Source: Lysobacterales bacterium (GTDB taxonomy: Bacteria; Pseudomonadota; Gammaproteobacteria; Xanthomonadales; SZUA-36). From it: a stretch of 64,000 nucleotides of DNA. Numbering within the stretch: position 1 is the first letter of the stretch; each line of letters starts with the position of its first letter. The translations under genes and the position numbers were made by a program. The stretch is taken from contig JABAAB010000026.1 of NCBI GenBank assembly GCA_014238945.1, positions 186,001 to 250,000 of the forward strand. The letters run 5' to 3'. The notes beneath the pieces are model-generated. The model was not told where the DNA came from, searched no databases, and worked only from the letters and a program-made list of their open reading frames with translations. This document shows, piece by piece, positions 1-64,000 of this stretch.

Positions 1-827
1 TCTACACATGCCGCGAATTTGGCGGCCTGGCGATTGGCGTGATCGGCCATGTGCAGCCACAGGTTGTTTTCAATGTAGGCCAGCAATTGTGCTGAGACAT
101 AACGCATCTTGCTCAGCAGGTGACCGGATCGCTTGCGCAGACGCTGGGTGGTTTCGGTGTTTACGGACGGGTCAAAAATGACCAGTGCCTCGGCTGACAT
201 ACAGCCATTTTTACTGGCACCGAAAGACAACAGGTCCACACCGGCTTCAACACTGATTTCGGCCGGATGGCAGCCGAGGCTGGCCACGGAATTTGCAAAG
301 CGGGCGCCATCCATATGTACTTTCATACCCAGGCCGTGAGCGAATTCGCACAGCGCGGTAATCTCATCAATGCTGTAGGTCGTGCCGGTTTCCGTGCTCT
401 GGGTCAGGCTCAGTGCCGAGGGGACATAGCTGTGAATGCCGTGGCCTTCGGAGTCCTTGATGGCTGCTTCCAGCAGGGTAATATCAATCTTTCCATTTTT
501 ACCACCCACCGGTACCAGCCTGAGACCGTTGCCAAAAAACTCCGGTGCACCGCTTTCGTCCCTCAATATGTGCGCGTTTGAGTGACAGAAAACAATACCC
601 CAGGGCGGGGTAATGGTGGCCAGCGCTATCGCGTTGGCCACGGTACCCGTGGAGACCGACAGCACAGTAACCTGTGACCGGAACAGGTCCGAAAATGCCT
701 CATTCAGCTGGTTTGTCCAGTCGTCATTGGCATAGGCAAAGGCCGTGCCGTGATTGGCCTCGATCAGTGCTTCCATGATCGCCGGTGCAACTGGTGTTTC
801 ATTATCGCTGCGGAAATTTACCGTCAT
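1..827 (-). CDS. ltaE: Low-specificity L-threonine aldolase (3' end beyond window)
   Basis: PLP-dependent enzyme cleaving L-threonine or L-allo-threonine to glycine and acetaldehyde in the cytoplasm. Reading leftward from the ATG at 827 gives MTVNFRSDNETPVAPAIMEA, the usual N-terminus of this fold-type I family, then the STGTVANAIAL segment and the PLP-lysine stretch SFGASKNGCMSAEA near residue 210. About 275 of an expected 340-350 residues are visible; the C-terminus lies past position 1. It is divergent from hrpA across a 109-bp gap. The family is clear. Another beta-eliminating lyase of the same clan is possible but less likely. Confidence 0.88.
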   Translation of the reverse strand, partial: MTVNFRSDNETPVAPAIMEALIEANHGTAFAYANDDWTNQLNEAFSDLFRSQVTVLSVSTGTVANAIALATITPPWGIVFCHSNAHILRDESGAPEFFGNGLRLVPVGGKNGKIDITLLEAAIKDSEGHGIHSYVPSALSLTQSTETGTTYSIDEITALCEFAHGLGMKVHMDGARFANSVASLGCHPAEISVEAGVDLLSFGASKNGCMSAEALVIFDPSVNTETTQRLRKRSGHLLSKMRYVSAQLLAYIENNLWLHMADHANRQAAKFAACV

Positions 828-936
828 TTCAGATTCAAAATTTGTTTCCAGAACAGATTATAGGCAGGGCTGCCGGCGATGTCTCTCATCACGTATGGCT
901 GGCAGCACCCGTCATGCACTGGGATAATGCGCCGCC

Positions 937-3900
937 ATGGGTTCCGCGAATGAACAACTCCGGTCGCTGGATAAAATTGAAAACCTGCTCGATGGCATCA
1001 TGCAGGTCGATGCCAGCTGGTGCCGTCATCGCATCAAGTATGCCAGGCGTCGTCTTAAAAACGGCAAACCCGCGAACAAGACACTGCAATCACTGATCGA
1101 CCGCTGTACCCGGTCCCATGAGACCAGCCAGGGCAGAAAACAAAGACTGCCGGTCCCCGCCTATGACGCTTCATTGCCGATCGTTGATCGACGTGAAGAC
1201 ATCATTGCCGCCATACGCAAACACCCGGTGTTGATCATTTCAGGTGAAACGGGCTCGGGCAAGACCACGCAGATTCCCAAAATGTGCCTGGAGGCCGTTC
1301 GTGGAGTGCGCGGCTTGATCGGTTGCACACAACCCCGGCGCATCGCGGCAAGAGCCATGGCGGAACGTGTCTCAGAAGAGCTGAAATCCGAATTGGGACA
1401 GCTGGTGGGATATCAGGTCCGCTTCCAGGAGAAACTGGGCAGGCACGGCATCATCAAGTTCATGACCGATGGAATATTGCTGGCGGAAACCACACACGAC
1501 CGGGATCTCGATGCATACGATACGATCATTATTGACGAGGCCCACGAACGCAGTCTCAATATTGATTTTCTGCTCGGCTACCTGAAGCGCCTGCAGACCA
1601 AAAGACCCGATCTGTGCATCATCATCTGCTCTGCCACCATAGATACGGACAAGTTCTCCAATCACTTTAACAACGCACCGGTCATGGAAGTCTCGGGGCG
1701 TGGCTATCCAGTAAAAGTTGAATACCTGCCACTGGAAGACCAGGATGAGGGGCCGGATTCCGGCAACCGGTCAAAGAGCCGTGACCTTTACAAGGCAGTT
1801 GCCAATGCCGTTCATCGTCTCAGTCGGGTGGACCGTCAGGGCGACATACTGGTGTTCTTCTCCGGTGAACGGGAAATCAATGAAGCCGCAGACTTTCTCG
1901 GTCATCAGAATTTTCGCCACACCGAGATTCTGCGTCTGTATGCAAGATTACCGGTCTCGGACCAGCGTCGTGTTTTTCATCCCGGCAGTGAACGTCGCAT
2001 CATATTGTGCACCAACGTGGCGGAAACCTCGCTGACCGTTCCCCGGATACGATTTGTGATCGATACCGGGCTTGCACGCATATCACGCTACTCACACCGT
2101 AGCCGGGTGCAACGCCTGCCCATCGAACCGGTATCACAGGCGTCTGCCAATCAACGCCTGGGACGCTGCGGCCGCCTGGGTCCCGGTACCTGTGTGCGTC
2201 TGTACAGCGAGGAGGATTTCTCACTCCGTCCTGAGTTCACCGAGCCGGAAATCCTGCGTACCTCGCTGGCCAATGTGATTCTGCGTATGCTGACCATGAA
2301 TCTGGGTGCCGTGGAGGACTTTCCGTTCCTTGATCCTCCGGCCCCGCGCATGATCAAGGACGCACATCATTTGCTCTACGAACTCGATGCAATAGATGTA
2401 TCCCATCAAGCGCTGGAGTTGGGGAGAAAACTGGCACGCTGGCCACTGGACGTGCGCATGGCGCGTATGCTGATCGAGGGTTCCACGCAGGGATGTCTGC
2501 GGGAGGTGATGGTCCTGGTCGCTGCATTAACCATCCAGGACCCCAGGGAACGCCCATTGGAGGCAACATCAGCGGCGGACCAGGCGCACGGCAGGTTCGA
2601 CGATGATAAATCGGATTTTCTTACCCTGTTGAAACTGTGGCACTACCTGCAAGACCAACGCGGGAAACTATCCGCTGGAAAATTCCGCCGGCTGTGCAGA
2701 CGTGAATACCTGAACTGGCAACGCGTCAACGAGTGGTTTGATCTGAATCGCCAGTTGCTAGTGCAGGCACGGGAGGAAAAACTTTCAATCGGCAGTGAGC
2801 CCAGTAACTATGCGGGCATTCACAAGTCCCTGCTGGCTGGTTTACTGAGTCATGTTGGAAACAAAAATCCGGAAGACAGCAGCTACATGGGGCCCCGTTC
2901 GAGGACTTTTCATATTTTTCCCGGGTCCGTTCTTTTTGTAAAAAGGCCAGCGTGGCTGATGTCAGCACAGATCGTGGAAACCAGCAAAACCTATGCCCGC
3001 ACCAATGCAGCCATTGAGCCCGCGTGGCTGGAAGAACAGGCGGCGCACCTGCTCAAGCATCATTACTCCGATCCCCACTGGTCACGCAGACAGGGCCGCG
3101 TGCTGGCCTGGGAGCAGGTGTCGCTGTTCGGTCTGATCATTGTTGAACGGCGCAGGGTTAATTTCAGTCGCATCGACGCCCAGGAGGCACGCAGGATATT
3201 TATTACCGGGGCACTGGTACGCGGGGAACTGGAAACCCGCTCCGGTTTCTTGCAAAACAATCAAAAAATACGCGAGGAAGTGGAAGAACTGGAACACAAG
3301 CGGCGCAGACATGACGTTCTGGCCGATGAGTCAGCGTTGTTTGAATTCTTCGACGCGCGGATCCCGACGGATGTCTGTGACAGCATCAGTTTTGAAAAGT
3401 GGTTGAAGACACTGGGAAACCGGGGTCGACGACAACTCTATATAGGCCATGACGTGCTCATGCGGGAACAGGCTCCGGGTGCATCACGTGAACTGTACCC
3501 GGATTCAATCGAAATTGGCATGGAAAGATTCCCACTGAGTTATCAGTTCAAGCCCGGTCACGTGGCAGACGGGGTAACCTTGCAGGTGCCGTTGGAAAAG
3601 TTGAATACACTGGAAAACGGGCAGCTTCAGTGGCTGGTGCCGGGATTGCTGAGAGACAAGGTCATTGCCCTGATCAAGGCTCTGCCCAAACCACAACGCA
3701 GAGCGTTGACACCCGCCCCACAGTTTGCCGATGCTGCCCTGGAGCAAATGCGGGATGGTTATCCCGCAGCGCTGTTACCGGCACTGGCCCGAGCCTTGCA
3801 ATCAATTGCGGAACTGGATATCCAATCGGAAATTTTTAACGAGGACCACCTCGAAGATTACCTGCGAATACGTGTGCAGGTGGTCGATGGAACAGGGCAA

Positions 3901-4851
3901 CAGATTGCCGCAGACCGGGATCTGTTCCAATTACAGGAGAAATACGGTCAGCAGGCCAAGCGGCGGTTCATGGATCGTCTTGGCAGGGATCATCAACACG
4001 ATAATGAGCACGACTGGGTGTTCGGCGAACTACCGGTATCTTTGCTCGCCCCGGATCGTGGTGGTCAATCCACACGCGCCTATCCGGCGGTTGTTGACCA
4101 GGCTGATGCTGTTGGCTTGAGACTCTTTGATACCGCCCATGAAGCCAGCCAGGAACATTATCATGGTGTTTTGCGTCTTTTGGACCTGCAACTGACCGGC
4201 AAATTGCGTGGTTTCAAGAAGCGCCACAACCTGAGTGTCGCCGGTTTGACCAAGTGGAGCACACTGGGTCCGGCTGACAACCTGGTTGACGCCCTGGCGA
4301 AGCATTGTCTTGAATCCCTGGCGTGCAGCCGCCTGGCCGGTATACGCAGCGAGCCGGCATACCGGGATCTGCTCAGGGATGTACGTGGCGAATATGGATC
4401 GCATTTTCAGCAAAAGGCGGGCCACCTGGACAGGGTTCTGCACCTGTGGCATAAACTTTCATTGATGTTGGATGATGATTTCCATGCACTTCGTCCAGGG
4501 GTCTATGAGGATGTGCACAGTCAGCTGGATGACATGATCTACGAGGATTTCGTGACCGACCTGTCCGCCGACAGGTTGCAACATTATCCACGCTATCTCC
4601 AGGCGATGCTGTTGCGGCTGGAAAATGTAGAAAAAGACCCCGGGCGTGACGCCGACAGAATGGGACAGGTGAAGCCTTTCTGGCAACAATACCTGGGTCT
4701 GCTTGAAGCTGGCAGGGACTACGATGAACGGGTAGACCGCTATCGCTGGATGATCGAGGAATTCCGGGTGTCCCTGTTTGCACAGCAACTCGGCACACCA
4801 CAGAAAGTGTCCCCGCAACGCTTACAGCAAGCCTGGCAGGAAATCCGATAA
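937..4851 (+). CDS. hrpA: ATP-dependent RNA helicase HrpA
   Basis: DEAH-box RNA helicase of 1304 residues, almost the same length as the E. coli protein. In other bacteria HrpA acts on mRNA and on stalled or collided ribosomes. Visible motifs are the Walker A GETGSGKT (103-110), DEAH (200-203), SAT (232-234) and the arginine-finger motif QRLGRCGR near 405. The helicase-associated and OB-fold region and the long HrpA-specific C-terminal half (DUF3418) follow. The ATG at 937 is the first credible start after the divergent aldolase. relA follows 58 bp downstream on the same strand. Confidence 0.96.
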   Translation: MGSANEQLRSLDKIENLLDGIMQVDASWCRHRIKYARRRLKNGKPANKTLQSLIDRCTRSHETSQGRKQRLPVPAYDASLPIVDRREDIIAAIRKHPVLIISGETGSGKTTQIPKMCLEAVRGVRGLIGCTQPRRIAARAMAERVSEELKSELGQLVGYQVRFQEKLGRHGIIKFMTDGILLAETTHDRDLDAYDTIIIDEAHERSLNIDFLLGYLKRLQTKRPDLCIIICSATIDTDKFSNHFNNAPVMEVSGRGYPVKVEYLPLEDQDEGPDSGNRSKSRDLYKAVANAVHRLSRVDRQGDILVFFSGEREINEAADFLGHQNFRHTEILRLYARLPVSDQRRVFHPGSERRIILCTNVAETSLTVPRIRFVIDTGLARISRYSHRSRVQRLPIEPVSQASANQRLGRCGRLGPGTCVRLYSEEDFSLRPEFTEPEILRTSLANVILRMLTMNLGAVEDFPFLDPPAPRMIKDAHHLLYELDAIDVSHQALELGRKLARWPLDVRMARMLIEGSTQGCLREVMVLVAALTIQDPRERPLEATSAADQAHGRFDDDKSDFLTLLKLWHYLQDQRGKLSAGKFRRLCRREYLNWQRVNEWFDLNRQLLVQAREEKLSIGSEPSNYAGIHKSLLAGLLSHVGNKNPEDSSYMGPRSRTFHIFPGSVLFVKRPAWLMSAQIVETSKTYARTNAAIEPAWLEEQAAHLLKHHYSDPHWSRRQGRVLAWEQVSLFGLIIVERRRVNFSRIDAQEARRIFITGALVRGELETRSGFLQNNQKIREEVEELEHKRRRHDVLADESALFEFFDARIPTDVCDSISFEKWLKTLGNRGRRQLYIGHDVLMREQAPGASRELYPDSIEIGMERFPLSYQFKPGHVADGVTLQVPLEKLNTLENGQLQWLVPGLLRDKVIALIKALPKPQRRALTPAPQFADAALEQMRDGYPAALLPALARALQSIAELDIQSEIFNEDHLEDYLRIRVQVVDGTGQQIAADRDLFQLQEKYGQQAKRRFMDRLGRDHQHDNEHDWVFGELPVSLLAPDRGGQSTRAYPAVVDQADAVGLRLFDTAHEASQEHYHGVLRLLDLQLTGKLRGFKKRHNLSVAGLTKWSTLGPADNLVDALAKHCLESLACSRLAGIRSEPAYRDLLRDVRGEYGSHFQQKAGHLDRVLHLWHKLSLMLDDDFHALRPGVYEDVHSQLDDMIYEDFVTDLSADRLQHYPRYLQAMLLRLENVEKDPGRDADRMGQVKPFWQQYLGLLEAGRDYDERVDRYRWMIEEFRVSLFAQQLGTPQKVSPQRLQQAWQEIR

Positions 4852-4909
4852 AATAAGCCGATTGTAAAATTGCTTGTAAAACACCGGTAAACCACAACAT
4901 ATTCAGACT

Positions 4910-7078
4910 ATGAAAGGCGCGGCCCACAAAACACTGGCGGTCTGGTTGCAGGCCTATCGTGACTCGGTTGGTAGCGACGCGGATGGTTGCCTGCAACTGT
5001 ATGAGCGGTTGCGAAATGGGAAGTTGGCCGGGGCCAAGTGCCAGGCGATGCTGGCGGACCTGCTGGACATCCTGTCGGGATTGTCACCCGATCCCAACAC
5101 CGTCAGTTGTGCCATCCTGTTTGTCGCCGTCGAATCCGGTGAGGATGTGGCATCCCAGCATGCCCATTTGTCGCCACAGGTCAAATCCCAGCTGGACCAG
5201 TTGCTGTACCTGATTGAACTCGAGTCCGAAAATCTGCCTGCCAGTTCAGGGCAATCAGCAGAAGGGCTGCGCCGCCTGCTGCTTGCGCTGGTCAAGGATG
5301 TGCGGGTGGTATTGATTGCCATTGCATGGCAGTTGGTCAAATTGCGACAGGCCAAGCACAATTTGGCCCAGGCCAGTGTGTTGGCCAGGGAGGTCATGCT
5401 GATACATGCACCATTGGCCAACCGTCTGGGTGTCTGGCAATTGAAGTGGGAACTGGAGGACCTGGCATTTCGTTATGACCAACCGGAGTCTTACCACCGC
5501 ATTGCCAAACTGGTGGCCGAACGCCGCACCGACCGGGAGCGGTTCATAGAGCAGTTTATCGGGAAACTGGAAAACTCCCTGGATTCAGCGGGTATCAAGG
5601 GTGAGGTCAAGGGCCGTCCCAAGCACATTTTCAGTATCTGGAAAAAGATGCAACGCAAGGGTCTGGATTTTCATGAGCTCTTCGATGTCCGGGCAGTGCG
5701 TGTGCTGGTCGGTGACCTGCCCACCTGTTATAGCGCGCTGGGCCTTGTGCACACCTTATGGCAACCGATTCCCGGGGAATTTGATGACTACATCACCATG
5801 CCCAAGGGCAATGACTACCGGTCACTGCATACAGCCGTTGTCGGCCCCGAGGGCAAGGTGATCGAAGTCCAGATACGCACCTTCGAAATGAACGAACACG
5901 CCGAACTGGGAGTTGCTGCCCATTGGAGATACAAGGAAGGGGGCCCCAACGATCCGGCATTTGATAACAAGATTACCGTCATGAGGCAGTTATTGGAGGC
6001 CGGCGACGACAAGCTGGATGATGAAAGTCTGCTCGAAAGTTTCATGGATGCAGCCGGTGAGGACCGTATCTATGTGCTGACACCGAAGGGACAGGTGCTT
6101 GACCTGGCCATGGGTGCCACGGTGCTGGATTTTGCCTATCACATACACACCGAGGTTGGTCATCGTTGCCAGGGGGCGAAGGTCAATGGACGAATCGTTA
6201 CCCTGACCCATCGTCTTCAGACCGGCGATCGTGTCGAGATCCTGACCGGTAAGCACCCGAAACCCAGTCGTGACTGGCTGAACCCGCGGCTGGGTTTTAT
6301 ACGGGGTGCCAGGGCGCGCTCCAAGGTACGCCAGTGGTTTCGCCGCGAGAGCCACGACGAAAATTTGCACCAGGGCAAGGATTTGGTCGAGGCTGACCTG
6401 AAGCGTATTGGCCTGGAGACCCACGACCTGGCGGATGTGCCGGGTCGCTTCAATTTCAATTCGGTTGAAGACCTGTATGCTGCCGTGGGCAACGGTGACC
6501 TGACCGTCAGCCAGGTGGTGCATGCCGTTGAGCGTATCAAGCTCAAGGACACCGAATTGACACCCGCCGACCTGGTGACACGAACACCCAAACGACGCCG
6601 GGCCCAGACGGGCAAAGAGGGCGGTGATGTCACCATTGAGGGCGTGGGCAACCTGATGACCACGACGGCCCGTTGTTGTCAGCCTGTACCGGGTGATTCG
6701 ATTTGCGGGTACATCACACGGGGTCGCGGAGTCACTATTCACCGTGATGACTGCCCCAACATTTTACGTTGGCAAAGAGAGGAGAACCCACGACTGATCC
6801 AGGTAAGCTGGCGCAATCGTGTGGACTCAGGATACCGGGTCAGCTTGTTGGTCAGGGCCTACAACCGGCGTGAATTGATCAAGGATATCTCATCATTGCT
6901 GGCAACCGCAGAGGTTACCGTTACCGATATCAACAGCCGTGTGGACGATGACTCCGAGGAGGTGGCCATTCGTCTGCAGGTGTTGGTCAGGGATTACCAG
7001 CACCTCAGTGATTTGCTCAGTCGGATGATCGTCATACCCAATGTATTCGAAGCCCGCAGACTGAGTGACCAGGTCTAG
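4910..7078 (+). CDS. relA: GTP pyrophosphokinase RelA ((p)ppGpp synthetase)
   Basis: Ribosome-associated alarmone synthetase of the stringent response, making pppGpp/ppGpp from ATP and GTP/GDP. At 722 residues it has the long RSH layout: N-terminal hydrolase-like domain (about 30-200), synthetase domain (about 220-360), TGS (about 387-450), a Cys-rich zinc-finger segment near 583 (TTARCCQPVPGDS) and a C-terminal ACT domain (about 650-720). The region where SpoT carries its catalytic His-Asp reads KDVRVVLIAIAWQLVKLR, so the hydrolase is degenerate. The synthetase has the acidic EFDDYI typical of RelA rather than the RFKDYI of SpoT. Both points support a monofunctional RelA. Confidence 0.95.
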   Translation: MKGAAHKTLAVWLQAYRDSVGSDADGCLQLYERLRNGKLAGAKCQAMLADLLDILSGLSPDPNTVSCAILFVAVESGEDVASQHAHLSPQVKSQLDQLLYLIELESENLPASSGQSAEGLRRLLLALVKDVRVVLIAIAWQLVKLRQAKHNLAQASVLAREVMLIHAPLANRLGVWQLKWELEDLAFRYDQPESYHRIAKLVAERRTDRERFIEQFIGKLENSLDSAGIKGEVKGRPKHIFSIWKKMQRKGLDFHELFDVRAVRVLVGDLPTCYSALGLVHTLWQPIPGEFDDYITMPKGNDYRSLHTAVVGPEGKVIEVQIRTFEMNEHAELGVAAHWRYKEGGPNDPAFDNKITVMRQLLEAGDDKLDDESLLESFMDAAGEDRIYVLTPKGQVLDLAMGATVLDFAYHIHTEVGHRCQGAKVNGRIVTLTHRLQTGDRVEILTGKHPKPSRDWLNPRLGFIRGARARSKVRQWFRRESHDENLHQGKDLVEADLKRIGLETHDLADVPGRFNFNSVEDLYAAVGNGDLTVSQVVHAVERIKLKDTELTPADLVTRTPKRRRAQTGKEGGDVTIEGVGNLMTTTARCCQPVPGDSICGYITRGRGVTIHRDDCPNILRWQREENPRLIQVSWRNRVDSGYRVSLLVRAYNRRELIKDISSLLATAEVTVTDINSRVDDDSEEVAIRLQVLVRDYQHLSDLLSRMIVIPNVFEARRLSDQV

Positions 7079-7258
7079 ACCCGGGATTGACAGGAGCTGA
7101 GGACCCAGGGCACTGGCTGGTAATGGCCATATGGTCAGAACTCTGCAAACCAAAAGACAAGCCGACTGTAATCCGGCATGGATTATAGCGGGACAAACCC
7201 CGGTCTTTATGGATAATGGTCAGGACGATATAACCTTTAAAAACGGTGTTGAAATCAG

Positions 7259-9616
7259 ATGGCACGCAAAGCAAAAAAGGCCAGCTCCAAACGAGGTAAG
7301 AAGCGGGCCAGGAAAACCGTCAAGAAAAAACCGGGGCTGTTTCGGCGGCTGTTCCGGTTGGGCATGCTTTTGGCGGGTGTGGCCATGGGTGTGGGGATAC
7401 CCTGGGCCTGGTGGCTGGATACCCTGATTCGTGATGAGTTTGAAGGACGCAAGTGGGATGTGCCCAGCCGTGTTTATGCCCGGCCCCTGAGTCTGTATGC
7501 CGGCAAGCCGATCTCGATGCCGGCCCTGTTGACCGAACTCAATGCCGCCGGCTATCGTAACAACCCGCAGGCCTCCAGTCCCGGCACATACACCCTCAGT
7601 GGTAACAGGATTGAGGTGAATCGGCGGGCATTCGTGTTTGAAGATGGTGCAGAATCCTCCGCCCGTTTCAGTCTGAAACTAAGCAATAACACGATAAACG
7701 ACCTGCAGGACATGACCGGGTCCCGGAACCTTGACCTGGTTCGTCTGGATCCAGCCGAAATCGCTTCAATCTATCCTTTGCATGATGAGGATCGTACCCT
7801 GGTTGCCTTGCAGGATGTACCGGAGTTGCTGGTGACCGGGCTACAGGCCGTTGAGGACCGGCAGTTCAAGCATCACCATGGCGTTTCACTACGCAGTATT
7901 GCGCGGGCACTGCTCGCCAATGTCAAAGCTGGCCGGACCACCCAGGGCGGCAGTACCCTGACCCAGCAATTGGTCAAGAATTATTTTCTGAGCAGTGAAC
8001 GTACCCTGATTCGTAAAGCCAATGAGGCCATCATGGCCATTCTGTTGGAATGGCATTATGACAAGGCGGAGATTCTTGAGGCCTATATCAACGAGATCTA
8101 TCTCGGTCAACAGGGCAGGCACGCGATTCATGGTTTTGGCCGTGCCAGTGAATTCTATTTCGACAGACCCCTGCAGGATCTGGACTCTGGGCAGATCGCC
8201 TTGTTGGTCGGCCTGGTACGCGGTGCGTCCTTGTACAACCCCAGGAGAAATCCCGAGCGCGCCTTGCAACGCAGAAACCAGGTTCTGGACATTTTTGGAA
8301 GCACCGGTGTGTTGAATGACAAGGAACTTAAAGTTGCCCGCTCGCGGCCACTGGGTGTGACAGCCCATCCGCGTACCGGTGGCAGCCGTTACCCGGCCTT
8401 CCTGGACCTGGTTAGGCGTCAGCTGAAACGGGACTACCAGGCCTCCGATCTGAGCAATGAGGGACTCAGGATATTCACCACCCTTGCACCGTTCGAGCAG
8501 GATTTCGCACAGAAAGCAGTGACCACGGGCCTGGAGGGGTTGCAACAACGCGGACTGCCCGCTGACTTACAGGGTGCGCTGGTGGTTGCCGACGTTGCCA
8601 GTGGTGAAATTCGTGCCCTGGTTGGCGATCGTGTGAGTGATCGTAATGGATTTAACCGTGCTCTGGATGCCCGTCGCCAGATTGGTTCTGTCATAAAACC
8701 ATTGGTCTATCTGTTGGCTCTTGAGCATGTAAATGACTACAACCTGGTCACCGTGGTCAAAGATGAGCCCGTATCACTGCGTCAACCTGACGGAAGCGTG
8801 TGGACACCAGCGAACTATGACCACAAGTCTCATGGTGATATGACGCTTTTGGACGCCCTGGTTAATTCATATAATCAGGCGACAGTTCAGGTGGGGCTCG
8901 AGATTGGCGTGCCCAACCTGATCAGAAAAATCAAGCGTCTGGGTGTCAATGCGTCTGTCGCCTCGGTGCCGTCTACCTTGTTGGGTGCGGTGGAATTGAC
9001 ACCGATCGAAGTAACCCAGATATACCAGTCCCTGGCGGCCGGGGGTTACAGTGTACCGTTGCGTTCGGTGACAGCGGTCCTGACACCTCAGGGCCAGGTA
9101 TTGAGTCGCTACCCGCTGCGATTGTTACCACTTGAGAACCGTGATGCAGTCGCCCTGTTGAATTTTGCCCTGACCCGGGTGGTTGAACGCGGTACCGCGA
9201 AGACATTACACAGCCTTATTGGCAGCGATTCCACGATTGCGGGTAAAACCGGTACCACCAATGAACGCCGCGACAGTTGGTTTGTCGGATATACTCGTGA
9301 CCGTGTGGCGGTTTCCTGGGTCGGGCTTGATGATAATAGGCCTGCCGGGGTCACCGGTGGTAACGCGGCCATGCGTGTTTGGGCAGAGTTATTTCGTAAT
9401 TTACCGGTTGCAGCCGTTGATTTACGAATGCCCGACGGAGCAAACTATGTGTGGGTGAACCTGCAACAGCGGGCCTTGACTCACCCGTCGTGCCCGGATG
9501 CTGTGCAAGTTCCATTTATAGATGGCACAGAACCAAAAGCCACGACAGACTGTCTTGACAAACTGGGCAAGCGGAACAGTAAATCATTATGGAGAAAATT
9601 GATTGATGGCCCCTAG
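7259..9616 (+). CDS. mrcB: Penicillin-binding protein 1B (bifunctional transglycosylase/transpeptidase)
   Basis: Inner-membrane class A PBP that polymerises and crosslinks peptidoglycan. The 785-residue protein starts with a very basic cytoplasmic tail (KKASSKRGKKRARK), has one membrane segment at about 34-54 and a UB2H-like region. The GT51 domain follows, with EDRQFKHHHG near 197 and GGSTLTQQLVKN. The transpeptidase domain has SVIK near 476, SYN near 536 and KTGT near 662. A 180-bp gap separates it from relA, so it probably has its own promoter. Its last bases overlap the next lipoprotein gene. Confidence 0.95.
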   Translation: MARKAKKASSKRGKKRARKTVKKKPGLFRRLFRLGMLLAGVAMGVGIPWAWWLDTLIRDEFEGRKWDVPSRVYARPLSLYAGKPISMPALLTELNAAGYRNNPQASSPGTYTLSGNRIEVNRRAFVFEDGAESSARFSLKLSNNTINDLQDMTGSRNLDLVRLDPAEIASIYPLHDEDRTLVALQDVPELLVTGLQAVEDRQFKHHHGVSLRSIARALLANVKAGRTTQGGSTLTQQLVKNYFLSSERTLIRKANEAIMAILLEWHYDKAEILEAYINEIYLGQQGRHAIHGFGRASEFYFDRPLQDLDSGQIALLVGLVRGASLYNPRRNPERALQRRNQVLDIFGSTGVLNDKELKVARSRPLGVTAHPRTGGSRYPAFLDLVRRQLKRDYQASDLSNEGLRIFTTLAPFEQDFAQKAVTTGLEGLQQRGLPADLQGALVVADVASGEIRALVGDRVSDRNGFNRALDARRQIGSVIKPLVYLLALEHVNDYNLVTVVKDEPVSLRQPDGSVWTPANYDHKSHGDMTLLDALVNSYNQATVQVGLEIGVPNLIRKIKRLGVNASVASVPSTLLGAVELTPIEVTQIYQSLAAGGYSVPLRSVTAVLTPQGQVLSRYPLRLLPLENRDAVALLNFALTRVVERGTAKTLHSLIGSDSTIAGKTGTTNERRDSWFVGYTRDRVAVSWVGLDDNRPAGVTGGNAAMRVWAELFRNLPVAAVDLRMPDGANYVWVNLQQRALTHPSCPDAVQVPFIDGTEPKATTDCLDKLGKRNSKSLWRKLIDGP

Positions 9617-10103
9617 TAGAATTTTCCTGGCGTTGACCCTGATCATGCTCGCAGCCTGCAGTAGCCACAGTCCCGCACCGGTCGAGGACCGTGAAGTAAA
9701 CGCCCGTGTCAGAACCCCTGCCAGCCAGGACAGTGCCGGTGTACAGGTTTATTCTCTGCAAAATCCTGCCGTAATTGAACTGATGGCCCAGGCAGAAGGA
9801 GCCGAGTTGGTTGGCGATTTGAACCAGGCAACCGGTTACCTCGAACGTGCATTGCGCATACAACCCAGGGACCCCCAGTTATTGCAGCACATGGCTGAAA
9901 TCAAACTGCAGGAGGAAGACTATCAGCAGGCGTTGAATTTTGCCGTCCGGTCCTATGATATCGGACCCAGGGTAGGGGAAATTTGCAGCAGGAACTGGCG
10001 CACCATCAGTGTCGCAAAAGAACATCTGCGGGATCTCAATGGTGCCAGTGAGGCCGAAACACGCGCAACCCAGTGTATGAACACACGACCCAAGGGACTC
10101 TGA
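9606..10103 (+). CDS. TPR-containing outer-membrane-type lipoprotein
   Basis: Small lipoprotein of about 165 residues. The signal peptide ends in the lipobox LAAC, followed by SSHSPAPVED. One or two TPR-like helical pairs follow (DLNQATGYLERALRIQPRDP and EEDYQQALNFAVRSYDIGP). The start overlaps the mrcB stop, so translation is probably coupled. A GGAG at 9591 lies 11 nt from the ATG at 9606 and 8 nt from an in-frame TTG at 9603, so either could be used. Lying directly behind PBP1b, it may act in cell-wall synthesis, as the PBP1b activator LpoB does, but it does not resemble LpoB and the role is a guess. Confidence 0.8.
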   Translation: MAPSRIFLALTLIMLAACSSHSPAPVEDREVNARVRTPASQDSAGVQVYSLQNPAVIELMAQAEGAELVGDLNQATGYLERALRIQPRDPQLLQHMAEIKLQEEDYQQALNFAVRSYDIGPRVGEICSRNWRTISVAKEHLRDLNGASEAETRATQCMNTRPKGL

Positions 10104-10109
10104 GTCCAG

Positions 10110-12071
10110 TTGGTGTCGTCTTCAACTGAGGGTAGTGCGAAACTACTTGATTCCGGTGGTCCATTCGAGGCTGTCCTATCTGAATTTGCTCCTCGTCGGG
10201 AGCAACTGCAATTGGCCGAGGCCATAGAAAAAACCATCCTCACCGGGGGCACGCTGGTGGCTGAAGCAGGTACCGGTATTGGAAAAACCCTTTCCTACCT
10301 CGTACCGGTGTTGGAGGGTCGCAAACGCACCATCATTTCCACCGGAACCAAGACCCTGCAGGACCAGTTGTTTTTTCGCGACCTTCCGCTGGTGAAAAAG
10401 GCCCTGGGCAGCAGTATGAGCATAGCCCTGCTCAAGGGCAGGGGAAATTATCTTTGCATTTATCGTATGGAGCAAACACGCAAAGAGGGCAGATTGCCTT
10501 CGCGGCAGTCGGCAACCGAGCTTGAAGACCTGAGACTGTGGGCACCACTAACCGAAGACGGTGACCTGTCAACCTCGAGCGCGATTCGGGGCGACAGTGA
10601 GTTGTGGCCGCTGGTGACCTCAACCACCGATAACTGCCTGGGCTCAGAGTGCCCGGATTTTGAAGCCTGTTTTGTGGCGCGCGCCCGGCGTGATGCCCAA
10701 CAGGCCGATGTCGTGGTGGTCAACCATCACCTGTTATTTGCTGACATGGCGATAAAACACGGTGGGTTTGGTGAAGTTCTGCCCGGGGCGTCAGTGTTTG
10801 TCGTGGATGAAGCACACCAGGCGCCGGAGACGGCCTCCCAGTTTTTCAGTGTTTCGCTTTCTACCCGGCAAATTGCTGATTTGTGTAGTGATATTCTTGC
10901 CGAGGCAGCCGAGACCAGCGGTGGCTTAACCACGGTTCGAAATGAGGTGGCGCATTGCCGCCAGATACTCAGAGAATTTCAGGCAACGAGTAGCGAACAC
11001 CTGCCCGAACGCGGCTCCTGGCAGGAAATGCTGGACCGGGAACCGGTGAGGGATGTATTACAGTTACTGGACTCGGCGGTTACCGCCCTGATCCCCGTGC
11101 TGGATTCCATGCAGGGCGCGAGCAGGGGACTGGATGGTTGCGCCCAGCGTATTGCTGAGATCCATGCGCACTTTGATCATCTGGACAAGCCGGTGCCATC
11201 TTCCGAAGTGCGTTGGTTTGAACGTCGTGGTCGCGGTGTTTCCATTCACACCACACCACTGGATATATCCAGTCTGTTCAGCTCATTCTGCGAGCAGTTG
11301 GATGCGGCATGGGTGTTTACCTCGGCAACCCTGTCGGTCAATGGATCTTTTGACCATTTTGTCCGGCAAATGGGGCTATTTGATGCCGATACGCTGAAGC
11401 TGGACTCACCTTTCGATTATCCAAATAATGCCCTGTTGTGGTTACCGGAGTCATTACCGGAACCACGCGACCGCGAATTTGTACCCGAGTTGTTAAGACA
11501 GGTGACCCCGATACTCAAAGCCAGCAAGGGCCGGGCTTTTATTTTATTCACATCCCACCGGGCATTGCGCCAGGCGGCGGAATTGTTGCCCGGAAAGACG
11601 GATCATCCGTTGTTTGTACAGGGTGATATGCCACGCAGTACATTGCTGGAAGAATTTCGGCGCTCCGGCGATGGAATCCTGTTGGGATCAGCCAGTTTCT
11701 GGGGTGGTGTGGACGTAATGGGTGAGGCCCTTTCATTGGTGGTGATCGATAAACTCCCCTTCGCGCCACCCAATGATCCGGTGATGGTTGCACGCAGTGA
11801 CGAGTTACGCCAGCATGGGGGAAATCCGTTTATGGATCTGTTTTTACCACAGGCGGTAATAGCCCTGAAACAGGGTGCGGGCCGCCTCATTCGTGATGTC
11901 AATGACCGGGGTGTGCTGGTCATTTGCGACCGCAGGCTGCGAACCAAGGGCTACGGCAGTGTTTTCCTGGACAGCTTGCCGCCAATGGTCCAGACACAGG
12001 ACCCCGAAGAGGCGGTGGCATTTTTTGACGGAGCGGAATCCCGAGCCAAAGCGAACGCGGTGGATGCTTGA
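10110..12071 (+). CDS. yoaA: DinG/XPD-type ATP-dependent DNA helicase YoaA
   Basis: Superfamily 2 helicase of the XPD/DinG group, 653 residues. Visible features are Walker A AGTGIGKT near 53, an Fe-S domain with cysteines near 115 and 174-185 (NCLGSECPDFEAC), the VVNHH motif, the DEAH box VDEAHQ near 233, and a C-terminal RecA fold ending in QGAGRLIRD and CDRR. YoaA repairs replication forks together with a clamp-loader subunit in E. coli. The start is TTG at 10110 or GTG at 10113, 6-9 bases after the lipoprotein stop. It overlaps or abuts tsaB, the same order as in other Gammaproteobacteria. Confidence 0.93.
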   Translation: MVSSSTEGSAKLLDSGGPFEAVLSEFAPRREQLQLAEAIEKTILTGGTLVAEAGTGIGKTLSYLVPVLEGRKRTIISTGTKTLQDQLFFRDLPLVKKALGSSMSIALLKGRGNYLCIYRMEQTRKEGRLPSRQSATELEDLRLWAPLTEDGDLSTSSAIRGDSELWPLVTSTTDNCLGSECPDFEACFVARARRDAQQADVVVVNHHLLFADMAIKHGGFGEVLPGASVFVVDEAHQAPETASQFFSVSLSTRQIADLCSDILAEAAETSGGLTTVRNEVAHCRQILREFQATSSEHLPERGSWQEMLDREPVRDVLQLLDSAVTALIPVLDSMQGASRGLDGCAQRIAEIHAHFDHLDKPVPSSEVRWFERRGRGVSIHTTPLDISSLFSSFCEQLDAAWVFTSATLSVNGSFDHFVRQMGLFDADTLKLDSPFDYPNNALLWLPESLPEPRDREFVPELLRQVTPILKASKGRAFILFTSHRALRQAAELLPGKTDHPLFVQGDMPRSTLLEEFRRSGDGILLGSASFWGGVDVMGEALSLVVIDKLPFAPPNDPVMVARSDELRQHGGNPFMDLFLPQAVIALKQGAGRLIRDVNDRGVLVICDRRLRTKGYGSVFLDSLPPMVQTQDPEEAVAFFDGAESRAKANAVDA

Positions 12072-12073
12072 AT

Positions 12074-12766
12074 ATGAAGCTGTTGGCAATTGAAACCGCA
12101 ACCGAGTCCTGCTCTGTGGCCCTGTTGGCGGGCGGTGAGGTAATCGAATACTACCAACATGCCCCAAGACGACATGCGGAATTGCTCCTGCCCTGGGTGC
12201 AAAAGATTCTGGCCGAAGCTGAGTTCAAATTTTCATCGCTGGATGCAATTGCTTTCAGTCGTGGTCCAGGCAGTTTTACCAGCCTGAGAATCGGAATCGG
12301 GGTAGTCCAGGGGCTTGCCTGGGCCTCGGACCTGGGTGTGGTTCCCATCTCCAGTCTTGCAGCGACCGCTCAAACGGTGGTCGGCCAGGGAATAAACTCT
12401 ACGCTGGTGGCTCTTGATGCCCGCATGAGTGAGGTGTTTACCGGTAGTTTTTCTGTTGATAGTGGGGTCATCATGAAACCGGTCAGCAAGGAAAGGGTTT
12501 GTAGGCCGGAAGATGTTCAACCGAACGGAGACAATGAAGTTTTTGGGCTCGGTGCCGGATTTGCACGTTATCCTGCCCTGCAGGAATTATCGGGGTCGCT
12601 GGCGGGGACCCTGCCTGATACCTGGCCAACGGCCTCATCTGTTATTGAGCTTGCCCGTGATTGGCTGGGACACAATGAGCCGTTAGCTGCAGAGCTGGCT
12701 CAACCGGTTTATTTGCGCGATAACGTGGCAAAAAAACAGCAGACCGGGAAAGGTCAGGAACTATAA
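12074..12766 (+). CDS. tsaB: tRNA threonylcarbamoyladenosine biosynthesis protein TsaB
   Basis: Partner of TsaD in making the universal t6A37 modification of ANN-decoding tRNAs. It has an ASKHA fold and 230 residues. The N-terminus MKLLAIETATESCSVAL and the motif SRGPGSFTSLRIGIG are diagnostic. The ATG at 12074 is preferred over an in-frame TTG six bases upstream because the family starts at MKLLAIET. It follows yoaA without a real gap. Its 3' end overlaps the convergent lysE-type gene by 13 bp. Confidence 0.95.
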   Translation: MKLLAIETATESCSVALLAGGEVIEYYQHAPRRHAELLLPWVQKILAEAEFKFSSLDAIAFSRGPGSFTSLRIGIGVVQGLAWASDLGVVPISSLAATAQTVVGQGINSTLVALDARMSEVFTGSFSVDSGVIMKPVSKERVCRPEDVQPNGDNEVFGLGAGFARYPALQELSGSLAGTLPDTWPTASSVIELARDWLGHNEPLAAELAQPVYLRDNVAKKQQTGKGQEL

Positions 12767-13377
12767 TCTGTTCCAAGCAGCAAAAGACGCAGGGCCAACG
12801 CGATCAGGATGACGCCAAAAATGCGATCCATCCAGACGCGATTCTGTTGTAGTCTTTGCAACCACTTTTCATTGGAAAACAGCCAGGCGACAATCGCATA
12901 CCAGCCCATGTCTATGAACATGGCGGTGGCGGCAAAGATCAATTTCTCGAACCAGTTGGTTTCGCTGCCTATGACCTGACTAAAGACAGCGATAAAGAAA
13001 ACGGCGATCTTTGGATTTAAAAACGCAACCGCGAAGCCATCGCGAGCAGCACTTTGCCTTGTAGGTGGTTCCATCGCAGCGGTATCCGCCGGTGGGCGGG
13101 ACAGCAGTCCTTTTACTCCCATCCAAATCAGGTAAAACGAACCCATCCATTGCAGGACAGCGAACAGGTAGCCAGACGTGGTTATGACGACCGCGATACC
13201 CGAAATACATGCAAACGCATACACGCCGATACCCAAACCGTGGGTACATGCAGCAACAAGACCGTTCCTGCGCCCACCACTGAGTGTTTGTCTGAGTATC
13301 ACTGCCAGTGATGGCCCGGGAGACATGGCTCCGAGCAGGCAAATGGATACTACGGTCAGCCAGATCGCAAAGGTCAT
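12754..13377 (-). CDS. LysE/RhtB-family amino-acid exporter
   Basis: Inner-membrane exporter of the LysE superfamily, 207 residues with about six membrane segments. The N-terminus is typical (LLGAMSPGPSLAVILRQTL), followed by GLVAACTHGLGIGVYA and the C-terminal FLNPKIAVFFIAVFSQ and YAIVAWLFS. Substrates in the family are basic or neutral amino acids or homoserine lactones; the sequence does not say which. A nested palindrome sits 3 bp upstream of the start codon and may control it (see 13381-13408). Confidence 0.88.
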   Translation of the reverse strand: MTFAIWLTVVSICLLGAMSPGPSLAVILRQTLSGGRRNGLVAACTHGLGIGVYAFACISGIAVVITTSGYLFAVLQWMGSFYLIWMGVKGLLSRPPADTAAMEPPTRQSAARDGFAVAFLNPKIAVFFIAVFSQVIGSETNWFEKLIFAATAMFIDMGWYAIVAWLFSNEKWLQRLQQNRVWMDRIFGVILIALALRLLLLGTDYSS

Positions 13378-13380
13378 CAG

Positions 13381-13408
13381 TTATCAGGGCCTGATAAGGG
13401 TTATCAGG
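13381..13408. promoter_or_regulatory. Nested palindromes from three CCTGATAA units upstream of the lysE-type gene
   Basis: On the plus strand TTATCAGG is followed after one base by CCTGATAA and, after GGG, by TTATCAGG again. The outer two units each pair perfectly with the central one, giving either an 8-1-8 or an 8-3-8 palindrome. It lies immediately before the exporter's start codon, so it could be an operator or alternative RNA hairpins covering the ribosome site. No protein partner can be named. Confidence 0.45.
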
Positions 13409-13530
13409 CTCAAGTGTGCCGCAATGATGGCCTGGATGCATCCGCTTTGAAGACCAGGAGCCCACATTGAAACTGGACAAAAACCTGTTGGCCCTTATCA
13501 TGCAGACCACATTCAAGTGGATAATTAATT

Positions 13531-15039
13531 ATGAGCGTCCTGACCCGAACTCTTATCGCTGCCTGTTTCCTGTTCCATGGGATGTTATTGGCGGATGACG
13601 CCGTTATCGAGCAATTACCCGGCTTTATAGAAAAAGGTATGAGCGCCTGGCATGTACCTGGTATGGCTGTCACCGTGGTGACTGATCAGGACCTGTTGTT
13701 TCAAAAGGGTTTTGGCAGCACCGCTGCTGATGGCGGCAGTGCAGTGGACGAACACACTTTGTTCGCTATTGCCTCCACCACCAAGGCCATGGTAGCGGCC
13801 GCCATCATGATGCTGGTGGAGGAAGACAAGCTGGCGCTGGATGATCTGGCCATCGATCACTTGCCGGAATTGCAGTTTGCCGATGCCTGGCTCAATAGCC
13901 AGGTGACCGTACGCGATATGCTGACGCACCGCACCGGACTCAGTTCAACGGATTATTGGTCGTTTTTGCAGTCAACGCCATTGATGGAGCAGATCAAGCG
14001 TCTCCGGCACGTGGACCCTACAGCATCAATCAGATCACGATTTCAATACCAGAACACCATGTTTGAGTTACTTGGTCTGATCATTGAAAGGCTCAGTGGT
14101 CAAGCATGGGAAGAATTTGTCAGTGAGCGCATATGGTCGCCATTGGCAATGCATGAAACCTATGCATCCAGAGGCAGGATAGGGGAGGACAAGGTCCATG
14201 TAATGCCCTATCTGTATTTCAATGATAGTTTATCGCTGACTGAATGGAATCTGGACCCGGACCTGGCGGATGCTGCAGGATCGGTCTGGTCGTCCGTATC
14301 TGACATGGGTCGTTGGGCGCAGTTCCTGTTACGGGGCGGTGTGACCGGTGATGGTCAGAGACTGCTTTCCGAGGCTGGTATTGCCGAGCTTTTTAAACCC
14401 CAGATGCTTATCGAAGCCGGAGATTTTTACCCGACTACGGAAATCACACATCCGAACTGGCTGAGCTATGGACTGGGTTGGTTTCAACAGGATTTCCAGG
14501 GTCGTAAGATTGATTTTCATACCGGTAGTCTGAGTGGCCTCATTGCCCTGATTGGTTTGGACCGGGAGCACAACCGGGCCGTGGTGATACTGGGTAATCG
14601 TGATCATGCCGAGATGCGTCATGCTGTTTTGTGGCAGATCATGGATCAAGAACCCACGGAAACCAGACGTGACTGGAACGAAGAGGTGCTCGCACTGTAT
14701 ACCGGTCGTGAGCAAAAACAGAAAGAGCGATGGGAAAAAACAGTCTCCGAGCGTCTTCCCGGTACCGTGGCCAGTTTACCAACGCAAGATTTTACCGGAA
14801 CCTACCATAACGCAGCCGTGGGAGAAGTTTCGATTGTTCAATCCGAAACCGGGATGAAATTGCTAACCACGAATATGTACATCATGCTGAGTCACTGGCA
14901 CCTGGATACTTTTCTGGCAGAGCGCGAAGACCTGGATTTCAAGTTTTTGCTGCCATTTTCCATCAGTCCCAATGGAACAGTTCAATCATTGAAGTTTGCT
15001 GGCCAGACGTTCGACAAAATGGATAAAGCCACAGATTGA
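13531..15039 (+). CDS. Secreted serine hydrolase, class C beta-lactamase fold
   Basis: 502-residue protein of the beta-lactamase/D-alanyl-D-alanine carboxypeptidase/esterase fold (Pfam Beta-lactamase). A signal peptide ends near residue 21 (FLFHGMLLADD). The active-site SxxK is STTK (in FAIASTTKAMVAA), the Tyr motif is YQN (in RFQYQNTMFELL), and the third motif is HTG in the C-terminal half. A C-terminal domain of about 100 residues follows, as in many periplasmic esterases and peptidases of this group. True class C beta-lactamases are about 380 residues, so a peptidase or esterase is more likely. It stands alone, with a probable terminator behind it. Confidence 0.85.
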   Translation: MSVLTRTLIAACFLFHGMLLADDAVIEQLPGFIEKGMSAWHVPGMAVTVVTDQDLLFQKGFGSTAADGGSAVDEHTLFAIASTTKAMVAAAIMMLVEEDKLALDDLAIDHLPELQFADAWLNSQVTVRDMLTHRTGLSSTDYWSFLQSTPLMEQIKRLRHVDPTASIRSRFQYQNTMFELLGLIIERLSGQAWEEFVSERIWSPLAMHETYASRGRIGEDKVHVMPYLYFNDSLSLTEWNLDPDLADAAGSVWSSVSDMGRWAQFLLRGGVTGDGQRLLSEAGIAELFKPQMLIEAGDFYPTTEITHPNWLSYGLGWFQQDFQGRKIDFHTGSLSGLIALIGLDREHNRAVVILGNRDHAEMRHAVLWQIMDQEPTETRRDWNEEVLALYTGREQKQKERWEKTVSERLPGTVASLPTQDFTGTYHNAAVGEVSIVQSETGMKLLTTNMYIMLSHWHLDTFLAEREDLDFKFLLPFSISPNGTVQSLKFAGQTFDKMDKATD

Positions 15040-15046
15040 TTTGAAC

Positions 15047-15090
15047 AACCCGGTTGATTCAGCGTAAAACCGGGAACCGGGTCAATTTTT
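15047..15090 (+). terminator. Candidate rho-independent terminator after the serine hydrolase
   Basis: The arm ACCCGGTT at 15048-15055 pairs with AACCGGGT at 15075-15082, with a second register through AACCGGG at 15068-15074. Five T residues at 15086-15090 follow. It lies 8-50 bases after the hydrolase stop. The loop is long, so the structure is only moderately convincing. Confidence 0.45.
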
Positions 15091-15697
15091 GTTGCTGTCC
15101 ACGAGTTACCTGCAGGCCACGGTTAATTCAGACAGACAGTGTTTGACGGTTACGATTCCTGTGATTCAAGGAATCTGCCTTTATTCCAACCGGGTTAAAT
15201 TGAAATATTCAGGATGCAAAAATACATAAAGGAATAGTTACGTGGGCACGATGGCATGAAACTGGGCATGGGGAAATTGCGAATAAAGGTGAAAGATCCA
15301 GTGTTTCGCTCGAAAAAACGGGTCGGAATTGATGAATCATCAGGATTATTAATAGCCTGTTTTCGTTCCTGGCAAACACATTCCCGTTGGTCGAATTATA
15401 AAAAAATCAATCAGGAATGGCGTTCTTTGCACGTTATTTGGTAGAATTAGCAGGATTGTGCCAGTTCCGCGGTTCAGTATCTGGTAGCGGACGTGCAAAT
15501 AAAACAGGCGAATTTACATTTAATTAACGACTTTATGCGCTAATTTTGAGAAAATTGCCTGTACTGAGCGTGGGTGGGGAGATAACTCTGGCTTGTTAAT
15601 GTTGACATAACCAACAGCCAAAAATTCTAAAACAGAGGCCAAACTTGGTGGTGATTAATTCTTCTTGGTACGGAAACTTTGTGCGGGCACAGGGCAA
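15091..15697. other. Long AT-rich intergenic stretch before the sphingolipid locus
   Basis: About 600 bases without a gene I can support. The only reading frame of any size (15256-15444, 62 codons) has no ribosome site and resembles nothing I know. The stretch is richer in A and T than its flanks. It ends with a TTGACA-containing promoter candidate and otherwise shows no RNA gene, repeat or attachment site that I can recognise. Confidence 0.5.
15602..15631 (+). promoter_or_regulatory. Candidate sigma-70 promoter of the acyl-AMP ligase operon
   Basis: A perfect -35 TTGACA at 15602-15607 is followed after 18 bases by TCTAAA (15626-15631), a 4-of-6 match to the -10 consensus. It lies 66 bases before the ATG of the fatty acyl-AMP ligase. 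Confidence 0.35.
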
Positions 15698-17464
15698 ATG
15701 AACTCTATTAAGCCAACATCTGTCAATAAGACCCTGCCGGTTAAATTCACGGGGTATTCAAATCTTGTTGAAGCGCTTGAGTACGCAGCGCGGGGCGATA
15801 CAGGGTTTAACTTCTATGACGGTCGCGGTCGACTTTCATCCGTGCTTTCCTATACAGACCTGCGGGATCAGGCCAGGGTACTGGCCAGACGTCTGCTGAG
15901 TCTGGGTTGTGAGCATGGTGCACGGGTTGGCATCATCGCTGAAACGGAACCCATGTTTCACCGCTTCTTTTTTGCCTGCCAGTACGCCGGGTTGATTCCG
16001 GTTGCATTGCCGGCAGGTATTCAACTGGGTGCACACGGTGCTTATGTCAGCCAGGTGAGGCGCATGTTGAAAAGCTGTGGCGCATCAATCGTTGTCGCAC
16101 CCGATACCCATGCCAATTTCATGCAAGAAGCGGTACAGGGTCTGGACTTGCTGGTGGCCGGAAAACAGGAAGATTTTGATGCCCTGCCGCAGTCCGACAA
16201 AGATTTTGTAGCTTTATCTACGGACGAATCCGCCTATCTGCAATACACCTCCGGCAGCACCAGTTTTCCGCGGGGTGTCGAAGTCACGCAGAAGACCGTA
16301 TTGAATAATCTGCGGGAAATTGCCCGTTATGGACTAAAGCTCGATACCCATGACCGCTTTGTTTCCTGGCTTCCCTTTTATCATGATATGGGTCTGGTCG
16401 GATTTATCCTGGTGCCACTGATCAGCCAGTTGTCAGTTGATTACCTCGGCTCACGGACTTTTGCAATGCGTCCGCGTCTTTGGCTGAAGATTCTTTCAGA
16501 AAATGGCGGTACCATCTCCTCGGCTCCTACTTTTGGATATGCGTTGTGCGCGAAACGTTTGCGCCCTTCTGATATTGAAACCTACGATTTAAGCAAATGG
16601 CGGGCGGCCTGCGTCGGCGCAGAACGGATTAATCCGGAGCCCCTGCAGACCTTTGCAGATATTCTGCAACCCAGTGGATTTGACCGGAATGCCTTTGTTG
16701 CCTGCTATGGCATGGCGGAATGTGTGCTGGCGACCAGCTTTGCTCCACTGGGAGAAGGGTTGGGTATTGATGTCGTGGACAGACAGTTAATGGCTGACAC
16801 CGGAGAGGCACGTCCTGCCGACGGTGATGGCGCATCCGTATCGGCGTATGTTGATTGCGGCAAGTTATTGCCCGGATTTGAATTCGCGATCCTTGACAAG
16901 AATGGAAACAAGTTAAACGATCGAAATTGTGGTGAAATCCACCTCAAGGGTTCCAGTGTCATGCGTGGTTATTTCAAGGACGAGCAATCCACACGCAAAG
17001 TTCTTTCGGACGATGGCTGGCTGAATACAGGTGACATAGGGTACAGCATTGGTAATCACCTGGTGATCACCTCTCGCAGCAAAGACGTTATCATTATCAA
17101 GGGTCGCAATATCTGGCCCTACGATCTTGAAGTTCTCGCCCAGCAAACAATCGGTGTGAAACTGGGTGGCGTAGCCGCTTTCTCCATCGGTCTGGGGGCA
17201 CACGAAGAACAGGCGGTTCTGGTGGTTGAAACCAAGGAAAAAGACCAGGACAAACGACTGCACATCATAGAAGAAATTGGTAAATCCGTGCATGAACATT
17301 TTGGCATCAATGTGTTGATTGACCTGACCCCCAGGGGAACACTGCCAAGAACCTCATCCGGAAAGCTTTCGCGTTCCCAATCCAAGCAGGACTATCTGGC
17401 ACGGAAAACCCTGGAGCATGTAGAAAAATCTGCAATCAGGGTTGTTGACAAACAGCCTGCCTGA
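15698..17464 (+). CDS. Fatty acyl-AMP ligase / acyl-ACP synthetase of the sphingolipid locus
   Basis: Adenylate-forming enzyme that activates a fatty acid as acyl-AMP and probably loads it on the acyl carrier protein encoded two genes downstream. 588 residues from the ATG at 15698; a TTG 33 bases upstream is in frame but has no better ribosome site. Motifs are the P-loop YTSGSTSFPRGV near 183, GWLNTGDIGY near 440, SKDVIIIKGRNIWPYDLE near 460 and RTSSGKLSR with the catalytic lysine near 552. The overall pattern matches FAAL-type ligases rather than acetyl-CoA synthetases. Caulobacter carries a similar ligase next to its serine palmitoyltransferase. A role in supplying acyl-ACP for long-chain-base or ceramide synthesis is inferred. 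Confidence 0.85.
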   Translation: MNSIKPTSVNKTLPVKFTGYSNLVEALEYAARGDTGFNFYDGRGRLSSVLSYTDLRDQARVLARRLLSLGCEHGARVGIIAETEPMFHRFFFACQYAGLIPVALPAGIQLGAHGAYVSQVRRMLKSCGASIVVAPDTHANFMQEAVQGLDLLVAGKQEDFDALPQSDKDFVALSTDESAYLQYTSGSTSFPRGVEVTQKTVLNNLREIARYGLKLDTHDRFVSWLPFYHDMGLVGFILVPLISQLSVDYLGSRTFAMRPRLWLKILSENGGTISSAPTFGYALCAKRLRPSDIETYDLSKWRAACVGAERINPEPLQTFADILQPSGFDRNAFVACYGMAECVLATSFAPLGEGLGIDVVDRQLMADTGEARPADGDGASVSAYVDCGKLLPGFEFAILDKNGNKLNDRNCGEIHLKGSSVMRGYFKDEQSTRKVLSDDGWLNTGDIGYSIGNHLVITSRSKDVIIIKGRNIWPYDLEVLAQQTIGVKLGGVAAFSIGLGAHEEQAVLVVETKEKDQDKRLHIIEEIGKSVHEHFGINVLIDLTPRGTLPRTSSGKLSRSQSKQDYLARKTLEHVEKSAIRVVDKQPA

Positions 17465-18413
17465 TTTGCAGTTAGCCTCAGCACCGATATTCATCACCGG
17501 GTCAACCGGTTTCATAGGCCGTCATGTGGTTTCCAATTTGTTGGAAAGGGGCTGTGATGTGCGGGCAATGGTCCGTCCCGGGCAGGAAAAAGACCCACGA
17601 GTCCCTGCTCAATGCCAACAGTGTCCGGTCGATCTGACGGACGTGGAGAGCCTGAAGAAAATCGTGGCCGGGTCCAGTGCCGTCGTGTACTGTGCAGGCA
17701 GCGTTCGAGGAGGCTCACCAGCAGATTTTGCCACCGCCAACGTCAAGGGTGTCCAGGTGATGATCGAAGTGCTGGAAGGCCTCACGGATGCACCTCCATT
17801 GCTACTGATTTCCTCTCTGGCCGCGACCCGCCCCCAACTCTCCGATTACGCCCGCAGCAAGCATGATGGTGAACAAATTCTTTTCAATAGCCCCCAACTG
17901 CCATGGACCATAATACGCCCGCCTGCCGTTTATGGACCCGGTGACCGTGAAATGCTGGCGCTGTTGAAGATGGCCAGGCGTGGACTGATAGCACACACGG
18001 GGCCGGTCGATCAGCGTTTGTCATTGTTGTATGTTGAAGACCTGGCTGAAGCGGTAGTTGCGTGGTTATTCAATTGGCGTCAATGCCGGGGTCAGATCTA
18101 TGCCATCGATGACGGACGTCCCGGCGGATATAACTGGAAAGCAATAGCTGAGGCCGTGGGTCGGGGTCGCTACCGGTTATTCAGGATCCCCAGAGCGTTG
18201 CTGGAAATCACCGCAAATATAAATCTCTTTTTCTCACGGGTTATGGGTTATTCGCCCATGTTGACGCCCGGTAAAGTTCGTGAACTGGTACAGACGGAAT
18301 GGCTGGGTGATAACGCCAGTTATTCAGCTGCGACTCTATGGCAACCACGTTTTGATTTGCACCAGGGTACTCGCACAATGTTTGAACCGGGAAACCCCGG
18401 CATCTCTCCCTGA
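17442..18413 (+). CDS. NAD(P)-dependent epimerase/dehydratase family reductase, CerR-like
   Basis: Short-chain-reductase of the extended (epimerase) type, 323 residues. It has the nucleotide-binding motif TGSTGFIG near 20, the acidic-loop region VRAMVRPGQ, the catalytic YxxxK (YARSK) and RPPAVYGPGDRE. It starts at TTG 17442 inside the end of the ligase gene; an in-frame TTG at 17466 is an alternative. In Caulobacter an epimerase-family protein (CerR) beside spt reduces the ketone of the long-chain base or ceramide. The same position here, between ligase and acyl carrier protein, suggests the same step. Sugar-nucleotide epimerase activity cannot be excluded from sequence alone. Confidence 0.82.
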   Translation: MLTNSLPDLQLASAPIFITGSTGFIGRHVVSNLLERGCDVRAMVRPGQEKDPRVPAQCQQCPVDLTDVESLKKIVAGSSAVVYCAGSVRGGSPADFATANVKGVQVMIEVLEGLTDAPPLLLISSLAATRPQLSDYARSKHDGEQILFNSPQLPWTIIRPPAVYGPGDREMLALLKMARRGLIAHTGPVDQRLSLLYVEDLAEAVVAWLFNWRQCRGQIYAIDDGRPGGYNWKAIAEAVGRGRYRLFRIPRALLEITANINLFFSRVMGYSPMLTPGKVRELVQTEWLGDNASYSAATLWQPRFDLHQGTRTMFEPGNPGISP

Positions 18414-18453
18414 AATTTGAATGATTTTCACGTACTTTTAACGTATGCTGCGA

Positions 18454-18459
18454 TACAAT
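18454..18459 (+). promoter_or_regulatory. Weak -10-like element before the acyl carrier protein gene
   Basis: TACAAT (5 of 6 to consensus) lies 38 bases before the acyl carrier protein start. I find no good -35 at 16-18 bases upstream. It could be an internal promoter separating the ACP-oxoamine synthase pair from the two genes before them. Confidence 0.25.
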
Positions 18460-18496
18460 CCTACCCTTCAGAATTTCACATCCTGTGGAGGCTCGT

Positions 18497-18769
18497 TTGA
18501 ATAGCTCGACTGAATCAATTAGCGATCAGCTGGCAGAATTACTGACACAATATCTGAAACAGAATTGGGTGAAATCACCACTGAGCAATAAATTGATTAC
18601 CGCTTCGACCAATATGGTAACGGAATTGCAACTGGATTCTTTTCAGGTCATGGAGTACATGCTGGAAGTGGAAGATCATTTCGATATCACCGTCGACCTG
18701 GAGAGCCTGTCGAATATTCACACCATTGAAGACCTTGCCGGTGTGGTAGCCGCTGCTCATCAGGAATAG
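18497..18769 (+). CDS. Acyl carrier protein of the sphingolipid locus
   Basis: 90-residue acyl carrier protein. The phosphopantetheine serine is Ser48 in ELQLDSFQVMEYMLEVED, followed by the usual helix II and III (HFDITVDLESL, TIEDLAGVVAA). A GGAGG at 18487-18491 lies 5 bases before the TTG at 18497, which decides the start over the in-frame GTG at 18485 that contains part of that ribosome site. It ends 10 bases before the oxoamine synthase. A dedicated carrier protein beside serine palmitoyltransferase is known in Caulobacter and Sphingomonas-type loci, where it presents the acyl chain. It is not the housekeeping AcpP, whose motif is DSLD. Confidence 0.9.
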   Translation: MNSSTESISDQLAELLTQYLKQNWVKSPLSNKLITASTNMVTELQLDSFQVMEYMLEVEDHFDITVDLESLSNIHTIEDLAGVVAAAHQE

Positions 18770-18779
18770 GCAGAGCCCG

Positions 18780-19958
18780 ATGTCATTGCTGGACAAGTTT
18801 GCTGCGGTCAAAGAGACCAAGAATGCTTTGGGTTGTACCGGACAGGATCCGACAGCCGTCGTTTTTGACACTATTGACACCGCAACGCTGGGGACAGTGA
18901 ACGGTCGCAAGACCATCCTTGCAGGCACCAATAATTACCTGGGGCTGACGTTTGACCCAGCTTGTATCGCCGCCGGTGTTGAAGCATTGGAAACCTTTGG
19001 AAGCGGGACAACAGGCTCGCGTATGGCAAACGGCAGTTACGCTGCCCATATCGCGTTGGAAAGGGAACTGGCCGATTTTTATCAATGCCCCAACGCGGGT
19101 GTATTTTCAACGGGATATGCGGCCAATCTTGGTGTGCTCACTGCCTTGTTGGGTTCAGGTGATGTGGTTCTGTTGGATTCGGATGCACACGCAAGTCTTT
19201 ACGATGGCTGTCGTATGAGTGGCGCAGATGTGTTTCGATTCAAACATAATGATGTACAAAGTCTTGAAAAACGTCTCAAGCGTCTGGAGACCCGTGCCAA
19301 CCGCTGTTTGATTGTCACCGAGGGTATGTACAGTGTGCTGGGTGACTGCGCGCCCCTGGCCGAAATCTCAGAGTTAAAGCAGAGATTCGGTGTCTTGCTG
19401 CTGGTGGATGAAGCCCATTCACTTGGTGTATATGGTGAACATGGCCGTGGCGTGGCAGAAGCACAGGGTGTACTGGACCAGGTTGATTTTACCGTGGGCA
19501 CATTCAGTAAAAGCCTGGGGGCAATGGGTGGTTTTTGTGCCAGCCGCCATGAGGTGCTGGGTCTGTTCCGATACGTGTCCCGCCCCTTTATCTTTACTGC
19601 CTCACCCAGTCCGTCGGTAATCGCAACGACCCGTGAAGCATTGCGGCAGCTAAGATCGCGGCCTGAATTGAGAAACACATTGTGGGCCAGTGCCAGGCGG
19701 CTTTATTCCAGCTTGCAGGGTCTCGGTTATGAGTTGGGACCGGAAGTGAGCCCGGTGATAGCCGTTCGGTTCCGGGACAGGGATACGGCACTGTCCAGTT
19801 GGTATCAACTTCTCAAGTCTGGTGTATATGTGAATCTGATGCTGCCACCGGCGACCCCGGGAGGGGCCAGCTTTCTGCGTTGTAGTGTCAGCGCCGCACA
19901 TACAGATGAACAGATCAGCACGATAATCGAAAAGTTTACAGAACTGAAGGTGACCTGA
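18780..19958 (+). CDS. spt: Alpha-oxoamine synthase, serine palmitoyltransferase-like
   Basis: PLP enzyme of the family of serine palmitoyltransferase, KBL, BioF and HemA, 392 residues. It would condense serine with an acyl thioester to 3-ketosphinganine, the first step of sphingolipid synthesis. Features are NNYLGLTFDP, GSGTTGSRMANGSYAAHIALE, the Asp/His pair in LLVDEAHSLGVYG and the PLP lysine near 244 in GTFSKSLGAMGGF. There is no biotin or threonine-degradation gene nearby. The gene follows its own acyl carrier protein by 10 bases and sits behind an acyl-AMP ligase and a CerR-like reductase, so SPT is favoured over BioF or KBL by context. Substrate choice is inferred. Confidence 0.85.
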   Translation: MSLLDKFAAVKETKNALGCTGQDPTAVVFDTIDTATLGTVNGRKTILAGTNNYLGLTFDPACIAAGVEALETFGSGTTGSRMANGSYAAHIALERELADFYQCPNAGVFSTGYAANLGVLTALLGSGDVVLLDSDAHASLYDGCRMSGADVFRFKHNDVQSLEKRLKRLETRANRCLIVTEGMYSVLGDCAPLAEISELKQRFGVLLLVDEAHSLGVYGEHGRGVAEAQGVLDQVDFTVGTFSKSLGAMGGFCASRHEVLGLFRYVSRPFIFTASPSPSVIATTREALRQLRSRPELRNTLWASARRLYSSLQGLGYELGPEVSPVIAVRFRDRDTALSSWYQLLKSGVYVNLMLPPATPGGASFLRCSVSAAHTDEQISTIIEKFTELKVT

Positions 19959-19964
19959 GTCATT

Positions 19965-21263
19965 TCAGGTGCTGCCAGGATCCCCAGGGGTTAATCTGAC
20001 CAGCCTGAGCATCAGCAGCAAGGTTAAAAACGAAGCAACAATGGCAGCAATACCCGGCCCGGTCAGACCCAGACCCGGTGTCAGAAAATAAAACAGACCA
20101 AAATAAACCATCACACCGAGTATATGAATACGAAGTGTGCTTGATACCCGGCCCATGGCGTAGGCTGCGGCACGCAGTGGTGAGCCGGCAAGTTCAAAAG
20201 TCGCTGCCAGTAACATTAAGGTCACCAATGTGGATGCACGCGTGTATTCTTCACCAATAATACCCAGCACCGGCCCGGCAGTCGGTATTGATACCATCAC
20301 CAGCACGAGTCCCGTCAGGCCAGCCAGCCGAACCGCACGGTACCCCAATTCGTGAAAGCCCTCGGATCCGGTATGCAAAATGCGGGTCAGGTCTGGAAAC
20401 AGCACCTCACGTAACATCATGGCGGGTTTGCTCAGTATGGTGGAGAAATCGCGTGCCAGTCGAAACATACCGGCGGCAGCCGGGCCGAGCAATCCACCGG
20501 CGAGCAAAACAGCCAGGTGTTTAGGAAGCAGGTCCACATTGGTCTGCCAGTAAACAACCGCAATAAAGTGCCGGAACTCCCTGCTGGTCTGGCGAATTTC
20601 CCGCCATTGAAACCCTTGCCAGATTGACCCGCCAAGGTGAACACGTAATTCTTTGTGCCCGCGTATGAACAGCCAGCTGTTTTCCACCAAAAATGCTACT
20701 GCCCAAATAGAAATAAACACGTACATATGCGCATCACGCATCCAGGCAATGGCGACCAATACAACCCTGACGAGGGGCCCGACGGTATACCAGACACTGA
20801 GGGCATCAAATCGATCATAGAGTCGTAATATTCCGTTGGGTGTGCCAATTGCAGTGGTCAGCATGACCAGGGCATACAAAGTCGCCAGAGAAACCATCTG
20901 GTCGTCCCAGTGCAGGAATCCGCCAGCCACTGAAGCGGCGGAAACCCCCACCAGCGTGGCCGCAGCACTGGCCGTAAAATCAATTATGCTGGTGCTACGG
21001 AAAAGACGTTTTAGCCCCTGATCATCATTGCTTTCATGCAGTGGAACACCAAACCGTACTACGGCTTCAAAAGTTCTGAAGTTCAGAGCTCCCCGTACAG
21101 CCAATACGTAGGTGTGCAAAAGGATAACCAGTCCGAATTCAGAGGCAGACAGGGAATTGGCCATCAGTGCCGTTGCAGTGAGGGTAAACAGGGCTGCGAT
21201 GCCGCGTCCCCTGAGAACGACACCAAAATTCTTCAGAACCCGTCCTGAGACACCTTCCTGCAT
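19965..21263 (-). CDS. MOP-superfamily (polysaccharide-type) lipid flippase
   Basis: Multi-pass inner-membrane protein of about 432 residues with 12-14 predicted membrane segments, of the polysaccharide-synthesis/Wzx-MurJ clan (early RGRGIAALFTLTATALMANS, late GRVSSTLRIHILGVMVYFG). The start is the ATG at 21263, which overlaps the stop of the preceding gene as TAATG, so the two are translationally coupled; a longer in-frame start exists at 21308. It is third in the leftward unit phosphotransferase - Tam41-like - flippase and convergent with the oxoamine synthase. Its cargo may be the headgroup-bearing lipid made by its neighbours. That is inference from position. Confidence 0.82.
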   Translation of the reverse strand: MQEGVSGRVLKNFGVVLRGRGIAALFTLTATALMANSLSASEFGLVILLHTYVLAVRGALNFRTFEAVVRFGVPLHESNDDQGLKRLFRSTSIIDFTASAAATLVGVSAASVAGGFLHWDDQMVSLATLYALVMLTTAIGTPNGILRLYDRFDALSVWYTVGPLVRVVLVAIAWMRDAHMYVFISIWAVAFLVENSWLFIRGHKELRVHLGGSIWQGFQWREIRQTSREFRHFIAVVYWQTNVDLLPKHLAVLLAGGLLGPAAAGMFRLARDFSTILSKPAMMLREVLFPDLTRILHTGSEGFHELGYRAVRLAGLTGLVLVMVSIPTAGPVLGIIGEEYTRASTLVTLMLLAATFELAGSPLRAAAYAMGRVSSTLRIHILGVMVYFGLFYFLTPGLGLTGPGIAAIVASFLTLLLMLRLVRLTPGDPGST

Positions 21264-22234
21264 TAGCGAAATGCCCCTCTGCGATATAGCTGCCACAACA
21301 ACGGCCACGCAAATATCAGGGGATGCCTGAGTTGTCGTGGTGTGGGTTCGATGTATTGCCCTGAGTGTCGTTCAATCTTCCATAAAATGTAGGCCAGAGG
21401 CTCGTTGAAAGTAAAAGCCGCCTTGAATAATCGCAATACCGATAACAGCTTGCCCTGAATTCGTCTCAATCCCCAACCCAATCCGGATAATTTCCTGGAA
21501 CGGATGCTGCAGTTATTCCGGAACACGTCGTTAGTGTGTGCAACTTCAAATTGCTTCAGGTCCTGGGCCAGTGCGGTGGTTAGTTCGGCATAGTAATCCG
21601 GGGCAAAATCATAAAGGGAATCAGCACGATTACCGCTCTCTGTGCGGAGTTCGCAGCGGTAGGTCATTGCGAGTCCCTGGGTCCACAGTTCCCTGCTGTC
21701 AAACCGGTCCTGGATTGCGGGTAGTACCCGTCTGGTAAAGCTCAGGGCAGCGCGACTGAAGGATTCGACCAGTGTTGCTTGCACTTGGTCATTTTTCGCA
21801 TAAATTATTTCGCAGGGTTGCGCAAACCGCGCCCAGAAATAGGAGTGAAAATCATGTTTCATGGCGTGTTTGAATCTGTCCAGGGTCAGGACCGCATATT
21901 TCGCCCGAAGATCATCACTTTCTGGGTCACTCTCATTGGACCTGCAATGAATATGGTAGACGTTGGGTGGCAATAGAGCGCATAGCCACCGCTGCCAGGC
22001 GCTATCAAGTGTTTGGTAATCTTCTACCAGAACATAGAAATCCAGCATGGTATCCCGTTTACCCCTAAGCCATGACCCGTATACCAGCACAGCCAGTAAT
22101 GAAGCCTGGTGCTCTTTGCAGATTTGATTCAACAACGGTGCCAGCACCGCATCATCGCGCCAATCTTGACTTGACCGGGCCTGCCCCTCGATGCGACGTC
22201 TGGTCAATCGGCGGGTTTCATCGCTACCCCGCAT
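21263..22234 (-). CDS. Tam41/MMP37-like nucleotidyltransferase (candidate CDP-lipid synthase)
   Basis: About 323 residues with no signal peptide. The segment VLVYGSWLRGKR (51-60) followed by DTMLDFYVLVED resembles the nucleotidyltransferase core of Tam41, the mitochondrial CDP-diacylglycerol synthase, including the characteristic MLDF. A later stretch LRAKYAVLTLDRFKHAMK matches the Tam41 pattern of KYGVVS.x.L near the second half. The start is probably the ATG at 22234, preceded by a run of six G; an in-frame ATG lies at 22276. It overlaps the phosphatidyltransferase gene upstream and is coupled to the flippase gene downstream. I infer that it activates a lipid phosphate (ceramide phosphate or phosphatidate) with CTP. 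The remote homology was read by eye. Confidence 0.62.
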   Translation of the reverse strand: MRGSDETRRLTRRRIEGQARSSQDWRDDAVLAPLLNQICKEHQASLLAVLVYGSWLRGKRDTMLDFYVLVEDYQTLDSAWQRWLCALLPPNVYHIHCRSNESDPESDDLRAKYAVLTLDRFKHAMKHDFHSYFWARFAQPCEIIYAKNDQVQATLVESFSRAALSFTRRVLPAIQDRFDSRELWTQGLAMTYRCELRTESGNRADSLYDFAPDYYAELTTALAQDLKQFEVAHTNDVFRNNCSIRSRKLSGLGWGLRRIQGKLLSVLRLFKAAFTFNEPLAYILWKIERHSGQYIEPTPRQLRHPLIFAWPLLWQLYRRGAFR

Positions 22235-23444
22235 AGGCCCCCCGCGTTGCTCCGAAAATGGAGAAGGAGCGGGCATGCGGACCGGTGGCGACGTCCGGTT
22301 CGCCCAGCCATGATGACAATGGTCCCCGGCTAACCCTTACCATGACGGCATAAAGCAACCGCAGTACCAGAACAATGGTGGTAAAGGCAGTCCAGAATAC
22401 AACGGCAATGAAGCCCCAGTCCGGTCTTGAAATAAACAAGGCGAGGGTCAATAAAATCAGGTTGGGATTGCGTCTGGCTGTGACCAGCCTGAACCAGGCA
22501 TCGAATGGACGCCAGGTGAAAATACCGCAGTCACCGAGAAATGGAAATACGCCTTCCACTACTCTGCCAACAACATAGCCGGCTATGATGAGCCAGTACA
22601 TTTGTTCCTGATGGACACCCGCTACCGTTTGCAGACCGGTCAGCGACATACCCCAGTAGATATACCAGAAGGGTGGATGAAACAGGTCAATGCCGTGGTC
22701 GAACAAGTGACCGAATTTACTGGACTGGACGGTGACCCGCGCCAGTTTTCCGTCAACCGTGTCGAGGAATGTCATCAGCCATCCTGCCAGCAACCCCCAT
22801 CCATAATGGCCCTCGTAGAACAGGTAGCAGGCTGCAATTACCAATCCCAACCCTGCGCTGGTAACCATATTTGGGGATATCCCCAGGCCGGCACACAGAT
22901 GTACGACGCGTTTGGCGGGTTTTGGCCACAGAAACTTGGTTACCAGGTCGGTAATGCCCCGATAGGCGTTGCCGTATAACTTGTTTTCAAGTTCTGTCTT
23001 GCGTTTTTCTCCGATGTACTCAAGCAGTGCTGTGGATGATCTGCGAAGATTTTCATCAAAAGTTTGCAGATCCCGGGTTTCCAGCACGCCCGGTCCCGCA
23101 GGAAGATCCTGACGTTTACCCAGCATTTGGTCCAGCACCTGTCTTGATTGGTTCGAATTGCCCAGGTTCGCCGCCGCAACCAGTTCATTGTCGTATGCCA
23201 GGATGGATTCGGGGTGTTCCAGCACGGCTTTCAGGGTGTCGTTGTCGAACAGGAACAATCCATTTATTAACAGGACAGGGCTGTTTTCCGGTAACTCTCC
23301 CAGGTCATTCAGCCAGTGTATTTTGCCGAATTGAGAGGAAGATTCCTTGCCAATCTCTTTCAATTGACGTTTGAGTCTTTGCCTTGAGTTGAGACCCCAC
23401 AATATTACGGGAGATATTTCAGAGACAAGTGCGTAGATGGTCAT
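22224..23444 (-). CDS. CDP-alcohol phosphatidyltransferase with an extra N-terminal domain
   Basis: Integral membrane enzyme of about 406 residues. The C-terminal half carries a perfect CDP-alcohol phosphatidyltransferase signature, D228-x2-D-G-x2-A-R-x8-G-x3-D-x3-D253, with about six membrane segments. The first 180 residues are soluble and resemble a worn nucleotidyltransferase domain without a GxGxR loop, recalling the fused inositol-phosphate cytidylyltransferase/DIPP synthase layout. The ATG at 23444 is preferred to one at 23591, because the longer form would overlap the divergent phosphoesterase start and leave no promoter. It probably attaches the phospho-headgroup to the lipid. The alcohol (inositol, glycerol or other) is unknown. 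Confidence 0.83.
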   Translation of the reverse strand: MTIYALVSEISPVILWGLNSRQRLKRQLKEIGKESSSQFGKIHWLNDLGELPENSPVLLINGLFLFDNDTLKAVLEHPESILAYDNELVAAANLGNSNQSRQVLDQMLGKRQDLPAGPGVLETRDLQTFDENLRRSSTALLEYIGEKRKTELENKLYGNAYRGITDLVTKFLWPKPAKRVVHLCAGLGISPNMVTSAGLGLVIAACYLFYEGHYGWGLLAGWLMTFLDTVDGKLARVTVQSSKFGHLFDHGIDLFHPPFWYIYWGMSLTGLQTVAGVHQEQMYWLIIAGYVVGRVVEGVFPFLGDCGIFTWRPFDAWFRLVTARRNPNLILLTLALFISRPDWGFIAVVFWTAFTTIVLVLRLLYAVMVRVSRGPLSSWLGEPDVATGPHARSFSIFGATRGAYAG

Positions 23445-23576
23445 GATATATTGCGACTCGGGACAATGAATGGAAAGGGCGTCTGACGATTGATCAAACT
23501 CATGAAAGCATGGATTATAGACAGTGCGAGAGTGACCGGCAAAGGATTGGTCGCATACAGGGATTGCTGAGTTAGT

Positions 23577-24476
23577 ATGCGCCTGGTTCATCTTACTGAT
23601 CTACACCTGAGCAATTTGCACGAGGTGAAATATGCCTCACTGCTGGGAAAGCGCTGGTCAGGCTACCTGTCATGGCAGAAAAACCGCCGGAAACACCATC
23701 GAACCTCCGTGATTGAAGAAATGTTTACCTCGATTAAAGCCGAAAATGCGGATCAGATTCTGGTGACGGGCGACCTGGTTCAGATTGGGCTGAGAGAAGA
23801 GATCGAACAGGCAACCGAATGGCTGCGGCTACTTGGACCAGTTGAGCGAGTGATGGTGATTCCGGGAAATCATGATGTTTATGCTGCCGGAAGTGAAGCG
23901 GCGGTCCTGGACGAATGGGGGGAATACATGTTTCACGGTGCCGCCGGCGGCGATCACGGTGCGGGTGCAGGGTTCCCGGTTATGCGCAAGCTCAATGGCC
24001 TGTCCCTGATTGGCATATCCAGCGCCTGCGTCACCCCGGTATTTATGGCCAGGGGAAAACTGGGTCGTCAACAATTACAGAAACTGGACCACTTATTGGA
24101 ACAGGCCACGCGCGAGCAGCAACTGGTTTGCCTGTTGATTCACCACCCGCCACTGCCTGGTATGGCCCGATGGCGAAAGGCGCTTGCAGATACGCGAGCC
24201 CTTGAATCCTTATTGGATCGATACCCGCCAAATTTGATATTCCACGGTCATCTCCACCACAACCGGGATGAGTATCGGGGTGATACGCGCATATTTTGCA
24301 CAGCATCCGCCTCCAGTATCAGCGATGCATCGTATCGTGTGATCGAGCTGGAAAATCATGGTGGTATCACCGAAATTCGAATGGAATTGAAATCCATTTC
24401 CATCGATTCGCAAGATAGGTTGGAATTTGCCACGGTCGACCGGCAAGTCTGGCAAATCAACACAGATACCGGGTGA
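23577..24476 (+). CDS. Calcineurin-like metallophosphoesterase
   Basis: 299-residue cytoplasmic phosphoesterase with the five metal-binding motifs in order: TDLHL (D8, H10), GDLV, GNHD, LIHHPPL and GHLHHN. No signal peptide or membrane segment is visible. It is divergent from the phosphatidyltransferase across 132 bp and convergent with lptG, with one base between the two stop codons. In this setting it may remove a phosphate from a lipid-headgroup intermediate or hydrolyse a CDP- or UDP-lipid as LpxH does. It is not LpxH itself by length or sequence pattern. Function within the lipid pathway is inferred. Confidence 0.83.
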   Translation: MRLVHLTDLHLSNLHEVKYASLLGKRWSGYLSWQKNRRKHHRTSVIEEMFTSIKAENADQILVTGDLVQIGLREEIEQATEWLRLLGPVERVMVIPGNHDVYAAGSEAAVLDEWGEYMFHGAAGGDHGAGAGFPVMRKLNGLSLIGISSACVTPVFMARGKLGRQQLQKLDHLLEQATREQQLVCLLIHHPPLPGMARWRKALADTRALESLLDRYPPNLIFHGHLHHNRDEYRGDTRIFCTASASSISDASYRVIELENHGGITEIRMELKSISIDSQDRLEFATVDRQVWQINTDTG

Positions 24477-24477
24477 G

Positions 24478-25551
24478 CTACAGTATGCGGTGCCGTAACG
24501 CTGCAATGGCAATGGCGAGTAACAGGAAAGGTGGGATCATGATAGGTAAAGATGGGTTGACACCCAGGATTCCCGCCAGGTGACCACTCAGTTGCTGGAC
24601 CAGGTAAAAACCAATTCCAATCAATCCACCGATCATGATTCGTTGGCTGGCTGATACCGATCTGACGGAGCCCAGCAAGAAGGGCAGCGATAACAGTGAC
24701 ATTGCCAGTAAGCCGGGCAGCAGGCTGACCTGCTGCCAAAGCACGATTTCATAGTTGTGGGTATCCAGGTTATTTTGCTTCAGATTGACAATGGTATTGA
24801 TCAAATCATGAGGTGCCAGCGCCTCAAGGGGTAACATCAGAACCGCGGCCTGGTCTGCCGACAACAGACCAGGCCAAAGCATACGTTCCTCTTTTACCTC
24901 ATATACTTGCGTGTTTTGCAGATCACTCTGCAACACGTCTCGAAGCAGCCAGTTGTCCTGGCCGGCATAGTCGGCACGCGATGCTTGTATCAACTGGGTA
25001 AGTCTGCCTTGCTCATCGGTGGTATAAATCTCGACATTGGCCAGAGTACGGTCAAACAGCACTTCGTCAACGTGAATGAAATAAGCGCCATTGCGGGTCC
25101 ACAAGGCGCCCGAATCAGCCACTCCCGAGCCCATTTCCCGGATCGACTTACCACGCAGATGAACTGCTTCACGTTCAAACCCCGGTACAACTGAAAATTG
25201 CAAGGCAGTAATGAATATTCCCAGGAAAATGGCCAACACGGTCACGGTCTGCGCAATGCGTTGCTTGGAAAGACCGGAGGTACGGATGGCGATCAATTCG
25301 CGGTTATTGGCCATGGCACCCAAACCCAGAAGCCCGCCCAGCAGAGCTGTTACTGGAAGCAGCTCCACGATCCGTTTGGGTGTGGTCAGGAACACCACCA
25401 TCAAAGCATCCGGCAGGGTGAAGTCACCCTTTCCGACCTCTTCCAGTTCTTCCGCCAGACTCAGGAAACTGAACAGGGCAAGCAACAGGAGCATTACAGG
25501 TACAATGCCTGCGAGAAACCTCTGCATGATATAGCGATCAATTCGCAGCAC
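24478..25551 (-). CDS. lptG: LptG-type permease of a lipid export ABC system
   Basis: YjgP/YjgQ-family inner-membrane permease, 357 residues. Three N-terminal membrane segments (IMQRFLAGIVPVMLLLLALF, RIVELLPVTALLGGLLGLG, AQTVTVLAIFLGIFITALQF), a periplasmic jelly-roll of about 170 residues and three C-terminal segments are seen. In the known system LptF and LptG pair with ATPase LptB and pass lipopolysaccharide to LptC. The start overlaps the end of lptF by 14 bp. Unusually, the pair is embedded among lipid-synthesis genes and not next to pepA. Either it is the only LptFG copy of this organism or a paralogue serving sphingolipid; the window cannot decide. Confidence 0.88.
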   Translation of the reverse strand: MLRIDRYIMQRFLAGIVPVMLLLLALFSFLSLAEELEEVGKGDFTLPDALMVVFLTTPKRIVELLPVTALLGGLLGLGAMANNRELIAIRTSGLSKQRIAQTVTVLAIFLGIFITALQFSVVPGFEREAVHLRGKSIREMGSGVADSGALWTRNGAYFIHVDEVLFDRTLANVEIYTTDEQGRLTQLIQASRADYAGQDNWLLRDVLQSDLQNTQVYEVKEERMLWPGLLSADQAAVLMLPLEALAPHDLINTIVNLKQNNLDTHNYEIVLWQQVSLLPGLLAMSLLSLPFLLGSVRSVSASQRIMIGGLIGIGFYLVQQLSGHLAGILGVNPSLPIMIPPFLLLAIAIAALRHRIL

Positions 25552-26611
25552 GGTGCTTTCTCACTTTTCTACGTCTACTGGGGAGATACAGTCCGGCTAC
25601 AAGCAGAGCAAGGGCACCCGGTACCCACCATATGAAACTCAAGCTGCCCTGTTCCACCCAGCTGCGGCTTACGTCCAACAAGTTGAAATAGATGGCATAA
25701 ATGCCGACCGCCAATAGCATCTTGGCATAGCGACCCTGCCGTGGGCGGCTGCGACTCAGCGGGATCGCAGCCAGAGCCAGCAACAAAGCAGAAATTGGAG
25801 TGGACATACGCCACTGAAATTCAGCACGGTCCGGGGCTTCGGAAGAGAGTATCAGTTCGATTGTGGTGGCCGACTTAACCTTGTAACCCGGAGGCTTCGG
25901 TTTCTGCGCCTGTAACCACATTGTGAACGTTCCAAAGTGAGCGGAAAAATCACTGCCATTCTGGACTTTTTTAAAAACTTTTGCGTCATTCAATTGCAGG
26001 CGATGAAGTCCGGGCTTGGCAAAATAACTGAAAACACCACTGGACGCTGTGATTACCTGCAGATCGGCCCCTTTCCGGGTGCGGATGAAAATACCACTCA
26101 GGTCACTGCCATTTTCACCAATATCTTCAATAAATACGGTCCGGTTGTTTCCCTCAAAGGTGTAAAACCTTGCTGCCCTGATCCGGCCGGTTTCCGCGGA
26201 CGCCTCGGCCGCCGCCTTGATTTCAAAAGATTGTGCATAGGCCCATGGCCTCACCCATACCGACAGTAAAGTAACAGCGACAGCCAATACCATGGTCAGC
26301 CGCATCAGAGGCCTCAGCAGCCGCGTTTCAGATATTCCACCAGCTCGCATTGCGTAGACTTCTGAATCGGCATATAGCCGGCCAAGACCCGTCATGACCG
26401 CCAGGTACAGGCTCAGAGGCAGCAATACATCGAGGGAGATGATGGATTTGAGCAGGGTCAACCGGGCGACCTCACCGGGCTGCAAAAGACCTGCATCGGC
26501 ATCCACCAGCAAACGGCTGAGGCTGAATGTAATGAAGATCACCAACAGAGCAACAAGGATCGCCGCAAATGGCTGCACGACTTCCCGGATCATGTAACGG
26601 TCAATAATCAT
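25538..26611 (-). CDS. lptF: LptF-type permease of a lipid export ABC system
   Basis: YjgP/YjgQ-family permease, 357 residues from the ATG at 26611 (MIIDRYMIREVVQPFAAIL, the usual LptF beginning). A longer in-frame form to 26662 adds 17 residues without family support. Topology is as in LptG, with a periplasmic beta-rich middle (ARFYTFEGNNRTVFIEDIGE) between two sets of three membrane segments. It is first of the lptF-lptG pair and divergent from the OstA-type gene at 26730 across 118 bp, so the three export genes may share a control region. Confidence 0.88.
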   Translation of the reverse strand: MIIDRYMIREVVQPFAAILVALLVIFITFSLSRLLVDADAGLLQPGEVARLTLLKSIISLDVLLPLSLYLAVMTGLGRLYADSEVYAMRAGGISETRLLRPLMRLTMVLAVAVTLLSVWVRPWAYAQSFEIKAAAEASAETGRIRAARFYTFEGNNRTVFIEDIGENGSDLSGIFIRTRKGADLQVITASSGVFSYFAKPGLHRLQLNDAKVFKKVQNGSDFSAHFGTFTMWLQAQKPKPPGYKVKSATTIELILSSEAPDRAEFQWRMSTPISALLLALAAIPLSRSRPRQGRYAKMLLAVGIYAIYFNLLDVSRSWVEQGSLSFIWWVPGALALLVAGLYLPSRRRKVRKHRAAN

Positions 26612-26729
26612 GATTGAGATAATGATTGAAAAATGGGTGAGGTCTTGTCCTTGCCATGGCAATACTTGCTATGATCAATCAGTTCGTTTGCGATTTCCAC
26701 TATCATGGCAATGAATATCTCAACCTACT

Positions 26730-27254
26730 ATGAGAATTAGAAAAGACATTATTTCACAAAGTGCGGTTCATGCAGGCGTCTTGTTGATATTCGCCATGTT
26801 GCCTTTGCCCTGTTTGTCATCTCCACTGGGAGAGGACGCTTTTGACACCATCAGCATCAGTGCCGATGAGGCCAGGGAAGACGAGGAGTCTGCAATTTTA
26901 TATTTCAACGGCCATTTTGTGATGCTGAGCTCAGAATGGCGCTTGACGTCTGAGCAGGCAACGGTTTATGGACGTCTTGATACACCGGAAAAGGTGAGTC
27001 TGCAGGGCACACCGGCACGCTTCAGTATCAGCAAATCGGATGATCATCTGTGGGGGCCGGTAGAGGCCAGTGCGCCGATCGTGGAGTATCTGCGTTCCGC
27101 CAATACACTGAGTCTGTCCGGTGGGGCAATTCTCAAGTTGGGTGACGAGGTAATCAGGAGTAAAACCATTGAATTTGATATCACCACTGACCAGTACAGG
27201 GCCAGTGGCACTGGTGGTGTATTGATTGAGGTTCCAGTCCTGAAAATCCGTTGA
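26730..27254 (+). CDS. OstA/LptA-like periplasmic protein of the lipid locus
   Basis: 174 residues. A hydrophobic signal peptide (AGVLLIFAMLPLPCLSS) ends near residue 30. The rest is a run of beta-strands with the OstA pattern: ISADEAREDEESAILYFNGHFVML, LTSEQATVYG, VSLQGTPARF, NTLSLSGGAILKLGDEVIRSKTIEFDITTDQYRASG. This is the fold of LptA and LptC, which form the lipopolysaccharide bridge across the periplasm. The canonical lptC and lptA are at 37.9-39.1 kb, so this is an extra bridge-type protein. A TATGAT -10-like element lies about 55 bases before the ATG. It is divergent from lptF, which suggests that it works with that permease. Confidence 0.78.
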   Translation: MRIRKDIISQSAVHAGVLLIFAMLPLPCLSSPLGEDAFDTISISADEAREDEESAILYFNGHFVMLSSEWRLTSEQATVYGRLDTPEKVSLQGTPARFSISKSDDHLWGPVEASAPIVEYLRSANTLSLSGGAILKLGDEVIRSKTIEFDITTDQYRASGTGGVLIEVPVLKIR

Positions 27255-27299
27255 ATGACCGCTTGACGGTGCCCGGGTGTATTGAAGTGTACCGCCGGA

Positions 27300-28025
27300 T
27301 TATGACCACAGGGCTACAATATCTGCGGCCGCAGCGAAATCCGACGCGTCATCCACCTCACACCAACTCAGACCATTGATGGGGCAAATGCCGACTATAC
27401 CCGTACTGGCGAGCTGGTCAATTGCTGAAAGGTACCACAATTTCAGGGCGTCCTTTTTGTCCATCATTTCTTCGAGTTTCTGTGTAAAGGCATTTGCACC
27501 ATCCTGGTTAAACACCATCATTCCTATGCTTTCGCCATTGACCAGGTGAATATCCAATTGCTTGCTGACCTTTAACAAGCGGTCACCATCTGCGATGATT
27601 TTCATATCATCCAGATCAAAATTGGCCTTGGTGTCGGTGGCAAGCGTTATCGGATATTCATTTTCGCTTTTGAGCAAACGTTGCAGTATGGCGGCCTCAA
27701 AGAGTGTGTCACCATTCATCAATACAAAGGGACCCGTCATTTCAAACCGTGCCTCCCAACAGGTCCCCAGGTTGTCGGTATGGGCATACATTGGGTTGTG
27801 CAGCGTTTCGACCGGCACATTACTGACCCGCTCAACTATTGAGTCAACCTGCTCGCTGGCGAATCCGGTGACGACCACCACCTCATCAATATCGCATAGC
27901 GCAATTTGATTCAATTGCCACTCGAGTATCGAAGTGCCGTGCAACGGCAGACAGCATTTGGCCATATTTGAAGTCAATGGCATCAGCCGGCGCCCCTGTC
28001 CTGCGCTTAGTATGATTACTTTCAA
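27300..28025 (-). CDS. LicC-like NTP:sugar/alcohol-phosphate nucleotidyltransferase
   Basis: 241-residue cytoplasmic nucleotidyltransferase. It starts with the loop MKVIILSAGQGRRLMPLT, has KCCLPLHGTSILEWQL, the metal-binding FVLMNGDTLFE and a late GLSWCEVDDASDF. The size and motifs fit CTP:phosphocholine or CTP:alcohol-phosphate cytidylyltransferases better than the larger glucose-1-phosphate enzymes. In this locus it may activate the headgroup alcohol phosphate for the phosphatidyltransferase at 22.2-23.4 kb. The nucleotide (CTP or UTP) and the substrate cannot be read from the sequence. It is convergent with the OstA-like gene and divergent from the GMC oxidoreductase. Confidence 0.78.
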   Translation of the reverse strand: MKVIILSAGQGRRLMPLTSNMAKCCLPLHGTSILEWQLNQIALCDIDEVVVVTGFASEQVDSIVERVSNVPVETLHNPMYAHTDNLGTCWEARFEMTGPFVLMNGDTLFEAAILQRLLKSENEYPITLATDTKANFDLDDMKIIADGDRLLKVSKQLDIHLVNGESIGMMVFNQDGANAFTQKLEEMMDKKDALKLWYLSAIDQLASTGIVGICPINGLSWCEVDDASDFAAAADIVALWS

Positions 28026-28091
28026 TCGAAATTCCTCTGATTTGGGTATGGGAGTCTGCTGAAAAGTGGTGCATTAAAACATGAATCAGTC

Positions 28092-28110
28092 ATTCTGCAA
28101 AATGCAGAAT
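28092..28110. promoter_or_regulatory. Perfect 8-3-8 palindrome between the nucleotidyltransferase and GMC genes
   Basis: ATTCTGCA-AAA-TGCAGAAT is a perfect inverted repeat in the divergent gap, followed at 28114-28119 by the -10-like TACAAT that would serve the GMC oxidoreductase gene. The position fits an operator that could control one or both divergent genes. The regulator is unknown; none is encoded in the locus. Confidence 0.5.
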
Positions 28111-28209
28111 TGATACAATGTCTGCTGTGACATCCAATTGGTTTCTCGCGTCTTCTACCCTGGTCCCCCCCAGGTTTGCACGCAGGGTAACAGACTACGG
28201 ATTAAGAAT

Positions 28210-29817
28210 ATGTTAATCGACCTTGAAAAAGCCTCATCTGACCTGGTGCTGGAAAGTGAAGTTTGTATTGTGGGAGGCGGTGCGGCTGGAGTTGCGCTGG
28301 CGCGAAACATGATGAAAACAGGGCGTGATGTTTGTCTGCTGGAAGGCGGGGGAATGGATTATGAGGATGAAACCCAGTCGTTGTTTGATGGCAGAAATGT
28401 CGGTATGGAATATTACGACCTGGATCACGCAAGACTGAGATTTTTTGGTGGAACGACCAATATCTGGGGCGGCCGCTGTGTTCCGCTGGACCGGATTGAC
28501 TTCGAGAAAAGAGACTGGGTACCACACAGTGGCTGGCCCATAACACTTGATGAGCTCATGCCTTACTACCGTTTCGCACATGACTCATTACAACTGGGGG
28601 CATTTGATTACGAGACAGATATTTGGGATCAATTGCAGATTTCGCCCATTGATTTTGACCGTGAGGAAATGACCACCCGGTTTTGGCGTTTTGATGCCCT
28701 TGCAGAACGATTCAACAGTCGCAGGAGTGATGATCTGATACAGGCGCAAAATATTCGGCTTGTGATACATGCAAATGTGGTCAACCTGCAGGCATCGGGC
28801 AATGCAGGCAACATAACCAGTCTGGAAGCCAGAACGTTACACGGCAGGAGGCTTCAGGTCACGGCACAGCACTTTGTGCTGGCCTGTGGTGCGATCGAAA
28901 ATGCCCGTTTGTTGCTGGCATCAAACAGCGTAGAGCAGGACGGGATTGGCAATCAATTTGACCAGGTAGGTCGCTATTTTATGGAGCATCCGCACGGTAG
29001 GATTGCACAGATTGAAACCGATGATCCTGCCATGTTCTGGGCGCTGTACCGCAAACGATACCCTGCAGGGGATGTCCCACTTGCACCCGCTCTGGTACTG
29101 CCCGAGTCACAGCAACGCCGTCTGGGAATACTGAACAGCGCAGCAACGTTCAAACTGCAAAAAGACCCGAGTAGGGGCGCCACCATCAGCAAACGGGTTT
29201 ACCTGAACCTGAAACACAGCCTGTCACCATCTCGTTCCGGTCGTGCGCTATGGCAAACCTGGCGCGGCATGCAGGATTGGTTGCAGGGTCACATTTCAAT
29301 GCCCCTGCTACGGTTTGGCGTCAAGATGAACCGTATGGGCCTGTATGTGATCGCCAGGGCCGAGCAAGCTCCCAACCCCGATAGCAGAGTGCGTCTTTCA
29401 GAGCAAAGGGACAAACTCGGTAACCACAGGGCGGATCTGGACTGGCAGCTGTGTGCACTGGACAAGGAAACCATGCTGCAATTCGGTAAAGCATTGCAAC
29501 GGGAATTTGCCCGACTGGGTTTGGGGAAAGTATCAACATACCAGTGGCTGGAGGATGGTCGACCCGAATGGCCGGTCGATGCCAGCGTGGGTAACCATCC
29601 CATCGGTGGTTATCATCATATGGGGACAACACGCATGAGTGATTCTGCCCGCACGGGTGTTGTCGACTCAAATTGCACCGTTCACGGCTATCACAATCTT
29701 CACATTGCGAGCAGTTCGGTTTTCACCACCGGTGGTTGGGCGAATCCGACATTGACCATATTGGCATTGACCCACAGATTGGGAGATCATCTGAATCGCT
29801 TACTGGATAAACATTAA
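28210..29817 (+). CDS. GMC-family FAD oxidoreductase
   Basis: FAD-dependent alcohol or sugar oxidoreductase of about 535 residues. The dinucleotide motif GGGAAG lies at 22-27, followed by the E-rich CLLEGGG; GGTTNIWGGRC is the usual FAD-covering segment, and the active-site region HHMGTTRMS lies near 469. The final GWANPTLTILALTHRLGDHL is typical of the family. The ATG at 28210 precedes the FAD-binding fold closely; a TTG 72 bases upstream is in frame but would lie next to the promoter elements. Within a lipid locus it could oxidise a polyol headgroup, for example an alcohol to an acid. That is speculation. Its stop overlaps the next, convergent gene by 4 bases. Confidence 0.85.
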   Translation: MLIDLEKASSDLVLESEVCIVGGGAAGVALARNMMKTGRDVCLLEGGGMDYEDETQSLFDGRNVGMEYYDLDHARLRFFGGTTNIWGGRCVPLDRIDFEKRDWVPHSGWPITLDELMPYYRFAHDSLQLGAFDYETDIWDQLQISPIDFDREEMTTRFWRFDALAERFNSRRSDDLIQAQNIRLVIHANVVNLQASGNAGNITSLEARTLHGRRLQVTAQHFVLACGAIENARLLLASNSVEQDGIGNQFDQVGRYFMEHPHGRIAQIETDDPAMFWALYRKRYPAGDVPLAPALVLPESQQRRLGILNSAATFKLQKDPSRGATISKRVYLNLKHSLSPSRSGRALWQTWRGMQDWLQGHISMPLLRFGVKMNRMGLYVIARAEQAPNPDSRVRLSEQRDKLGNHRADLDWQLCALDKETMLQFGKALQREFARLGLGKVSTYQWLEDGRPEWPVDASVGNHPIGGYHHMGTTRMSDSARTGVVDSNCTVHGYHNLHIASSSVFTTGGWANPTLTILALTHRLGDHLNRLLDKH

Positions 29818-30620
29818 ATCCTGGAAAGTATTTCCTCTGCGAGTTTCTGATCTGCAACAGAGTCCACATCGACCGCGGCTCGGGCCTGATCCAGAAGTAC
29901 AAACCCGATACGACAACCTGCCGCACCTGATAGTGCCCGCAAGGCATCTTCGAGCGTCAGTCGTCTCAGCAGGTAACGAATCAGGGCAAGTACTCCAAAG
30001 CGGCGTGCTATGCGCCAGGGTTGTTTGCGTTCTGATTCAACCTGTTGCCAGAATTCCAGCGATTTCAATCCTTTCGGGTTTATCACGGCAAACAGGTTGC
30101 TGCCACAAAAATGGCCATTTGAAAACTTCATGATGGTACGTTTTGAGTCCGGCCATGCAGCCCGTACCAATGTGTGGGGAACAAAACCAATGACCAGATC
30201 GAAATTTGAATCATTGGCTGTGTGGCGTGCACCTGTACAAAAATCATCAACGATTTCAGACGTTAATAGCGCATGGTCCCCGGCAGTGAGCAGGGCAGGG
30301 TAGTGATCCAGTTCATGCAAAGCTGACAAGCCACTTCCCGAGGGGCCAGTGGCCGGTGCAAGCCAATCGAAATCCGGTGTTTGCAGTAGGGATAACATGA
30401 TCTTGCTGCCCTCGACTACCTCCCGGGCGGGTCCGCAGATAATACCTCCGTGACAATATCGGCTGTCATTTATCGCGTTAATTACATATTGAAGCGCCGG
30501 TTTTCCGGCAACCGGTACCAGCACGCTGGCCGGAATGTTGAAAGCACGGCTCAGCTCATTCCCACCCGGTCGATCACCCGCCAGAATTACCGATCGGAAT
30601 GTAAATTCGAATTCGCTCAC
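29814..30620 (-). CDS. MobA-like NTP-transferase domain protein
   Basis: 268 residues. The N-terminus SVILAGDRPGGNELSRAF and SVLVPVAGKPALQYVINAI is that of MobA/CofC/IspD-like nucleotidyltransferases, with ALLTAGDHALLTSEIVDDF as the metal-binding D-x-D-like segment. The second half (RFGVLALIRYLLRRLTLEDALRAL, VDVDSVADQKLAEEIL) fits similar proteins of the clan. The signature loop is altered (GDRPGGNE instead of GxGxR), so substrate or activity may differ. It is 34 bases downstream of the ceramide-synthase-like gene on the same strand and probably co-transcribed. It is the second nucleotidyltransferase of this family in the locus; a headgroup role is inferred. Confidence 0.72.
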   Translation of the reverse strand: MSEFEFTFRSVILAGDRPGGNELSRAFNIPASVLVPVAGKPALQYVINAINDSRYCHGGIICGPAREVVEGSKIMLSLLQTPDFDWLAPATGPSGSGLSALHELDHYPALLTAGDHALLTSEIVDDFCTGARHTANDSNFDLVIGFVPHTLVRAAWPDSKRTIMKFSNGHFCGSNLFAVINPKGLKSLEFWQQVESERKQPWRIARRFGVLALIRYLLRRLTLEDALRALSGAAGCRIGFVLLDQARAAVDVDSVADQKLAEEILSRI

Positions 30621-30654
30621 CTGATCGTTACCCGGGATGCTTGGGAAATATATA

Positions 30655-31836
30655 TCACAAGTACTTTTCGTACATGCGGTAGCGTTTGGTTACCTCGCCA
30701 CCAATGCTTTCGATAATATTCCTGACCGCATGATTGTGTTGCAATATCCACGACATTTCGGCCCGTTCCAGTCCACGTTGGGTGCCGGCGTCCATGGCGG
30801 CCTTGATGACCAGGTAAGCGAGCGCGGGGCCGAACCGGGTGTTTTGATATTTCTGTCTTACACCCATCAAAGCGACCCTGGCCGTCTTGGGGAATTTCAC
30901 TTTTAGCCGCCACAGCAATTTCGCCCAGCCAAAGGGCAGCAAGCGGCCATTGAGGTCCGATATTGCCTCGTTGATATTGGGAATCAGGACATTAAAGGCG
31001 ACGGCTTCACCATCAAGTTCGGCAATATGGATAAAATCGGCGGGCAGCAGCATCAACAACTCTTTGCCAACCGCGCTGAATTCCTCACGTGTGAAAGGCA
31101 CAAAATTCCAGTTGTTTTCCCAGGCATCGTTGAAGATATCCCGCATGGTTTCAAGTTCTTCTTCCCTTTTGCTCTTATTCAGACAACGCACATTGACCCG
31201 CTTTCCACTTCTACGGATCAGGGCCTGCATGATCCTGGGTATGGTCAGCGTATTATTGTCCATTTCATAGGCTAAAAGGTCCTGTGCACCCTGGTATCCA
31301 CACCGCTCTATCGCTGCGCCATAATAAGGTGGGGAATGACCCATCATGACAAATGGGGGGGAGTCAAATCCATCAACGAGAACGCCGATTTCCTGGTTGA
31401 TGCCCAGATTAAATGGCCCCGCAACCTGTCGCATGCCCTGTTCCCGCAACCAGTTCTCGGCGGCCTCAAACAGTAACTGGAATACGTTGTCATCATCGGG
31501 AGCTTCGATCAGACCAAAAAAACCGGTCTTGTTCTGATAACGCTGCTGGTGCAGTTCATCAATCTGGGCAGATATGCGACCTACGGGACTTCCATCCTGG
31601 TAAGCAATCCACGCCCGCCATTGAGCGTGTTTGAAATACGGGTGCCTGGGTGAGAATGCTTCTTTGCGTTCAGCGATCAATGGGGGAACCCAGTTCCGGT
31701 CATCTCGGTAAATACTCCAGGGCACCCGAATAAAAGTGTCAAGCAACTGTTTACTGGTGACTTCTTTTATCTGAATATCTTTGTAGACTTGGTCATTCAT
31801 AGATATGGACTTGATATTGATTGATGTTGGTGCCAT
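30655..31836 (-). CDS. GNAT-fold acyltransferase, candidate bacterial ceramide synthase (bCerS-like)
   Basis: 393-residue cytoplasmic protein with no signal peptide. The N-terminal half (FIRVPWSIYRDDRNWVPPLI, AFVAYQDG-like AWIAYQDGSPVGRISAQID) and the C-terminal GNAT-type half ending in AEMSWILQHNHAVRNIIES define a long, conserved GNAT-like family. Caulobacter ceramide synthase belongs to the acyl-CoA N-acyltransferase clan and lies in a locus of similar content, so this is the best candidate for the N-acylation step. An AGGAGG 9 bases before the ATG at 31836 supports that start. The ribosome site is itself inside a palindrome. The substrate is inferred from context. Confidence 0.7.
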   Translation of the reverse strand: MAPTSINIKSISMNDQVYKDIQIKEVTSKQLLDTFIRVPWSIYRDDRNWVPPLIAERKEAFSPRHPYFKHAQWRAWIAYQDGSPVGRISAQIDELHQQRYQNKTGFFGLIEAPDDDNVFQLLFEAAENWLREQGMRQVAGPFNLGINQEIGVLVDGFDSPPFVMMGHSPPYYGAAIERCGYQGAQDLLAYEMDNNTLTIPRIMQALIRRSGKRVNVRCLNKSKREEELETMRDIFNDAWENNWNFVPFTREEFSAVGKELLMLLPADFIHIAELDGEAVAFNVLIPNINEAISDLNGRLLPFGWAKLLWRLKVKFPKTARVALMGVRQKYQNTRFGPALAYLVIKAAMDAGTQRGLERAEMSWILQHNHAVRNIIESIGGEVTKRYRMYEKYL

Positions 31837-31842
31837 TGCTGT

Positions 31843-31859
31843 ATGCCTCCTGGAGGCAT
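31843..31859 (-). promoter_or_regulatory. Palindrome overlapping the ribosome site of the bCerS-like gene
   Basis: On the coding strand ATGCCTCC-A-GGAGGCAT is a perfect 8-1-8 palindrome whose right half is the AGGAGG ribosome-binding site of the downstream gene. Folding in the mRNA (7-bp stem, 3-base loop) would hide the site, so translation may be controlled by opening the hairpin; alternatively it is a protein operator. Confidence 0.45.
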
Positions 31860-31891
31860 GCTGTCTGGATTTTTCTGGGTATTGATCGGCA

Positions 31892-33259
31892 TTAATTCGC
31901 GATGAGCAGATAGCTCGCCAACCCGATGAATGCCAGGATGCCTATTACATCGGTAACGGTGGTCAGCACAACACCACCAGCGAGCGCTGGATCAATGGAC
32001 ATTCTCTTCAGTATTACTGGTATCAGGGCGCCTGCGAGTGCCCCGGCGACCAGGTTTATAATGATTGCTACTGCCATAACCAGACCCAGGCCAGGGTTTC
32101 CATACCAGAGGTAGGCAATGGCAGCAATCACGATGGAAAATACCATGCCGTTCAATATACCTACCGCGAGTTCCTTGCGCATAATCGCCATGGTGTTACG
32201 TGCGCTTACCTGACCGGTTGCCATTCCCCTGATCATCAATGTCAGGGTTTGGGTACCCGCAATGCCTCCCATACTCATGACCACCGGGAACAGGACGGCA
32301 AGCTCGACCAGTTGATCGAGTGTTGGTTGAAATGCATACAGCACCGATGCTGCAAGCAATGCCGTAATCAGATTAAAACCAAGCCAAACCCAGCGTCTTA
32401 GAGCCGACTGCACCACGGGTGCGAACATGTCATCCTCTTCATCCAGACCGGCCGCGGTCAAGACCATGTGGTCCCCCTCTTCACGGATGACATCGACTAC
32501 GTCATCAATGGTGATGCCACCCAAAAGGTATCCATCCTGATCGGTAACAGGGGCTGAAACCAGGTCGTGGTGTTCAAATTCGATTGCCACCTGGGAGTCG
32601 GGCGTATCCACCGGAATTGCCTGGGTGGAAGTGTCGATTAATTCTGCAACCTGTTTGGACGGCTCCTGGGTCAGCACATCGGATATCTTTAGTTGTCCCA
32701 GGTATTTTCCTGCCCGGTCCACAACAAATAACTGGTCAAAAACTTCCGGTAGCTCACCACGAAGCCGAATATATCGTAGCACCACGTCCAGGGTGACATC
32801 CGGTCTTACCGTAACCACATCCGGGTTCATCAAACCACCGGCAGAATCTTCCGGGTAAGACATGACCCAGGCAAGGCGCTCGCGCTCCTGGCGGTCCATG
32901 GCATGCAGGACCTCGGTGATAACGGCATCCGGCAAATCATTCAGGATGTCCGCCAGATCGTCGATATCCAATTCACCCATGGCCTGTACAAGCTCGTCGG
33001 GTGAACTGTCTCGAATCAAACCGGCGCGTACTTCATCATTGACTTCAACCAGAACTTCGCCGTCAAGTTCAGTATCTACCAACTCCCAGACAACCTGGCG
33101 TTTTGCCTGTGGTAATGATTCGAGCAAATCACCTATTTCGGCGCCGCTTAGGCTGTTGATGAGTTGTTTGACCTGCGATTGAACACCGCTGTCTAGCGCT
33201 TCGGAAAGGCGGTCCAGTTGACGAGCTGTTTTTTCTTCGTGCTGAATTTCCCGCAACAT
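31892..33259 (-). CDS. mgtE: Magnesium transporter MgtE
   Basis: Inner-membrane Mg2+ channel of about 455 residues. The layout is the N-terminal helical domain (to about 130), two CBS domains (about 135-260, with EDSAGGLMNPDVVTV and ITIDDVVDVIREEGD) that sense magnesium, and five membrane segments with the signature MGGIAGTQTLTLMIRG and ALAGALIPVILKRMSIDPALAGG. The ATG at 33259 has AAGG 9 bases upstream; the in-frame TTG at 33298 has no ribosome site. It is the last gene leftward after rapZ, an arrangement also found in Pseudomonas, although there the HPr-like ptsO lies between. Confidence 0.95.
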   Translation of the reverse strand: MLREIQHEEKTARQLDRLSEALDSGVQSQVKQLINSLSGAEIGDLLESLPQAKRQVVWELVDTELDGEVLVEVNDEVRAGLIRDSSPDELVQAMGELDIDDLADILNDLPDAVITEVLHAMDRQERERLAWVMSYPEDSAGGLMNPDVVTVRPDVTLDVVLRYIRLRGELPEVFDQLFVVDRAGKYLGQLKISDVLTQEPSKQVAELIDTSTQAIPVDTPDSQVAIEFEHHDLVSAPVTDQDGYLLGGITIDDVVDVIREEGDHMVLTAAGLDEEDDMFAPVVQSALRRWVWLGFNLITALLAASVLYAFQPTLDQLVELAVLFPVVMSMGGIAGTQTLTLMIRGMATGQVSARNTMAIMRKELAVGILNGMVFSIVIAAIAYLWYGNPGLGLVMAVAIIINLVAGALAGALIPVILKRMSIDPALAGGVVLTTVTDVIGILAFIGLASYLLIAN

Positions 33260-33548
33260 TTTCGTCAACCTTCTGTGGGAGTTATTAAAGGTCGCCAAGA
33301 CTAACGATTACGACCCCGAGAAAACGTTATTATAATGAAATAGGAGCAGGCACGCATTTCATCTTGATAGCCCCGGAATGTGGGTCAGAGCGCTGGCGAA
33401 GTTTGGTTTACTGACAAATTCAAGATATTGAAACCTTGCCAAACAGAAAGGATGGGTTATTCCACAACCCCTGATACTCAACTGGACGTGCTGGTTCAGA
33501 AACGAAAACAGAAATCGCCGGGACCGGAATTTCAGAATGATCTGTCTG

Positions 33549-34430
33549 TCAAGTACTCCAACGGGACATTTCCCGGTGATGAATCAGTACTTTGTCGTGG
33601 TCCTTGTGCAGAGTCTTTGCCAGTTTTTCGGTGAGGTATACGGAACGGTGTCTTCCACCGGTACATCCGATCCCAATGGTTACGTAACTTCGTTGAGTAC
33701 CCTGAAATTCCGGTAGCCAGGTCTTCATGAAGTTTTCGATGTCGAGGGTCATTTTCAATACACTCTGATCTCTTTCCAGCCACCTGCTGACAGCCTTGTC
33801 TCTTCCGGTCAATGAACGGAGTTCTTTTTGCCAATAAGGATTGGGAAGAATTCGGGCATCAAACAGAAAATCCACATCCTGCGGTACACCCCGCTTGAAG
33901 GCAAAGGACTGCAATACGATAGTGGGGCTGCCGGACTGGTTTTCCACACAATTCCAGACCAATCGCCTGAGTTGGTGAATATTGGTGTTACTGGTGTCCA
34001 TTACCTGATCCGCTTGACTGCGTAATGGTTCCAGCAGTTGTTTTTCATTTTCGATGGCATTCGGTAGAACATGATCACTACCGGTCAGTGGATGTCGACG
34101 GCGGGTCTCGCTGAAGCGTTTTAGCAGTACCGGCTTTTCAGCAGTAATAAACAGCAATTTGCAACTGAAGTCATTGTCCCGTAACCATTCCATCCAATCC
34201 AGCACAACCTGCAGGTCAAATTCCCGGGATCGGGCATCGATCCCCAGTGCAACCTTCTGATACAAGCCCGGATTGGCAGAAATTTGCGGACCAAAATCGG
34301 GTAGCATAGCTGCTGGCAGATTGTCGATGCAGTAATAACCAAGATCTTCCAGCGCGTTTAAAGCGGTGGATTTGCCACCACCGGACATACCACTGACAAT
34401 GATGACTTCCTGGGCAGATTCAGCCGGCAT
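33549..34430 (-). CDS. rapZ: RNase adapter protein RapZ (P-loop nucleotide-binding)
   Basis: Cytoplasmic adapter, 293 residues. In E. coli it binds the sRNA GlmZ and hands it to RNase E, tuning amino-sugar synthesis. The Walker A GMSGGGKS lies at 14-21, followed by LEDLGYYCIDNLP and the C-terminal IGIGCTGGRHRSVYL that is nearly invariant in the family. The ATG at 34430 matches the family N-terminus; an in-frame ATG at 34469 has a GGAG 10 bases upstream and would add 13 residues, so the start is uncertain. It follows ptsN, as in the conserved rpoN cluster. Confidence 0.94.
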   Translation of the reverse strand: MPAESAQEVIIVSGMSGGGKSTALNALEDLGYYCIDNLPAAMLPDFGPQISANPGLYQKVALGIDARSREFDLQVVLDWMEWLRDNDFSCKLLFITAEKPVLLKRFSETRRRHPLTGSDHVLPNAIENEKQLLEPLRSQADQVMDTSNTNIHQLRRLVWNCVENQSGSPTIVLQSFAFKRGVPQDVDFLFDARILPNPYWQKELRSLTGRDKAVSRWLERDQSVLKMTLDIENFMKTWLPEFQGTQRSYVTIGIGCTGGRHRSVYLTEKLAKTLHKDHDKVLIHHREMSRWST

Positions 34431-34630
34431 GTTGCACCGGGTCGGGCGAATATATGAACCCCGCAACATTTTCGACAGTCTCCATACATTTCACTACTGC
34501 ACCGGCCTTCAGACCAGCTTCAGGCAGCATGTTGTTGCTTTGCAGGATTGCACTGCGCCGAACTTAATACAGCTCTGGCCTTCGCAACGCACATTCCGAA
34601 ACGTGGCTGATTCATACCACTTGAACATAA

Positions 34631-35113
34631 TCAGGGATCTGTACTGTTGTTCATGTCGTTTGGATGGGAACTCGCCAAAAGGTGCCAGATTTCGTTGGCA
34701 TCGGCAGCGTCGCGCAACTGTTGTAGTAATTCCCGGTCACTGAAGCGCTCAGCAATATTTGAAAGCAGTTTCTTTTGATCAGCTGTACATTTTTTGGGTG
34801 CTACCAGAGCAAACAATAAATCGATCGGTTGGCCGTCATCCGCATCAAAAGGCAGTGGTTTAACCAGTCGTAGAAAAAGCGCTTCAACGGCTTTGGTACT
34901 GTTGATACGGCCGTGAGGAATTGCGACCCCCCCACCCAGTGCGGTACTGCCGAGATGTTCCCGCGCGCACAGGCTTTCGAATATCTCCCGTGAGCTCAGA
35001 TCCTTGTTTTTCTTGGCGAGTGTGATGCTGATGAGTTCCAACAATCGTTTTTTGCTACTGATTCTGATATTGGCCAGGATACGTCCCGGACTGAGTAGAT
35101 CGCTGTCAAGCAT
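34631..35113 (-). CDS. ptsN: Nitrogen PTS regulatory protein EIIA-Ntr
   Basis: 160-residue EIIA-Ntr of the nitrogen phosphotransferase system, a regulator of potassium and nitrogen homeostasis that is phosphorylated by NPr. The active-site histidine is His67 in LGGGVAIPHGRI, and LREHL-type LCAREHLGSTAL precedes it. The length and LLFALVAPKK segment fit the family. It lies 43 bases after hpf in the rpoN cluster. Confidence 0.95.
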   Translation of the reverse strand: MLDSDLLSPGRILANIRISSKKRLLELISITLAKKNKDLSSREIFESLCAREHLGSTALGGGVAIPHGRINSTKAVEALFLRLVKPLPFDADDGQPIDLLFALVAPKKCTADQKKLLSNIAERFSDRELLQQLRDAADANEIWHLLASSHPNDMNNSTDP

Positions 35114-35156
35114 GGTCGTTTGTCAGTGTTCAGCTTCTTGATGGGGAATGGATGCG

Positions 35157-35486
35157 TTAGTACCCGGGTCCAGGCTCAATGGGGTCCTGCCTGCCATGGT
35201 GATGGTTGGTAATGCGATCCTTGTAACGGCGTACCTGACGATCAAGTTTATCCACCAGGCCGTCAATTGAGGCGTACATGTCTTTTGCACTTTGGGTGGC
35301 AAAGATTGTACGTCCCGCAGCATGCACTGTGGCTTCTGCCTGGTGTTGCAGTTTTTCCACGTTTAATATGACGTGAATCGAATTAACCTGATCAAAGTGG
35401 CGGCTCAACCTTTGTGTTTTTTCAGTGACATAGGCTCGCAGCGCTGGAGTTACGTCAATATGATGTCCGGTAACGTTAATCTGCAT
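35157..35486 (-). CDS. hpf: Ribosome hibernation promoting factor (short HPF/YhbH)
   Basis: 109-residue factor that binds the 30S decoding region in stationary phase and promotes inactive 100S ribosomes. It begins MQINVTGHHIDVTPALRAYV and has VILNVEKLQHQAEATVHAAG and DLYASIDGLVDKL-like YASIDGLVDKLDRQVRRYK. The ATG at 35486 has AAGGAG 7 bases upstream, which settles it over an ATG-like start 33 bases earlier. Short form without the C-terminal dimerisation domain of the long HPF. It is downstream of rpoN by about 200 bases. Confidence 0.95.
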   Translation of the reverse strand: MQINVTGHHIDVTPALRAYVTEKTQRLSRHFDQVNSIHVILNVEKLQHQAEATVHAAGRTIFATQSAKDMYASIDGLVDKLDRQVRRYKDRITNHHHGRQDPIEPGPGY

Positions 35487-35690
35487 CAATAATCTCCTTG
35501 TATTCAGGGTTCGCCTCAATATGGACTTGAGGCCGGTTCAGCCTGTTTCAATGGTTGATGGCCGGAGTATGGTTGTGAAAAATATGCGCTAGGTTTGTCC
35601 ATTTTCCCTTTTGCTGGTGACCGGCATTGAATTCGACGGTAACACTTACAGTTTATACTTCAATTTCTGAATTTACTATATTTTCCAGAA

Positions 35691-37151
35691 CTAAAATTTC
35701 ACGTTTCTTCGATATGCACGCCGACGCTCACTGGAAGAACCAATACCCAGGGATTCACGATACTTCGCAACGGTGCGTCGCGCCGCCAACACACCTGTTT
35801 CCCTTAATAACTCAGACATTTCCTGGTCACTCAATGGTTGCTTCGGGGGTTCATTCTCAATCATTATCTGAATTCTGGCCTTGGTTGCGGTCGCGCTTAT
35901 CAATCCACCATCAACGGTCCGAACATGACTGGAGAAGAAGTATTTCAATTCAAAAATCCCCCTCGGCGTCAACATGTATTTACGTGTTGTGGCGCGGGAA
36001 ACGGTGGATTCATGTACGCCGACATTCTCAGCTACGTGTTTGAGTATCAACGGCTTCATCGATATTTCACCATCGGTGAGGAATTGTTTTTGCTTGTCTA
36101 CGATGCATTGGGAAACTTTTAAAAGTGTCCGGTTACGGAGTTCGAGACTGGACAATAGCCAGCGCGCCTCCTGCAGTCGTCCCCTCAGATACTCGGCATC
36201 CTTTCCACCCGATTTACGCAGCAGTGATATGTAATACTTGTTAAGACTCAAGCGCGGATTGCTTTCTGGACTTAATGTCGTCACCCATTCGTCTCCGTCC
36301 TGACGCACGTAGACATCTGGTACCAGGTATTCATCGCGGCGATTATCGAAACGTGCACCCGGGCGTGGTTCGAGTCCACGAATCAACTCCAACGCCTGCA
36401 TCAGGTTGTCCGGAGATGATCCTGTTTCCCGCAGCATGTCTTCGTAGGCATTGGCTGCAACCAGGTCGAGAAAATCCCGGGCAAGTTTCAGGGCAAGGTC
36501 ATTGCCTGGAGTTCCTGAAGGCAGAGCACCTAATTGGACGCGGATGCATTCACCGGGGTCCCGGCTCGCCACCCCAACTGGCTCGAGACGTTGTACTCGA
36601 AGCAAAACAGCGACAATCTCATACTCTTCACACAGTATTTCCGGTAGCAGGCTCTGGCGAATTTCGGCAATGCTGTCCACCAGGAAACCGTCGTCGTCCA
36701 GTGCGAAAACAATCGCTGTGGCTATTGCTGCGTCCAGATCGCTGAAATGTGCGAGTCTGATCTGTGATAACAGGTGTTCTCTTAATGAATAAACGCTGGT
36801 ATCTGAGATCTGTTGCTCGGAAAAATCATCGGACCACCCGGCGGTTTCACCCCATTGCTGGGTATCAGCATCGGCCTGCCATTGCTCGGTCTCATATTCT
36901 TCTGAATGATAATCCTGTTCGTATTCATCGCTGTGAGATTCAGATTTTTCACTTTCCAGTAAATTTTCAGTTGGTTCTTTGTCAAGACCGGTATCTTCTT
37001 CCTGGTCGAGCAAAGGGTTGGCGTCAACCAGTTCCTGGACGTAATCACGCAATTCAATACGGGTAAGCTGTAAAAGCCTTATTGCCTGCTGCAATTGCGG
37101 TGCCAACGCAAGCTTTTGTGAAAGCCTAAGTTGCAGGGACGGCTCAGCCAT
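35691..37151 (-). CDS. rpoN: RNA polymerase sigma-54 factor RpoN
   Basis: Sigma factor for -24/-12 promoters that need enhancer-binding ATPases, 486 residues. Region I is glutamine-rich (LAPQLQQAIRLLQ), region II is a long acidic linker (about 55-110), and the core-binding and DNA-binding regions follow. The RpoN box near the end is ARRTVAKYRE. It is transcribed leftward after lptB, as in most Gammaproteobacteria. Confidence 0.97.
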   Translation of the reverse strand: MAEPSLQLRLSQKLALAPQLQQAIRLLQLTRIELRDYVQELVDANPLLDQEEDTGLDKEPTENLLESEKSESHSDEYEQDYHSEEYETEQWQADADTQQWGETAGWSDDFSEQQISDTSVYSLREHLLSQIRLAHFSDLDAAIATAIVFALDDDGFLVDSIAEIRQSLLPEILCEEYEIVAVLLRVQRLEPVGVASRDPGECIRVQLGALPSGTPGNDLALKLARDFLDLVAANAYEDMLRETGSSPDNLMQALELIRGLEPRPGARFDNRRDEYLVPDVYVRQDGDEWVTTLSPESNPRLSLNKYYISLLRKSGGKDAEYLRGRLQEARWLLSSLELRNRTLLKVSQCIVDKQKQFLTDGEISMKPLILKHVAENVGVHESTVSRATTRKYMLTPRGIFELKYFFSSHVRTVDGGLISATATKARIQIMIENEPPKQPLSDQEMSELLRETGVLAARRTVAKYRESLGIGSSSERRRAYRRNVKF

Positions 37152-37226
37152 GATTCAGCATTCCATATTGGAGGTTCACTATTCTGCCATTAATCTGTTG
37201 CCTGTTACCGTAATACATTTAGCTGG

Positions 37227-37946
37227 TCACAGCCTGAATTCGTTACCAAGATAGACATTGCGTACTTCCTCGTTTGCGAGGATGGCTTCCGGATCACCTT
37301 CGGCAAGCACCTGTCCCTCATTCAAAATGTAGGCATAGTGGCAAATTCCAAGTGTCTCGCGAACGTTATGGTCAGTTATCAATACACCAATATCCTGATC
37401 AATCAGGTGTTCCACAATTCCCTGGATTTCCTTGACTGATATCGGGTCGACACCGGCGAATGGTTCATCGAGTAAAATGAAACGCGGCCTGGCTGCGAGA
37501 GCCCGGGCGATTTCCACCCTGCGACGTTCTCCACCGGATAATACCTGACCCATTTGGTCTGCGAGGTGAGCCACACCCAGTTCTTCCATCAGCGTCTGCA
37601 ATATCTCGTTACGTCCATCCACATCCAGGTCGCGGCGCAGTTCAAGTATGGCCATGATGTTGTCATGTACCGAAAGTTTTCTGAACACTGATGCTTCCTG
37701 CGGAAGGTATCCGACACCGAGACTGGAGCGTACATTCACGGGCTTGTGTGTAATATCAGAATCATCGACCGTAATGGTTCCTTCATCGGTGGGGACCAGG
37801 CCAACAATCATATAAAAGCAGGTGGTTTTGCCAGCCCCATTGGGACCGAGCAAACCGACAACCTGACCTGGTTCCACTTCAATATTTATTCCCCGCACAA
37901 CTTCTTTCTTGCGGTAGAATTTGTGCAGGTTGGTTGCCTTCAACAT
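37227..37946 (-). CDS. lptB: Lipopolysaccharide export ATPase LptB
   Basis: ABC ATPase of 239 residues that drives the LptB2FG complex. Walker A GPNGAGKT (34-41), Q-loop YLPQEASVF, signature [15 protein letters not shown], Walker [14 protein letters not shown] and switch histidine ITDHNVRE are all present. The ATG at 37946 is one base after the lptA stop (TAAA ATG) and gives the family N-terminus MLKATNLHK. It may serve both this canonical system and the LptF/LptG pair at 24.5-26.6 kb, since no second LptB is visible in the window. Confidence 0.97.
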
Positions 37947-37947
37947 T

Positions 37948-38547
37948 TTAATTGTCACCTGTCTTATCGTCTTCCGAATCAGAATTCTCTTCCGAATCAC
38001 TCTTTAACTTGTCGTCTGTTTCGCCCTTGTCTTCAACCAATTCAGGATCCAGTTGAATATGAATTCTTCCGTTTCCATTTTCATCGCTGTTACCCTGGAA
38101 ATGCTGGATATTGAGATCATAAGTGAGCAGGTCTCCGCTGATCCGGTATTGTGGATGCTGGACATCGGCGTTACCCGTCAAGGTCACCAGACCACTGGCG
38201 ACCTGGTAATCAATGACATTTGCGGTGGCCTGAACCAAACCCTGATCCTCTATTTCCTGTTCCAGAAATGCGGGCGTTCCACGGACTGTGACGGATTTCA
38301 CCCGTCCACCCGTCTTGTTGACTTCAGCTTCGTCCGCTCTGATGTGCAACGTCCCCTGTCTGATATCTACATTGCCCCGTACAGTGGTAACTCCATCGCC
38401 AAGCATTCCGTCCGTGGAATTCGCGTTGACCTGCAAGGGTGCCTGTCGATCAGATTCCAGAGCCATCAATGACTGACAGGCAAAACCCAGTGACAGCAAC
38501 AGTCCGCATCCAGTGTGTATTGCACGTTGTCGATTAATCAACTGCAT
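37948..38547 (-). CDS. lptA: Lipopolysaccharide transport periplasmic protein LptA
   Basis: 199 residues. After a signal peptide ([18 protein letters not shown]) comes the OstA domain ([53 protein letters not shown]). It forms the periplasmic bridge for lipopolysaccharide. Unusually, it ends with about 35 residues that are mostly acidic and serine ([15 protein letters not shown]), which E. coli LptA lacks. It overlaps lptC by 14 bases and abuts lptB. Confidence 0.94.
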
Positions 38548-39097
38548 AGGTTCCTTTTACCTGGTTATTAAACCGGTATCGCTTGCTTTTCATGTCAAGG
38601 CGCATACCTACAGCACTCATGTGGTTGCGGCCGTCATACAACTCAACTGCCTCACTGGTAGTGGCGATTTGCGGCGTTATTGCGAGTTGTACTTCATGTG
38701 TATTGAATTCAACCCAGTCACCTGAATCCAGTTCCAGTTGCCGCAGAAAAACATGACCGGACAGTTCAACAAATTCCTTGTCTTCCGTCACGGTAGCTGT
38801 ATCCGCTGATAAATGCCAGGTAGCTTCGGGTTGATGCATGACAATGACGGGCTGTTCGATGGTTCCCAGGCCGAGTTCAGGATTGTTCCGCAATACCGGG
38901 GCCTGCATATTCAATGTTGCACGTCCATTTTCGTCAAACACCTGTAATTCAAAATCACGTAAAACATAATCTAGTTTCGGATCAATATCGGCGACAGGGT
39001 TCTGGGATTCTTCACGATATTGACGATTGATCCAGAAACTGACACTTGCCAGAATTACCAATGTAATTATCCCACGTCGCGTTTTTCGGGTGATCAT
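38534..39097 (-). CDS. lptC: Lipopolysaccharide export protein LptC
   Basis: 187 residues, one N-terminal membrane anchor (GIITLVILASVSFWI) and a periplasmic OstA-like beta jelly-roll (YVLRDFELQVFDENGRATLN, VELSGHVFLRQLE). It takes lipopolysaccharide from LptB2FG and passes it to LptA. It overlaps kdsC by 4 bases upstream and lptA downstream, the usual order. Confidence 0.95.
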   Translation of the reverse strand: MITRKTRRGIITLVILASVSFWINRQYREESQNPVADIDPKLDYVLRDFELQVFDENGRATLNMQAPVLRNNPELGLGTIEQPVIVMHQPEATWHLSADTATVTEDKEFVELSGHVFLRQLELDSGDWVEFNTHEVQLAITPQIATTSEAVELYDGRNHMSAVGMRLDMKSKRYRFNNQVKGTYAVD

Positions 39098-39633
39098 GAT
39101 GCCAGAATTTTATCGACAATGGGCTGTTCCTTCCCTTGTGCCGCCAGAATCAAATTACAAATTTCCCGCACCGCGCCACGACCCCCTTCCCGCGTCGTGA
39201 TCCAGTGTGACTGTTGTTTTACTCGTTCCTCAGCATCCGCCACGGTAACCGCGAGCCCAACCCGTACCAATACAGGCAGGTCTATCCAGTCATCTCCCGC
39301 ATAGCAGACCTGTTTCGGGTCAAACCCGGTTATTTGCAACAACTGTTCAAATGCATTCAACTTGTCTTCCCGGCCCTGGTATACGTGCTGGATATCCAAC
39401 TGTGCCATTCGTTGTGAAACAATATTTGATTTTCGACCGGTAATTACCGCCACTTCGATACCACTGTGCTGTAGTGCCTTGATGCCCAGCCCGTCACGTG
39501 TATTGAACGCCTTCATTTCCTTACCCGTTTGGTCAAAATACAGATTTCCATCGGTCAATACACCGTCTACATCAAGTACAAGCATTCTGATCGCCATCGC
39601 TCGAATTTTTAGCGCAGGATCCATGATGGTCAC
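39094..39633 (-). CDS. kdsC: 3-deoxy-D-manno-octulosonate 8-phosphate phosphatase KdsC
   Basis: HAD-superfamily phosphatase of 179 residues that makes Kdo from Kdo-8-phosphate. The catalytic motif is DVDGVLTDG (near 20), with ITGRKSNIV and the late CYAGDDWIDLPVL. The start is GTG 39633, directly behind the kdsD stop; an ATG three codons later is also possible. It overlaps lptC by 4 bases. Confidence 0.96.
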   Translation of the reverse strand: MTIMDPALKIRAMAIRMLVLDVDGVLTDGNLYFDQTGKEMKAFNTRDGLGIKALQHSGIEVAVITGRKSNIVSQRMAQLDIQHVYQGREDKLNAFEQLLQITGFDPKQVCYAGDDWIDLPVLVRVGLAVTVADAEERVKQQSHWITTREGGRGAVREICNLILAAQGKEQPIVDKILAS

Positions 39634-40605
39634 TCAAACCACCCCGGCGCGCAGTAAATCATGAAAATTCAATACACCCAGAAGACGTGATTTGTGGTCT
39701 GCAACCAACAGACCCTGGACTTTATGTTTCTGCAGTATTTTTACGGCCTCCACAGCGAGGGCCTGTTGCTCAATTGTCTTGACATCACGGGTCATGATAT
39801 CCCCAATCCTGGTGTCGTGTGGATCCAGGGATTGTTCCATGGCCCTTCTGAGGTCTCCGTCAGTGAAAACACCTTTCACCTTCTTGTCACTATCAATTAT
39901 TGCTACGAGACCGAGACGCTTTTTTGTCATTTCTACAATGGCTTGTGACAAACTTGCATCGGGGCCTATCGTTGGCATCTCATCGCCACTGTGCATGATG
40001 TCACGTATGTGTGCGAGCAAACGCCTGCCCAACTGGCCCGCAGGGTGGGAGCGGGCGAAATCTTCGGCGGTGAATCCTCTTACCTGCAGTAGTGAAACCG
40101 CAAGCGCATCTCCCATCACCAGTGCGGCGGTTGTGCTGGAAGTGGGTGCAAGTCCGAGTGGGCAGGCTTCAGTTTCAATGGCAACATTGATATTGACATC
40201 GGCATGCCGGGCCAGCGTGGAGTCTGGTTCACCTGTCAATGATATTATCTGCGCACTTTGACGTTTAAGTACGGGCAAAATATTTTTGACTTCATCGGTT
40301 TCGCCGGAATTGGACAATACCAGGACCACATCATCCTGGGTAATCATGCCGAGATCACCATGGGAAGCCTCCGCCGGATGAACAAAAAACGCCGGCGTTC
40401 CGGTGCTGGCTAATGTCGCCGCTATTTTTCCGCCGATATGGCCCGACTTCCCCATGCCGAGAACCACCACGCGTCCCCTGCAACCCAGCAGCAACTCACA
40501 GGCATGAACAAATGCATCGTCGATACGCTGCTTCAGTCCGATGACAGCTTCCACCTGGGTAACGATTACTTCCAGGGCGAAGCTTTTAAGTGCATGATGG
40601 TCCAT
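39634..40605 (-). CDS. kdsD: D-arabinose 5-phosphate isomerase KdsD
   Basis: 323-residue isomerase converting ribulose-5-phosphate to arabinose-5-phosphate, the first step toward Kdo. An N-terminal SIS domain (VVVLGMGKSGHIGGKIAATL, HPAEASHGDLGMI, SNSGETDEV) is followed by two CBS domains (about 205-320). It is the first gene of the leftward kdsD-kdsC-lptCAB-rpoN block. Confidence 0.96.
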   Translation of the reverse strand: MDHHALKSFALEVIVTQVEAVIGLKQRIDDAFVHACELLLGCRGRVVVLGMGKSGHIGGKIAATLASTGTPAFFVHPAEASHGDLGMITQDDVVLVLSNSGETDEVKNILPVLKRQSAQIISLTGEPDSTLARHADVNINVAIETEACPLGLAPTSSTTAALVMGDALAVSLLQVRGFTAEDFARSHPAGQLGRRLLAHIRDIMHSGDEMPTIGPDASLSQAIVEMTKKRLGLVAIIDSDKKVKGVFTDGDLRRAMEQSLDPHDTRIGDIMTRDVKTIEQQALAVEAVKILQKHKVQGLLVADHKSRLLGVLNFHDLLRAGVV

Positions 40606-40771
40606 GCATGTATTCTAACCTGCAATCTGTCCAAGTGCTCTGCCAACCCTACAATCCGGTCTTGCCAGTTTTCTTAATTGCCGGTTGTTTGACTGAGGTG
40701 AAAAATCATGTCGATCTAGGAGTTGACGGGGGAAAAATCGGGAGGACTCAATTCATTCTTCAAAGAAACAT

Positions 40772-41761
40772 TCAGCCTGGTGTGAAAACAGTGCTAAGTC
40801 CTGAACTTATCCATACCAGTGTCATATAGCCGACAAACATGGCCAGCAGGACGCTCCCGGAGCGTCTGCCGATACGACCGGGCCCCCTGAAATCGGAAGC
40901 CATCAGGTAAAGTGCACCGGTAATCAGGAACATGGCCGGGAAATCCCGTGCCAGTATCACTGGCAATAATTCAACGGGACCCAGGATCGCGGCAATACCC
41001 AGCACACCCAGCAAATTGAAAATGTTTGAACCGATGATGTTGCCAATTGCCAGATCATCTTCCTTTCGCAACGCACTTGTTACCGCTGTTGCCAATTCGG
41101 GCAGACTTGTACCAAGTGAAACAATGGTGAGGCCGATCACCACGTCCGATACGCCCAGTGTGTAGGCTATGGTTACCGCTCCATTCACCAGGAATTGTGA
41201 GCTGACCGGTAGAATAATCAGCCCCACTACGAGCCAGAAAAAAGCAACCCTGGGTGGAATGTCCTTTGGAATTTCTGCTTCAAATTCCTCGGCCAGGGGG
41301 TCGGAAGGAGGGCGGCGCAGGCCGATATGAATGATCCATATAACGACAATCAGCAGAGAACCTATCAGAATCCAGCCTTCTGTACGGCTATACACGCTAT
41401 CGAGGGCCATCAGGAAACAGCCCAGCATAATCAAAAGAAGCATCGGATATTCACGTTTCAGTGCGGTAGATTCCAGACGCAGCGGGTAGATCATGGCGGT
41501 AATACCCAGCACCAGTCCCATGTTGGCGATATTGGAACCAATGGCATTGCCTACAGCAAGACCGGAGTTGCCTTTCAGGGTTGCGACGGCCGAGACCACC
41601 AGTTCAGGTGCAGAGGTGCCAAAGCCGATAATGGTTAAACCGATGACCAGGGGGGACACACCCAGATTTCTCGCCGTTGCCGACGCTCCCGCAACAAGAC
41701 GATCCGCGCCCCATACCAGTAACAGGAAACCTGCAATAAGTTCAATAACAGCGGTTAGCAT
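40772..41761 (-). CDS. yrbG: Calcium/sodium antiporter YrbG
   Basis: Inner-membrane K+-independent Na+/Ca2+ exchanger-family protein, 329 residues with ten predicted membrane segments. The two inverted alpha repeats are clear: GFGTSAPELVVSA with GNAIGSNIANMGLVLG in the first half, and SLGTSLPELATAVTSA with GNIIGSNIFNLLGVLG in the second. It lies 166 bases upstream of kdsD on the same strand, as in E. coli, and diverges from ibaG. Confidence 0.95.
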   Translation of the reverse strand: MLTAVIELIAGFLLLVWGADRLVAGASATARNLGVSPLVIGLTIIGFGTSAPELVVSAVATLKGNSGLAVGNAIGSNIANMGLVLGITAMIYPLRLESTALKREYPMLLLIMLGCFLMALDSVYSRTEGWILIGSLLIVVIWIIHIGLRRPPSDPLAEEFEAEIPKDIPPRVAFFWLVVGLIILPVSSQFLVNGAVTIAYTLGVSDVVIGLTIVSLGTSLPELATAVTSALRKEDDLAIGNIIGSNIFNLLGVLGIAAILGPVELLPVILARDFPAMFLITGALYLMASDFRGPGRIGRRSGSVLLAMFVGYMTLVWISSGLSTVFTPG

Positions 41762-41912
41762 ATTCGACGGCGGTTCCGGTAAATAATTCGGTGCTTGGCG
41801 GTACTTATCTGTAGCAGTGCCTGCATGTCATAGGAGTTTTTAATGGCGTTAGATTCCATTATTATAGTCGTTTCCTGAAAAGTGAAGTCCATTAGCTCTC
41901 AAAGCACCCATT

Positions 41913-41927
41913 CCATTATTTTAATGG
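41913..41927. repeat. Small inverted repeat before ibaG
   Basis: CCATTA-TTT-TAATGG is a perfect 6-3-6 inverted repeat in the gap between yrbG and ibaG. The sequence ATTCCATTATT that contains its left arm occurs also at about 41853-41863, which may mark a repeated binding site. Confidence 0.25.
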
Positions 41928-41989
41928 TGGTTTTACAAATTGTGTTTCCGGGTTCGGATGGATTGCCTGGCAACAAAGGACGATAGTCT

Positions 41990-43503
<1,514 letters not shown>

Positions 43504-43571
43504 TCAGCAGTTTGCTGAACCAAACTAAATCACGGGCAATCCCGAATTCACTCAACCGTAACCGAGTTCTT

Positions 43572-44840
43572 TCAATCGGAGTCTGATTTTGCGGCTTTTT
43601 TGAAATGTTTCTTTGCCGCTTCCTCGTTGCCGTTCATCATTTCCAGTTGACCCAGCAGATAGTGGGCCAGGGTGGTTTCCAGCATGTCATTACTGTTGGT
43701 CAGGTCGCTTTTGGCCAACACGTATTTTTCAGTCTCAAAGTATGCCTGTCCGCGACTCAACAGATGGTAATAGTAGCCAGGGTCGAGGCTTACAGCCTGA
43801 TTGTATTGTTCGTAGGCCTCCTCCCAAAGTCCTTCAATCGCCAACAGGTCCCCCTTGAGTGCATAAAACAATGCCTCCTGCGGAATCGCCTGAAGTGCCT
43901 CATCAGCCAGTTGCATGGCCAGGGAATAATCTTCTTCGGCCGCCGCGTCCAGTGCTGCTTCAAATGCCTGGTAAGCTGGTTCGGCAGCTTTCAGGTCTTT
44001 CAGGTTTTGCTGATATCTGTGTTTTCCCGTTTCACCTCCAATGGAAAGGGTAGCCCGTAATTTCCGGTTGTTTTCCAGCCGTTCATCAGACGGCGGGTGA
44101 GAGGCGAAAAGTCCACTCACCCAGTCCTGGCTACTGTCTTCTGAAAGCTCTAAAAACACCTCTTGTAACTCTACTGCACCCTGTGGGTCATAGCCTGCTT
44201 CGAGCATGTATTGCATCGCAAACTTATCCGCTTCGCGTTCGGCATCGCGGCCATGTTTCTGCGTGATGAGGGTCGCGCCCAACTGCGGGACAAGCACTGC
44301 AATCGATTGTGCAAAATTTGATTCAACTTCACTTTCTATGATCACCATACCCACGACGGCGCCGATTTGTGTCACCAGTTCAACAGACTGGGCACGTGCG
44401 GCATGGGCAGCGTCCACATGAACTATTTCGTGACCGAGAACGGCCGCCAATTGCGCTTCGGTTTCCAGTGATGACAACAAACCGCGATTGATGGCAATTT
44501 TCCCGCCAGGTAAAGACCATGCGTTGAGGGAGGAGTCATTGATCACCGCAAATTCAAAATCCATTTGATCATTTCGCCTGGCATGTTTAGCCAGACGCTG
44601 GCCAACATTGTTAATGTAAGAGACAAGTGCCTGGTCAACAACATAGTCACCACCCTGCGCCTGGCGAAGAGCTGCATAATTTTCCCGTCCGACCCTGTTT
44701 TCCCACTCCAAATCATAGAATTGAAGATTCTGCTTTTTGGTTACCGGGTTAAGCGAGCAGGCGCAGAGGGTCGCGATGACAAATGAACCGACAATGCTGT
44801 GCAGTATCAATAAAACGGGTGGTCTGCCGGTTTCACTCAT
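43572..44840 (-). CDS. bepA: M48-family metallopeptidase with TPR domain, BepA-like
   Basis: Periplasmic zinc peptidase of about 422 residues, of the BepA/YfgC type that in E. coli promotes LptD and BAM-complex assembly and degrades misfolded outer-membrane proteins. After a signal segment with a possible lipobox (LCAC, Cys28), the M48 domain has HEIVH at 137-141 and a later glutamate ligand in GRDAEREADKFAMQYM. The C-terminal half is TPR repeats (EALFYALKGDLLAIEGLWEE, DPGYYYHLLSRGQAYFETEK). The possible lipobox is unusual for BepA. The gene is convergent with murA. Confidence 0.88.
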   Translation of the reverse strand: MSETGRPPVLLILHSIVGSFVIATLCACSLNPVTKKQNLQFYDLEWENRVGRENYAALRQAQGGDYVVDQALVSYINNVGQRLAKHARRNDQMDFEFAVINDSSLNAWSLPGGKIAINRGLLSSLETEAQLAAVLGHEIVHVDAAHAARAQSVELVTQIGAVVGMVIIESEVESNFAQSIAVLVPQLGATLITQKHGRDAEREADKFAMQYMLEAGYDPQGAVELQEVFLELSEDSSQDWVSGLFASHPPSDERLENNRKLRATLSIGGETGKHRYQQNLKDLKAAEPAYQAFEAALDAAAEEDYSLAMQLADEALQAIPQEALFYALKGDLLAIEGLWEEAYEQYNQAVSLDPGYYYHLLSRGQAYFETEKYVLAKSDLTNSNDMLETTLAHYLLGQLEMMNGNEEAAKKHFKKAAKSDSD

Positions 44841-44959
44841 GGGAGTATCATAAAAACTGAAGAGTATTGATTGCAATCACCCGAAATCCCGGAACGGAGC
44901 TGTGTTTGCTTTAACAGTTGTAAAGCGCATTAATTCAGGGATAGATTACCGGCGAATGG

Positions 44960-45625
44960 TCAAATGAATGTGCCATCATGTCTCATCAATAGTGGCTTTT
45001 CGAGTATATGCTCGTTATAAACCACAGCTCCCGGTACACACTTAAGGGCAAAGCGACAGAAAAGGGTCATGGTTGCTACGACCAGTCTGTTTTCAAGGGG
45101 CCCCAGTCTTTGACTCAGGGACTTCGCGTCATCTCCCGGATCAATGGGGATCCGAACCTGAGAAATCACCGGTCCGTCATCAAGACCCGCGGTAACAAAA
45201 TGAATACTTGCCCCGGTTTCCCTGTCGCCAGCCTGTAGCGCGCGGTCATAGGTATCGAGCCCCCGGTACAAGGGCAACAGTGAGGGGTGCAAATTGATCA
45301 TGCGTCCGGCAAATGCAGTACAGAAATTTTCACCCAGAATCCGCATGTATCCGGCCAGTACGACCAGATGAACACGGTCCCTGGTCAGAATCTTTTTAAT
45401 TGCAGCATCGTGTGCCTCCCGGTCCGGGTAGTCCTGCTGAACTATCAGACTAAACGGAATGGATGCTGCCTTGGCGTGTTGGATGCCCGTTGCGTCGTTC
45501 CGGTTGGAGACTACACGGACAATTTGCATATCAAGACAGCCGCTGTTTACTCCGTCAACCAATGCTTTCAAATTGCTGCCACGACCGGAAATCAATACAG
45601 CAACCCTTGGGGATTCGGATTTCAT
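44960..45625 (-). CDS. purN: Phosphoribosylglycinamide formyltransferase PurN
   Basis: Third step of de novo purine synthesis using 10-formyl-THF; 221 residues. It has the N-terminal [18 protein letters not shown], the catalytic triad region ([20 protein letters not shown] with Asn-His) and [15 protein letters not shown] with Asp. It follows purM with a 4-base overlap. Confidence 0.96.
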
Positions 45626-46680
45626 GAACGGATATAACCCACCCTCGAACCCGTTGCGGTATTTGTAACGACCTTGCCGATAGTGAAAACCGGTTCATTG
45701 ACCCTGGACAAGGACTGACACACATCATCGACGGATTCTGGTGTTACCAGGATGGCCATACCCAGACCGCAATTGAACGTGCGCAACATTTCCGCTTCGC
45801 TGATCTGACCGTTTGACTGAAGCCAGTGGAACACAGCTGGCATTTCCCACGCTGACAGGTCGATCTCAAGCCCGAGATGTTCCGGAATGACACGAATGAT
45901 ATTTTCGCTGATACCACCACCGGTAATGTGAGCAAGGCCGTCGAGTCTGTGCTCAGCCAACACAGGTAGCAGGGATTTAACATAGATACGTGTAGGCGAC
46001 AGCAGCGCTTCACCCAGTGTGGTTTGGCCCAGGGGCAGGGAAGGCTCGTCACCTGATCGTTGCAACACTTTGCGAATGAGTGAATAGCCATTGGAATGTG
46101 GTCCGGATGAGGGCAGGCCAAGTACAATATGACCCTCCATGATGCGACTACTGTCTATCAATCGGGGTTTGTCGACCACACCCACCGCGAATCCTGCCAG
46201 GTCGTAGTCATGACCTTCATACATACCCGGCATTTCGGCAGTTTCCCCGCCAATGAGTGCACATCCCGCTTGTCGGCAGCCCTCGGCAATCCCTTCGATA
46301 ACAGCCTGGGCATTTTCCAGTTGGAGTTTTCCCGTGGCATAGTAATCCAGAAAAAACAGGGGCTCCGCGCCGCAAGTCAGGATGTCATTGACGCACATTG
46401 CGACCAGATCGATGCCGATGGTGTCATGTCGTTCAAACTGCCTGGCGAGTAAAAGTTTGGTGCCCACTCCATCCGTTCCAGAGACCAGGAGTGGTTCTTT
46501 GAATCGATTTATGTCCAGTTGAAACAATCCGCCAAAACCACCAAGGCCTTTCAACACTCCGGCCCGGTTGGTAGACTGAACGGCCGGTTTAATGCGTTCC
46601 ACCAATTCGTTGCCGGCATCAATATCCACGCCCGCGTCCAGGTAACTTAATCCGGAAAAGTTTTGTCTTTTTGTAGTCAC
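45622..46680 (-). CDS. purM: Phosphoribosylformylglycinamidine cyclo-ligase PurM
   Basis: Makes aminoimidazole ribotide (AIR) in purine synthesis; 352 residues. It starts [20 protein letters not shown], then [44 protein letters not shown] and [19 protein letters not shown]. It is first of the purM-purN pair. The gap to the divergent DUF2066 gene is 190 bp; I see no clear PurR-type operator. Confidence 0.97.
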
Positions 46681-46870
46681 GGGCAGGTCCGTTATTTCAT
46701 GCGAATCAAGGGTGTCCTATGGTATCTTATTTGGAGTCGCGGAAAAGCCGGATTTACAGTTTGTTCACCTTCTTGTCGCCCACTTTTTTATGAAACCAGC
46801 TAAAGTCTGAAGAGCACATTATGCATTTGATCATCAAACCACCCAGTTTCTGCCAAGTGCAGGTCTGAAC

Positions 46871-47920
46871 TTGAACCACAAACAGACTGCAAAAATCTGT
46901 CTGCTGGTAATATTGGTATTGCAATTTGCCGTGTCCAGTACCTGGGCAGCAGAAGATCTTTATTCCGGGGAAGTCATAGTGGGCAGCCAGGGGGTAGAGG
47001 ACCGAAATGAAGCCATTCCGGCAGCGTTGATCAGGGTGTTGCAAAAACTCAGCGGTCAGCGGGAGTTACCCGTCTCACCGGCATTTGAAGATGCACTTGC
47101 TAATGCTGAACGTCTGCTGTATTCCTTTCACTATCGAAACAATGATCGGGTTGGTGCCAATGGTGACGTGACCCGGGAGTTACGCCTGATTGCCCGTTTT
47201 ATGCCAGCCGAAGTTGATGCACTGGTTCTTCTGATTGGTCTTCCGCGCTGGCAGCATCTACGACCGGCCATTCAGATCTGGGTGGTAATTGACGATGGTC
47301 TGAATCGTCGGTTAAAGCCCTTGGAGTATCAATATGCCTGGGAAGCTATGGAGGGTGTTGCCGGAATGCGTGGACTTCCGATAACCTGGCCATCATTAGA
47401 TGATGAGGAGCTTCAGTTGATCGATATGCGCTTGGTTTGGGGTGGCTATGCAGACTACCTGATAGAAAAAGGGGCTCCGGCCGACGGTGTATTGATCGTT
47501 GCGGCACGCCGTGAGGGCCCTCAATGGGTGTTGCGCTGGAATCTTGCAAATGACGGGCATACCTGGAGTTGGCGTAATGTCGATCAAGAGTTGATGTTCG
47601 CGCTGGTAGAAGGTGTACACCGGGTAGTTAACCAGGTTGCGGCCTTAAACAGTATTGCCAGCGAAGACCAGGGACAATGGGTGATAACCATGGTTGTTGA
47701 TGATTTACACAGTGCGAGTGACTACACGAGATGTCTTGTTTATTTGCAAAGTCAAAGCCTGGTGACGGATGTTGAAATTCTGGGTGCAGAGCCAGGTCGT
47801 GTACATTTTCGCTTACAACTCAACGCGGCACCGACTTATGTGGCCCAGGCACTTAATCGGGATTCTGTATTGCTGTCGGTAGGGGCCGAAAATATGTTTG
47901 AATACAGGTTTTTGCAATAA
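46871..47920 (+). CDS. DUF2066 domain secreted protein
   Basis: 349 residues with an N-terminal signal peptide (CLLVILVLQFAVSSTWA, cleavage near 24). The rest fits the DUF2066 family, of unknown function, which is regularly found just upstream of perM and hda in Gammaproteobacteria. The TTG at 46871 gives a complete signal peptide; the ribosome site is weak. Its stop overlaps the perM start as TAATG. Periplasmic location is predicted; nothing more can be said about activity. Confidence 0.82.
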   Translation: MNHKQTAKICLLVILVLQFAVSSTWAAEDLYSGEVIVGSQGVEDRNEAIPAALIRVLQKLSGQRELPVSPAFEDALANAERLLYSFHYRNNDRVGANGDVTRELRLIARFMPAEVDALVLLIGLPRWQHLRPAIQIWVVIDDGLNRRLKPLEYQYAWEAMEGVAGMRGLPITWPSLDDEELQLIDMRLVWGGYADYLIEKGAPADGVLIVAARREGPQWVLRWNLANDGHTWSWRNVDQELMFALVEGVHRVVNQVAALNSIASEDQGQWVITMVVDDLHSASDYTRCLVYLQSQSLVTDVEILGAEPGRVHFRLQLNAAPTYVAQALNRDSVLLSVGAENMFEYRFLQ

Positions 47921-49002
47921 TGGCTTCTGATTCCAGAAATTGGTTGACGTTGGTCCTGGTAGCTGGTGGCGGGTGGCTGGTCTACCTGCTCGCCCCGGTG
48001 ATCACACCATTCGCTGTCTCTGCGATGCTGGCCTATCTGGGAGATCCACTGGTGGATCGTTTGGAACGGGCTTCAGTAAAAAACTGGAAAGTAGGCCGGT
48101 CACTGGCAGTCACTGTGGTGTTCACCCTGATTTTAACGGTACTTGTACTCCTGCTTGTGATCATTATCCCAATGTTGGTAGAGCAAATTCGTTTGCTGGT
48201 AGAGAGGTTTCCTCAGTGGATTGACTGGTTTTCTGCCACGGCACTGCCGTGGCTGGCCGGGCAGGCAGGCTTGGAAATGAAGGGGTTCGACCCGGCACAA
48301 TTTTCCGGGATGTTGCAGGAATACTGGAAAGAAATCAGCACTGCTGCCTTCAACGTGATCGATCTTATTTCGCGCGGCGGGCTGGCTCTGGCATCCTGGC
48401 TGGCAAACCTCATTCTGATTCCCGTAGTTACCTTTTACTTGTTAAGGGACTGGGATTTGCTCAGGAGAGGGATACAGGATTTGTTGCCACGAAACATCGA
48501 AGGTAATACCAGTCAGCTGGCCGCTGAGATTGATGAGGTGTTGAGTGCTTTCATACGTGGACAGCTGATGGTAATGGTGGCACTCGGCGTTATTTATTTT
48601 GTGGGGCTGTCACTGGTTGGAATCGAATTGGCGTTTCTGATAGGAATGGGTGCCGGATTGCTGAGTGTGGTGCCTTATCTGGGTTCTATTATTGGTGTAA
48701 TTGTTGCTGCCGGTGCTGCCATGTTTCAATTTCACGATGTCTTCCACCTGGTCATGGTATTGCTCGTTTTTGGTCTGGGTCAGATGGCGGAGGGCATGTT
48801 TTTAACTCCAAAGCTTGTAGGTGACAGGATCGGTTTGCACCCTGTTACGGTGATATTTGCCGTATTGGCCGGGGGACAAATATTTGGTTTTCTTGGGATT
48901 TTGTTGGCTCTGCCTGTGGCAGCTGCCTTGAATGTACTGGTACGACATGTACATCAACGATATCGTCAAAGTGAAATTTACAACACACCTGGGGAGTCCT
49001 GA
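47920..49002 (+). CDS. perM: AI-2E/PerM-family membrane transporter
   Basis: 360-residue polytopic membrane protein of the AI-2E transporter (PerM/TqsA) family. It has about eight membrane segments, with the family patterns VITPFAVSAMLAYLGDPLVD near the start and VPYLGSIIGVIVAAGAAMFQF, GQMAEGMFLTPKLVGDRIGLHP and ILLALPVAAALNVL near the end. The substrate is not predictable; autoinducer and sodium/proton exchange roles are known for members. It is coupled to the DUF2066 gene and 6 bases before hda. Confidence 0.92.
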   Translation: MASDSRNWLTLVLVAGGGWLVYLLAPVITPFAVSAMLAYLGDPLVDRLERASVKNWKVGRSLAVTVVFTLILTVLVLLLVIIIPMLVEQIRLLVERFPQWIDWFSATALPWLAGQAGLEMKGFDPAQFSGMLQEYWKEISTAAFNVIDLISRGGLALASWLANLILIPVVTFYLLRDWDLLRRGIQDLLPRNIEGNTSQLAAEIDEVLSAFIRGQLMVMVALGVIYFVGLSLVGIELAFLIGMGAGLLSVVPYLGSIIGVIVAAGAAMFQFHDVFHLVMVLLVFGLGQMAEGMFLTPKLVGDRIGLHPVTVIFAVLAGGQIFGFLGILLALPVAAALNVLVRHVHQRYRQSEIYNTPGES

Positions 49003-49008
49003 TCAGGT

Positions 49009-49728
49009 ATGTTATTTTCCCCGCAAATACCCCTGCAACTTACACCAAACCGTGACGGTCGTCTTGATGAATTTGTTATCGGGCCGAACGGTGCCGTCGT
49101 CGAGGCCCTGAAGCATGCTCTCAATGAGCCTGGATCTCATATTTTTCTTCACGGTCCCCAGGCCAGCGGCAAAACTTTTCTGCTCAATGCTTTGTGTCAG
49201 GAGATCAGGGAGCGACAGGGCAGGGCATTTTATCTTGCCTTGAAACGGATACCAAATGATGCAATCGATTCATTGCAAGGACTTGAGAATATGGATCTGG
49301 TGTGCGTGGATGACCTGCACATAGTTGCAGGTGACGCCATCTGGGAGGAAGCATTATTTCATTGCTTCAACCGCATAAAAAAGGCCAATGGCAAGTTGGT
49401 GATCAGCAGTCTTGAGCGTCTTTCGGCCATAAATATCAAATTACCGGACTTGGCGTCTCGACTGTCCTGGGGTCTCAGAATGCCGTTGCTGCCCTTGGCA
49501 GACAATGACAAAATACATGTATTGGACAGGCACAGTATGGCACTGGGTGTCAGCCTGCCTGAGGAAGTAAAGCAATATCTTCTCAAACACCATGACCGCA
49601 GTTTGACAGCCCTGATCAGAACGGTGGAAGATTTACATCGCGCTGCATTGACCAATAAACGACGGATAACAGTTCCACTGTTGCGTGAGGTGCTCAAGGC
49701 AGCAAAAGGATCCGAAGCAGAGTCGTGA
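49009..49728 (+). CDS. hda: DnaA inactivator Hda
   Basis: 239-residue AAA+ protein related to DnaA domain III. With the beta clamp it stimulates ATP hydrolysis by DnaA after initiation. The short clamp-binding sequence is near the start (QIPLQLTP), the Walker A is GPQASGKT (49-56), and the Walker B is LVCVDDLHI. The position after perM is typical of the class. Confidence 0.95.
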   Translation: MLFSPQIPLQLTPNRDGRLDEFVIGPNGAVVEALKHALNEPGSHIFLHGPQASGKTFLLNALCQEIRERQGRAFYLALKRIPNDAIDSLQGLENMDLVCVDDLHIVAGDAIWEEALFHCFNRIKKANGKLVISSLERLSAINIKLPDLASRLSWGLRMPLLPLADNDKIHVLDRHSMALGVSLPEEVKQYLLKHHDRSLTALIRTVEDLHRAALTNKRRITVPLLREVLKAAKGSEAES

Positions 49729-49767
49729 ATTGGTGGTGGTTGAGAGTCAATCAACGGAGTAAGTGAC

Positions 49768-50541
49768 ATGTTGACAAAATCACAAATAACCAAGAACTGG
49801 CTGCCTCGCTATACTGGCATGCCCCTGCAGAATTTTGGCAGTCATATCCTGTTAACCAATTTCGGCAATTATGTGCAGCGGTTCTCCAGCATGTTTGACT
49901 GCAAAATTTATGGAAAGGGAAGGGCAATGCAGGCCGCAACCAATGATGACGGTTTGACCATTATCAATTTTGGTATCGGTTCCAGTAATGCGGCGACCAT
50001 TATGGACTTATTAAGCGCCATCTCGCCCAAAGGTGTGTTGTTTCTTGGTAAATGCGGTGGTCTGAAGAAATCCTCTGAAATTGGTCATTTTATTTTGCCG
50101 ATTGCTGCCATAAGAGGTGAAGGAACATCCAATGATTATTTCCCACCAGAAGTGCCGGCATTACCTTCGTTCAAGTTGCATAAATTTGTGTCAGACAAGA
50201 TTCTTGCGCACAAAGTGGATTATCGTACCGGCGTGATCTACACAACCAATCGCCGGGTTTGGGAACATGACGAGCGCTTTCACGCGCGACTGAGTGATAT
50301 GACCTGTATTGGAATCGACATGGAAACGGCCACCCTTTTTATTGCCGGTCATTACAATGAAATTGCACGAGGTGCATTGTTACTGGTTTCGGATGTGCCC
50401 GTGACACCTGATGGTGTTAAAACTGAAAAGTCGGACAAAATGGTAACAGCCAATTGGGTAGATCTTCACCTGCAGATCGGGGTTGAAGCCATGACACAAC
50501 TGGGTCAACAGGGCGAAAAAATAAAACATTTCCGTTATTGA
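49768..50541 (+). CDS. amn: AMP nucleosidase, short form
   Basis: Nucleoside-phosphorylase-fold enzyme of 257 residues that should hydrolyse AMP to adenine and ribose-5-phosphate. It has GIGSSNAATIMDLLSA, LGKCGGLKKSSEIGHFILP, DIMETAT-type IGIDMETATLFIAG and the final VSDVPVTPDGVKTEKSD. It matches the short form without the N-terminal regulatory domain of the 480-residue E. coli Amn. AMP nucleosidase rather than a phosphorylase is favoured by overall pattern; it could also act on other nucleotides. A hairpin terminator follows. Confidence 0.86.
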   Translation: MLTKSQITKNWLPRYTGMPLQNFGSHILLTNFGNYVQRFSSMFDCKIYGKGRAMQAATNDDGLTIINFGIGSSNAATIMDLLSAISPKGVLFLGKCGGLKKSSEIGHFILPIAAIRGEGTSNDYFPPEVPALPSFKLHKFVSDKILAHKVDYRTGVIYTTNRRVWEHDERFHARLSDMTCIGIDMETATLFIAGHYNEIARGALLLVSDVPVTPDGVKTEKSDKMVTANWVDLHLQIGVEAMTQLGQQGEKIKHFRY

Positions 50542-50547
50542 TATGCG

Positions 50548-50571
50548 AAGGGCCGCAAACGCGGCCCTTTC
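50548..50571 (+). terminator. Hairpin terminator between amn and the DUF3352 gene
   Basis: AAGGGCCGC at 50548-50556 pairs perfectly with GCGGCCCTT at 50561-50569 around an AAAC loop. The T tract is short. Lying between two convergent stop codons, it could end transcription from either side. Confidence 0.75.
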
Positions 50572-50590
50572 ATGCTTTGTACGTACCGTG

Positions 50591-52321
50591 TTACTTGAAC
50601 ATGATGCGATTGTCGATGATCAGACCATTGCCGGTGAAACTCATATCCAGTCTGGAGTCACCCAGTAAGGATGTATAGGACTGTTTGATGGCCTGCGCAA
50701 ACTCATACTCAAAGTCATCTCCGGACTGCGTGTCATTTTCCGCTGCGCCCCACATATCCATCATGTAAGGGTACAGTGCCATCTGCCGTGCTGAATCATA
50801 GGAAACAGAGAAGAAAGTACCCTCGTTCCGGGATTGGACGGACATGAAGTTTTCAAGCTCGCCTGCACCTTCATTGCCGAACGACAAACCGATCCCGCTG
50901 CTACTCATCAGGGCAAACAGATTGAGGTTTTGGGCCTCGGGAATGCGTAACATTTCAGATGGGATTTTTACTGGTGCCGATTGGTTGGCCAGGTCAAGGT
51001 TGTCAATACCGGGGATCAGCATGCTGGCCATACCGACAAATATCTCAGGCTTGTCCACATGTAAGGCGAGCATCCCTTTACCCTGCGACTCGGAAGAACC
51101 GGGGTTGAAGTCATCGACGCTGATCCTAATGCCATTGAGATTGTTAACCATGGGTGGCATTGGAATACTCAGTTGGGTCGCCAATTGCTCAGCGTTCCTG
51201 TTTAACTCCTGAAGCATGTCACATTGGTATGGATATGCGATAACTGCATTGACCTTCTCGAGTACAAAACTGCGTAGCTTACCCACCTGCACAGCCAAAG
51301 AAGCAGTCAGTATCTGGTCACCTTTCTCAGCGATCGGTGTGTCGGATACCAGGCCGGCCAGGCCACGCGCAAGCGTGCTTTCCAGTTCGAGTTCATATCT
51401 CATGGCGATTTCGTTGGTGGTCAGTATGGTTGTGCCAGCAGTAAATCTGGGTGCTTTTGCCAGCATTGCCCTGGCTTCGTCAGCACAGGTCGCGTCCAGG
51501 GAAACCAATTCAAAAGACATTTCCTCTGGAAGATAGGAATGGGTGGCACTGTCGGCCTTCATTAATTCATCGGCCAGTTTTTGCAGGTCCACGATTCCTG
51601 AACCATATCCGGTGTAGCCCTTCTCATGGTTCAGAGTAGCCAGGGCGTTTGTTGATGCCATGCTTTGGGCTGGCAAATCCTGGCCCAAAAAGGAAGCCAG
51701 CAATCTGTCTTCAGCGCTGACAGGAAAAACACTGACCGCAAGTTGTTGATCCAGAATTGCGATGTATAAACCCAATGGCCGTCCCTCTTCCGCAATCTTC
51801 CAATAGGCATTGCCATTGGATGTCTCCACCGGAATTTCGGTCCCCATTTTTGTTTCAATTCGGGCGATGGCATCGCGTAATATCTGTGCGTCAATCAACT
51901 CAAATCGTGCTGTCGGAAAGGCACCAATTGCGTAGATTGCGTGGTGTGCCCGCAGTGATATTCCCAACCTTCCGAGGCTACCTGAATCGACGCTTCCACC
52001 CAGCTCATCCAGAATTGCTGTGGCGAGTGAGGCACCTTGATTGCCTTCATATTTTCCCGTTTCGTAATCTAAACTGAATTGCGCCAGGCGTTTCGAAATG
52101 ACATCAATCACCGGTTGGATTCGTGATACAAACGCATCCGAAACCTCCTGGGGTACTGATTCCAGGTTTGCAAAAACATATGCGGAGTCTGCGGGTACAA
52201 AGGCCAGCAGGGGGTTGGTATTTTCCTTAACCGCTGCAACGGTCTGTTCAGATTCCTTGGTGCAGGCGCTGACAATTAATGCGGTGCCTGTTATCAAGGC
52301 GATTACTTGCGGGAATTTCAT
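50591..52321 (-). CDS. DUF3352 domain lipoprotein
   Basis: 576-residue exported protein. The signal peptide ends in the lipobox VSAC followed by TKESEQTVAAV, so it is a lipoprotein. The body fits DUF3352-type proteins: LLAFVPADSAYVFANLESVP at the start, repeated alpha/beta blocks and ALMSSSGIGLSFGNEG near the end. Function is unknown. It stands alone on the minus strand behind a palindromic promoter candidate (52355-52376). A GAGGA ribosome site lies shortly before the ATG at 52321. Confidence 0.75.
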   Translation of the reverse strand: MKFPQVIALITGTALIVSACTKESEQTVAAVKENTNPLLAFVPADSAYVFANLESVPQEVSDAFVSRIQPVIDVISKRLAQFSLDYETGKYEGNQGASLATAILDELGGSVDSGSLGRLGISLRAHHAIYAIGAFPTARFELIDAQILRDAIARIETKMGTEIPVETSNGNAYWKIAEEGRPLGLYIAILDQQLAVSVFPVSAEDRLLASFLGQDLPAQSMASTNALATLNHEKGYTGYGSGIVDLQKLADELMKADSATHSYLPEEMSFELVSLDATCADEARAMLAKAPRFTAGTTILTTNEIAMRYELELESTLARGLAGLVSDTPIAEKGDQILTASLAVQVGKLRSFVLEKVNAVIAYPYQCDMLQELNRNAEQLATQLSIPMPPMVNNLNGIRISVDDFNPGSSESQGKGMLALHVDKPEIFVGMASMLIPGIDNLDLANQSAPVKIPSEMLRIPEAQNLNLFALMSSSGIGLSFGNEGAGELENFMSVQSRNEGTFFSVSYDSARQMALYPYMMDMWGAAENDTQSGDDFEYEFAQAIKQSYTSLLGDSRLDMSFTGNGLIIDNRIMFK

Positions 52322-52354
52322 GGTGCTGGAGTCCTCTGTACAGTTTATGTTTAG

Positions 52355-52376
52355 GTGTTATACCACAGTATAACAC
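52355..52376 (-). promoter_or_regulatory. Palindromic promoter/operator candidate of the DUF3352 gene
   Basis: GTGTTATA and TATAACAC form a perfect inverted repeat around six bases. Read toward the gene it holds TATAAC, a 5-of-6 -10 element, 17 bases after TTGTGC, a weak -35. The palindrome would cover the promoter, so a repressor site is plausible. Confidence 0.45.
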
Positions 52377-52396
52377 TAAGCACAATCAGGAAGAGA

Positions 52397-52424
52397 AATT
52401 TATCAGGTTATTACCTGATAAATT
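52397..52424. terminator. Perfect 11-bp inverted repeat after pntB
   Basis: AATTTATCAGG (52397-52407) and CCTGATAAATT (52414-52424) are perfectly complementary around TTATTA. It lies 20 bases past the pntB stop and ends in TTTCTCTT on that strand, so it may act as a weak terminator. Its core TTATCAGG/CCTGATAA is the same 8-mer as in the palindromes at 13381-13408. Confidence 0.5.
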
Positions 52425-52443
52425 ATCATTCCCGGAAACCGGT

Positions 52444-53844
52444 TCAGAGAGTCTTGACGCCCGCGATCAATTTCTGGGCTACATCCTGGGCATCGCCGTA
52501 ACACATACGCGTGTTGTCTTCAAAAAACAGCAGATTTTCAATACCGGAGAATCCGGTTCCCTGGCCGCGTTTGATCACGAATACATTGCTGGCTGCATCA
52601 GCATCAAGTATCGGCATTCCGTAAATTGGACTGGAAGTATCCTTGCGTGCCGCCGGGTTAACCACATCATTTGCACCAATAACGAGTGCCACATCTGCAT
52701 TCGGAAACTGACTATTTATATCTTCAAGGTCATAAATCAGGTCGTAGGGCACACCGGCTTCGGCCAGCAATACGTTCATATGGCCAGGCATACGGCCCGC
52801 GACAGGGTGAATTGCAAAACTCACTCGAACCCCTTTGTCCTGCAGCACCTTGGTCAATTCCCATACCTTGTGTTGAGCCTGCGCCACCGCCATTCCGTAG
52901 CCAGGTACAATAATGACAGTTTCGGCATAAGCCATGGTAATTGCGGCATCAGCGGCTTCAATCGCCTTCATGCTGCCGCTGACTTCAACACCACCCCCAC
53001 CACCGTCGTCACCGGTTCCAAAGCTTGAAAACAGAACATTCCCAAGTGAGCGGTTCATGGCGGTAGCCATCAGTTGGGTAAGCAATGTGCCCGCCGAGCC
53101 TACCACTATGCCCGCGATCATCATGGCGGGATTTTGTAGCACAAATCCTTCAAATCCCACAGCAAGACCAGTCAGCGCGTTATATAGAGAGATCACTACT
53201 GGCATATCCGCGCCACCGATGGGTATGGTCATCAATACACCGACCAGCAAGGCCAGGCCAAAGAATGCGAGCAGTTCATTTTGCCCAAAGCTGTCTCCGG
53301 TCAACAGCCAGCCAAAATAGAGCAGGGCGGCAAAAACGACCATGTTGAACAATTGCTGACCCTTGAAACGATATACTTTTCGCATCCATCCCTGCAATTT
53401 GGCAAAGGCGATCAGGGAGCCGGAAAAAGCGATGGTGCCGATCAGGGCGCCCAGCACTGCCAGCACCTGGCTCACTGGGCCCGAATGGGTCAGTTCACCG
53501 CCCGCGGACAAACGTATCAGTTCCACCGCGGCGATCGCAGCCGCAGAACCACCACCCATACCGTTATACAATGCAATCATCTGTGGCATGTCGGTCATCG
53601 CAACACGCTTACCGGTCCACCAGGCAAGTACACCACCCACAAAGATTGCTGACGTCATCAGGACATAATTGTGCATACCCGGGTAGGTGAAAGAGATCGC
53701 GGTTGCTGCGAACATACCGATACCGGCCCACACTATGCCTCGTCTGGCCGTTACTGGTGAGGACATGGCTTTCAGGCCCAGGATAAACAGGATGGCTGCA
53801 CCGAAGTAGACAACCTGAATTAGTAATTCTATGTTGATGCCCAT
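52444..53844 (-). CDS. pntB: NAD(P) transhydrogenase subunit beta PntB
   Basis: Inner-membrane subunit of proton-translocating transhydrogenase, 466 residues. About nine membrane segments come first (ILGLKAMSSPVTARRG, GAADMPVVISLYNALTGLAVG), then the NADP(H)-binding domain III with IVPGYGMAVAQAQHKVWEL, GRMPGHMNVLLAEAGVPYD and GANDVVNPAARKD. It is last of the pntAA-pntAB-pntB operon, two bases behind pntAB. Confidence 0.97.
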   Translation of the reverse strand: MGINIELLIQVVYFGAAILFILGLKAMSSPVTARRGIVWAGIGMFAATAISFTYPGMHNYVLMTSAIFVGGVLAWWTGKRVAMTDMPQMIALYNGMGGGSAAAIAAVELIRLSAGGELTHSGPVSQVLAVLGALIGTIAFSGSLIAFAKLQGWMRKVYRFKGQQLFNMVVFAALLYFGWLLTGDSFGQNELLAFFGLALLVGVLMTIPIGGADMPVVISLYNALTGLAVGFEGFVLQNPAMMIAGIVVGSAGTLLTQLMATAMNRSLGNVLFSSFGTGDDGGGGGVEVSGSMKAIEAADAAITMAYAETVIIVPGYGMAVAQAQHKVWELTKVLQDKGVRVSFAIHPVAGRMPGHMNVLLAEAGVPYDLIYDLEDINSQFPNADVALVIGANDVVNPAARKDTSSPIYGMPILDADAASNVFVIKRGQGTGFSGIENLLFFEDNTRMCYGDAQDVAQKLIAGVKTL

Positions 53845-53846
53845 AT

Positions 53847-54137
53847 CTATTTATCCTTGTCCTTGGTGGATTTGAACATCTCCAACATACGTTCGGTGAC
53901 TACATAACCACCAACGGCGTTACCGGCACCGAGTAAGACAGCGATAAATCCGATAATTTTTTCCAGGTCCGATTCGGCATGACCCAATGCGACCATTGCA
54001 CCAACCAGTACAATTCCGTGAACAAAATTTGAACCGGACATCAGGGGCGTGTGCAGGATAGTCGGAACTTTTGAAATAATTTCATATCCGGTAAAAGCTG
54101 CCAGCATAAAAATGTATAAGGCGACAAATCCTTCCAT
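53847..54137 (-). CDS. pntAB: NAD(P) transhydrogenase alpha-2 subunit (membrane part of PntA)
   Basis: 96-residue membrane protein with three segments (VALYIFMLAAFTGYEIISKVP, FVHGIVLVGAMVALG, KIIGFIAVLLGAGNAVGGY) and the conserved PTILHTPLMSGSN. It corresponds to the C-terminal third of the single PntA of E. coli. The ATG at 54137 has GGGAG upstream and lies one base after the pntAA stop, so longer starts up to 54212 are rejected. Confidence 0.95.
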   Translation of the reverse strand: MEGFVALYIFMLAAFTGYEIISKVPTILHTPLMSGSNFVHGIVLVGAMVALGHAESDLEKIIGFIAVLLGAGNAVGGYVVTERMLEMFKSTKDKDK

Positions 54138-54138
54138 A

Positions 54139-55290
54139 TCAATCTCCCGGTGTGTTATCTGCCGCACTACGGGCGAGCAGATCAGCGGTGGCCGAGTGAA
54201 CAAGCTCGCCATTATAGGTCAGCAATGTGCCGTCTATTACTTCGTCTTCACGGTTGACATTGATGTTGCCGTTTTCAACCAGTAATTCCAGCAAGTTAAT
54301 CAGGTTGCGTGCATACATTTCGCTGGCATGAATTGCGGCTTCTGAGGCAAGATCCAGCGGTCCATCTACCATGACGCCGTTGAGCTTGACCGTGGTTCCC
54401 GGTTCTGTAAGCACGCAATTGCCACCGGATTCTGCTGCAAGGTCAACGATGACCGAGCCAGGACTCATGCCTTCAACCATCTCCTGGCTGATGATTTTTG
54501 GTGCCGGCCTGCCCGGTATGGCAGCCGTTGATATTACGGCATCTGCCTTGGCCAAATGTTCTGCGAGTTTGTCCGCCTGTTGCTGTTTTTCTTCATCCGT
54601 CAGTTCCCTGGCGTAGCCACCTTCACCCTCGGCGTTGACACCGGTGTCGATCATCTTGGCGCCCAGGGATTCGACTTGCTCACGTGCAGCTGCGCGGATG
54701 TCATAGGCCTCGACACGGGCACCCAGACGTTTGGCTGTGGCAATTGCCTGCAAGCCTGCAACACCGGCGCCGATGATGACCACGGAAGCTGGCCTCAATG
54801 TCCCGGCGGCAGTTGTGAGCATGGGAAAAAGCCTTGGTGCCAGTGTGGCAGCCCTTAATACCGCCTTGTACCCGGCCACCGTTGCCTGCGAGGACAATAC
54901 ATCCATGGATTGTGCGCGTGAAATCCTGGGCACCAGTTCCATGGCCAGACAGGCATGCTTGTGTTGGTTGAGTGTTTCGACTATTGCAGCATTTCGATGG
55001 GCGAATACCAAACCCATGCACAGGTGCCCATCAGGCAAATTGGCCAATTGTTCCGTTGCGGGAACCTGTACCCATAACCAGATATCAGCCATGGTCAGGA
55101 TGCTTTGCGTATCATCCAGCAAGGCGCACTCTGAGTATTGCTCATCTGAAAATCCGGCAGCATCGCCGGCACCCTTTTCCACCAGGATCTTAAAGCCCTT
55201 TGTGGCTAGCTTGTTGGCGCTTGCAGGATCCAGCGCCACGCGGCGCTCTCCATCGGTTCGTTCCCTCAGCACCGCAACAGTCAAAGACAT
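54139..55290 (-). CDS. pntAA: NAD(P) transhydrogenase alpha-1 subunit (NAD-binding part of PntA)
   Basis: 383-residue soluble NAD(H)-binding subunit. It has VAVLRERTDGERRVALDPAS at the start, a Rossmann motif VIGAGVAGLQAIATAKRLGA and RPAPKIISQEMVEGMSPGSV near the end. The ATG at 55290 has GGGAGA 7 bases upstream. The split alpha subunit is typical of Alphaproteobacteria and a part of the Gammaproteobacteria; E. coli has a single pntA. Confidence 0.95.
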   Translation of the reverse strand: MSLTVAVLRERTDGERRVALDPASANKLATKGFKILVEKGAGDAAGFSDEQYSECALLDDTQSILTMADIWLWVQVPATEQLANLPDGHLCMGLVFAHRNAAIVETLNQHKHACLAMELVPRISRAQSMDVLSSQATVAGYKAVLRAATLAPRLFPMLTTAAGTLRPASVVIIGAGVAGLQAIATAKRLGARVEAYDIRAAAREQVESLGAKMIDTGVNAEGEGGYARELTDEEKQQQADKLAEHLAKADAVISTAAIPGRPAPKIISQEMVEGMSPGSVIVDLAAESGGNCVLTEPGTTVKLNGVMVDGPLDLASEAAIHASEMYARNLINLLELLVENGNINVNREDEVIDGTLLTYNGELVHSATADLLARSAADNTPGD

Positions 55291-55413
55291 CAGTAGTTCT
55301 CCCTGTCCAGGGACGTAATCGCCCATTGAAATCCGATAATGCAGATGGCGGTATTATCACCCAAAATGGACTCATATTGTAGACTGGAGATAACACGGCC
55401 CTGTTGATTTGGG

Positions 55414-56082
55414 TCAACGCCTGTCGACTACCTCGTCGTTAATGCGTTGCAGCCTGTCGGGAGTACCAATATCGTGCCATTCACCCCTGAATAATTCACC
55501 GGTTATCCTTTGAAGCCGGGCTGCTTCTCGCAACATGGGTACCACCGAGAACCGGCCCGAGTCAGTAGAATTGAAGAATCCCGGGTGATAGATACTGATA
55601 CCACTGAAGGTATACAAGGGTTCGACTTCACAACAAATACGTCCACCCTGCAAGGCGAAGTCACCCCCGCTGTTGTGCAGGGGGTTGGGCACCAGCACCA
55701 GATGTGCATGATCACATTTGATGGCCTTTAGCCTTCTCATGGGGTATTTAGTAAAGACATCACCATTGATCACGGCAAACTGCGTATCACCAAGCAGCGA
55801 CAATGCATTGCTGATACCGCCACCGGTATCGAGTGCACCCGGCGGCTCTTGCGAATAGATAATTTTTATGCCCCAGTCGGACCCATTACCCAGCGTATCC
55901 CTTATCATATCTCCGCAGTGGGCGAGATTGATCACCACTTCAGTGAACCCGGCATCGGACAGGTTTTTCAGATGATGGCTGATCAGGGGCCGGCCTCTTA
56001 CCAGGAGAAGTGGCTTGGGGACCTTGTCCGTCAGCGGTCGCATTCGTTCACCGCGACCGGCTGCCAGAATCATGGCTCGCAT
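55414..56082 (-). CDS. murU: N-acetylmuramate alpha-1-phosphate uridylyltransferase MurU
   Basis: 222-residue nucleotidyltransferase of the anhydromuropeptide recycling route, making UDP-MurNAc without de novo MurA. It begins MRAMILAAGRGERMRPLTD, then KPLLLVRGRPLISHHL, VINGDVFTKYP as metal site, and ends EWHDIGTPDRLQRI. The start overlaps the end of amgK by 13 bases. The two genes together make the Pseudomonas-type recycling pathway, which gives intrinsic fosfomycin tolerance there. Confidence 0.88.
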   Translation of the reverse strand: MRAMILAAGRGERMRPLTDKVPKPLLLVRGRPLISHHLKNLSDAGFTEVVINLAHCGDMIRDTLGNGSDWGIKIIYSQEPPGALDTGGGISNALSLLGDTQFAVINGDVFTKYPMRRLKAIKCDHAHLVLVPNPLHNSGGDFALQGGRICCEVEPLYTFSGISIYHPGFFNSTDSGRFSVVPMLREAARLQRITGELFRGEWHDIGTPDRLQRINDEVVDRR

Positions 56083-57065
56083 TCAGGTTGCTCCAGAATA
56101 TTCAACATGTCTTCAAACTCCGGATAGAGTCGCAGTGTGCTGGTCAGGTATTGATAAAACCTCGGGATCATCTCGATGTACCCTTCCTTGCCATCTCGAT
56201 AATACAGGCGGGCAAAAATCCCCACAATTTTAAAGTTACGTTGTAAACTCATCAGGTCGCAATCCCTTTGCCATTGTGAAGAATGCATGTCCAGATTCAG
56301 CATGCCAAGAAACGACTCTGTCCAATGTTCAATTTGTTCGCGGGGCCAACTGATATAGCGATCCCAGATCAAAGAGACGAAGTCATAGCTTACCGGACCT
56401 TTGACAGCATCCTGAAAATCAATGATACCTACGGTTTCCGATTTCGTTCGGAGCAGATTGCACGAATGAAAATCGCGGTGCACGAAACATTTGGGTTGCT
56501 CCAGTACCGATGTGATGACCTGATTTCGAAACACAGGCCATACTGTTTCATATTCGAATCGATTTACCGATTTTCTGTGGTGAGAAAGGTACCAGTCTGA
56601 AAACAGATCCATTTCAGAGCGGAGCAATTTGGCATCATACAGTGGTAACTTTCTGGCGCTTACATTCAGCACCATGGTCTGCATAATTTCAAAAAGATCT
56701 TTGAAATGAAAGTCAATCGACTGTCTGTTCAGCAATCCCCGATACAAGTCGTCACCGAGGTCTTCAAGTAGTAGAAAACCATGTTCGGAATTTGCGTGGA
56801 TGATCTCAGGCGCATGTAATCCGGCTGCTCTCAAACGTCGGTTGACATCCATGAATGCATTGATATCTTCGGTCGGCGGTGGTGAATCCATCAGAACCAT
56901 GGACACCCCGTTTATTTCAAATCTGAAATATCGACGAAAACTCGCATCACCTGCAACTCGGCGGAAATCTGACCGCGGGTAAACATCAATGCATTGCAGC
57001 CAGTCAGCAGCGAGGTCAAGTCGCGAATCATTTCCAGGGGTTGCTGTGGTGTCAGTTCCATCCAT
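56070..57065 (-). CDS. amgK: N-acetylmuramate/N-acetylglucosamine kinase AmgK
   Basis: 331-residue aminoglycoside-phosphotransferase-fold sugar kinase. It has FRRYFRFEINGVSMVLMDSP, the catalytic VHRDFHSCNLL and the metal site IIDFQDAVKGPVSYDFVSL. It supplies MurNAc-1-phosphate for MurU. It is first of the pair and divergent from sufR; the promoters must lie between 57066 and 57191. In Pseudomonas this pair sits by lptD; here its neighbours are the SUF genes. Confidence 0.88.
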   Translation of the reverse strand: MDGTDTTATPGNDSRLDLAADWLQCIDVYPRSDFRRVAGDASFRRYFRFEINGVSMVLMDSPPPTEDINAFMDVNRRLRAAGLHAPEIIHANSEHGFLLLEDLGDDLYRGLLNRQSIDFHFKDLFEIMQTMVLNVSARKLPLYDAKLLRSEMDLFSDWYLSHHRKSVNRFEYETVWPVFRNQVITSVLEQPKCFVHRDFHSCNLLRTKSETVGIIDFQDAVKGPVSYDFVSLIWDRYISWPREQIEHWTESFLGMLNLDMHSSQWQRDCDLMSLQRNFKIVGIFARLYYRDGKEGYIEMIPRFYQYLTSTLRLYPEFEDMLNILEQPECEP

Positions 57066-57120
57066 GATGTGAATTCTGCCGTAATCCGGTCAATGATGAA
57101 ATGTCGGTGTTGGGGTTTAA

Positions 57121-57141
57121 ATAGTACTGATATGGTACTAT
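57121..57141. promoter_or_regulatory. Palindromic operator before sufR (Rrf2-type)
   Basis: ATAGTAC-N7-GTACTAT is a perfect inverted repeat, 50 bases before the sufR start and in the divergent amgK-sufR gap. The spacing and A/T-rich flanks recall binding sites of IscR-like Rrf2 regulators, which often control their own operon. It overlaps TACTAT, a possible -10 for sufR. Confidence 0.6.
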
Positions 57142-57191
57142 ATAGCAACGGACCACAGCATTTTTTAGTATCGAAACACGGTAGAAAAACG

Positions 57192-57638
57192 ATGTTACGT
57201 ATCAGCAAATTGACCGATTACGCCATTATGCTAATGGTTGAATTACATACTTCAGATGACCAGGTGCTGAGTGCTCACAATTTGGCAGAGCGCTCCGGGT
57301 TGGAGCTGCCCACCGTGAGTAAAGTGTTGAAATTATTGGTCAATGATCATCTTGTTGCCTCTTTTCGAGGGCCAGCCGGGGGATATGCGTTTGTGCGGGA
57401 GGCCGCTGATGTCAGCGTGGCTGAAATCATATCTGCAATAGAAGGACCCATTGCAATGACCGAATGCAGTGTTGAGGCGGGCCTATGTGCCCAGGAAGAT
57501 AATTGCAGTTTGCGTGGTAACTGGCAGCGCATTAGTGTCGCAGTTGCGCGAGCGATGGAAGGAGTGTCGCTGGCCGAGATGGCCCAGCCACTACGACCGA
57601 CCAGTTCACCGTTACAAATAACCACCATGAATGCCTGA
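57192..57638 (+). CDS. sufR: SUF-system Rrf2-family transcriptional regulator
   Basis: 148-residue winged-helix regulator of the Rrf2/IscR family, SUF-associated type. It begins [19 protein letters not shown], has [17 protein letters not shown] as recognition helix, and three cysteines Cys92, Cys99 and Cys105 ([14 protein letters not shown]) as iron-sulfur ligands. It is the first gene of the sufR-sufB-sufC-sufD-sufS unit. The ATG at 57192 is chosen because upstream in-frame codons would run into the amgK gene and the operator. It probably represses the operon when its cluster is loaded. Confidence 0.93.
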
Positions 57639-57655
57639 ATCGGATAAATGTATAC

Positions 57656-59104
57656 ATGAGCCGTGAACAATCAACTATCGACAAACGGGTAGAGCAAAAA
57701 TACCAGCATGGTTTCGTTACCGACATCGAATCGGATACGCTTGCACCCGGACTGTCAGAAGATGTTATCCGTTTTATTTCAAATCACAAGGGTGAACCGG
57801 AGTGGCTGCTGGATTGGCGCTTGAATGCCTATCGTCACTGGCTGGGGATGAGGCAACCTGAGTGGGCGCACCTGAAGATTGATGCAATTGATTTTCAGAA
57901 GATATCTTATTTTTCCGAACCGAAAGCCGACAAGGACCGTCCTCAGAGCCTGGATGAAGTAGACCCTAAATTACTTGAAACCTATGACAAACTGGGTGTC
58001 CCGCTGCATGAACGGGCACGTCTGGCAGGTGTTGCTGTTGATGCCGTGTTCGATTCCGTATCTGTGGGAACGACCTTCAAGAAGGAACTCAGCAAGGCCG
58101 GAGTGATATTTTGTTCCTTTTCTGAAGCGGTCAGGGATTATCCTGAGTTGGTTCGCAAGTACCTCGGAAGTATTGTTCCACCCCGGGACAATTTCTTTGC
58201 CGCACTCAATTCGGCAGTTTTCAGTGATGGCAGCTTTGTATTTATTCCCAGGGGTGTGCGCTGCCCGATGGAGTTGTCCACCTATTTTCGCATCAATGCT
58301 GCCGAAACCGGCCAATTTGAACGAACATTGATTATCGCTGAAGAGAACAGCCAGGTCAGTTACCTTGAAGGCTGTACAGCCCCGATGAGGGACGAAAACC
58401 AGTTGCATGCCGCAGTGGTTGAATTGATTGCCCTGGAAGATGCAAACATCAAGTATTCCACCGTACAAAACTGGTACCCGGGTGATGAACACGGCGTGGG
58501 AGGAATTTACAATTTTGTAACCAAACGCGGTGACTGCAGAGGTGCACGTTCACGAATATCATGGACCCAGGTTGAAACCGGATCAGCGATTACGTGGAAA
58601 TATCCCAGTTGTGTGCTACGCGGTGATGACTCGGTCGGCGAGTTCTATTCGGTGGCGTTAACCAATAATTATCAACAGGCAGACACCGGCACCAAGATGA
58701 TCCATATAGGCCGAAATACACGCAGTAAGATCATATCCAAGGGTATTTCGGCTGGTCAGGGGCAGAACGCATATCGGGGACTCGTCAGGATAACCCCGCG
58801 AGCCGATAACTCGCGCAATTATACGCAGTGTGACTCCATGTTGATCGGCAAGAGATGTGGTGCTCACACTTTCCCATACATCGAAGTTCGAAATCCCACC
58901 GCCAAGGTCGAGCATGAAGCGACCACTTCACGTATTGGTGAAGACCAGTTGTTTTATTGTCTGCAACGCGGAATTTCAGAGGAAGATGCGGTCTCCATGA
59001 TCGTTGACGGGTTCTGCAAACAGGTTTTCCGGGAATTGCCGATGGAGTTTGCGGTTGAAGCCAAGGCGCTGCTGGAAGTGAGCCTTGAAGGAGCGGTGGG
59101 TTGA
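57656..59104 (+). CDS. sufB: Fe-S cluster assembly protein SufB
   Basis: Scaffold subunit of the SufBC2D complex, 482 residues. It has [20 protein letters not shown], the beta-helix core, and the C-terminal cluster-related [10 protein letters not shown] and [16 protein letters not shown]. The start is the ATG at 57656, 17 bases after sufR. It accepts sulfur from SufS. Confidence 0.97.
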
Positions 59105-59134
59105 AAAATATACTAACAATGGATAAATTTTAAG

Positions 59135-59926
59135 ATGTTGACGATCAAAAATCTGCACGCAAGTGTCGATGGCATGGAAATTCTCAAGGGCCTGGATCTT
59201 GAAGTAAACGCCGGAGAGATTCACGCGATCATGGGTCCAAATGGTGCCGGTAAGAGTACCCTCGGCAATGTACTGGCCGGTCGGGAAGGCTATGAAGTTA
59301 CCGCTGGTGAAATCATATTTCGGGGCAAGAACTTGCTGGACCTTGAACCCGAGCAAAGGGCATGTGAAGGAGTATTTCTGGCGTTTCAGTATCCGGTAGA
59401 AATTCCTGGTGTGAACAATACGTATTTTCTACGGACAGCATTAAATGCGCAGCGCAAATATCGTGGTGAACCTGAACTGGACTCAGCGGGATTTCTGCGC
59501 ATGGTTCGGGAGAAGCTGGAAATCTTGCATATCGGTGATGGCCTTTTACACCGTGCCGTGAATGAAGGATTCTCCGGTGGGGAAAAGAAACGCAATGAAA
59601 TCTTCCAGATGGCAGTACTGGAGCCCGCCCTTGCGATACTCGATGAGACGGACTCGGGTCTCGACATTGATGCCTTGAAAACAGTTGCTGACGGGGTGAA
59701 TCGATTGCGTGATGAAACACGTGCAATGTTGGTTATAACCCATTACCAGCGATTGCTGGATTACATTATTCCAGACAAGGTTCACGTACTGGCACAGGGC
59801 CGCCTGGTCGTTACCGGTGGGGCAGATCTGGCACTCAAATTGGAAGAACAGGGTTATGCCTGGCTTGAAGACGGTGGCATCGAGGCCCTGGAAACAGACG
59901 GTGCAAATGAGGGGCCCAATTCGTGA
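59135..59926 (+). CDS. sufC: Fe-S cluster assembly ATPase SufC
   Basis: ABC-type ATPase, 263 residues. Walker A GPNGAGKST (34-42), the signature GFSGGEKKRNEIFQM, Walker B LAILDETDSGLDIDALK and the switch ITHYQRLL are clear. The signature with EKKRNE is specific for SufC. Its end overlaps sufD by 4 bases. Confidence 0.98.
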   Translation: MLTIKNLHASVDGMEILKGLDLEVNAGEIHAIMGPNGAGKSTLGNVLAGREGYEVTAGEIIFRGKNLLDLEPEQRACEGVFLAFQYPVEIPGVNNTYFLRTALNAQRKYRGEPELDSAGFLRMVREKLEILHIGDGLLHRAVNEGFSGGEKKRNEIFQMAVLEPALAILDETDSGLDIDALKTVADGVNRLRDETRAMLVITHYQRLLDYIIPDKVHVLAQGRLVVTGGADLALKLEEQGYAWLEDGGIEALETDGANEGPNS

Positions 59927-61227
59927 GTGAGCTTCATACCGATTTGCAATCCGGAAACTGGTCAGGGAAAGATTTGAACTTGCCGGGGTGGGCAAAAAAC
60001 TTGCGGAAAAATGCAGCTGAGCAATTTCGTATGCATGGTTTCCCGAAACGCACGGATGAGACGTGGAAATATACCGTGTCCAGCCTACAGGACTTGCAGG
60101 ACATCCGATTGGACAGAGGTACTGACACAGGATATCCAGGTCAGTCACTAGCCCATGATTTACCCGGATCAGGATACCGGGTGAATTTACTGAATGGCCG
60201 TATGGTGGGTGTGAAGGGAACATTGCCCTCAGGGGTGAAGTTGCTGGACATGAAAGACGCTCTTGAATCTGAAACAGACGGTCTGCAATCCGTGCTGGAG
60301 ACCCTGTCAGGCTTACAAGGGAGTAGGACGTCCTCACATGGGTTTTCGGCCTTGAACACGGCAACACTGGGCGCCGGTCTGTATATCCACGTTCCGCCAG
60401 GTGTTGACGCAGGACGTATGCACTTAAACTGGGCGGTCTCCCAAGAAGAAACCACCCGTTTGATCAATTCCCGTATTTGTCTCTTAATTGAGGCTGGAGC
60501 CTCGCTCGAAATAGTAGAGCGATTTGGTAATTTACAAAATTCCACTCATACCACCAATGTTGTTGTTCAGGCTGAATTGCAGAATGGTGCGACTTTGAAT
60601 CACGTGCGGCTACAAGCGGAGCCGGACAGTGCTTGCCTGATAACGCGTACTGAAATTTCACAACTTTCCAACAGTGACTACAGTTATTTCGGTTTCGATC
60701 TGGGCGGCAGGGTTATAAGACATGACCTGCATTCCTCATTGCTGGGACCAGGAGCGAAAGCCAACCTTAATGGCGCATACCTGCTGGATGGTAATCGACA
60801 TGTAGATAATCATGCCAGGGTAGATCACATAGCGCCCGATGGTCAGAGTGATCAATATTTCCGGGGTGTTGCAAGTGGAAGTTCGAAGGCGGTTTTCAAC
60901 ACGGCAGTGTGTGTGCACCCGGGTGCCGATGGTTCACAGGCAAGTCAATCCAATGCCAATATCCTGTTATCCAAAAGGGCTGAAATCGATACCAAGCCCG
61001 AACTCGAAATTTACGCTGATGAAGTCATTGCGAGTCACGGTGCAACGGTGGGCCAACTGGACGAACAGGCCGTGTTCTATCTACGCAGCCGGGGACTGAA
61101 TGAACAACAGGCCAGGGAAATTCTGACCACCGCATTTTGCAAGTCTGTCAGCGACAGACTGGGGGATCCTGAACTGGCCACCGTAATTTCACAACGCATG
61201 ATGGATGTCATGCCGCAAGCGGATTGA
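59923..61227 (+). CDS. sufD: Fe-S cluster assembly protein SufD
   Basis: SufB-related partner of the SufBC2D complex, 434 residues. The N-terminal helical part (GFPKRTDETWKYT) is followed by the beta-helix and by HDLHSSLLGPGAKANLNGAYL and ADEVIASHGATVGQLDEQAV with the conserved histidine. The start is GTG 59923 overlapping the sufC stop (GTGA). Sequence identity among SufD proteins is low, as usual, but the position is decisive. Confidence 0.96.
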   Translation: MSELHTDLQSGNWSGKDLNLPGWAKNLRKNAAEQFRMHGFPKRTDETWKYTVSSLQDLQDIRLDRGTDTGYPGQSLAHDLPGSGYRVNLLNGRMVGVKGTLPSGVKLLDMKDALESETDGLQSVLETLSGLQGSRTSSHGFSALNTATLGAGLYIHVPPGVDAGRMHLNWAVSQEETTRLINSRICLLIEAGASLEIVERFGNLQNSTHTTNVVVQAELQNGATLNHVRLQAEPDSACLITRTEISQLSNSDYSYFGFDLGGRVIRHDLHSSLLGPGAKANLNGAYLLDGNRHVDNHARVDHIAPDGQSDQYFRGVASGSSKAVFNTAVCVHPGADGSQASQSNANILLSKRAEIDTKPELEIYADEVIASHGATVGQLDEQAVFYLRSRGLNEQQAREILTTAFCKSVSDRLGDPELATVISQRMMDVMPQAD

Positions 61228-61230
61228 CCA

Positions 61231-62481
61231 GTGGGTGAGTCAAGCCTGAAAGCCATCAACCCTGTGTTGGATATTGAAAAGATTCGTTCGGATTTTCCTG
61301 TTCTGAATCGCAAGATTCACGATAGTCCATTGGTGTACCTGGACACAGCTGCTTCAGCCCAGAGGCCGTTAAAAGTAATTGAAACGGTTGTTGATTTTTA
61401 TCGTAACTACAACGCCAACATCCATCGTGGAGTGCATACGCTCAGTCAGGAGGCAACGGCTGCCTATGAGCAGTCGCGTGAAAAAATCGCTCGTTTTATC
61501 AATGCACCTTCATCACAGGAAGTGGTTTTCACCAGGGGTACAACCGAATCCATAAACCTGGTTGCTCACAGTTTCCTGAGACCAAAGTTGCAGCCTGGTG
61601 ACGAAATTCTGATCAGTTGGATGGAGCACCATTCAAATATCGTTCCCTGGCAATTGCTTTGTGAAGAAACCGGTGCGGTATTGAAAGTCATCCCCATGAA
61701 TCAGCATGGTGAGCTGGAAATGGCTGCGCTGGAGGAAATGCTGACCGAGAGAGTCAAGTTGCTTGGGATAGTTCATGTTTCCAATGCATTGGGAACCATT
61801 AATCCCGTGGAAGACATTTGTACATTGGCTGGCCGACTAGGGGTTCCAGTTTTGGTTGACGGTGCTCAGGCCATGCCCCACCAGTCCGTGGATGTACAGA
61901 CTCTGGGCTGTGATTTTTATTGTTTTTCAGGTCACAAAATGTATGGCCCAACCGGCATTGGTGCGCTTTGGGGCCGGAGTCGGCACTTGCATTCAATGAA
62001 ACCCTACCAGGGCGGTGGGGAGATGATCCGGCATGTAACATTTGAGAAGTCCGAGTTCAATGAGGCACCTGCAAAATTTGAAGCCGGAACGCCAAACATC
62101 GCGGGGGCCATTGGAATGGGGGCAGCCGTTGATTACCTCCGGGATATTGGTATGGAAAATGTGGCTGCCTACGAGGCCGGGCTTCTGGCTTATGGAACGG
62201 AACGACTCGCAAAGATAGATGGATTCAGGATGGTTGGTACTGCCACAAAAAAAGCCGGGGTAATGTCATTCGTGCTGGCTGATATTCACGCCAATGATGT
62301 CGGTACCCTGGTTGACTTGCACGGCGTGGCAATCCGTACCGGTCACCACTGTGCGATGCCTGTCGTGCAGTTTTACGGTCTGCCCGCGACGGCAAGGGCC
62401 TCGCTCGGAATCTACAATACTTTTTCAGACATCGACATCCTGGCCGATGCGCTGGAAAAGGTAACAGGAATGTTCGCCTGA
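61231..62481 (+). CDS. sufS: Cysteine desulfurase SufS
   Basis: PLP-dependent cysteine desulfurase of the SufS/CsdB group, 416 residues. The PLP lysine is Lys236 in CFSGHKMYGPTGIGAL and the persulfide cysteine is Cys374 in IRTGHHCAMPVVQFYG. The start is GTG 61231, three bases after the sufD stop. No sufE or sufU follows; the sulfur acceptor must be encoded elsewhere. It is convergent with the EF-G-like gene. Confidence 0.96.
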   Translation: MGESSLKAINPVLDIEKIRSDFPVLNRKIHDSPLVYLDTAASAQRPLKVIETVVDFYRNYNANIHRGVHTLSQEATAAYEQSREKIARFINAPSSQEVVFTRGTTESINLVAHSFLRPKLQPGDEILISWMEHHSNIVPWQLLCEETGAVLKVIPMNQHGELEMAALEEMLTERVKLLGIVHVSNALGTINPVEDICTLAGRLGVPVLVDGAQAMPHQSVDVQTLGCDFYCFSGHKMYGPTGIGALWGRSRHLHSMKPYQGGGEMIRHVTFEKSEFNEAPAKFEAGTPNIAGAIGMGAAVDYLRDIGMENVAAYEAGLLAYGTERLAKIDGFRMVGTATKKAGVMSFVLADIHANDVGTLVDLHGVAIRTGHHCAMPVVQFYGLPATARASLGIYNTFSDIDILADALEKVTGMFA

Positions 62482-62494
62482 TTCTATTGTATTA

Positions 62495-64000
62495 CTAATC
62501 GTTATCTTTGGGTTTGTGGTCCCTGATCAGTTGTTGTTGAACATTTGATGGCACGGGGTCGTAGTGGCTGAATTCCATGGTATAGGTACCCTGGCCCTGG
62601 GTCAGGCTTTTTAGCTCGGTATGGTAGTCAGACAGGGAGCTCAATGGAATATCGGCACGGATGGTAACCAGGTTCCCGCGCAGACTTTCCGTACCACTGA
62701 TCCGTGCCCGTCGACCAGCCAGGTTACCGGTGATGTCACCCATATCCGCATCAGGCACGGTTACATCGACGTTAACTATGGGTTCCAGAATCTGTGGTCC
62801 GGCATTGTTGATTGCGTCAAGAAATGCATGGCGTCCGGCAATAACAAATGCAATTTCCTTTGAGTCCACCGGGTGAAATTTGCCGTCATAAACGGTGACT
62901 TCAACATCCTGTATGGCGTAGCCTGCAACGGCCCCCTCAGCCAGTATCTGCATTATGCCCTTCTCGACTGCAGGTATGAGGTTGTAGGGGATTGCACCAC
63001 CGACCACTTTATTGACGAACTGGAATCCCTCGCCACGAGCCTTGGGCTGAATACGCAAATACACTTCGCCGAACTGGCCCGCGCCACCGGTCTGTTTCTT
63101 GTGCCTGTAATGGCCTTCCGCTGGACGTGTGACAGTCTCCCGGTAGGCAATCCGTGGTGGTCGTGTTTTGACTTCTACCTTGTAACGCTCATACATACGT
63201 TCCAGGATGACACGCATGTGTAATTCACCCAGACCTTGCATGACGGTTTCGTTCAACTCCTGATTATGCACCACCACAAAGCACTGGTCTTCCTCCTGCA
63301 ATCGTTGCAGTGCCGTGGACAGCTTCTGTTCCTGGCCCCTGCTCTTGGTATTCACAGCTAAACCATACATCGGTTTTGGGAAATCCAACGGTTTCAGGTG
63401 GTAGTTGTCCTCATCGTGGGAATCATGCAGTACCGCATCGTAGTGGATATCATCAACCTTGGCCACGGCGCAGATATCCCCTGGAATACCGGCATCGACT
63501 TCTTCGTGTTTGCCACCCTGAATTTTGAACAGGTGACCCACTTTGAAAGGTTTACGCGCATCACCAATGAATAACATTGAATCGGACTTCACCGTACCCT
63601 GGTAAATACGGAATACACTCAGTTTGCCCACGAAAGGATCATTCGTGATCTTGAACACATGGGCAATAACATGATCGCTGGCGTTGCCAGTCGTGGGGAC
63701 TTCTTCCGCTTTTTCTCCCTCACCTTTCAAAAAGACAGGTGGGTTGCCTTCTTTCGGACTGGGTGCCAATCGGCGCAGGAAATCAAGCAGTTCCCCTATA
63801 CCAGCACCAGTTTTCGCTGATACAAAGCAGATGGGAACCAGGTGCCCTTCCCGCAACGCCTGTTCAAAGGCCGAATGCAGTTCCTCACGTGATAATTCTT
63901 CACCTTCGAGATACTTTTCCATCAGTTCTTCGTTGACTTCAACGACCTGGTCAATGATGGCTTCATGTGCTTCCGAGAGAGAAAACACGTCGGTTTCACC
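62495..64000 (-). CDS. Elongation factor G-like GTPase, EF-G2 type (5' end beyond window)
   Basis: The visible 502 residues are the C-terminal two thirds of a translation-factor GTPase of the EF-G family. The frame is open to the end of the window, so the P-loop and switch regions are missing. Seen are the end of the G domain (ICFVSAKTGAGIGELLDFLR, with SAK), domain II (VIAHVFKITNDPFVGKLSVFR), domain III and domain IV (YRHKKQTGGAGQFGEVYLRI, AGYAIQDVEVTVYDGKFHPV) and domain V. The sequence pattern resembles the second, EF-G2-type paralogue rather than the ribosomal-operon fusA, and it is not beside tufA or rpsG. Its role is not settled. Confidence 0.88.
   Translation of the reverse strand, partial: GETDVFSLSEAHEAIIDQVVEVNEELMEKYLEGEELSREELHSAFEQALREGHLVPICFVSAKTGAGIGELLDFLRRLAPSPKEGNPPVFLKGEGEKAEEVPTTGNASDHVIAHVFKITNDPFVGKLSVFRIYQGTVKSDSMLFIGDARKPFKVGHLFKIQGGKHEEVDAGIPGDICAVAKVDDIHYDAVLHDSHDEDNYHLKPLDFPKPMYGLAVNTKSRGQEQKLSTALQRLQEEDQCFVVVHNQELNETVMQGLGELHMRVILERMYERYKVEVKTRPPRIAYRETVTRPAEGHYRHKKQTGGAGQFGEVYLRIQPKARGEGFQFVNKVVGGAIPYNLIPAVEKGIMQILAEGAVAGYAIQDVEVTVYDGKFHPVDSKEIAFVIAGRHAFLDAINNAGPQILEPIVNVDVTVPDADMGDITGNLAGRRARISGTESLRGNLVTIRADIPLSSLSDYHTELKSLTQGQGTYTMEFSHYDPVPSNVQQQLIRDHKPKDND

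What the first reader, a model, noticed from the sequence alone, without database searches (positions are those of the whole stretch)
15698..31836. Putative complete phosphosphingolipid biosynthesis and export locus in a Gammaproteobacterium
Seen: acyl-AMP ligase, CerR-like reductase, acyl carrier protein and serine-palmitoyltransferase-type enzyme in one unit (15.7-20.0 kb), and a GNAT-type protein that fits bacterial ceramide synthase at 30.7-31.8 kb. Between them are a Tam41-like enzyme, a CDP-alcohol phosphatidyltransferase, two nucleotidyltransferases, a GMC oxidoreductase, a metallophosphoesterase, a flippase and LptF/LptG/OstA-type export genes. Known: Caulobacter makes ceramide with spt, cerR and bcerS from a comparable locus. 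Inference: this organism makes an acidic phosphosphingolipid and sends it to the outer membrane. Sphingolipids are known mainly from Alphaproteobacteria, Bacteroidetes and Myxobacteria, so a gammaproteobacterial set with its own transport genes would be notable.
Basis: partly seen in the sequence, partly recalled or inferred. Interest (0 to 1): 0.88.

Follow-up and report, generated by a model that had tools for sequence, protein, structure and literature searches.

The report
Gammaproteobacterial phosphosphingolipid locus lacking ceramide kinase
A stretch of 15 genes in a gammaproteobacterium encodes a near-complete set for making acidic sphingolipids and moving them to the outer membrane, much like Caulobacter's, except that the dedicated ceramide kinase is missing, probably because an ordinary lipid kinase does that job.

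The parts
15665..17464 (+). AasR: acyl-ACP (acyl-AMP) ligase that loads fatty acid on AcpR
   Evidence: PRK09192 697.8 bits over cut-off 600; 42% identical to the E. coli cluster enzyme, 50% to the Diaphorobacter plasmid enzyme
17442..18413 (+). CerR: SDR-type 3-oxo-sphinganine/ceramide reductase
   Evidence: Epimerase E 7.5e-24; 38% identical to E. coli cluster SDR, 34% to Roseomonas
18485..18769 (+). AcpR: specialised acyl carrier protein
   Evidence: PP-binding E 2.4e-07; weak similarity to six cluster ACPs; position directly before spt
18780..19958 (+). Spt: serine palmitoyltransferase
   Evidence: NF047599 588.6 bits, cut-off 500; PDB SPT 2x8u E 6e-124 vs KBL 1fc4 3e-66; K244, H137, D210, H213, R367 align with Sphingomonas SPT K265, H159, D231, H234, R390 (positions recalled as catalytic); R378 is not conserved
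19965..21308 (-). Polysaccharide-exporter (MOP) type putative sphingolipid flippase
   Evidence: Polysacc_synt E 2.6e-07; 25-28% identical to flippase-like proteins in the E. coli, Rahnella and Roseomonas sphingolipid clusters, E 4e-32 to 1e-27
21263..22276 (-). CpgC: Tam41-fold CTP-dependent cytidylyltransferase (counterpart of CC_1161)
22224..23591 (-). CpgA: CDP-alcohol phosphatidyltransferase (counterpart of CC_1159); true start probably near residue 50
   Evidence: CDP-OH_P_transf E 3.4e-10; 37-40% identical to Roseomonas and Diaphorobacter cluster proteins; motif residues invariant in 9 rows
23577..24476 (+). Metallophosphoesterase (counterpart of CC_1158); facultative: not found in the same-genus clusters of G003 and G007
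   Evidence: Metallophos E 1.4e-18; 38% identical to the Roseomonas cluster protein
24478..25551 (-). LptG2: second LptG-type permease
   Evidence: TIGR04408 298.8 bits, cut-off 240; extra to the pair at G000:C37:77569-79709
25538..26662 (-). LptF2: second LptF-type permease
   Evidence: TIGR04407 308.8 bits, cut-off 230
26730..27254 (+). LptA/OstA-like periplasmic bridge protein (LptA2)
   Evidence: LptD_N E 3e-06, TIGR03002 50.7 bits, below its cut-off 71.7; canonical LptA is at 37948-38547
27300..28025 (-). CpgD: CTP:phosphoglycerate cytidylyltransferase (counterpart of CC_1152/CCNA_01210)
   Evidence: 44% identical to Roseomonas and Diaphorobacter cluster proteins; matches PDB phosphocholine cytidylyltransferase 1jyk and 4jd0, which PMC12275187 names as inositol-phosphate cytidylyltransferase
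28138..29817 (+). GMC-family FAD oxidoreductase, extra to the Caulobacter set as described in PMC11324152; role unknown
   Evidence: GMC_oxred_C E 5e-23; also in seven relatives (L013-L016, L021, L023, L155) and, outside the family, L055, L057, L082, L154
29814..30620 (-). CC_1153-like nucleotidyltransferase
   Evidence: NTP_transf_3 E 3e-07; 36-37% identical to Roseomonas and Pseudomonas plasmid cluster proteins
30655..31836 (-). bCerS: GNAT-type bacterial ceramide synthase
   Evidence: Acetyltransf_1 E 3.1e-07; 51% identical to E. coli YghO, 44% to the Roseomonas cluster protein, over residues 21-393

Best explanation
The locus makes an acidic phosphosphingolipid of the ceramide-phosphoglycerate (CPG/CPG2) type and exports it. 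Inferred steps: AasR loads a fatty acid on AcpR; Spt condenses it with serine; bCerS N-acylates and CerR reduces (order disputed in print), giving dihydroceramide. Ceramide is phosphorylated to ceramide-1-phosphate by a kinase encoded elsewhere, most likely housekeeping DgkA, since the dedicated kinase CpgB has been lost. CpgC, a Tam41-fold cytidylyltransferase, activates it with CTP; CpgD makes CDP-glycerate; CpgA (CDP-alcohol phosphotransferase), the CC_1153-like nucleotidyltransferase and the phosphoesterase complete one or two phosphoglycerate units. The GMC oxidoreductase adds an unknown oxidation. The flippase turns the lipid over and LptF2/LptG2/LptA2, probably sharing canonical LptB and the LptDE port, move it to the outer membrane. 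Shown here: gene content, homology, predicted CpgC fold, conservation, absence of CpgB by two profile searches. Everything chemical is inferred.
For: Spt over its curated cut-off and nearest to solved SPTs. Counterparts of bCerS, AasR, CerR, CpgC, CpgA, CpgD, CC_1153 and the phosphoesterase in Roseomonas and other clusters. Predicted CpgC fold = Tam41. SPT-bearing genomes have three or more LptF/G genes above cut-off (13 of 13) and SPT-less ones two (12 of 12). CpgB profile: 187-483 bits in eleven genomes (six of them gave rows to the profile, five did not), at most 42 bits over a third of the profile in the 18 family genomes with CpgC. Slot: CpgD-GMC-CpgB-NTP2-bCerS in L154 and the same with AspH before CpgB in L055; CpgD-GMC-NTP2-bCerS in the window family. 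DgkA in 23 of 25 CpgC-bearing, CpgB-less genomes; E. coli DAG kinase is the reagent of the ceramide assay (PMC4291487 passage; that this enzyme is DgkA is recalled); Rahnella's sphingolipid plasmid has a DgkA gene next to its acyltransferase gene.
Against: DgkA is also in 5 of 5 family members without CpgC that were tested and in 7 of 11 CpgB-bearing genomes, so its presence permits but does not show the role; it was not found in G001 (88% complete) and G008 (77%). Caulobacter's own sequences could not be fetched; orthology rests on a Roseomonas plasmid cluster and the paper's gene list. No lipid data. No LptC-type protein was found among the cluster proteins. The headgroup may differ: GMC is unexplained.
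Confidence: 0.7

Rival explanations
1. Kinase-free route: CpgA moves phosphoglycerate from CDP-glycerate straight onto ceramide, so no ceramide-1-phosphate is needed and CpgB became dispensable.
For: The CpgB label changes two to three times on the CpgC tree while CpgA and CpgD stay in the window family; five CpgC-bearing genomes outside the family have no DAGK_cat kinase at all (G057, G058, G059, G062, G064; completeness not known).
Against: CpgC, whose fold relative Tam41 acts on a phosphorylated lipid (recalled), is kept in 10 of 10 genomes of the genus; in Caulobacter CPG still forms without CC_1159 and CC_1152 (PMC11324152 section 8); all five genomes have DgkA.
Confidence: 0.15
2. A YegS/BmrU-type lipid kinase (region of G000:C64:108346-108726) supplies ceramide-1-phosphate.
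For: Present in the window genome (TIGR00147 170.3 bits, cut-off 118.65); a DAGK_cat match in 12 of 18 family genomes with CpgC.
Against: No association: 15 of 21 CpgC-less members also have a match; absent from G043 (95% complete) and from five CpgC-bearing genomes outside the family. PMC10331486 (passage) places YegS in a clade apart from CpgB.
Confidence: 0.15
3. The headgroup is not phosphoglycerate but another phospho-alcohol, with GMC and the nucleotidyltransferases making or oxidising it.
For: GMC oxidoreductase is a conserved extra; in G014 a sulfotransferase-like ORF sits in its place; CpgD is close to choline-P and inositol-P cytidylyltransferases.
Against: CpgD, CpgA, CpgC and CC_1153 counterparts occur together as in CPG2 loci.
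Confidence: 0.25
4. The oxoamine synthase is BioF/KBL and the cluster serves LPS or another lipid.
For: Distant similarity of all alpha-oxoamine synthases.
Against: SPT models and structures score far higher; ACP, FAAL, SDR and bCerS partners; another LptF/LptG pair and canonical lptB/A/C exist separately.
Confidence: 0.02

Closest known systems
Caulobacter crescentus CPG2 locus CC_1152-CC_1168 (PMC11324152, PMC12275187)
   Same: By description: five ceramide genes, CpgC, CpgA, CC_1158-like phosphoesterase, CpgD, CC_1153-like enzyme, second LptF/LptG, flippase
   Different: No CpgB kinase; extra GMC oxidoreductase; LptA-like protein where LptC2 is reported; different gene order. Compared through the paper's text and a Roseomonas stand-in, not through Caulobacter sequences
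Azotobacter vinelandii / Pseudomonas luteola clusters (PMC11324152 section 9)
   Same: Contiguous gammaproteobacterial ceramide/CPG2/transport cluster
   Different: Reported to lack CC_1168, CC_1167, CC_1166 (flippase) and CC_1158 counterparts; flippase and phosphoesterase are present here. CC_1160 is not listed as missing there
Roseomonas haemaphysalidis plasmid p546-2 cluster (L028)
   Same: Similar proteins for 13 of the 15 window genes
   Different: No GMC or OstA counterpart; keeps CpgB between CpgC and CpgA
E. coli yghO-spt cluster (L024)
   Same: Five ceramide genes, LptF/LptG pair, flippase
   Different: No CpgC, CpgA, CpgD or CC_1153 counterparts in the 20.7-kb stretch; has YtfJ-family, yghS/yghT and hypothetical genes

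Membership tests
Serine palmitoyltransferase (NF047599) | Score over the curated cut-off | tested here: met
   588.6 vs 500 bits
Serine palmitoyltransferase (NF047599) | PLP lysine and active-site residues (positions recalled from S. paucimobilis SPT) | tested here: met
   K244, H137, D210, H213, R367; the R378 counterpart is L355, a leucine in E. coli Spt too
Caulobacter-type CPG2 locus | aasR, cerR, acpR, spt, bcerS | tested here: met
Caulobacter-type CPG2 locus | CpgC (CC_1161), CDP-DAG-synthase-like | tested here: met
Caulobacter-type CPG2 locus | CpgB ceramide kinase (CC_1160) | tested here: not met
   Absent from locus and genome: best match 31.7 bits over 108 of 334 positions vs 187-483 bits in eleven positive genomes, six of which gave rows to the profile
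Caulobacter-type CPG2 locus | CpgA, CpgD and CC_1153 counterparts | tested here: met
   motif
Caulobacter-type CPG2 locus | Second LptF/LptG and flippase | tested here: met
Caulobacter-type CPG2 locus | LptC2 (CC_1168) | tested here: inconclusive
   No LptC hit among the cluster proteins; an LptA-like protein is there; CC_1168 sequence not available
Caulobacter-type CPG2 locus | CPG/CPG2 in lipid extracts | not testable with these tools
   needs mass spectrometry
Tam41 (PF09139) | Profile score over cut-off | tested here: not met
   No hit for the window protein at E up to 1; 4 of 12 CpgC rows match, best E 0.0018. The fold matches: it looks like a distant relative, not a Pfam member
CpgB-clade ceramide kinase as the genome's DAGK | Falls with CpgB rather than YegS/BmrU | tested here: not met
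   TIGR00147 170.3 bits for the C64 kinase vs 19-26 bits for three cluster CpgBs

The most novel reading that the evidence does not exclude
A branch of gammaproteobacterial phosphosphingolipid loci has repeatedly discarded its ceramide kinase and makes the anionic headgroup without any dedicated ceramide kinase: either the phospholipid-recycling kinase DgkA has been drawn into sphingolipid synthesis, or phosphoglycerate is transferred to ceramide directly, with a GMC oxidoreductase tailoring a headgroup not yet described.
Probability: 0.5. Interest if true: 0.5.

Novelty: new variant of a known kind. Interest (0 to 1): 0.38.

Why it matters
In Caulobacter, survival without LPS depends partly on CPG2 (PMC12275187 abstract), which is also the presumed polymyxin target (PMC11324152 section 13). 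A family that keeps the other headgroup genes but not the kinase isolates an open step: who makes ceramide-1-phosphate, and whether CpgC really needs it. The predicted Tam41 fold of CpgC gives a direct, testable activity (CTP plus ceramide-1-phosphate to CDP-ceramide); PMC11324152 section 13 already speculated on an NDP-activated ceramide, and PMC13228409 (passage) still calls the mechanism unidentified. The link of extra LptF/G genes with spt supports a dedicated sphingolipid transporter, a step reported as unidentified in PMC11087976 (passage).

Tried and rejected
BioF/KBL reading of Spt: rejected. Kinase hidden in the locus: tblastn (E up to 1) of two CpgB proteins against the window and eleven relative loci gave nothing; the unassigned ORF of comparison loci turned out to resemble OlsC/LpxO acyl hydroxylases (one of seven, L068, scanned; below both cut-offs). 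YegS/BmrU kinase as a dedicated replacement: no association. A mutual exclusion of OstA and CpgB suggested (0 of 13 OstA loci with CpgB in view) fails, because L154 has both. CpgC tree labels: 3 changes, 2 forced, 4 of 31 rows unlabelled, root and direction not established by the tree; in the script duplicates of genomes already held were left out, seven loci. A DgkA/CpgB trade-off is weak: 23 of 25 against 7 of 11, with related genomes not independent. Searching PF09139 in the genome rang nowhere, controls included, so it says nothing. Foldseek 'pdb' could not be run; the VIA-align list is a second look at Foldseek's matches only. Literature: the listings and the parts of papers that I opened show no CPG locus without ceramide kinase, but none of these searches asked for that alone and the library lacks most subscription papers.
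Full report
What is there. The window holds 15 open reading frames between 15665 and 31836. Pfam and NCBIfam scans give, in order: fatty acyl-AMP ligase, SDR/epimerase, acyl carrier protein, serine palmitoyltransferase (+ strand); MOP-type flippase, a protein without a family, CDP-alcohol phosphatidyltransferase (- strand); metallophosphoesterase (+); LptG, LptF (-); LptA/OstA-like (+); NTP transferase (-); GMC oxidoreductase (+); NTP transferase and GNAT (-). The neighbours look ordinary: a beta-lactamase-family protein and a LysE transporter before it, and proteins of the MgtE, RapZ, PtsN, S30AE, sigma-54, ABC ATPase, LptA, LptC, HAD hydrolase and SIS/CBS families after it, which fit mgtE-rapZ-ptsN-hpf-rpoN-lptB-lptA-lptC-kdsC-kdsD (some of these gene names are recalled).

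Ceramide genes. Spt scores 588.6 bits against NF047599 (cut-off 500) and stays below the cut-offs of the other two SPT models and of the BioF and KBL models. The best solved structures are SPTs of the Sphingomonas kind (E 6e-124; the organism is recalled), against 3e-66 for KBL 1fc4. The recalled catalytic residues align except one arginine that E. coli Spt also lacks. The GNAT protein is 51% identical to E. coli YghO and 42-50% to four other cluster acyltransferases; AasR and CerR counterparts are 42-50% and 33-39% identical.

Transport. In 25 genomes compared, all 13 with a cluster-type SPT (E below 1e-100) have three or more LptF/LptG matches above the family cut-off, ten of them exactly four, and all 12 without it have two (the counts 3, 5 and 6 of G011, G008 and G006 include contig-edge pieces or a further pair). 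The second pair therefore goes with the sphingolipid genes. The LptA-like protein is a further paralogue; no LptB or LptC was found among the 15.

Conservation. CpgC is found in 18 of 39 held genomes of the family: all 10 of the genus, 4 of 5 of genus g7, 3 of 3 of g6 and the one g3 genome. The order aasR-cerR-acpR-spt / flippase-cpgC-cpgA / phosphoesterase / lptG2-lptF2 / ostA / cpgD / GMC / NTP2 / bcerS recurs whole in L015, L016 and L021; no phosphoesterase was found in L013 and L014; L023 starts inside spt; other loci are cut by contig ends. In G014 (L020) a sulfotransferase-like ORF sits where GMC is elsewhere and no bCerS was seen, while its genus-mate G024 keeps both (L155). G020 has Spt but no CpgC match.

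The missing kinase. In Caulobacter CpgB makes ceramide-1-phosphate (PMC10331486, passages). No kinase lies in the window locus or was seen in its relatives' loci. A profile of ten cluster CpgBs finds matches of 187-483 bits in eleven genomes (six of these gave rows to the profile; G055, G056, G063, G075 and G076 did not), but in the 18 CpgC-bearing family genomes the best match is 42 bits over about a third of the profile, and six have none. The window genome's main DAGK_cat kinase is of the YegS/BmrU kind (170.3 bits, cut-off 118.65), while three cluster CpgBs score 19-26 bits on that model. A second DAGK_cat match at G000:C33 has stops in frame and was not followed further. In sister lineages the order is CpgD-GMC-CpgB-NTP2-bCerS (L154) or CpgD-GMC-AspH-CpgB-NTP2-bCerS (L055); in the window GMC is on the other strand and abuts NTP2 (29817/29814), so CpgB appears to have gone from a defined slot. 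On a CpgC tree of 31 rows the kinase label needs 3 changes, 2 forced by well-supported branches; losses are the simpler reading, as kinase-bearing L049, L055 and L057 lie inside the same supported clade, but the tree does not fix the direction.

Who phosphorylates ceramide. DAGK_cat kinases show no link with CpgC in the family (12 of 18 with, 15 of 21 without), and G043 (95% complete) and five CpgC-bearing genomes outside the family have none (completeness of those five is not known). DgkA (PF01219) is present in 23 of 25 CpgC-bearing, CpgB-less genomes, the window's included, and in 7 of 11 CpgB-bearing ones; the control search did not ring in Caulobacter vibrioides. It is also in 5 of 5 tested family members without CpgC, so it is a housekeeping gene and its presence is permissive evidence only. 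Ceramide has been measured with E. coli diacylglycerol kinase, with ceramide 1-phosphate as the product (PMC4291487, passage), and ceramide and dihydroceramide by 'the diacylglycerol kinase assay' (PMC3113798, passages, enzyme source not seen); that the E. coli reagent is DgkA is recalled. Rahnella's sphingolipid plasmid carries a DgkA gene beside its acyltransferase gene. DgkA is thus the best candidate, not a shown one.

Known and new. A gammaproteobacterial cluster with transport genes is in print (PMC11324152 section 9), and a blastn match to spt is found in 4056 of 5426 complete E. coli genomes (10 rows seen). In the listings and parts that I saw (and the papers opened) I did not find a CPG-type locus that has lost its ceramide kinase, the GMC and LptA-like additions, or a structure-based assignment of CpgC beyond the InterPro hint in PMC11324152.

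Noticed in passing
L020 13869-14825: In G014 a sulfotransferase-like ORF takes the place of the GMC oxidoreductase and no bCerS was seen in the 20 kb, hinting at a different headgroup; genus-mate G024 keeps GMC and bCerS (L155).
   Followed up: partly
L055, L061, L063, L068, L082, L085, L112: These gammaproteobacterial or proteobacterial clusters carry a protein next to the CC_1153-like gene that resembles OlsC/LpxO acyl 2-hydroxylases (only the L068 protein was scanned against NCBIfam, below the cut-offs): a possible ceramide acyl hydroxylase.
   Followed up: partly
L027 and L139 (Diaphorobacter plasmid pDCB2): A plasmid typed as conjugative IncP carries a sphingolipid cluster with two CDP-alcohol transferases, a fatty acid desaturase, a CpgB-like kinase and mercury resistance genes.
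   Followed up: no
L025 10751-11110: Rahnella plasmid: a DgkA gene beside the ceramide synthase gene in a sphingolipid cluster in which no CpgC, CpgA or CpgD was found.
   Followed up: partly
window 37227-40605: Genes of the canonical lptB, lptA, lptC and kdsC/kdsD kind begin about 5 kb after the end of the locus; in L014 the ORF after bCerS (832 aa) does not look like the window's mgtE.
   Followed up: no
G020:C37:9573-10730 (L022): A family member with aasR, cerR, acpR and spt but no CpgC match in a 90% complete genome.
   Followed up: no
L016 10758-12077: The cpgA frame that my script delimited in relative G002 contains an in-frame stop; wrong start, assembly error or pseudogene not resolved.
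   Followed up: no
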